Source of the DNA: a virus
Length of the DNA: 20,030 bases
Virus record (IMG/VR): IMGVR_UViG_3300037070_004965
Coordinates: 1-20,030 of that record
Strand: one strand, 5' to 3'
The notes under the pieces were generated by a model, which made no database searches, was not told the DNA's origin, and worked only from the letters and a program-made list of their open reading frames with translations. Shown here piece by piece: positions 1 through 20,030 of the stretch (within the stretch, counting starts at the first letter, position 1; every line of letters starts with the position of its first letter). The translations under genes and the position numbers were made by a program.

Positions 1-1704
1 ATTCAGCGCCCACGGGACGTGATGCACCCACAACGAGCAATTTCCTGGGCCAAGAGGGGCAGGAGGCGTACCGGTCGTGAATTCAAACCACCCGATCCAC
101 AGCTGCTTACCGATGATGGGCACACCCAAGGGGCCTTCTTCACCAGCAGCCGCACCCCCTCCACCGCCGCCCCCAGCACCTGGAGCCACCGGAGCAATAT
201 TCTTTGTGCCTGTGCCTGCCGTAGGACCGACAAGGAACCCGGTCACGTCCAGGGTGGCTTCACTACCCCGTTCCAACTGTCGCGTGAAATCTTCCACGTA
301 CAGTTGCGTGCCATCGGTAAACTGGAGGATGTCTCCGTACTCGATGCGTGGGTCATCCACAATCGTGGTCGACCATTTATTGGCAGACCGAGCCTGATAG
401 ATCAACTCCCGAACGGCGACGGCCTTCGCGTGCTCCTCATTGACGATGAAATCGGACTCGATATCTACGACGTTATCGACCCAGAGCGGCACCGAACTAT
501 CGAACGCTTCGCTGGTGTTGCGCGCATGCACCCAATCAAACGGCGTGCCCCAGATCTCATATTTTCCAGTGCCCACCATGATCATCAGGCCCATCAACCC
601 GATTTGCCAGAAGGCTTCTTTGATACGACCAACAGGAACCGTTACACCCGTGCCAGGAACAGTATCTGGGACGTAATGCGCGGCGTGCCACCCCGCAATC
701 ATCGAAATGACGCCCACCGTCTGCTTGTGATTGTCGAACGTCAGCCGTCCCTGATTCTCTGACTGCTGTTTGTAATCTTCATCCACCAAGTTGAACGGCA
801 ACCATGAGGGCTGACACCGAGGGTTTCCCACAAAATACGTGTTCTCGGCTCGCTGCGTCTGATCATCCGAGAAATAGAACGTGTCTTTCCAGTAGGGCAG
901 CCACCATCCGAGCGTGATGACGCGCTCCGTCAGTTTCTTCTGTTGCAACGTGTGCTTCTTCAGAGTGGGATTCAACCACTGCACGCGCACACGGGACACA
1001 GGCGACCGCTGCCGCTGGCCCCCAATCTTGATCACCCGGTCATCCGTCAATCTGATATCCGAGGAACGCCCCTGCAAACTCCGATCAGCCGCCCGGAGAC
1101 GCCCGATACCATCAATGAACGGGGTCCACCCCAATGGCTGGAAGATCGCGGAGATCATGTCCCACGCGTTCATGTCTGCCATCTGCGTGTTGCTGTGGGC
1201 AGTGGTCATCGCACTCGCGGGGAACACAATTTCATCACCACGGAGACCAGCATCCCGCGCCACACGCATAGCGATATACGTGAAATCGGTCAACTGCGGG
1301 AACAACGCCGTGACCCGCTTGCTCTTGCGCCAGAGGTCTTGGGAGTCCCGGCTCTTTGCACTCAATTGCACGGACCGGGTGCCGCGCTGCAGCGTGAACG
1401 AACTGAGATTGTCGATAATCCCAATCCAAATGGGTTTCCACTCGTCCTTCTGCCACAGCTGAATCTCCAACAGCTGGTTGGGCGCGGGCTGGGCGGGTCC
1501 AAACAGCTCCCGATTGAAGCTCAGCGTCACACTGGCATCGAAGGCGGTCTGCGTGGCCTGCGTGACATAGGGCGACAAATCCACCGAGTCATCAGACCCT
1601 GGGTCCAGACCGTTCCGTATTTCATGAAACGCGGCCGTCGGGTGCAGGATGATCCGCACATCCTTCTTGCTGTCCCGACTCGTCGCCCGCCACCGCAAAT
1701 CCAT
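1..1704 (-). CDS. Tail hub / baseplate hub-like protein, 3' end missing
   Basis: This frame starts with ATG at 1704 and stays open for 568 codons to the window edge, with no stop seen, so the C-terminus is missing. The ATG lies one base after the stop of the preceding gene, with GGAG ten bases upstream. The first ~100 residues are beta-rich (LSPYVTQATQTAFDASVTL), followed by a segment fitting a gp27/late-control-D-like hub fold (NAWDMISAIFQPLGW near residue 185, then RVIKIGGQRQRSPVSRVRVQW). A run of seven glycines near residues 510-517 forms a flexible linker, after which a new domain begins (GKQLWIGWFEFTTGT) and is cut off. Position after the tape measure and Dit-like genes matches a siphophage tail hub (Tal). 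The hub role is inferred from order and general sequence character. The last domain could be an adhesin or hydrolase and is not identified. Confidence 0.7.
   Translation of the reverse strand, partial: MDLRWRATSRDSKKDVRIILHPTAAFHEIRNGLDPGSDDSVDLSPYVTQATQTAFDASVTLSFNRELFGPAQPAPNQLLEIQLWQKDEWKPIWIGIIDNLSSFTLQRGTRSVQLSAKSRDSQDLWRKSKRVTALFPQLTDFTYIAMRVARDAGLRGDEIVFPASAMTTAHSNTQMADMNAWDMISAIFQPLGWTPFIDGIGRLRAADRSLQGRSSDIRLTDDRVIKIGGQRQRSPVSRVRVQWLNPTLKKHTLQQKKLTERVITLGWWLPYWKDTFYFSDDQTQRAENTYFVGNPRCQPSWLPFNLVDEDYKQQSENQGRLTFDNHKQTVGVISMIAGWHAAHYVPDTVPGTGVTVPVGRIKEAFWQIGLMGLMIMVGTGKYEIWGTPFDWVHARNTSEAFDSSVPLWVDNVVDIESDFIVNEEHAKAVAVRELIYQARSANKWSTTIVDDPRIEYGDILQFTDGTQLYVEDFTRQLERGSEATLDVTGFLVGPTAGTGTKNIAPVAPGAGGGGGGGAAAGEEGPLGVPIIGKQLWIGWFEFTTGTPPAPLGPGNCSLWVHHVPWALN
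1357..1370 (+). repeat. 14-bp motif copy 1 (TGCACTCAATTGCA)
   Basis: Exact match to TGCAMTCAATTGCA, inside the tail hub gene, where the coding strand encodes VQLSA. Followed by CGG. Confidence 0.8.
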
Positions 1705-1705
1705 T

Positions 1706-3103
1706 TCAGAGCCGCTCCACCAGCTTCAGGACAAACGTGACCGGGTTGGTCACCCAGCCGATGGGCTCACCGTCCTCGTCTTTGTAATTCACCACGTCAT
1801 CGAAGACAATCTGACTGCCTCCCATCGACAGCCCCACGGGCAGGACATTGAACCCCAGCCCTGAAATGTAGTTCGGGAACCACTGGACATATCCCACGTC
1901 GGGATCAACGGGTGTGGTCCAGATGGCAAGCAACATGCGAAACTGGGTAATCGGCATGGCCAACCCGCCCAACGCCTTCCATCGCTCTTCCACCACCACA
2001 TCCCTCAAGTTGCCTGCCCAGAGCACGTTGGCAGCACTGGTCAAGGTACGTGACGACGACCACACGGGGGCGATGATGGCGTCGGCATCAATGTTCACCC
2101 ACTCATCTGGTTTCACTTCGTAGTCAAACGGCCCAAGCGTGGGGTGGATGATGCGGCCATAGCCGCTCTCGTCTGGGAACGCAGGCAAGACCTCAATCTC
2201 AAGGTCTACTTCTTCTTCTGCTGCTGCGGCGACCGGGAAGCTCGCTGAGGAAGTCAGTGTGCGACCGCCCATCCCGGTCGTGCCACTGCCCCCGTCACTA
2301 CCACCATCACCCGTGCCTGGAACAGTGGCTCCCGCCCCCAACTGCGTACGAGGAGCCGTAGCTACGTCGATGTCCACATACGCCGAGTTGGACTCCGCCT
2401 GTGTCGACGCCCATGCGAACCGCACAGTCGTGCCACTGAGCACGACCGCCGCGATGCCAAAGGCGTCTCCACCGACTGGCTGGTAGCCTTCAGTCGAGTT
2501 GAACGGGTGGAGCACCGTGCCGTGGGCATCTGACCAGTAGCAAATCCACCACTCCCCGCCCACCTGAAGGGCGTGGGGCTGAAAGATGCCTCCACTCAAG
2601 ACCATGCAATTGGGCAGGCCCGCCGTCTTCAGGACATTGCCTTCCTGCCAGACAGCCTGATTTGGACCAACTACATGGACTTCCAAGGCTGGGCCAGACG
2701 ACAGGGACGTATCGCCTCCGCCTGGGGCGCGGAGCACCAATCCCTGTCCCTGATAGCTCGCCTTGTAGGCCAGCGTCCCGTCCGCACCCATGCCGAGCAA
2801 TCCGGCATCAGGGAGATTTACCCCTGTGGACGTGAACAGCCCGAAACCAGACAGCCACCCGGCCCAGTGGCCGCCACCACTACCGTACAGGACGTTGGCT
2901 CCGCGTGGAGCGGCCTGTGTGGTGCCTCCCCCGACGTTATATAGAGCAACATACCAGTTTCCACCCGCATTGCGGTGGAACACCACGGTGTCCTGATCGT
3001 ACCAACTGGCTGCGCCACCAGGACTGAACTGGACGTTATTGACGAACGCACCGACGCCACCCACACCGTGGGCACGGTCCCCCGCAGCATTCAGGTATGG
3101 CAT
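1706..3103 (-). CDS. Tail tip protein: beta-rich N-terminal region fused to a Dit-like C-terminal domain
   Basis: A 465-residue protein starting at ATG 3103 behind AGAGGAC. Residues ~1-255 are rich in Gly, Trp and short beta-strand patterns (NWYVALYNVGG, HWAGWLSGFG, EWWICYWSD), like a beta-propeller or sugar-binding module. A Gly/Ser/Thr linker spans ~259-280. Residues ~295-465 form a separate domain (FDYEVKPDEWVNIDADAI, WSSSRTLTSAANVLWAGNLRD, WFPNYISGLGFNVLP) that resembles tail-tip domains encoded just before phage hub genes, so I infer a Dit-like/distal tail role. The stop is one base from the hub gene, consistent with coupled translation. A carbohydrate-binding N-terminus on a distal tail protein would suit host recognition. 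No catalytic motif is visible. The structural role is fairly safe; the domain names are inference. Confidence 0.6.
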   Translation of the reverse strand: MPYLNAAGDRAHGVGGVGAFVNNVQFSPGGAASWYDQDTVVFHRNAGGNWYVALYNVGGGTTQAAPRGANVLYGSGGGHWAGWLSGFGLFTSTGVNLPDAGLLGMGADGTLAYKASYQGQGLVLRAPGGGDTSLSSGPALEVHVVGPNQAVWQEGNVLKTAGLPNCMVLSGGIFQPHALQVGGEWWICYWSDAHGTVLHPFNSTEGYQPVGGDAFGIAAVVLSGTTVRFAWASTQAESNSAYVDIDVATAPRTQLGAGATVPGTGDGGSDGGSGTTGMGGRTLTSSASFPVAAAAEEEVDLEIEVLPAFPDESGYGRIIHPTLGPFDYEVKPDEWVNIDADAIIAPVWSSSRTLTSAANVLWAGNLRDVVVEERWKALGGLAMPITQFRMLLAIWTTPVDPDVGYVQWFPNYISGLGFNVLPVGLSMGGSQIVFDDVVNYKDEDGEPIGWVTNPVTFVLKLVERL

Positions 3104-3112
3104 GGTCGTCCT

Positions 3113-4915
3113 CTACGCCGGATACTTCCACTTCGCAAGGTTCGCCGCACTGATGCCACCGTGGGCCAGACCCCATCCAATGCCACCGGAGCCTGAAATA
3201 ATGTCGTAAATTTCAGCCATCGTGCCATCGTCCCGTTTGAAATTGATGGCATCGACAGCGTGGCCGTTGTACTGGTTCTGGCCGGGATTCTTATCCACAT
3301 GCCCGAACCGGGCATCCACATCGTGCATCGCCGTGACGGCCGCCTCAGTGTAGGCTCCTCGACCATCGGCGGCTTGCTGATCGTAGGCATCACCTCGTGT
3401 CATCTGCCAATTACCAGCATTCAGGACACGCTCCAAGATGTAGGTCATATTCGGAGCCTGTGCCGAGGCTCCCGTTCCAGGGTCATGACCCTCACTCGGG
3501 GGTGCGGGCGTGCCGGGAGGCCAATCTCCGCCCGGTCCAGGCCCACCGCCATGGCCAGACGATCCGCCACCAGTCGCCCCACCCGTCACCGGAATATCAG
3601 CGGGGTCTGGCCTATACGACCATGCTTCTACAGCAATGTTGATCAGCCCGGTATGCGGAGGGTCTGCATCTGGCGACCCCGTATTCGCCCAATCAAATGG
3701 CGGAGAAGCTGAGAACGACTCGTGCCCCTCACACGCCACCATGATGCGGGTGTTCCCATGGTTGTCAGAGATCGGAATGCCGATCTGTGATCCGGAGCCT
3801 GTGACCGTGGCGTCGACCACATAACCGCCGACTCCATCATTCAAGTCCCCGACACACTGCACCAGAAACGGTACGGCTCGACGCTGACGCGGAGCCAACA
3901 GTGGGATGGGCACCGTCACTCTGACCGCTTCTGGCACCATCCGGTACCCACGAATGCGTGTATCACTGGCTCCATTGATATCAGGCACCTTTTCAATCAC
4001 AAGGAGCCGACGAAACACCGGATCCCACGTAATCTCGATATCGCTAGTATTCCAATACTCTCTGGCTTCTACCGGTCTTGGGAGCTTCGCCACTCCCAGC
4101 ACTTCGTTTCGGATGTAATCAAACAGAATTATCTGTCTATCCATCAGCAGGATGTACACCCGAGACGCATCCTCTAGACAAATGCGATCCACAATGTCAG
4201 GCATACGGACGCTGTACTTCCACTGCCCTGTACTCAACGTATAGATATGAATGGCATCGTCTATAAAAGAATTCAGAAAGGTGTCAGTCTGAAGATCAAC
4301 GGCAAAGGCCCCAAATCCGAAAGTACGAACAGGTCCATACTCGCCACCGTGATCACTGAAATGGCTGGCTGTCCACCCCTCTTCCACATGCCACCCACTG
4401 ACAACGCCATCTTCCCTATCTTCTTCAGATAACTCCGGTTCTTCCCCCAAAAATGCTGTCGCCGTGGTGCCTAAATGAAGTTTCAGAATCTCGTCCTGAT
4501 AATAATGCCGAGAATACAAATCCCCCTGGCGACCCATTGACACGCCATTCATGGCAAAAAGCGCACCCAAATTCGACTGCGTTGGGATGCGATCCTCCAT
4601 CTTTCCCGTGACCGCATTGAAGCGCCAATAGGCAAATCCCCAACTTGGCCATGCCTTCTGATTCATCATCCCAAAGACATAGATACTCGTGGGACTCGTG
4701 GGCAATTGGCCCTGCCCCGGAGGCTGCGGAACATGCTGAGGACCAGGAGGGGCCGAAGGCGACACGATGATGCCATCTAACAGGGCGAGTTGTTCATCAT
4801 ACGGTTCAGGAATAGTGTCGCTGTTATAGAAATCGTCCCACAACGGTACATGCGGGTTCGGATCGGCGTTGTTGTAGTAATACAACGGGTCACTTTTGTA
4901 CACTTCCATCAGCAT
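3113..4915 (-). CDS. Modular tail tip/adhesin protein with propeller-like body and distinct C-terminal domain
   Basis: A 600-residue protein. ATG at 4915 is used here; ATG at 4909, which overlaps the upstream stop as TGATG, is an equally plausible start. A Pro-rich stretch lies near residues 50-75 (PPGPQHVPQPPGQGQLPTSP). Residues ~75-340 show repeated strand/turn patterns with aromatic residues (SIYVFGMMNQKAWPSWGFAYW, AIHIYTLSTGQWKYSVR, RVYILLMDRQIILFDYIRN) typical of a beta-propeller. A Gly/Pro linker covers ~442-478. The last ~120 residues are a compact alpha/beta domain containing QYNGHAVDAINFK and TMAEIYDIISGSGG. The N-terminal half is encoded by visibly more AT-rich DNA than the flanking genes. 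Likely virion-associated host-contact protein by position and architecture; enzymatic activity of the C-terminal domain is possible but not shown. Confidence 0.55.
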   Translation of the reverse strand: MLMEVYKSDPLYYYNNADPNPHVPLWDDFYNSDTIPEPYDEQLALLDGIIVSPSAPPGPQHVPQPPGQGQLPTSPTSIYVFGMMNQKAWPSWGFAYWRFNAVTGKMEDRIPTQSNLGALFAMNGVSMGRQGDLYSRHYYQDEILKLHLGTTATAFLGEEPELSEEDREDGVVSGWHVEEGWTASHFSDHGGEYGPVRTFGFGAFAVDLQTDTFLNSFIDDAIHIYTLSTGQWKYSVRMPDIVDRICLEDASRVYILLMDRQIILFDYIRNEVLGVAKLPRPVEAREYWNTSDIEITWDPVFRRLLVIEKVPDINGASDTRIRGYRMVPEAVRVTVPIPLLAPRQRRAVPFLVQCVGDLNDGVGGYVVDATVTGSGSQIGIPISDNHGNTRIMVACEGHESFSASPPFDWANTGSPDADPPHTGLINIAVEAWSYRPDPADIPVTGGATGGGSSGHGGGPGPGGDWPPGTPAPPSEGHDPGTGASAQAPNMTYILERVLNAGNWQMTRGDAYDQQAADGRGAYTEAAVTAMHDVDARFGHVDKNPGQNQYNGHAVDAINFKRDDGTMAEIYDIISGSGGIGWGLAHGGISAANLAKWKYPA

Positions 4916-5946
4916 CGCAGACTCGCAGTAATGGTAGACTCGCCCACTTCCCCGACAGCGTACTGCACTTGCACGGTGGCGTAGCCTTGAGCGTCCGTCG
5001 TGCTCTGGGCGTCAAGGAGCCTCCCGGACCCAGATACAAGCCAGTTCACCAACTCCCCCTCACAAGGGTCATGGGCATCTCCCCACACGCGCACACGATA
5101 CGTGACGACCTGTCCAGATCGCACAGAACCGCCAACCACTTCCGGTTCGCTAATTTCAAATGGATCGACTTCCAGACTCCATACCCGAACCGTGTACACA
5201 TCTTCTGACGTGCCGAGCGTTTCCTGCTGAACCGAGAGGAACACCCCAAACTCCGGGGCGTACACCATATCTCGCCCATCCAGGCTGGTGTAATACAGCG
5301 GAGAGGACCAGTCCTGCGTCACCGTATTATAAAATCGTGCGCCTAGTCGGTCGGTCTGATCCACGCCGGGTACATATGCGCCACCGCTTACTACCACTTC
5401 GAGATCGTTCCGACCCGCTCCTATATAATCCCCGAAAAAATCTATTCTCGGGCCTTCAGGCACGATGCCAGGCACGCCGAGTTTGACACCAAAAAAATGC
5501 GTGCCGTCCATAAACAACCGACGATCCGGGAGTCGAACGTATGGACGGTAGGTTGGAACATTGTCATCTGGGTCCAAGAACTCACGGTAATCAGTTCTCT
5601 GAACGCACATCAGTTTGGGCTCGTACACATACTCAGCCGTCCAATATTCAAGGGGCGACTGATCGCCGGGAGGCACTCTCTCAAAATACAGCCCAACCAT
5701 TCGCTTGCGTCCCGGCCACCACCCCAAGGCTACACTCGTCGGCCATCTCAACGGACAACACACGCCATCTAGCGTCATGACGTGGAGCATATTGCCCTCT
5801 GGGGCGTCTACAAAGTGGCCATAGACAATGGCACCCACACCCGGATACCATGCCTTCAATTCACTAAGATTAAAGACCGCATCTTTGACCACACCCTCTC
5901 CACCATCTACGATGGGGGCAGGACCATACAACAGTCGGACTGCCAT
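4909..5946 (-). CDS. Tail-associated protein ending in a Big_1-like Ig domain
   Basis: A 345-residue protein. I take ATG at 5946 (MAVRLLYGP), eight bases past the previous stop and behind GGTGAGG, rather than the upstream ATG at 6036, which would overlap the preceding gene by 80 bases. Residues 1-250 are beta-rich with repeated Trp/Tyr strands (LGWWPGRKRMVGLYFERV, VQDWSSPLYYTS-like), possibly a propeller. From ~255 the protein has a bacterial Ig-like pattern (GELVNWLVSGSGRLLDAQST, TTDAQGYATVQVQYAVGEVG, STITASL), matching the Big_1/invasin style of NWxVSGxGxL...TDAxGxAxVxV. The stop overlaps the next gene's ATG. Ig domains on phage tails commonly make weak contacts with cell-surface glycans. 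The specific function is not recognised. Confidence 0.6.
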   Translation of the reverse strand: MAVRLLYGPAPIVDGGEGVVKDAVFNLSELKAWYPGVGAIVYGHFVDAPEGNMLHVMTLDGVCCPLRWPTSVALGWWPGRKRMVGLYFERVPPGDQSPLEYWTAEYVYEPKLMCVQRTDYREFLDPDDNVPTYRPYVRLPDRRLFMDGTHFFGVKLGVPGIVPEGPRIDFFGDYIGAGRNDLEVVVSGGAYVPGVDQTDRLGARFYNTVTQDWSSPLYYTSLDGRDMVYAPEFGVFLSVQQETLGTSEDVYTVRVWSLEVDPFEISEPEVVGGSVRSGQVVTYRVRVWGDAHDPCEGELVNWLVSGSGRLLDAQSTTDAQGYATVQVQYAVGEVGESTITASLRC

Positions 5947-5953
5947 CACTGCC

Positions 5954-6406
5954 TCACCGCACGAACGTGGCACGGATGACCACGCGTCCAGGAATGCCAC
6001 CAGCATCATACCGAGCAATGGCTTGGCCCACGGCATTTGTGCGGGTCGTGTAGGCAGTCAACGTGCCGTAGCCTGACGCCAGCGACCACGCGACCGTACG
6101 ATTGGCTGGGCCTTTGAACACCACCACACAGCCCCCTGAACTTCGCACACGTCCAGTCAGGTTATAGAGTCGGGCCGGAAGGGTCTCCAACAGTTCTTCT
6201 GGTGGAGTGGGCTCACCTAACGTCACCGTCGCGGTGAGTTGAGCTTCAGCCGTTGCACTGACGTACCTAGCTACTCGACCTAGCTCCACCGATGCCGTGA
6301 GGATCGCCGTCGCTGCGACCTGATCAAAGAACGCAGATCGGTCCTTCGCGATCACCGCGTCAAAGATGACGCCGTCGCACGTCTGGTCCAGAGAGGCGTT
6401 AGGCAT
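5954..6406 (-). CDS. Small tail protein with C-terminal Big_1-like Ig domain
   Basis: A 150-residue protein whose ATG at 6406 overlaps the end of the upstream gene by eight bases. The N-terminal part contains two short Ala/Thr/Val beta segments (VAATAILTASVELG and SATAEAQLTATVTLG) that look like an internal duplication. The C-terminal ~50 residues read TVAWSLASGYGTLTAYTT...TNAVGQAIARYDAG...PGRVVIRATF, a clear bacterial Ig-like (Big_1) pattern. The same type of domain ends the next gene's product, suggesting duplication or shared function. Location between the tape measure region and the tail tip genes implies a virion role. No further function can be read. Confidence 0.6.
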   Translation of the reverse strand: MPNASLDQTCDGVIFDAVIAKDRSAFFDQVAATAILTASVELGRVARYVSATAEAQLTATVTLGEPTPPEELLETLPARLYNLTGRVRSSGGCVVVFKGPANRTVAWSLASGYGTLTAYTTRTNAVGQAIARYDAGGIPGRVVIRATFVR

Positions 6407-6815
6407 TGCCGTCTGTAATGGAGAACGTCGCCACGGTCACGGCCTGTCCCGTCACGATGTTGTTCACATCGAGGGTCATATTGCCCCCACTCCCGACAAC
6501 TGTCACCGTGCCTTGACAGTGGGTAATCGTGCCTGCATTGGTTTTCAGACGAAAATGCCCCGCAGGAGTGCCGGACCCTGCGGCAACATCACCAAACCCC
6601 GACCACGTCCCGACCTTGGTCTTATTCCCGACAGCTGCAGAAGTCAACCAGTCTGATGGCAACGTGATCTCACATAGCAGAATGCCCGTGTCAGCCGCCG
6701 CACAATTCGCAGGCTGCGGACCTGACATGATCCGGAGCTTGGGACTCGTGGCCAGCGTCGTTTCAAACTGATTGATGCGGTTGTTCCGCAGCGTCTCACT
6801 GAATTGCAGGGCCAT
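6399..6815 (-). CDS. Small beta-rich phage structural protein (conserved hypothetical)
   Basis: A 138-residue protein with ATG at 6815, directly abutting the tape measure stop codon (TAG at 6818-6816), with GGGAG upstream inside the tape measure gene. The start MALQFSETLRNNRINQFET followed by SPKLRIMSGPQPANCAAADTG and a Gly/Thr/Val-rich C-terminus (GTVTVVGSGGNMTLDVNNI) is a pattern I associate with small conserved proteins in the tail regions of many phages. A beta-sandwich is likely. No catalytic motif is visible. It may sit at the tail tip or decorate the virion; that is inferred from its place just after the tape measure gene. Confidence 0.6.
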   Translation of the reverse strand: MALQFSETLRNNRINQFETTLATSPKLRIMSGPQPANCAAADTGILLCEITLPSDWLTSAAVGNKTKVGTWSGFGDVAAGSGTPAGHFRLKTNAGTITHCQGTVTVVGSGGNMTLDVNNIVTGQAVTVATFSITDGNA

Positions 6816-9800
6816 CTATCGTCTCCCTTGCTGACGCACAACTTCATGCTCCAGCCACTCGCGCATGGTCATGTTCAGCGTGTCGGGGTGCATGGTCACC
6901 ACCATGTTGCCTGGACCACCCCCTCCTGGCTGGACAGAGGAGGCTCCGCCATCCGTCGCCACCATGCCACCACTAGCGTAGCGTCTCGGGATGATGGACC
7001 CCGGTGCAATTGAGTGCACCAGTCCACCTGTGCGGTAGGGCAGGATGCGTCCGGTCCTGATGCCTTCCAACAATGGCAGGAACTGAGCCGTCTTGGCAGC
7101 AGGCATGATGTGCTCACCAGCAGACACTCTAGCGATCACCGAGTCACTCGTCCCTGTGCCTGGACCCGTGATCATGCCACCTTCCGCCAGAGTCGGAGTG
7201 GCGACGTTACCAAACAGCGCATTCCCCCCGCCCCCGCCACCACCACTGGTGCCCATAAGCGAATCCATGAAGCCAAAACTAAGCTTGGAGAACAGCTTCT
7301 GCGTTAAAGCCTTGGCAAAAATACTCGTAATTTCGTCAGCAATGCTCTTGGCGAAACTCACCCAGGCTTTTCCCGCCTCTTCGAACCCATGCGTCGTCTT
7401 CACCAGTGCGTCAGCAAACCCATCCGTGAAATTCCTCTTCAGCGACGCACCGTACGTCTCCATCTCGGCCGTGGCCGTCTGAATCTTCCCATTCAGATTT
7501 ACGACCTGCACACTCAACTGGGCCGTCTCAGACTGCAACCCTTCGATAGCGGCTCGACGCTTATCAATAGTTGCGGGATCGTCAGCGGCTTTCCCAGCCT
7601 TCGCCTGCTCTTCATTGACACGCAGGATCGTGTTCTGGATTTCCAGATTCTTCGCAGCCAGTTCGACTTCCAGAATCGCCAATTCCTTACGGTCGATATC
7701 AACCTGTTTCATCAACAGTCGATTCCGCAACCGCATGGCTTCAAGGTCAGTAATGGCCCCTACTTTGGCATCAGCATCGACGCGCCCTTTTTCCACGTCC
7801 AGGATCGCCTGCTCAATAGTCAATGCCTGACGCCGGGCAACGTTAGCTTCCAAGGCCCGCTCCAGCGCAAGCTGACGGAAATTGGCAGCATTCTGTTCAA
7901 GTCTCAGCTGAGTATCCGCGTCAACGGCTTCGTCTCCGCCCGCGACACCCTTCATCGCTTCCTTGCGAACAAGAGCCTGCTGGTTGATCACCGCAATGGC
8001 TTCAGCCTCACTCCCGTAGGCCGCTGCCGTTTGCAGTTCCAACTCCAGAATCTGACGCGAAATACCCCGACGTTCGGCATCCTGCTGCCGCAAAAGGTCT
8101 GCTTGCGCTTTGGCGAACGCGCTGGGCGTCTTCTCATCACCCTGCAGTTCTTTCAGTCGCCTCTGAGCCGCCTCCAACTGAGAACGCAATGCCTGTCTCT
8201 CTGGATCCGTCTTGGCCAACCCGGCTGCTTTTTGTTGCTCAAGCGACCGGAGATTGTTGATGGCGATCTGCTGTTCCAGACCTGCTTCTTCACGCATCCG
8301 CACCAATCGTGCTTCGAAATAGGCATCCAGCGTCATCAACCCCTGATCGTACTGATCCTTGTCAATACTGGCCTGCGTCTCATTGCGAGACTTGGTCATC
8401 GTCAAGAGCGACTGGAGATGGTCCGCGTACCGACTCTGTTCTTCTTTGAGTCGGGCGGCACGTTCAGCGTCCAATGGCGCGAACAGGGCTCGCTCACCAG
8501 CAGCCGCATTCAAACGAGCCAACGCCTGAAGGCGATTCAACTCAGCAAACTTCTGCGGATCAGCCCCAGCGGCGGCATACCGCTTCCGGATTTCTCCGAC
8601 CTGCGCATCGAACTGTTTCAACGCCTCGGCATTGGTCACAGTCGGGACGACAATTTTTAAACTTTCCTGGATCTGGGCAACGGACCGAGGCAGATCGCCA
8701 AGCGAATCAAGGGCTTCCTTAATACGACCAGTCGCATCAGCAGGCTTCTTCGAAATTTCATCGAAATCAGCCACGAATTTCGAGACAGTGCTGAGCGTCT
8801 TCTGGAACGCAACCGGAAGTGCCTTGTTCTCATCAGTGAAGGTAACTTTCTCTCCGAGTTCAGCCGACGCCGCTATCATCTCTTCGCCGTGTTTCTTTAT
8901 GCGTTGCACCTCTGCACGCTGAGCAGCTTCTGCCTTTTCACGTCGAAACCCTTCTGGATCTTCTATGGCGAATCGTGCTTCGGCGGCTGCCACTGCCTCC
9001 TTAGCGGCCTTCATATCCGCTCTGGCTACAGCATATTTCGCTTCCGTTGCATCTTTATCAGCCTGGATACCACCCTTTCTGGCTGTCGCATAATCGCGCT
9101 CTGCCTGAGACAATGCATCTTGGGCTTCCATCTGCTGCCGCCCTGCCGCTCGCAGAGCCGTATTCTTGGACAATCGAGCATTGATGATCTTTTCTTCTTC
9201 AGCCGACGCTCGATCTAGGCTCAGCATGCGTCGAATGATGTTATCTTCGTCCTTCTTCGTGAAGAACTCAATTGTGCGGCCTTCTTCAATCGCTCGCCAG
9301 AGACCACGCGTCGCTTTGGCTGTCTCTACGAGCGCGAAGCCCATCGCAATAATCGCCGCTGTCAAAGCGACCGTATTCAAGGCGGCCATCGCCGCACCCC
9401 AGGCTACCGTCGCGACGGTTGCTCCTTGTGTGGCCGCCGTAACGGCAAGAATTTGTGTCCTCAAGCCAGCCAACAGATTCATCGCGCCGCCGATAAGATC
9501 GTAAATCTTCCAAGCAATTCTCCAAGCGGCATACGCCTTAACGACAAACAGGATCGTTTCTGCATGCTTGAGCAGAAATGTCGCAGCTACATTCAAGGCT
9601 CGTGCGATGGTACCCACCGCTGATGCCAAATCCTCAGCAATCGTAGTGGTCTCACCCATGACCTCAGCGGTAATCTGGGCCTTGGCCAAAAAATTCGTAA
9701 ACTCCGACACCAGTACGCTGTACGCCGGGAGCAGGAAATTTCCAACAGAGGTGCTGAGTTGGTCTGTATACCTCTTCAGAGACTGCGTTTGCTTCCCGAC

Positions 9801-10664
9801 ATCGCCCATCGCGGCCAGATACACGCCCTCAAGATCCCCAGCTTTTCGGAGTGTTTCCTGCAGTAGAGCTTCCTGCTTCTGCCTCTGCGACAGTTCACCT
9901 GTGATTTCCTTGTGGACGTTTTTGTATCGCTGCTCGGCCTCGGCACGAGACACCACGATCCCCATCCAGCGAAGCCCCATCGTATCCAACTGCTGGATAT
10001 TCAGGATCAGGCGCTGGAACGTCCCAGACGAATCCATGCCCGAGATGACAGCGAGATCCTGGGCTGCACGCGACAGAGCTGGTGCGAACTTGATATTCAG
10101 TCCAGCCTGCAAAAACTGCGTCAGTGACTGACGACTGGCCGCCGCCGTGATACCCAGGCTCTGGACCTGCTTATCGACCTTGTCGATTTCCTTCGCCGTG
10201 ATACCAGAGTTCATGGCCACAGTGTGCAGGACTGTCTGCAACACTTCTGCTCTCGCAGCGGTGTCTGCAAGGTCTTTCAGAAAGCGCACGCCCTGGATGG
10301 CGAGAAAACCTCCAGCCAAAAACTTGAGACCACTCGTCAACGTGGCAACCGCTGCGGCAAGGTTCAACGTGGGCGGCGCAGCAAGGGCTGCTGCCTTCCC
10401 CACGTTGGCTACACCTGCCGTAGCTCCAGCAGTAGCCTGCTGGGCAGCAGCGGCAGCTGTCGCCACACGCTGCAAAACTCCAGCGTTAGCGGTTGGTGGA
10501 GTTTGTGCTTGACCAGCCGTCGTAGCGGCGGCTGCCTGGGCCTGGAGACCAGTAAAGGCTTGGGACAGCTGCTTGACCTGACCCAGCATGGCCTGCAGAG
10601 CAGTGCCCTGCTGCATAATGCTAATCAGGACTTTTAACTCCATCGCCGCAGCAGTTGGGGCCAT
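6816..10664 (-). CDS. Tail tape measure protein (lambda-type)
   Basis: A 1282-residue protein starting at ATG 10664, which overlaps the chaperone GT stop by one base (TGATG). The first ~130 residues are Ala/Gln-rich helix with a hydrophobic stretch (LKFLAGGFLAIQGVRFL). Long hydrophobic helices occur around residues 375-450 (VALTAAIIAMGFALV), the usual membrane-active part of tape measure proteins. Residues ~470-1090 are charged heptad-like helix typical of extended coiled coil. The C-terminus carries the lambda-family pattern (FAKSIADEITSIFAKAL), then seven consecutive glycines (~residue 1144), AEGGMITGPGTGTSDSVIARV and SAGEHIMPA. It sets tail length; using the customary ~0.15 nm per residue it would suggest a tail near 190 nm. 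Its N-terminus is the usual client of the G/GT chaperones encoded just upstream. Confidence 0.93.
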   Translation of the reverse strand: MAPTAAAMELKVLISIMQQGTALQAMLGQVKQLSQAFTGLQAQAAAATTAGQAQTPPTANAGVLQRVATAAAAAQQATAGATAGVANVGKAAALAAPPTLNLAAAVATLTSGLKFLAGGFLAIQGVRFLKDLADTAARAEVLQTVLHTVAMNSGITAKEIDKVDKQVQSLGITAAASRQSLTQFLQAGLNIKFAPALSRAAQDLAVISGMDSSGTFQRLILNIQQLDTMGLRWMGIVVSRAEAEQRYKNVHKEITGELSQRQKQEALLQETLRKAGDLEGVYLAAMGDVGKQTQSLKRYTDQLSTSVGNFLLPAYSVLVSEFTNFLAKAQITAEVMGETTTIAEDLASAVGTIARALNVAATFLLKHAETILFVVKAYAAWRIAWKIYDLIGGAMNLLAGLRTQILAVTAATQGATVATVAWGAAMAALNTVALTAAIIAMGFALVETAKATRGLWRAIEEGRTIEFFTKKDEDNIIRRMLSLDRASAEEEKIINARLSKNTALRAAGRQQMEAQDALSQAERDYATARKGGIQADKDATEAKYAVARADMKAAKEAVAAAEARFAIEDPEGFRREKAEAAQRAEVQRIKKHGEEMIAASAELGEKVTFTDENKALPVAFQKTLSTVSKFVADFDEISKKPADATGRIKEALDSLGDLPRSVAQIQESLKIVVPTVTNAEALKQFDAQVGEIRKRYAAAGADPQKFAELNRLQALARLNAAAGERALFAPLDAERAARLKEEQSRYADHLQSLLTMTKSRNETQASIDKDQYDQGLMTLDAYFEARLVRMREEAGLEQQIAINNLRSLEQQKAAGLAKTDPERQALRSQLEAAQRRLKELQGDEKTPSAFAKAQADLLRQQDAERRGISRQILELELQTAAAYGSEAEAIAVINQQALVRKEAMKGVAGGDEAVDADTQLRLEQNAANFRQLALERALEANVARRQALTIEQAILDVEKGRVDADAKVGAITDLEAMRLRNRLLMKQVDIDRKELAILEVELAAKNLEIQNTILRVNEEQAKAGKAADDPATIDKRRAAIEGLQSETAQLSVQVVNLNGKIQTATAEMETYGASLKRNFTDGFADALVKTTHGFEEAGKAWVSFAKSIADEITSIFAKALTQKLFSKLSFGFMDSLMGTSGGGGGGGNALFGNVATPTLAEGGMITGPGTGTSDSVIARVSAGEHIMPAAKTAQFLPLLEGIRTGRILPYRTGGLVHSIAPGSIIPRRYASGGMVATDGGASSVQPGGGGPGNMVVTMHPDTLNMTMREWLEHEVVRQQGRR
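7005..7018 (-). repeat. 14-bp motif copy 2 (TGCACTCAATTGCA on the minus strand)
   Basis: Same 14 bases as copies 1 and 4 but on the other strand, near the 3' end of the tape measure gene, and in a different reading frame (VHSIA). Followed by CCGG. Confidence 0.8.
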
Positions 10665-11325
10665 CAGTCGTCCTCACTCACAAGGCTATTCAAAAACTCA
10701 CGAAATACCTTGGCGTCGGAGCCTTGCGTATGGCGCACAGCCACGGTAATAGCGTGTAATTCCTGCCGAAGACGGATCGTGATCGTCTCCACATACACAC
10801 CCATGGCCCGCAGACTGTATCTCCAGATATCCGCTGGACGGTGACCATTGGCCACCAGAAATTCAAACGCCGTAACTAGCTCGTGGGAGAAAGCATCGGC
10901 TGGATCTGTGGTACGCCGCTTTCGTTGAGCTTTTGCAACAGAACTGTCACCTCGGATAACAATTCGCTCGCTTTTTTTGGGTCGGGTACCGAGGCTTTCC
11001 AAATCTCCGACAGTGCAATCAATTGCACGGTCGCTGGCATGTGCTGCTGAACGAGGTGGGCTTCACTGGGCTCGTCCGTGGCGAGCGCAATGATCTTGGC
11101 CACCACTTCCGGAGCAGACAGCAAAAATGGCGCGAGTTCTTCAGCCGTACCCTGACCGGAAATACCGGCCGCGTACAAGGGCAGAAACACCTCACGGGAG
11201 TCGATAAACAACTCCACCATCTCCTTCAAATTCAAGGCTCGCACCCGAATTTGTTTATCGTCGGAGATGTCTACGGTTCGACTGAGTTGCGCGAGATCTG
11301 CGATCTTGACGGTCTGCTTGGCCAC
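10664..11325 (-). CDS. Tail assembly chaperone GT, made by -1 frameshift from G
   Basis: Translation starts at GTG 11325, reads 118 codons to the slippery run at 10981-10972, slips back one base and continues for 102 codons to the TGA at 10666-10664, giving about 220 residues. In the zero frame the ribosome reads CCA AAA AAA GCG; after the slip it reads AGC GAG CGA, joining ...VPDPKK to SERIVIRGDSS. The added T domain includes SHELVTAFEFLVANGHRPADIW and a helical end. This is the established arrangement in lambda and many siphophages, where G and GT together load the tape measure protein during tail assembly. The frame, overlap and slippery sequence all agree; only the efficiency is unknown. 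Confidence 0.88.
10876..11325 (-). CDS. Tail assembly chaperone G (unshifted product)
   Basis: A 149-residue protein starting at GTG 11325 with AAGGAG six bases upstream; no ATG is available at this start. It is helical, with ALNLKEMVELFIDSREVFLPL and EVVAKIIALATDEPSEAHLVQQ, consistent with the tail chaperone family encoded before tape measure genes. The zero frame passes through the slippery run and ends at TAG 10878-10876, about 31 codons later. In relatives this shorter form is made in excess over the fused GT form. The 14-bp repeat motif described elsewhere lies within this gene at 11014-11027, where it encodes TVQLIAL. Confidence 0.85.
   Translation of the reverse strand: MAKQTVKIADLAQLSRTVDISDDKQIRVRALNLKEMVELFIDSREVFLPLYAAGISGQGTAEELAPFLLSAPEVVAKIIALATDEPSEAHLVQQHMPATVQLIALSEIWKASVPDPKKASELLSEVTVLLQKLNESGVPQIQPMLSPTS
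10972..10981 (-). promoter_or_regulatory. Programmed -1 ribosomal frameshift site
   Basis: On the coding strand the run is CCCAAAAAAA followed by GCGAGC. It holds two overlapping heptamers of the X XXY YYZ type in the zero frame: C CCA AAA and A AAA AAA. Slipping at either gives the same -1 frame, which opens the T extension. I did not identify a convincing downstream pseudoknot; a small ACAG-TT-CTGT hairpin lies about 25 bases downstream. Confidence 0.85.
11014..11027 (+). repeat. 14-bp motif copy 3 (TGCAATCAATTGCA)
   Basis: Dyad form with arms TGCAAT and ATTGCA around CA, extended by G and C on the sides to seven-base arms. It lies in chaperone G, 32 bases upstream of the frameshift site. 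Followed by CGG. Confidence 0.8.
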
Positions 11326-11331
11326 TTCACA

Positions 11332-11337
11332 CTCCTT
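11332..11337 (-). promoter_or_regulatory. Shine-Dalgarno AAGGAG deciding the GTG start of chaperone G
   Basis: AAGGAG sits six bases before GTG 11325, the only well-placed start for the chaperone frame. Confidence 0.75.
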
Positions 11338-11364
11338 GTAGGGGCCTGCGATGGATTTACGAGT

Positions 11365-11901
11365 TTATTTCAACCAAGACCAGTTATACCCGTGCTTAAT
11401 CGCCTGAATCGTGTTCGGAGACACCCCAAATTCTTTGGCGAGCGTTCTGGTGTCTTCCGTCTGCGAGCGGGTCTTGATAGCTCGCGCCTGATCCTCAGTC
11501 AACTTTGCTTTGTGGTGCTTCGCTCCCCGGTTCGACAAGCCATTGAGCACCTTGTCCCCCATGTTCTCAGCGTGGGTGCCGTATCTCAGGTTCTCCACGC
11601 GATCATCGGTCGTCACATCGTTCTTATGAAGCACCTGTAAGCCATTTGCTGGTCCCAGAAACGCGGCGGCAACGAGATGGGCGACAAGACAGGTCTTTGT
11701 TGTTCCCTGCCTACACAAGACCACATTCCATCTATTACCGCTCGCCTTTCCACGTTTCAACAACCTACCCGGACTCACCCTGAGATAGTCAACGCCTGTT
11801 CTTACAACAGGCACTTCTCTGGGCAACGATTTGACATTACCCTGATCCGAAACCTCGTACAGCCCTTCATACCCGACTACTGGCTTCCAGAGTTCTAGCA
11901 T
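11365..11901 (-). CDS. HNH homing endonuclease with NUMOD4 and C-terminal helix-turn-helix
   Basis: A 178-residue protein. I choose ATG 11901 (MLELWKPVVGYEG) because AAGGAGG lies seven bases upstream; an ATG seven codons earlier would overlap that site. Residues 2-26 match NUMOD4 (LWKPVVGYEGLYEVSDQGNV). Residues 71-115 match the HNH_3 type: His75 in LVAHLVAAAFLG, His92 and Asn94 in VLHKNDVTTDD, Asn104 in VENLRYG, then THAEN. Residues ~150-172 form a helix-turn-helix (TLAKEFGVSPNTIQAIKHG) that would bind DNA. Such free-standing enzymes cut phage genomes lacking the insertion and spread by repair. It sits between the tail tube and tail chaperone genes and interrupts neither, with 55-base and 39-base gaps on either side. 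No intron or intein is visible. Confidence 0.92.
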   Translation of the reverse strand: MLELWKPVVGYEGLYEVSDQGNVKSLPREVPVVRTGVDYLRVSPGRLLKRGKASGNRWNVVLCRQGTTKTCLVAHLVAAAFLGPANGLQVLHKNDVTTDDRVENLRYGTHAENMGDKVLNGLSNRGAKHHKAKLTEDQARAIKTRSQTEDTRTLAKEFGVSPNTIQAIKHGYNWSWLK

Positions 11902-11908
11902 GGGCGGC

Positions 11909-11915
11909 CCTCCTT
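11909..11915 (-). promoter_or_regulatory. Shine-Dalgarno AAGGAGG deciding the HNH gene start
   Basis: AAGGAGG is seven bases upstream of ATG 11901, favouring that start over the ATG seven codons earlier. Confidence 0.75.
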
Positions 11916-11956
11916 GGACCACCCATACTATTACACGGGAGTAAAAAACACAAGGT

Positions 11957-12784
11957 CTAAAACGCGTTGTCTGGTGCCGCCTTGAGCTTTTTGATTGAGA
12001 AGTAGTTCGACCCCGACAGTCGGGTATCGTCCTTGAGCACCGACCCTTCGATCACGAACTGCCCGAACGTATCGCTGAGGAGCGCCAGTTCCTTGAGCGG
12101 GTCGTTGCTGAACCGGAACACATCCACGATGACCGGGCTGTTCTCTTCGATGGTGTTCAAACCCTCGAAGCGCAGCCAGTTGTCGGTGATCGGGCGGGTC
12201 AGCGACGAGACGAGGTACTGCTCGCCGTAGGTGTAGCTGGCGCTCAGTTCATCACCCGCTTCCACAGGCGAGGCTGGCGTGTAGGCCGCGTAATCCATCA
12301 AGATGCCGTCGTTCATCATGATAGAACCCGCCTCCGGATTCAGCTTGTAGTCCCACGGCACGGTGCCGTCCGTGTACGCGGTCAGCGACGTGCCACCCTG
12401 TCGCACGACCACCGCAGACACATCAATGTACCGGAATGCACTCACCAGCCCGGGGAAGCCCATAATCGTTTCGTTGGCTGCAGATCCAGGATGAATCAGC
12501 AGGTCATCACCTCTGGTGGCTTCCGCGAGATTCTTGGCGTTCCAGTTCTCCACCGTAATGGAGCAGGTGACGTTGATTTCGGTCTGCAGACGGGCGTCCG
12601 TCGCACGCTGACCGTCCTGCGACCCTTTGTGGTTCACCACCGTCGTGGTGATCCCCAGCTTCATGTCGGGACAGTTACCTACCGGGCGCAATCCGATGGC
12701 GTCGCCCGTGATTGGATCACGACGACCCACCATGATGACGCCCTGGCCACTGAAATACCAGTTGGCCGCATCAAAAGTTGCCAT
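11957..12784 (-). CDS. Major tail tube protein
   Basis: A 275-residue protein starting at ATG 12784 (MATFDAANWYFSGQG), with GAGGAG seven bases upstream. The frame is open further upstream, but that part is a low-complexity Thr/Arg shadow of the preceding gene's end. The sequence is an alternating beta-rich protein with GVIMVGRRDPITGD near the start, ITCSITVENWNAKNLAEA-like strands around residue 75 and EGSVLKDDTRLSGSNYFSIK at the end. These features, and the place two genes upstream of the tape measure, match siphophage tail tube subunits, which stack as hexameric rings around the tape measure. The tube call is strong; fine family assignment is not possible here. Confidence 0.82.
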   Translation of the reverse strand: MATFDAANWYFSGQGVIMVGRRDPITGDAIGLRPVGNCPDMKLGITTTVVNHKGSQDGQRATDARLQTEINVTCSITVENWNAKNLAEATRGDDLLIHPGSAANETIMGFPGLVSAFRYIDVSAVVVRQGGTSLTAYTDGTVPWDYKLNPEAGSIMMNDGILMDYAAYTPASPVEAGDELSASYTYGEQYLVSSLTRPITDNWLRFEGLNTIEENSPVIVDVFRFSNDPLKELALLSDTFGQFVIEGSVLKDDTRLSGSNYFSIKKLKAAPDNAF

Positions 12785-12791
12785 GCTCGTT

Positions 12792-12797
12792 CTCCTC
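12792..12797 (-). promoter_or_regulatory. Shine-Dalgarno GAGGAG deciding the tail tube start
   Basis: GAGGAG lies seven bases before ATG 12784 and sets the start of the tube protein downstream of the previous gene's stop. Confidence 0.7.
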
Positions 12798-12809
12798 GTC
12801 CTTTTGAAA

Positions 12810-14012
12810 CTAGCGGCCAGCGTCAGGCTTGTTGTCGCGGTCGTCGTCCCGGTCCTTGTCGTTCCGCTCGTTCTTGTCCCGGTCTCCGGCACCCTTGGAT
12901 GGCTTGATGGTCAGGTTGCTACCACGACCAGGACCACCCGGCTTGCCAGGACCACCAGGACCACGACGTCCAGCCTGTCCTTCTGGCGGAGAAGCAGGGC
13001 CAGTCCCTTCAGCATAGAACTGGAACATCATCTCGTTGCTGTCATCCCCATACCCTGTGCGTACCTTCACCGGCAGAGGCTCTGACGGTCCGGTCCACAC
13101 GGCCATGTTGACACCCGTGGTCAACTCCTGCGGAGAGACGAACGTGGTGGGCTCTTCGTAGCCATTGAACACAATCTTGGAATCGGGGCCGAAGCCAGTG
13201 CCACGCACAGTCAGCGTGAAGCTCTCGTCACCGACTTCTGCCGACTCTGGCTCCAACTCGGTGACAGACAGTTCGTACTCCACCTCAGAGCCGGATTCCT
13301 CCAGTGCCCCCAGCGCCCGGAAGAGCAACGGGTTCGTGGCTGCACCTGGAGCCTTGTCGTACCAGAGCACCAAGAGCTTCTTGGCGGCCAAACTGACACT
13401 GCTGCTGAACCCTGAACTGCCAGCCGCTGTGCCGCCCGTGAACGTCGCCCCGGAGATCGTAACGGCGTTGCCGGTCTCGGCCAGCGTATAGCTGTTGCCT
13501 GCCGTTCCTGGCTGACGGACCTTCACCGTCACGATGGTGGGCGTACCCACAGCGACACTCGCGGTCAGTGTGCTGTCGCCTGACATGATGGCCTTAGCCA
13601 ATCGGCTTGCCATCTCGTTCGGGTTGCTGCCACTGGGCGTAATGTCGATAGGCACGACGCCGGGCGGCGTGTTGTAGCTGGTGTGCACTACCACGTCTTT
13701 GAACGTGTAGGCTTTGCCGTTGACCGTCACCTTGTCCCCGTCTACCGCTGTGGTCAGACAAGTAATGGTGGCTGAGGCATTGCGGGCACCAATGGTAATC
13801 GTGTTCAACGCCACGTCCACAAGGTCGGTGAGGTTGACGACGGCCCCGATATGATCTTCTGGATCCATTCCCGTGACCGGGACCACCGTGCCAGCTGCCG
13901 CTCCGGTCACGACGGACAATCTCATGCCCTGGAGTTCGGCAATCGCCTGAGGCATGGCATCGGGAATGCCAGTCCCGCCGAACCCCAGGTTACGAACATT
14001 TACCATACTCAT
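12810..14012 (-). CDS. Virion protein with IPT/TIG-like domain and collagen-like, charged C-terminal tail
   Basis: A 400-residue protein. ATG 14012 (MSMVNVRNLGFGG) is chosen because AAAGGAG is six bases upstream; an ATG seven codons earlier would place that site inside the gene. Residues ~1-70 are a conserved-looking N-terminus. Residues ~75-195 hold a phage structural pattern (VTVNGKAYTFKDVVV, NPNEMASRLAKAI, GTAGNSYTLAETGNAVTISG). Residues ~249-332 fit an IPT/TIG Ig-like domain (FTLTVRGTGFGPDSKIVFNG, SEPLPVKVRTGYGD). The end is unusual: Gly/Pro-rich collagen-like triplets (GGPGKPGGPGRG, ~340-360), then ~30 residues dominated by Asp, Arg, Lys and Asn. It lies between the sugar-enzyme genes and the tail tube gene, so a tail or head decoration role is likely and it may be a substrate of the enzymes upstream; that link is inference. 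Confidence 0.65.
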   Translation of the reverse strand: MSMVNVRNLGFGGTGIPDAMPQAIAELQGMRLSVVTGAAAGTVVPVTGMDPEDHIGAVVNLTDLVDVALNTITIGARNASATITCLTTAVDGDKVTVNGKAYTFKDVVVHTSYNTPPGVVPIDITPSGSNPNEMASRLAKAIMSGDSTLTASVAVGTPTIVTVKVRQPGTAGNSYTLAETGNAVTISGATFTGGTAAGSSGFSSSVSLAAKKLLVLWYDKAPGAATNPLLFRALGALEESGSEVEYELSVTELEPESAEVGDESFTLTVRGTGFGPDSKIVFNGYEEPTTFVSPQELTTGVNMAVWTGPSEPLPVKVRTGYGDDSNEMMFQFYAEGTGPASPPEGQAGRRGPGGPGKPGGPGRGSNLTIKPSKGAGDRDKNERNDKDRDDDRDNKPDAGR

Positions 14013-14018
14013 AGTGTG

Positions 14019-14025
14019 CTCCTTT
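14019..14025 (-). promoter_or_regulatory. Shine-Dalgarno AAAGGAG deciding the start of the IPT/TIG-domain gene
   Basis: AAAGGAG is six bases before ATG 14012, ruling against the earlier in-frame ATG at 14033. Confidence 0.75.
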
Positions 14026-14087
14026 ACCAGCAACCGGCATGGCTAAGCGCGGCTGCAGAGATACTGTGCCAGAGGCCACAGACGATG

Positions 14088-14876
14088 TCAACGGCCATCT
14101 GCACTCAATTGCAACGGAACAATATCCCCAAAATCCCGAGACCACACGCGCAAAAGATGACTATCACTCAGCACATGACGTATCTGCCGATAACGGTCCT
14201 CTAACGACCCCTTTGGACGCGTACTTCGAGCGCGGTGATAACCATACCACCCAACATGCTGAGCCAAGGGCGTTTGTGCCCAGGCCACCTTATATCCATC
14301 CAACAGCCGGGCAATTAGTCCGTCCTGTTCATAGTCCAGCGCAGGTTTCCCCTTCGAAAAAAATCGCTCTCTAATGTAACCTTCCATGCTCCTGAAATAC
14401 GCATCGTTGCAGTGCGGCACCACCACCTGAAGCACTTCCCGTCGAAAGCACACGCCTAACGACGCATACGGACCCTGACGCGGACCTTTTTCGATGGCGA
14501 TACTGCACCCGAGCAGATGCCCATCGTGTTGCGCACGATGCCACGCAAAGAATCCCGGACTGATCACCACGTCATCTTCGATCAGAAACACATGCTGGGC
14601 TTTCGACTGGTAGGCGTCCTTGTAGGCCATCAACACGTTGAAGCTGTTACCGAGATACCTATGCGGAGCACGAAACGTCACCTCCACCGACAGCTGTGGG
14701 AATTTTTTCACCACCGCCAGGATTTCCTCGCGTGGTACGGATGGCTGGTTCACATGGGCGTCCACATACACCCAGACGCGAACGTCTGCACTTTCTGGGC
14801 ACGCAGCAAAATGCTCCAAGCACAGCCACAGCATCTCAGGTCGATCATACGTCGGGATAATTACGACATCTTGCAT
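14088..14876 (-). CDS. Glycosyltransferase, GT-A fold
   Basis: A 262-residue protein whose ATG at 14876 lies 16 bases inside the preceding methyltransferase gene. The N-terminus VVIIPTYDRPEMLWLCLEHF is the nucleotide-sugar entry strand of GT-A enzymes. Around residues 98-104 the sequence FLIEDDVVISPGFF gives an acidic EDD metal-binding motif, as in GnT-I-like and some GT2 enzymes. Later LDYEQDGLIARLL may provide the catalytic acid region. The protein would transfer a sugar from a nucleotide donor in the cytoplasm; donor and acceptor cannot be read. It is the last of five coupled glycan genes and is followed by a 75-base gap before the IPT/TIG protein. The 14-bp motif copy at 14100-14113 encodes LQLSA near its C-terminus. 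Confidence 0.8.
   Translation of the reverse strand: MQDVVIIPTYDRPEMLWLCLEHFAACPESADVRVWVYVDAHVNQPSVPREEILAVVKKFPQLSVEVTFRAPHRYLGNSFNVLMAYKDAYQSKAQHVFLIEDDVVISPGFFAWHRAQHDGHLLGCSIAIEKGPRQGPYASLGVCFRREVLQVVVPHCNDAYFRSMEGYIRERFFSKGKPALDYEQDGLIARLLDGYKVAWAQTPLAQHVGWYGYHRARSTRPKGSLEDRYRQIRHVLSDSHLLRVWSRDFGDIVPLQLSADGR
14100..14113 (+). repeat. 14-bp motif copy 4 (TGCACTCAATTGCA)
   Basis: Located near the 3' end of the last glycosyltransferase gene, just before the 75-base gap leading to the IPT/TIG-domain gene. Followed by ACGG. Confidence 0.8.
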
Positions 14877-15325
14877 AGCCGGAACCTGAGATCTTTGACT
14901 TCACGCGTCACCGAGACCTGCCGCCACCATTTATTGTAGCCTTCTCCGAAGTAATACCGTCCGAAATCTTGCCAGACCGTACCTTTGGCGTCTGGGCACC
15001 AGTATAGGAACGACTCCGGGTGGAACACCCGGTAATGTGTCGGATCACGCCAGCTATACGGGTTGTCCCATGCGGGTAGGCGCATATCGAGGGTGCCGCC
15101 CGGCGACAAGACGCGCCAGCACTCATCCAACCACGTCTGGACATCGCACTTCAGGTGTTCGAACACATCAATAGCAAGCAGGTGCGACAGCTCCCCCTCT
15201 AGCAGGGGCCACGGCATCTGGGCCAAATCAAACGCCACCTCGACATGCGGCGAGTGTTTCCATCGGTCGTGGTGAATCCAGCCCGACGTCGGATGATTAC
15301 CGCAGCCCAACTCCAGACGAGTCAT
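14861..15325 (-). CDS. Class I SAM-dependent methyltransferase
   Basis: A 154-residue protein starting at ATG 15325, sharing an ATGA overlap with the upstream methyltransferase stop. Motif I is LELGCGNHPTSGW at residues 4-16; an acidic DVFEHL follows near residue 53, and WRVLSPGGTLDMRLP near 70-84 is the usual post-core strand. This is the compact Methyltransf_11-like form often found beside glycosyltransferases. The C-terminal part is rich in aromatic residues (HYRVFHPESFLYWCPD, FGRYYFGEGYNKWW), likely substrate binding. Its substrate may be a sugar on a growing glycan, judged from neighbours only. Confidence 0.82.
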   Translation of the reverse strand: MTRLELGCGNHPTSGWIHHDRWKHSPHVEVAFDLAQMPWPLLEGELSHLLAIDVFEHLKCDVQTWLDECWRVLSPGGTLDMRLPAWDNPYSWRDPTHYRVFHPESFLYWCPDAKGTVWQDFGRYYFGEGYNKWWRQVSVTREVKDLRFRLCKMS

Positions 15326-15867
15326 AGCTTCATCACCATCGCCGCGTTACAGCCGCCATGAAGTTCAGCAATGCGCTCTACGGAGTAGGTCCACCGCCAC
15401 CGAGACAAGTTCGCCTCCCACACATGCGCCAACCAAGGATAATTCGAGTGGTTTATGTCATCCATCACCAATATTCCCCCTCGACGCACCAATGGCCATG
15501 CGTTTTGCAGATCAATCTGGGCTCCAACACCACTATGATCCCCATCCACCAACACGAGATCAAACTGCTCGCGCAGCGTCGGAATCAGCGTTTTCGAATC
15601 CCCGTCTAAGAACTGGGCTGATGTCTTGAAATACTCCAATATCTTCAGCACGACAGGCTTGGCATCTCCGTGGTCGCAGTAGGTCGGATCCCAAATGTCA
15701 CAGAGCACGATGCGAGACGGCACCCCTTCGCACAACACCGTGTTCAACGACCCTCCACCATCCACTCCAATCTCCAGATAACTATCCACTTTCTTCAGCA
15801 ACGCGCACGCGGCACGCAGTGCTTCGTGCAGGTCCATGCCCACTTCACCGGACCACTGCCAATTCAT
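15322..15867 (-). CDS. Class I SAM methyltransferase, Methyltransf_24-like
   Basis: A 181-residue protein with ATG 15867 overlapping the upstream stop as ATGA. SAM-binding motif I is YLEIGVDGGGSL (residues ~28-39). FDLVLVDGDHSG (~102-112) and GGILVMDDINH (~128-138) are the acidic motifs typical of the Methyltransf_24/cephalosporin hydroxylase-like group, some of which O-methylate sugars with a metal ion. The His and Asp residues in DGDHS and MDDINHS fit metal binding. With another methyltransferase directly downstream, the cassette could add two methyl groups to one glycan. The substrate is not determined. Confidence 0.8.
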   Translation of the reverse strand: MNWQWSGEVGMDLHEALRAACALLKKVDSYLEIGVDGGGSLNTVLCEGVPSRIVLCDIWDPTYCDHGDAKPVVLKILEYFKTSAQFLDGDSKTLIPTLREQFDLVLVDGDHSGVGAQIDLQNAWPLVRRGGILVMDDINHSNYPWLAHVWEANLSRWRWTYSVERIAELHGGCNAAMVMKL

Positions 15868-16730
15868 GACGCCCTCCCCACCAACGCGTCCAACGCCTGC
15901 TGAAACGCCTGTTGCTCTTCGTGGTATTTCGTTCGGACTCCGTCCTGCAGCTGTTGGAGGAGAGTGGGCGGCATATCTAAGACGTGTTTTACCATCTTTG
16001 CAACATCCGACGATGAGACTTTGTGCAACAATCCTTCATGGTGCCGTCGTGTTGACACACTTGGCACTAGGAGGACAGGTGACAATTCATTCATCGGTGG
16101 GGCGTCCGTCGTCACGATCACCTGCCCGACTCCCATGGACTCATGGAGCACCTGTCCATAGCCTTCATATGCGGACGGCATCAAATGGCAAAAGTGCGAA
16201 TTCATCAGGTAGATCAATTCTTTGTCGGACACACGTCGTCGCGGGAACACATGCTCCCCTACCACGGTCAGAGGCACACCCGCTTGATGGCAGCCTTCTA
16301 CTACCGCTGTCGTGTTCTTGAACTGTGACTTCCCGGCGACGTGCAGAAACTTTCGCTCTCTGGGAATCGTCGGCACATACAGATCTCTAGCGGTCCAGCC
16401 AAGATACTGACACCGATCCCCACACTTCTGCCGGAAAATGCGTTCGCAATCTCGCGTCTTGGCCAACACTTTGTGCCAAACGTGTTGCGTCCAGGCTGAG
16501 AACCACCACTCCGGATTCGGCACGGCCCACTGCACCGGAGCCGCCTGGAACACCAGCGGGTTTACCACCTCCAAGAAGATGTTGACATCCGCTTTGGGCA
16601 CCCTGGCAGGCTGATTGAACTGGACGCCCTGCACCTGATGACCACGCGCCTCCAACTCCTTCCGAAGCAATTCGTAGTCTTGCTGCAGGCCACATCCGTT
16701 CGCCAGATTGCTGACCAGATTAAAGCGCAC
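15864..16730 (-). CDS. Glycosyltransferase, GT-B fold (GT4-like)
   Basis: A 288-residue protein. I prefer GTG 16730 (VRFNLVSNLANGCGLQQDY) over ATG 16814, because the GTG gives an 11-base overlap with the previous gene and begins at the natural first strand of the fold; no good Shine-Dalgarno is seen for either. The first domain includes GLQQDYELLRKELEARGHQV. The second carries RKFLHVAGKSQFKNTTAVVE and the GT4 signature SAYEGYGQVLHESMGVGQ (~residues 183-200), with E-x7-E spacing for nucleotide-sugar binding. It is somewhat short for GT4 enzymes. Position second in the cassette suggests it extends a sugar chain. Confidence 0.8.
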   Translation of the reverse strand: MRFNLVSNLANGCGLQQDYELLRKELEARGHQVQGVQFNQPARVPKADVNIFLEVVNPLVFQAAPVQWAVPNPEWWFSAWTQHVWHKVLAKTRDCERIFRQKCGDRCQYLGWTARDLYVPTIPRERKFLHVAGKSQFKNTTAVVEGCHQAGVPLTVVGEHVFPRRRVSDKELIYLMNSHFCHLMPSAYEGYGQVLHESMGVGQVIVTTDAPPMNELSPVLLVPSVSTRRHHEGLLHKVSSSDVAKMVKHVLDMPPTLLQQLQDGVRTKYHEEQQAFQQALDALVGRAS

Positions 16731-17388
16731 AGGGAAAGGCTTTCGGCAAAGACGACTTGGCCACCGGAGTATAACTCGTGCGTGACAGGCTCTTTCGACA
16801 CGTCTGATGGTCATGCACTCGTGCCACCATCAACTGCCCGGCCGCAGCGGTCGGTACGAGTTTGTACGCTTCTCGCATGGCCTGCTGCACAAAACGGACG
16901 TCTTCACCCACCGTCAACGACCGAAAGGGATGGTGATCCCACCACTGACGCCGGTAGCACAGCGACGTGCCCAGCAAATATCGCATCGTGACTTGAGGCG
17001 TGTGCCACTGATAGCATTTGCCATCTCGCACATCATAAAACAGCATCGAGTGGTACCCCGTCACTACGCCGAACGTGCCGAGACGAGTGACCTGATCCGT
17101 CACTCTTTCCGGGGCTGACCAGTCATCCGAATCGAAATGGCAGATCACCTGTCCACTGGACTGCATCACACACGCGTTCCGCATGTCTCCGGTGGTCACC
17201 TCACCATGCACTCGGGCATAGCGAATCGTCGGATCTGGCGGAATCAGCGACTCGGTCGCATCTTCGCCATTATCCAGGACAATCAGTTCTTTATTCGGGT
17301 ACGTCTGCGATTGGTAGCTACGAATGGCGTCGGGGACGAAGGCTGCCCGATTTTTGGTCGGCAGAATGCAGGACACCAGCGGGAACAT
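16720..17388 (-). CDS. Glycosyltransferase family 2-like
   Basis: A 222-residue protein starting at ATG 17388, 12 bases after the tail-terminator-like gene; the ribosome site is weak. VSCILPTKNRAAFVPDAIRS is the GT2 donor-binding N-terminus, ELIVLDNGED follows, and CHFDSDDWSAPE at about residues 83-94 supplies the DxD metal-binding motif. LTVGEDVRFVQQAM near residue 170 fits the later catalytic ED region. It is the first gene of the five-gene glycan cassette and would be a candidate for starting the chain on a protein or other acceptor, but the acceptor is unknown. Confidence 0.85.
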   Translation of the reverse strand: MFPLVSCILPTKNRAAFVPDAIRSYQSQTYPNKELIVLDNGEDATESLIPPDPTIRYARVHGEVTTGDMRNACVMQSSGQVICHFDSDDWSAPERVTDQVTRLGTFGVVTGYHSMLFYDVRDGKCYQWHTPQVTMRYLLGTSLCYRRQWWDHHPFRSLTVGEDVRFVQQAMREAYKLVPTAAAGQLMVARVHDHQTCRKSLSRTSYTPVAKSSLPKAFPCAL

Positions 17389-17400
17389 ACAGGCTGGACA

Positions 17401-17874
17401 TCAGGGAACAGGACGTGACGGGTGCGCCAGTTGGACAGGCACACTCCATCGCTGCACCCAACATACGGTGCCTGAACGGAGCGCCGCTGGAGCTTCCACC
17501 ATGAACTTCCAGAAATGACGTGTGACCGTACTCTTCTGACCAATAAACTGGTACCGCATCGCGTCCAGATATTCAATAGCTCGCGTGCGTTTTTGTGTCG
17601 TGTTGTGAAGTTCGTCACCGCGCTCCACTAGCACCAGCCCTAGAACAATTTCACAAGATAAACCGACCTGCGCAGTGGTTCCCGTCTCCGACTGGGACCG
17701 CATGCCTTCATAGACAATGCCCACGGCCGGGTAGCTACGCACGCCCTTCAAGACATCAAGCAGATCGTTTTCATCATAGGCGACCACAACTTTGCCCGTC
17801 AGATTAACAGGCGGAGCATTCAATTTCAGCAAACGCGTGCTGGCTTCTTCTAAAATATCTACCAGCTGGCTCAT
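17401..17874 (-). CDS. Tail terminator-like / head-tail joining protein
   Basis: A 157-residue protein with ATG 17874 overlapping the upstream stop as ATGA. It begins with a helix (MSQLVDILEEASTRLLKL), then alternating strands (KVVVAYDENDLLDVLKGV, VGLSCEIVLGLVLVERGD) and a helix (KRTRAIEYLDAMRYQFIG). Size, secondary-structure pattern and place directly after a gpS-like gene fit tail terminator proteins (gpU-like), which cap the tube and join it to the head. I recognise no strict motif, so the call rests mainly on position. Confidence 0.6.
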   Translation of the reverse strand: MSQLVDILEEASTRLLKLNAPPVNLTGKVVVAYDENDLLDVLKGVRSYPAVGIVYEGMRSQSETGTTAQVGLSCEIVLGLVLVERGDELHNTTQKRTRAIEYLDAMRYQFIGQKSTVTRHFWKFMVEAPAALRSGTVCWVQRWSVPVQLAHPSRPVP

Positions 17875-18335
17875 GGCGTACCACTCTGCTTCAGTGCTTG
17901 CTGAATACGCCGGATGATCACCTTCTGCATGGCTCCCAGATCTTCTGGCGCAAAGCCCAGGAATTGACGCTGCGGGAATCCAATGCCGAACTGGTGCTTA
18001 TGAGCATACGGAAACCCCTGTGGCGACGTCACGTTGGTGCCAATCGAACGCGTCGTTCGGCTGTCAGCAAACAACTGGATACTCCGAAACAGCCGACCCG
18101 TATCAAACAGCGTTCCACCTCCACGACCACTCTTGGCCCGACGGATGGCGGCTTGGGATGGCGGCCACTTTACTCCACTCGGGTCCATCTCCATCAAAAA
18201 ACGTGTCCGCATCCGGTTATAGATGACGGCTGCGCCTTCGTCCAGGATCTTCACCGTGTCCAGAGCCTCAGTCAGGGCAGCAATGGATTTCTCCAGCCCC
18301 GTCTGTCCAGCGACCGTGACGGTCAACAGTTTCAT
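17871..18335 (-). CDS. Phage virion morphogenesis protein, gpS-like
   Basis: A 154-residue protein with ATG 18335 overlapping the previous stop as ATGA. The segment GGTLFDTGRLFRSIQ (residues ~72-87), followed by IGTNVTSPQGFPYAHKHQFG and PQRQFLGF, is the typical signature of the phage virion morphogenesis/gpS family, involved in head-tail joining or tail completion. The C-terminus ends in a short helix (MQKVIIRRIQQALKQ). Length fits the family. Neighbours on both sides are head-tail joining genes. Confidence 0.82.
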   Translation of the reverse strand: MKLLTVTVAGQTGLEKSIAALTEALDTVKILDEGAAVIYNRMRTRFLMEMDPSGVKWPPSQAAIRRAKSGRGGGTLFDTGRLFRSIQLFADSRTTRSIGTNVTSPQGFPYAHKHQFGIGFPQRQFLGFAPEDLGAMQKVIIRRIQQALKQSGTP

Positions 18336-19123
18336 AGCGCCCTGAACGTGAACCCTTGCGTCCGCATGTACGGCTGGAGCAGAACGTTGGCGTGGTCCGT
18401 CAACGTCTTATACTGCTCCTTGGCTTCATTGGCTCGATTGGTGGTCTGCTGCGCGTTGAACACCATCGGTACGAGCGCCATGATGGCTTCGTAGATCGGG
18501 TTCGGAATCGGATCCATCGGGACGAAGGCGGGCGTCCAGAAAGTGGCGTTCGTCGGCGGCTCATTTGACGGCATGGCAATACAGGTGTACGCCTTCCCGT
18601 TATAGGCCACCTGATCTCCTACCGCATAGGAATTGGGCACTTCAAACACCGACAGCCCTTCAACGGACAGCGGAGTGGTGCCGTCTTCGAACCCCGTCGT
18701 GCACTGCACCCGGACGTACGAGTTGCCATACGTCCCGGCGTCCACGTACAGATATCCACGCCGGTAGTCAAACTGCATCAAACTCTGATCAATGGCTTCG
18801 TGCGGAACAAACGGTCCAGACGAGGCGTCCGTAGACACCGTTACGGTCTGAACCGCATCTTCACGCACGAGACCACTGGGAACCTCCAGGCGGTACAGAC
18901 CACCTGGAGCAATACCAGAGAACGATTCCGCATCAATGAAAAAACGACAGTCCTGCGCTTGGCGCGACAACTTCCCATCGATGACACGTTCGACGTGCAG
19001 CTGAGCCGCCATGATGCCAGACGAAATGACATCCTCAATGCCGGTTAGGTCCGCACTCAACTGCATCCGCAGAATCACATCGGCGGGGTCCACGAACAAC
19101 GGCATCGCCATCCGGACTGCCAT
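18332..19123 (-). CDS. Head-tail connector-like protein with CBM5/12-like insert
   Basis: A 263-residue protein with ATG 19123, four bases past the preceding stop and without a clear ribosome site. The N-terminal part (PADVILRMQLSADLTGIEDV, MAAQLHVERVIDGKL) fits the helical gp6-like connector type, followed by beta-rich sequence. Residues ~158-198 read VPNSYAVGDQVAYNGKAYTC ... EPPTNATFW, the pattern of a carbohydrate-binding module 5/12 (YxxGDxVxYNGKxYxC, conserved W). The remaining C-terminus is helical (NPIYEAIMALVPMVFNAQQT). A sugar-binding module inside a connector-position protein is unusual; it may instead be a neck or decoration protein. Role is inferred from order. Confidence 0.6.
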   Translation of the reverse strand: MAVRMAMPLFVDPADVILRMQLSADLTGIEDVISSGIMAAQLHVERVIDGKLSRQAQDCRFFIDAESFSGIAPGGLYRLEVPSGLVREDAVQTVTVSTDASSGPFVPHEAIDQSLMQFDYRRGYLYVDAGTYGNSYVRVQCTTGFEDGTTPLSVEGLSVFEVPNSYAVGDQVAYNGKAYTCIAMPSNEPPTNATFWTPAFVPMDPIPNPIYEAIMALVPMVFNAQQTTNRANEAKEQYKTLTDHANVLLQPYMRTQGFTFRAL

Positions 19124-19127
19124 AGTC

Positions 19128-19505
19128 TTACACCGTCACATCACCTTCGCTGGTGGTCTGCAGAATGTCTGCGATCTCGCTGTCGTCACCGATCTCGATC
19201 CGCTTGGCCGGAGGCGGCGTAACACTGAGATTCTCGACCGGTGGCAGCGCCTGAACCCATGTCTTGTCCTGCGGTTCATTCGAAGGGACGACCTTCGGAC
19301 GTTCAGGCGTGTACAACCTCCAGATAGGACGACCCGTATCCTGCTCTGACAGCAGCACCATCGCATCCTGATGGCGAAACCGATACGGCTTGCCTGCCTC
19401 GTAGGTCGTGGTGCCCCAGGTATACTTCTTGTACAGGGCCAGTTCCAACACCGCTGTGTCGGATGGCGGACGGGTCTCTACCTGTCGTTCTGTCTTCAGT
19501 GCCAT
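19128..19505 (-). CDS. Small protein of unknown function in the head-completion region
   Basis: A 125-residue protein from ATG 19505 with AAGGAG six bases upstream. The central part ELALYKKYTWGTTTYEAGKP and YRFRHQDAMVLLSEQDTGRP suggests a small beta domain; RPIWRLYTPERPKV follows. The C-terminus is Pro-rich then acidic (EIGDDSEIADILQTTSEGD). I do not recognise a family. It is the first gene after the terminator at 19536-19558 and may head the transcript for head-tail joining and tail genes. Confidence 0.6.
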   Translation of the reverse strand: MALKTERQVETRPPSDTAVLELALYKKYTWGTTTYEAGKPYRFRHQDAMVLLSEQDTGRPIWRLYTPERPKVVPSNEPQDKTWVQALPPVENLSVTPPPAKRIEIGDDSEIADILQTTSEGDVTV

Positions 19506-19522
19506 ACATCACTCCTTGATGG

Positions 19523-19536
19523 TGCAATCAATTGCA
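19523..19536 (+). repeat. 14-bp motif copy 5 (TGCAATCAATTGCA)
   Basis: The only non-coding copy. It touches the end of the terminator and sits just upstream of the Shine-Dalgarno of the 19128-19505 gene, an operator-like position. Confidence 0.8.
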
Positions 19537-19558
19537 AAAGGGGCCGGTTAGGCCCCTT
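19536..19558 (-). terminator. Rho-independent terminator
   Basis: On the minus strand AAGGGGCC pairs perfectly with GGCCCCTT across a five-base loop (TAACC), and the stem runs into TTTT. It lies 15 bases after the stop of the acidic protein gene and before the next gene, in one of the few true gaps in the window. Confidence 0.8.
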
Positions 19559-19573
19559 CCCCAGGGAACCCGA

Positions 19574-20026
19574 CTACGTCGGGGGCGTGTCTTCAGGTGC
19601 GTCCTTACCCCAGACGACATTGGGCGGAATCTCTTCGCTTCCACCCTGGTCGCCTTCTGCGAACTCCGGGGTCGTCCACCCCTTGGCGCGCAGCTTCTGA
19701 CCGAACCGTGCCCACTGCTTCGTGGTGACCGACAGCTTCTCACCGTCCACGTTAGTCATGACGTAGACGTTGGGAGCCTTCCCCCACCCCTGCGGGGCCT
19801 TCTCACCAGCGGGGTCCACGTCAGCGGTATCTACACGCTTGGCCTTGGACTGCCCGCTTTCCTTCTCCGTAGCCTCCGCCGAACGGAGCGTCTCCGGGTG
19901 CGAGGGCTGCGGCTGCTGGTTGACCTGCGAGTCGGGTGGCACATTCCGATCCTTCGGCGGATCAGTGAGCTTCTTCTGCTCCTCTTCAAGCTGACGCTTG
20001 TTCTCTTGCGCCTCTTCCGGCGTCAT
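19574..20026 (-). CDS. Acidic, disordered protein of unknown function (possibly continues off the right edge)
   Basis: The frame ends at TAG 19576-19574. ATG 20026 is available, but the frame is still open at the window edge, so the true start may lie outside. About 150 residues are visible: a charged N-terminal helix (EEAQENKRQLEEEQKKL), a long Pro/Gln/Ser/Glu disordered stretch, then a small folded segment (NVYVMTNVDGEKLSVTTKQW, GQKLRAKGW) and an acidic end. Position before connector genes would suit a head-associated or head-completion protein, but no family is recognised. Confidence 0.6.
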   Translation of the reverse strand: MTPEEAQENKRQLEEEQKKLTDPPKDRNVPPDSQVNQQPQPSHPETLRSAEATEKESGQSKAKRVDTADVDPAGEKAPQGWGKAPNVYVMTNVDGEKLSVTTKQWARFGQKLRAKGWTTPEFAEGDQGGSEEIPPNVVWGKDAPEDTPPT

Positions 20027-20030
20027 CGGG

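Follow-up and report, generated by a model that had tools for sequence, protein, structure and literature searches.

An evenly spaced, genome-wide array of 14-bp dyad sites in a group of large phages, and a candidate phage-encoded protein that may bind it

Introduction

The occurrence of five exact copies of a 14-bp near-palindrome in a single stretch of viral DNA (20,030 nucleotides; this whole stretch is referred to below as the window) raises the question of what these copies are and which protein may read them. Our analyses have identified the five copies as part of a genome-wide, evenly spaced array of 14-bp dyad sites. The distribution, spacing and conservation of these sites, and the explanations that may account for them, are discussed below.

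Dyad Sites in the Window

The positions and strands given for the five exact copies in the initial annotation are all correct (Table 1), and the window contains, as was stated there, eight CAATTG sites, of which five lie within the motif. Four of the copies are located in coding sequence and the copy at 19523 is intergenic, which is also in agreement with the earlier description. The motif itself is real, but the consensus of the family is the perfect 6+6 dyad TGCAAT-CA-ATTGCA, and the 'M' of the initial annotation represents one tolerated change. The CGG reported to follow most of the copies directly adjoins the motif in two of the five cases, follows one base later in two others and is absent in one; the sequences flanking 245 sites carry no more than about 0.2 bits per position, which argues both against the CGG tail as a part of the motif and against a fixed module (a promoter or other). 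The copies had further been assigned to two different frames, but the four coding copies share one codon phase and lie in two orientations, which gives rise to two peptides.

Allowing up to 3 mismatches, the window contains 15 matches (a number that includes palindromic double counts), whereas 100 dinucleotide shuffles gave 3.3 on average and never more than 9. One weak further site (17815) and one possible weak site (3238) are included in Table 1, and a match at 19052 is probably due to chance. The major tail protein gene of the window was used to retrieve relatives, of which 11 were obtained; a scan of genome contigs with the ORF at 12810-14033 gave no relatives, a tape-measure search led to one locus, and a megablast comparison of the window with named phages gave no match.

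Table 1. Dyad sites of the window, with the gene used for retrieving relatives
Feature	Position	Strand	Sequence or match	Context	Same position in aligned relatives
Site 1	1357..1370	+	TGCACTCAATTGCA; exact match	Within a 568-aa minus-strand ORF running off the left end	Near-consensus palindrome in 5 of 6; broken in G009
Possible weak site	3238..3251	-	TGCCATCAATTTCA; 16.9 bits with the family profile	Within ORF 3113-4915	No relatives aligned there
Site 2	7005..7018	-	Exact match	In the tape measure gene 6816-10664, close to its 3' end	Near-consensus palindrome in 7 of 7
Site 3	11014..11027	+	TGCAATCAATTGCA, perfect consensus; exact match	Within the pre-tape-measure gene 10876-11325 (Pfam PF23789)	Near-consensus palindrome in 7 of 7
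Site 4	14100..14113	+	Exact match	Last codons of a glycosyltransferase-like gene, 14088-14876	Palindrome in 5 of 5, that of G011 displaced by 3 bases
Weak, perhaps decayed site	17815..17828	+	AGCATTCAATTTCA; 12.1 bits	Within gene 17401-17874	Better matches: TGCATTCAATTGCA in G010 and G011
Site 5	19523..19536	+	Perfect consensus; exact match	Intergenic, between 19128-19505 and 19574-20029	TGCACTTGATTGCA in G010, the sole relative aligned
Major tail protein gene	11957..12892	-		phrog_807, E 2.4e-52; outside the array	

Distribution of the Array among Related Phages

The dyad consists of two TGCAA half-sites that flank a 4-bp centre (TGCAA-N4-TTGCA), the full dyad reading TGCAAT-CA-ATTGCA in the group to which the window belongs. 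The excess of the motif extends beyond the window to related contigs. It was present, at up to 2 mismatches, in all 11 of the first relatives, and exact TGCAA-N4-TTGCA was found in 19 of 21 further relatives (18 of these records were fetched whole or nearly so, with G022 and G023 covered to base 100,000 and G027, G028 and G030 excepted), compared with 0-1 occurrences of reversed-pattern controls. Scanning with symmetric profiles identified 8-60 sites per contig in 30 related contigs, comprising metagenome records and phages of Vibrio, Pseudomonas, and Stenotrophomonas; the profile seed was altered to NGCAANNNNTTGCN for G015, G018 and G022 and to NGAAATNNATTTCN for G029. More than 30 sites are present in 22 of the 30 contigs, and the remaining contigs, four of which are fragments of less than 60 kb, have 8-30. 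For BHU-17, whose sequence was not among the fetched contigs, the sites were counted only. In an independent search for dyads the same palindrome, or a part of it, ranked first for 16 of the 18 contigs with a GC content of 47-62%, and a chance origin of the array is ruled out by Markov and permuted-profile controls. The site-bearing contigs are up to 120 kb in length and nearly all of their genes lie on one strand. Among the matches listed in searches of the open-access literature there was no account of the array, and none of the five 14-base forms of the motif that were queried occurred in any paper.

Spacing of the Sites

The mean spacing of the sites is 1.2-3.4 kb across the 30 contigs, and about 1.6-3.4 kb when the divergent fragment G029 is set aside. 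When compared with random placement, the spacing is more regular (P < 0.05) in 27 of the 30 contigs, with coefficients of variation of 0.40-0.73, and regularity falls short of significance in G020, G029, and sm030. Among 1054 spacings pooled from 26 contigs (G029 and contigs below 60 kb excluded), 2.3% exceed 2.5 times the mean, against 8.2% for random placement, and 10.2% are shorter than a quarter of the mean, against 22.1%. The longest gap is also shorter than random (P < 0.05) in 21 of 26 contigs, the others being G010, G014, G021 (where it reaches 10.8 kb), G022, and sm030. The relatives are not independent of one another (G016 is close to Summit, and SIO-2 to PP24), and the P values of individual genomes are not to be multiplied.

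The initial annotation had included among its candidates a recognition site for a modification or nuclease system. A degenerate 14-bp dyad with even spacing is not expected of a restriction-modification target, and such a role alone leaves the even spacing unexplained.

Conservation, Orientation and Coding Context

The positions of the sites are retained in 363 of 469 pairwise comparisons, compared with 48 of 379 for 60 permuted profiles, and codons for the same amino acid within the sites are identical in 488 of 663 cases, where 363 would be expected. These counts were made without G003, G005, G007, and G008, which are near-duplicates of G004, G006, G006, and G011, respectively. Since both synonymous codons and homologous positions are retained, the earlier view that selection acts on the DNA rather than on the protein is upheld, as is the general impression of a dispersed protein-binding site.

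Of 207 sites, 106 are oriented with transcription and 101 against it; 141 are located in coding sequence, 60 in intergenic regions (12 expected) and 6 at gene edges. The intergenic share amounts to 18 of 34 sites in SM1 and 7 of 26 in SIO-2. Among the coding sites, 107 of 141 are in one codon phase, which can be read as the cheapest phase, the other phases reading a cysteine codon.

A Candidate Binding Protein

The best candidate for the binder of these sites is the core protein family 135, exemplified by L039:17463-18251 in contig G006; its fold, as predicted, is similar to the domain with which Spo0J, Noc, and KorB bind DNA. Family 135 is present in 29 of the 30 site-bearing contigs, the exception being G010, a 68 kb fragment that is also without RecA and the neighbours of RecA; DMS3 has neither the array nor family 135. 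Several other proteins, viz. RecA, its neighbour 123, 119, 120, 121, 131, and 133, co-occur in the same 29 contigs, and an AAA ATPase (103) is found in all 30. The distances between 135 homologues show the highest correlation with motif distance among ten core proteins (0.77; partial 0.36), as determined for 25 contigs, G026 and the contigs lacking protein 122 being excluded. In a forward test, three phages that were chosen by 135 homology alone, from the 11 records of Rhizobium and Rhodobacter phages that occur among 49 matches, contained 17, 47, and 29 exact sites, and the control contained 0.

Alignment of the 135 model (mean pLDDT 79) by VIA-align gave matches to Spo0J-parS (Z 9.9, rmsd 2.9, 111 aligned), ParB (Z 8.8, rmsd 3.0, 108 aligned), Noc-NBS (Z 8.5, rmsd 3.3, 111 aligned), and KorB (Z 6.8, rmsd 3.8, 106 aligned), which cover residues 40-165 approximately and whose Z range, 6.8-9.9, is reachable by helical folds by chance; Raf1 scores as high as the ParB-type matches (Z 9.2). 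Foldseek searches with 135 gave no matches at E ≤ 0.001 (KorB, E 2.6), Pfam gave no match supporting a central helix-turn-helix DNA-binding domain, and PDB sequence searches with 135, 123, and 120 gave nothing useful. The CTP-binding domain ParB_N was not recognised in 21 members of family 135, of which the long homologues are cut near the domain start; the scan did not extend to the N-terminal parts of the homologues from TM16, L338C, RcDurkin, and SM1. The longer 135 homologues have open frames of about 400-475 aa. Because 135 has no recognised ParB_N domain, sliding of this protein as a clamp is unsupported.

A ParB_N protein was also considered as a universal binder and rejected: such a protein is present in just 13 of 22 whole contigs and, in G021-G023, is clearly encoded away from 135. 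None was found in the four large contigs belonging to the group of the window, in the four Vibrio isolates searched or in G018; this search was made without SIO-2, SM1, and BHU-17, and SM1 carries an annotated ParB-like gene. A host-encoded binder would seem less likely, because one half-site serves phages of unrelated hosts.

A protein of the Spo0J/Noc/KorB-like kind was absent from the proposals of the initial annotation.

Explanations for the Array

The explanation that we favor, with a rough probability of 0.55, is that phage-encoded 135 binds the dyad array as a dimer and occupies the whole genome for its marking, organisation, partitioning or silencing. The array of 14-bp dyad sites, kept at roughly even mean spacing, would be read by a dimeric protein whose middle domain is predicted to be Spo0J/ParB-, Noc- and KorB-like and whose tail is reminiscent of a ribbon-helix-helix. 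With 135 on its sites the whole phage genome would be occupied, and the occupied genome may then be marked, organised, partitioned or silenced, as by Noc on the chromosome or KorB on plasmid RK2. The purpose may be plasmid-like maintenance in phagemid-forming relatives. DLP5 is described as having been isolated as a phagemid and DLP3 as forming stable lysogens (PMC7326821), the 135 proteins of G016 and DLP5 are 100% identical, and a search of 22 contigs for integrases found none. We further suggest, with considerably more reserve, that the function lies in the even spacing itself: 135 might load at the sites and spread or bridge between them, leaving few stretches of more than several kb bare, and thus provide a virus-encoded identity coat or nucleoid over the whole genome, by which the viral DNA would be distinguished from that of the host and which would be inherited as a distributed centromere in the phagemid state.

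Another possibility, to which we would give limited credence, is that the array is a repressor/stoperator system that silences the genome in plasmid-like lysogeny, comparable to the L5 repressor and KorB. The lysogens and phagemid of the DLP phages, the shared 135 protein, the lack of integrase and the intergenic enrichment are consistent with such a system, and with nearly all genes on one strand the bound sites could block transcription everywhere. However, the orientation of the sites is even, most of them are located in coding sequence, structural genes included, and their flanks are not conserved. The L5-type stoperators suggested in the initial annotation would be expected to be asymmetric, oriented and mostly intergenic, as L5 sites are reported to be asymmetric and oriented (PMC5712189), and the family of the window does not conform to this. 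At least one relative of SM1, UF_RH6, is described as lytic, and the authors of the Corndog study thought it unlikely that a similar array acts in transcription (PMC4351075).

It is rather unlikely that the sites are instead bound by the core protein 122 (L039:11060-11506 of G006), a small winged-helix protein of the MerR superfamily that is comparable to RacA and GlnR, encoded between the helicase and RecA genes, which would anchor or organise the phage DNA. MerR_1 was recognised in 19 of 19 homologues (E up to 0.1), in accordance with a MerR-type winged helix; the model has a pLDDT of 90, there is a profile match to RacA (E 8.7e-4), and among its structural neighbours are the RacA-DNA complex (TM-score by target 0.67-0.74) and GlnR-DNA, although Foldseek gave no matches at E ≤ 0.001 (best 8.5e-3). 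RacA is described as mediating a tether between DNA and membrane (PMC6593407). However, 122 was not found in the array-bearing G021, G022, G023, and RcDurkin, its correlation with motif distance is weaker (0.68; partial 0.21), and its helix-turn-helix differs strongly between the Vibrio phages and the window's group despite their identical half-site.

An involvement of the sites in recombination or repair, as Chi-like stop or loading signals for the phage RecA, exonuclease, helicase, and Holliday-junction resolvases, appears improbable. The site-bearing contigs share a core recombination block that includes the genes for 122 and 135, and sites at even intervals of about 2-3 kb would be suitable for a processive enzyme; however, Chi-type signals are asymmetric, whereas these palindromes look like dimer sites.

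An RNA hairpin (a terminator or processing site) can be given almost no weight: although a 5-bp stem TGCAA/TTGCA with a 4-base loop is possible and some SM1 sites adjoin stop codons, the two orientations are equal, coding sequence holds most of the sites, and the changes in the arms are not compensatory (the outer pair is consensus on both sides in 109 sites, changed on one side in 94 and on both in 4, compared with 11.7 expected, a count from which the 14-bit cut-off may have trimmed some double changes), and hence these look like sites in duplex DNA.

The presence of the array across phages of Vibrio, Pseudomonas, and Stenotrophomonas and in metagenome contigs, with dozens of copies of the dyad also in phages of Rhizobium and Rhodobacter, points to a shared, unrecognised way of organising, marking, silencing or segregating DNA in large phages. 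It suggests a testable role for the core protein 135, and such phages can be searched for by a simple signature in their sequence. The repeats of Corndog, so far unexplained, and the integrase-free lysogeny of DLP-like phages may also be connected with it.

Comparison with Known Systems

The sites of the Bacillus protein Noc are likewise dispersed, and the 135 model can, as given above, be aligned with the Noc-NBS domain. Noc sites are short palindromes that are read by a ParB-type helix-turn-helix and scattered over the chromosome, and the protein itself has an N-terminal CTPase domain as well as a membrane helix. Unlike Noc, 135 has no recognised ParB_N domain and has a ribbon-helix-helix-like tail instead, and the present array is denser than that of Noc and evenly spaced. 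RacA, a chromosome-anchoring protein of Bacillus, shares with 122 a MerR-type winged-helix domain. It binds dispersed palindromes and possesses a long coiled coil and a polar anchor; unlike RacA, 122 has an N-terminal helix pair that is rich in basic residues.

KorB similarly binds specific sites throughout a mobile element, plasmid RK2, and its operators are described as lying both near to and far from promoters (PMC11790492); its DNA-binding domain is of the ParB type, to which the 135 model is matched as given above. It differs in that its operators serve target promoters and in that KorB binds CTP and slides. The L5 stoperators are also dispersed phage sites, about 24 in number and conserved among relatives, but they are described as asymmetric 13-bp sites in a single orientation, mainly intergenic, in a temperate phage (PMC5712189).

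There is also a resemblance in form to the 17-bp dyad of the Cluster O mycobacteriophage Corndog, reported in 34 dispersed copies of unknown function (PMC4351075). In both cases the dyads are located within and between genes, have no meaningful orientation and mostly shared positions, and occur in phages with no integrase. No binder is named for the Corndog dyad and no analysis of its even spacing is known to us, and this dyad differs in its sequence (7+3+7) and host group (PMC4351075). It is described from five close phages of a single cluster, whereas the phages that carry the present array infect very different hosts.

Gene content of the window

The window, a virus record of 20,030 bases, carries all 22 of its called genes on the minus strand, and their products include tape measure, major tail, pre-tape-measure and neck proteins, an HNH endonuclease, and those of a glycosyltransferase and methyltransferase gene run. 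Hence, the window is a structural region of a tailed phage. One-strand gene bias is also seen in contigs of up to 120 kb (viz. G001, 139 of 141 genes; G002, 133 of 133; G006, 173 of 175; and G011, 148 of 151).

Coordinates and context of selected features of the window
Feature	Position	Strand	Context
HNH endonuclease gene	11365-11922	minus	flanked by major tail protein and pre-tape-measure genes
Glycosyltransferase-/methyltransferase-like gene run	14088-16814	minus	within head-tail gene block
Overlapping ORFs 10664-11002 and 10876-11325	10664-11325	minus	ahead of tape measure gene

The HNH endonuclease is possibly a homing endonuclease, and the ORF overlap may represent a programmed frameshift of tail chaperones. 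The paper on phage Corndog (PMC4351075) describes a comparable glycosyltransferase/methyltransferase set lying between portal and protease genes.

A conserved palindrome in the window and its close relatives

All five exact copies of the 14-bp motif reported in the initial annotation are present in the window, where the 9-mer CGTAGCTAC occurs four times (0.06 expected) and is over-represented equally with TCAATTGCA of the motif. A search with the major tail protein identified 11 related contigs (the longest of 119.7 kb), and the excess of the motif extends beyond the window, as anticipated, to all 11 of them, with up to 56 strand-counted matches per contig at no more than 2 mismatches and 0 or 1 for the reversed control. 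An iterated profile seeded with the motif and run on 12 sequences yielded the consensus TGCAAT-CA-ATTGCA from 245 sites, with almost no signal beyond 14 bp. A near-consensus palindrome is found at the place aligned with the window's five sites in 25 of 26 comparisons, the sole broken one being that of the related contig G009 at 1357; at site 19523 one relative aligns.

For the statistics of this group, four near-duplicates were dropped and 207 sites scoring at least 14 bits were identified in eight non-redundant contigs. Their central dinucleotide is CA in 174, CG in 22, TA in 8 and CC in 3, and their orientation is evenly divided (106 vs. 101). The 199 spacings have a mean of 3.0 kb (coefficient of variation 0.51). 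Random placement can be rejected for the four large contigs (P ≤0.00005) and three smaller ones (P 0.003-0.024), but not for G009 (P 0.20). Coding sequence holds 141 sites, intergenic regions 60 (12 expected) and edges 6. One codon phase accounts for 107 of the 141 coding sites, perhaps because a cysteine codon is read in the other two phases; the window's four coding copies likewise share one phase in two orientations, contrary to the earlier assignment of two coding frames.

At about 70% nucleotide identity, 363 of 469 comparisons show the site again at the aligned place (362 of 474 in an earlier count), as compared with 48 of 379 for 60 permuted profiles. The expected conservation at synonymous positions was also observed: among in-site codons whose amino acid is unchanged between the two genomes, 488 of 663 are identical vs. 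363 expected from the way these amino acids are encoded elsewhere, the pairs not being independent. Changes at paired arm positions do not compensate one another, and hence recognition most likely takes place on duplex DNA.

Distribution across phages

A similar major tail protein is found in 204 records of the 'phages' collection (27-40% identity among the matches listed). At no more than 1 mismatch, six large phages contain 14-40 sites each vs. 2-9 in the control, and the Mu-like phage DMS3, which has tail proteins in common without the other core proteins searched, contains 1 vs. 2. A RecA search retrieved 30 loci; exact TGCAA-N4-TTGCA is present in 19 of the 21 records examined, with up to 52 copies. 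An independent dyad search in 18 fetched contigs ranks this palindrome, whole or in part, first in 16 of them, the exceptions being G022 and G029, both of which have an altered half-site.

Symmetric profiles detect 8-60 sites per contig in 30 contigs, and spacing is more regular than random in 27 of these (G020, G029 and sm030 excepted). Pooled spacings from 26 contigs are depleted of both long gaps and close pairs, and the longest gap falls below random expectation in 21 of the 26; G021 contains a 10.8 kb gap. The centre is lineage-dependent over the 30 contigs. Most have CA/TG; the Vibrio phages and G020 have TA; phage SM1 (TGCAA-RCGY-TTGCA), G031 and G032 have CG; and G021, G023 and G025 have AA/TT or AT. 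Phage SIO-2 has TGCAAT-YR-ATTGCA forms, frequently TA-centred with one base changed. Other over-represented words are the promoter-like ATTTGTCAA and CTTGACAAA in G006 (L035-L040) and ACCCTGTAG, ACCCTGACG and ACCCTGATC in SIO-2 (L061, L062).

Candidate binding proteins

The site-bearing isolates share a recurrent block of proteins for replication, recombination and packaging that DMS3 lacks, and two core proteins, 122 and 135, resemble DNA-binding proteins with site specificity. Profile and model both identify protein 122 as a winged-helix protein of the MerR type; it was not found in the array-bearing G021-G023 and phage RcDurkin. Protein 135 matches no Pfam family; the best alignments of its model are to DNA-binding domains from Spo0J (in complex with parS), ParB, Noc (in complex with its site) and KorB, a similarity tempered by an equally high score for Raf1 and by the lack of a significant Foldseek match. 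Its C-terminal sequence is suggestive of a ribbon-helix-helix. Protein 135 is present in 29 of 30 site-bearing contigs (the exception being the fragment G010), a distribution shown also by seven further core proteins; among ten proteins its distances track motif distances best (25 contigs). Homologues in G021, G022, G023 and W08-W10 lie within longer open frames (about 400-475 aa) that include an N-terminal extension. L039:19260-19964 encodes a phage protein in which a PEP-CTERM motif is present, and its contig also carries one gene resembling pyruvate-phosphate dikinase and another with a RapZ C-terminal domain.

In a forward test, three phages selected solely for encoding a distant 135 homologue contained 17 (Rhizobium RHph_TM16), 47 (Rhizobium L338C) and 29 (Rhodobacter RcDurkin) exact sites, with 0 in the control. 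This result supports 135 as a candidate binder without proving it, because other core proteins may also be common to the three phages.

Possible role and comparison with known systems

Searches for integrases of the tyrosine and serine types gave none in any of the 22 contigs covered, control searches being positive in 14 and 10 of 14 genomes. Phage DLP3 is described in a published account (PMC7326821) as forming stable lysogens, and DLP5 as isolated as a phagemid; the 135 protein of the related contig G016 is identical to that of DLP5. An array spanning the whole genome, together with a putative ParB/Noc/KorB-like binder, fits plasmid-like segregation, silencing or organisation, and occupancy of the whole genome would suit even, mostly coding-sequence sites better than promoter control.

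No description of this array was found in the open-access literature searched, and the SIO-2 and SM1 records carry no annotated feature for it. The nearest published case seen is that of Corndog, with a 17-bp dyad in 34 copies whose function is given there as unknown (PMC4351075). The array differs from the stoperators of phage L5 in two tested features, namely their asymmetric, one-orientation site and their mainly intergenic location. KorB and Noc provide functional models for it.

Follow-up and report, generated by a model that had tools for sequence, protein, structure and literature searches.

The window, a 20,030 nt stretch of viral DNA (IMG/VR record IMGVR_UViG_3300037070_004965, positions 1 to 20,030), comes from an uncultivated tailed virus of bacteria in which five linked genes probably attach methylated sugar chains to the virus's own particle. 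These genes, all on the minus strand, fill positions 14088-17388 in the order GT2, GT4-like, Methyltransf_24, Methyltransf_11, GT2, with a tail-terminator-like gene on one side and two tail genes on the other (Table 1). The first-pass annotation had described a five-gene set of three glycosyltransferases (GTs) and two SAM methyltransferases lodged between tail genes; all five open reading frames are present with Pfam matches to families that agree with this, and the setting is borne out by Neck1 (phrog_26) and the major tail protein (phrog_807), the terminator being assigned by position. Megablast with the entire window as query gave no match among cultured phages.

Table 1. The glycosyltransferase/methyltransferase cassette and neighboring genes in the window.
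Feature	Coordinates	Strand	Description
major tail protein	11957..12784	-	phrog_807 “with Ig-like domain” (2.4e-52); second candidate acceptor
p12810	12810..14012	-	tail-region protein directly downstream of cassette; 407-aa ORF; candidate glycan acceptor
GT2b	14088..14876	-	GT-A-fold glycosyltransferase (predicted), closes cassette; PF13641 Glyco_tranf_2_3 (3.2e-7, passes cut-off)
MT11	14861..15325	-	class I SAM methyltransferase; PF08241 Methyltransf_11 (6.9e-5, passes cut-off)
MT24	15322..15867	-	class I SAM methyltransferase; PF13578 Methyltransf_24 (1.8e-14)
GT4-like glycosyltransferase	15864..16730	-	GTG start, ATG alternative at 16814; PF00534/PF13692
GT2a	16720..17388	-	family-2 glycosyltransferase, 222 aa, opens cassette; PF00535 Glycos_transf_2 (2.7e-15)
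tail-terminator-like gene	17401..17874	-	weak phrog_26611; lies between Neck1 and the major tail gene, like its SIO-2 and SM1 counterparts
Neck1 / tail completion protein	17871..18335	-	phrog_26 (6e-22); PF05069 (2.6e-10)

The overlaps of 4-16 bases originally claimed for the cassette depend on where the GT4-like gene begins. With the listed ATG (ORF 15864-16814; Pfam Glycos_transf_1 1.6e-5, 25.0 bits, slightly below the 26.4 cut-off) it would overlap GT2a by 95 bases, and the claim fails; with the GTG at 16730 the overlap is 11 bases, and since the majority of GT4 homologues begin at the equivalent position, the claim stands with this start. The remaining overlaps are 4, 4, and 16 bases, and a gap of 12 bases separates the cassette from the terminator gene. 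Because a scan for sigma-70 promoters and terminators gave a signal no better than chance, co-transcription is argued from gene overlaps and the shared strand only.

All three GTs have intact catalytic motifs. In alignments, the metal/nucleotide motif of GT2a (CHFDSDDW) is unchanged across nine homologues; the E-X7-E motif of the GT4-like protein (EGYGQVLHE) is invariant, with E217 and E225 kept in its homologues; and the EDD of GT2b (E100-D101-D102) is likewise invariant. An AlphaFold2 model of GT2b (pLDDT 91.9) has Foldseek matches to SpsA, GnT-I, TarP/TarS, and COLGALT1 (E about 1e-8 to SpsA, GnT-I, and TarP); as modeled, GT2b has a GT-A fold with an acidic metal-binding motif. A PDB sequence search gave weak matches only for GT4, MT24, and GT2b. 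Between the window and one relative (L003), dN/dS is 0.07-0.14 in four of the five cassette genes; the GT2b value against a second (L002) was discarded, since an in-frame stop there upsets the codon alignment. Together with the invariant catalytic residues and the conservation of the set at one site across many contigs, these ratios exclude a chance origin. GT2, GT4, and Methyltransf_24 are broad superfamilies, and the acceptor is not readable from sequence.

The cassette is a real module. At least nine distinct relatives have it at the same site, with the terminator gene on one side and tail genes on the other; more distant ones, Vibrio phage SIO-2 and Pseudomonas phage SM1 among them, lack it. 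The tail module of SIO-2 and the Samunavirus SM1-like phages has the same neck, terminator, major tail order as the window, with a 34-37% identical major tail protein, but neither cassette nor p12810, the major tail gene following directly after the terminator. All five genes, identically ordered, also occur among structural genes unrelated to those of the window (L040/L072 and L038/L074), between a large phrog_13692 structural-position protein plus an IPT protein and connector/neck genes, and beside Neck1 and terminator genes in another contig (L104). L095 has the GT4-GT2b pair between its portal and major head genes, and in L091 and L083 the pair adjoins the portal; GT2a relatives in L306 flank tail-tube-like and tape-measure-like genes. 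The first-pass annotation had placed the cassette inside the tail gene module and suggested a synteny check for a replaceable module; placement in the virion gene block is seen in several lineages, and empty sites, presence in unrelated structural blocks, and a swapped methyltransferase slot are what the check brought out. GT2 searches of relatives of 112-120 kb gave Glycos_transf_2 matches in the cassette only, and none in cassette-free relatives. Matches of GT4 to bacterial genomes reach only about 24-36%, across diverse phyla, and give no clue to the host. HNH genes were found within and next to the cassette.

The MT24 slot has at least four alternative contents among the cassettes, and one near-identical phage differs mainly there. 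Two MT24 families were aligned; a third type is found in L037, and in L104 MT24 forms a fusion with an NTP_transf_3-like domain (1.1e-5, slightly below cut-off), which is a link to sugar. The GTs track the phage backbone (Mantel r 0.82, P 0.002), whereas MT24 co-varies weakly with it (r 0.17) and is incongruent with its history: the GT core descends together with the structural genes, and the methyltransferase part is exchanged between phages. MT11 accompanies some MT24 types only, its copies in other phages' cassettes being 52-96% identical. Relatives at about 50% identity also occur in unrelated phages without the cassette, apparently away from structural genes; MT11 is therefore not specific to virion modification, and was rejected as a diagnostic of it.

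The likeliest acceptors of a glycan are the adjacent tail protein p12810 and the major tail protein, both as candidates. In p12810, an IPT/TIG Ig-like domain (approximately residues 253-340; PF01833 9.8e-5, 22.7 bits, cut-off 20.9) is followed by a Gly/Pro-rich, charged C-terminal tail; across relatives the core is conserved and the C-terminus variable. A ribosome-binding site precedes the ATG at 14012, and the major tail protein likely starts at the ATG at 12784, with AGGACGAGGAG upstream. The AlphaFold2 model of p12810 has a pLDDT of about 87 in the IPT region but a mean of 52, and was not taken into the fold search because it is poor outside this domain; its PDB sequence matches were set aside as antibody-domain noise. 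A gene for an IPT/TIG protein lies next to the cassette in two unrelated lineages. An obligatory link was rejected, since p12810 has no IPT domain in three cassette carriers (L005, L014, and L037); a Pfam TIG search over six-frame translations of whole contigs overlooks the domain in p12810 relatives, and is uninformative on its absence.

Virion glycosylation is known in some mycobacteriophages, as had been pointed out at first pass: papers on Che8, Corndog, and Myrna report capsid and tail-tube glycosylation, and for virion glycosylation alongside a methyltransferase there is a reported precedent in this phage group. Che8 virion proteins are reported to be glycosylated, with gp110 called essential for capsid glycosylation, and for Corndog and Firecracker (cluster O) capsid and tail-tube proteins are named in the literature as the targets of an O-methyltransferase and GTs. 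Che8 gp108-gp110 resemble the window in combining three adjacent GT genes with a Methyltransf_24/TylF-type methyltransferase (in gp108 a GT2 is fused to Methyltransf_24, and two GTs come after it), but lie at the right genome end rather than in the tail block, include a GT25-type enzyme, and lack Methyltransf_11. Firecracker, used in place of Corndog for the gene-level comparison, similarly has a Methyltransf_24-containing O-methyltransferase and three GTs in its virion structural operon. Unlike the window, however, it has its TylF/Methyltransf_24 gene (gp33) and GTs between portal and protease, with one methyltransferase instead of two, a GT25-like gp36, and no GT4 found. HHalign probabilities between the window GTs and those of Che8 and Firecracker were at most 4%, giving no relationship beyond superfamily. 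With several GTs in one operon and a Methyltransf_24/TylF-type methyltransferase (PF13578), the cassette may be regarded by gene content as a functional analogue of the Che8/Corndog kind, with GTs showing no close homology to the GT25-like gp110/gp36 and the others of those phages. Streptomyces phages Kela and Satis (gp48-49, gp53-54), which belong to a different phage family, have a homologous adjacent GT4 and GT2b in the same order (27-33% identity over most of their length), directly upstream of neck and major tail genes, with no adjacent annotated methyltransferases and no GT2a. The homologous pair is also carried by Streptomyces phage JustBecause, culturable like these two.

We consider it reasonably probable that the cassette is a phage-encoded virion-glycosylation module, acting late and in the cytosol to build an O-methylated glycan from host NDP-sugars, and that it works like the Che8/Corndog cassettes. 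Expression would come late in infection; the three soluble GTs would take host NDP-sugars and assemble a short sugar chain directly on a protein of the virion, presumably p12810 or the major tail protein; and the two methyltransferases would then O-methylate hydroxyls of its sugars, which would cap or diversify the chain. The sugars must be taken to come from the host, because a search for sugar-nucleotide synthesis genes (Epimerase, NTP_transferase) found none. We infer this order of enzyme action, and suppose that the benefit would be a varied exposed glycan on a retained backbone, which could guard against recognition, proteolysis, or unproductive adsorption, for instance; inheritance of the GT core with exchange of the methyltransferase part fits selection of this sort. 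The cassette first noticed is confirmed as an observation, and its proposed interpretation, late modification of virion proteins or of the host surface, is partly supported.

The second of these, modification of the host surface, seems unlikely. Phages that alter the host O-antigen are known, and GT4 and GT2 enzymes are typical of LPS/polysaccharide pathways (distant profile matches include RfaG). LPS, capsule, or a cytosolic lipid-linked precursor could be altered late, blocking superinfection or keeping progeny off debris, and the late gene location is also compatible with this. However, none of the five cassette proteins has a transmembrane segment (no 19-residue window has a mean hydropathy above 1.2), and Pfam finds among the cassette genes no flippase or membrane-bound GT of the Gtr-type O-antigen conversion kind; GTs unaccompanied by these make the alternative less likely. 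The module also recurs in head-tail blocks of unrelated phages, and in placement and composition it resembles the mycobacteriophage cassettes reported to modify virions.

It is improbable, as a third possibility, that the product of the cassette is a methylated glycan or glycolipid, soluble or secreted, that has nothing to do with the virion, and that the location simply reflects a strongly expressed operon in which an insertion is tolerated at this point. The HNH genes imply that the site does tolerate insertions, and relatives of MT11 and GT2a can occur apart from the other cassette genes; nevertheless, the GT4-GT2b pair is beside portal, head, or tail genes in several lineages, and in two of these the cassette has an IPT-domain protein as its neighbor.

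DNA is a frequent substrate of phage GTs and methyltransferases, and weak PHROG matches of MT24 and MT11 carry DNA methyltransferase labels, but decoration of a hypermodified base is very improbable here: the methyltransferases are of the Methyltransf_24 and _11 families rather than DNA methyltransferase ones, Thymidylat_synt (hydroxymethylase-type) is absent from 14 possibly incomplete contigs, including four of 112-120 kb with the cassette at this site, and a virion block would be an odd site for such a function.

The literature found demonstrates glycosylated virions in a few mycobacteriophages, in which the glycosylation changes recognition by antibodies. The cassette is a sign that virion glycans made by the phage itself, and probably methylated, may be far more widespread: its carriers include a group with Pseudomonas and Vibrio siphophages among its relatives, and the whole unit also turns up in unrelated phages. 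It is conceivable, though doubtful, that it represents a horizontally moving, widespread virion glycan system of phages other than actinobacteriophages. The GT core would stay with tail genes, the methyltransferase slot and the neighboring IPT/collagen-like tail protein would be exchanged, and O-methylation would vary the surface glycan, which would amount to serotype switching by the phage. With specific acceptor candidates and a swappable methylation step, the function of virion glycans in the environment, where antibodies play no part, becomes testable.

All recognised genes of the 20,030-base window, the record of an uncultivated virus, lie on the minus strand, running from a neck/terminator region into a tail block (major tail protein, tail assembly gene, tape measure, further tail proteins). 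Five open reading frames, putatively for three glycosyltransferases (GTs) and two SAM methyltransferases, are placed between the terminator-like gene and two tail genes. The cassette genes overlap by 4, 4, and 16 bases, and GT2a and GT4 by about 11 with the GTG start favoured among GT4 homologues, in agreement with the overlaps of 4–16 bases in the first-pass annotation. The ORF finder call for the major tail gene runs upstream (window 12785-12892) into p12810, the tail-region gene directly downstream of the cassette; this overlap is probably not real, since the major tail gene is likely to begin at ATG 12784, which is preceded by a good ribosome-binding site.

Cassette genes and other features of the window
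Feature	Position	Strand	Match or location
Connector-position gene	18332-19123	-	CBM_5_12-like segment, residues 164-196 (2.4e-5, 24.7 bits; cut-off 26.2)
Terminator-like gene	17401-17874	-	
GT2a	16720-17388	-	Pfam Glycos_transf_2
GT4-like	15864-16730 (or to 16814)	-	Pfam Glycos_transf_1, just under cut-off
MT24	15322-15867	-	Pfam Methyltransf_24
MT11	14861-15325	-	Pfam Methyltransf_11
GT2b	14088-14876	-	Pfam Glyco_tranf_2_3
p12810	12810-14012	-	IPT/TIG Ig-like domain, above Pfam cut-off
HNH endonuclease gene	11365-11922	-	phrog_59 (7e-40); between major tail protein and tail assembly genes

The segment in the connector-position gene could be a small insert with carbohydrate-binding function in a neck protein. 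Other HNH-like genes occur within the cassettes of contigs L005 and L014, and ahead of that of L010.

A search of IMG/VR with the window proteins showed at least nine distinct relatives that carry the cassette in this position (L003, L005, L009, L010, L012, L014, L016, L017, and L037, plus near-copies). The site is empty in the more distant L022, L136, and L137, where the order is terminator, p12810, major tail protein, and in the cultured phages SIO-2 (Vibrio), SM1 (Pseudomonas), and PA_L9, where the terminator directly precedes the major tail protein, with neither cassette nor p12810. Every Glycos_transf_2 match in the 112-120 kb contigs falls inside the cassette, and the cassette-free relatives have none. 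Judged by synteny, the check suggested in the first-pass annotation, the cassette is a replaceable module.

It also occurs in unrelated phages. L040/L072 and L038/L074 have all five genes in unchanged order among structural genes unrelated to those of the window: a phrog_13692 protein and a small IPT/TIG protein on one side, and head-tail adaptor, Neck1-like, and tail genes on the other. The set adjoins Neck1 and terminator genes in L104, where MT24 carries a fused NTP_transf_3-like domain, a hint of sugar-nucleotide chemistry; in L075 the five genes are rearranged. Streptomyces phages Kela and Satis carry a homologous GT4-GT2b pair ahead of their neck and major tail genes; in L095 the pair is flanked by the portal and major head genes, and in L091 and L083 it is next to the portal. 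GT2a relatives in L306 flank tail-tube-like and tape-measure-like genes (both names our own reading of the sequence). L041 (1505-2769) and L073 (8862-10141) have GT4 and GT2b separated by another methyltransferase and a GT-D-like protein, the L073 set lying between terminase and portal genes. MT11 relatives (~50% identity) are found apart from the cassette in L268, L275, and ~25 similar contigs, in what look like replication and recombination surroundings.

The cassette has evolved unevenly. In pairwise distance, the three GTs track the structural genes (Mantel r 0.82, P 0.002), while the methyltransferase slot hardly does (r 0.17). In the window, L003, L005, and L017, the slot is occupied by MT24 type A together with MT11; in L009, L010, L012, L014, and L016, by type B without MT11; in L037, by a third MT24 type with MT11; and in L135, by other genes altogether. 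This last variant (L135:4230-7460) retains GT2a and GT4, but two different genes, of 312 and 260 aa, take the place of the rest before p12810. L002 is near-identical to the window for ~3.7 kb, drops to 71-98% over most of a region that spans the end of GT4, MT24, MT11, and GT2b, and matches again in its remaining bases, at the start of p12810, a pattern of local allele replacement. Its GT2b (L002:5742-6503) has an in-frame stop ~180 codons in, between intact flanking genes, which may reflect either an error in this contig or the loss of function of some alleles.

The enzymes look active: homologues keep GT2a HFDSDDW, the GT4 E-X7-E pair, GT2b EDD, and the SAM-binding motifs of both methyltransferases, and dN/dS between the window and L003 is 0.07-0.14 for GT2a, GT4, MT24, and MT11 (GT2b is not scorable in that pair). 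GT2b is predicted to have a GT-A fold (pLDDT 91.9); the model matches SpsA, GnT-I, TarP/TarS, and the collagen galactosyltransferase COLGALT1 (~1e-7 to 1e-9), a range that singles out no acceptor.

One candidate acceptor is p12810, whose tail is Gly/Pro-rich and charged; in L072 and L074, an IPT/TIG protein whose leader is Ser/Thr-rich is directly upstream of the cassette. The link is suggestive only, since the IPT part is missing from p12810 of L005, L014, and L037, and p12810 alleles, which group L005 with L014 against the backbone, look to have been exchanged among phages. A second obvious candidate is the major tail protein.

Modification of the host envelope is the main rival to virion glycosylation, but is less likely because the cassette has no membrane partner; none of its five proteins has a membrane segment. 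DNA hypermodification by these enzymes is unlikely, since a hydroxymethylase-type (thymidylate-synthase family) gene was not found in 14 contigs, which may be incomplete. For glycosylation of the virion, sequence supports the location, intactness, modularity, and swapping of the cassette; each functional step we infer. Late in infection, one GT would prime a side chain of the acceptor protein, the others would extend the chain, and the methyltransferases would cap hydroxyls. Sugar donors would come from the host, since searches of the same 14 contigs found no Epimerase or NTP_transferase family gene.

Such glycosylation has precedents: passages in three papers (PMC11600133, PMC12363180, PMC4351075), all going back to Freeman et al. 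2023, describe mycobacteriophages Che8, Corndog, and Myrna as using GTs of their own to glycosylate capsid and/or tail-tube proteins, altering antibody recognition. In the Firecracker and Che8 sequences a Methyltransf_24/TylF methyltransferase accompanies the GTs, as its own gene or fused, and in cluster O mycobacteriophages the GTs lie within the structural operon; the window cassette thus matches these sets both in the kind of parts and in the kind of location. Its GTs are not homologous to those of Che8 and Firecracker beyond superfamily, and it has a second methyltransferase. We class it as a functional analogue of the Che8/cluster O kind, a new variant rather than a member by descent.
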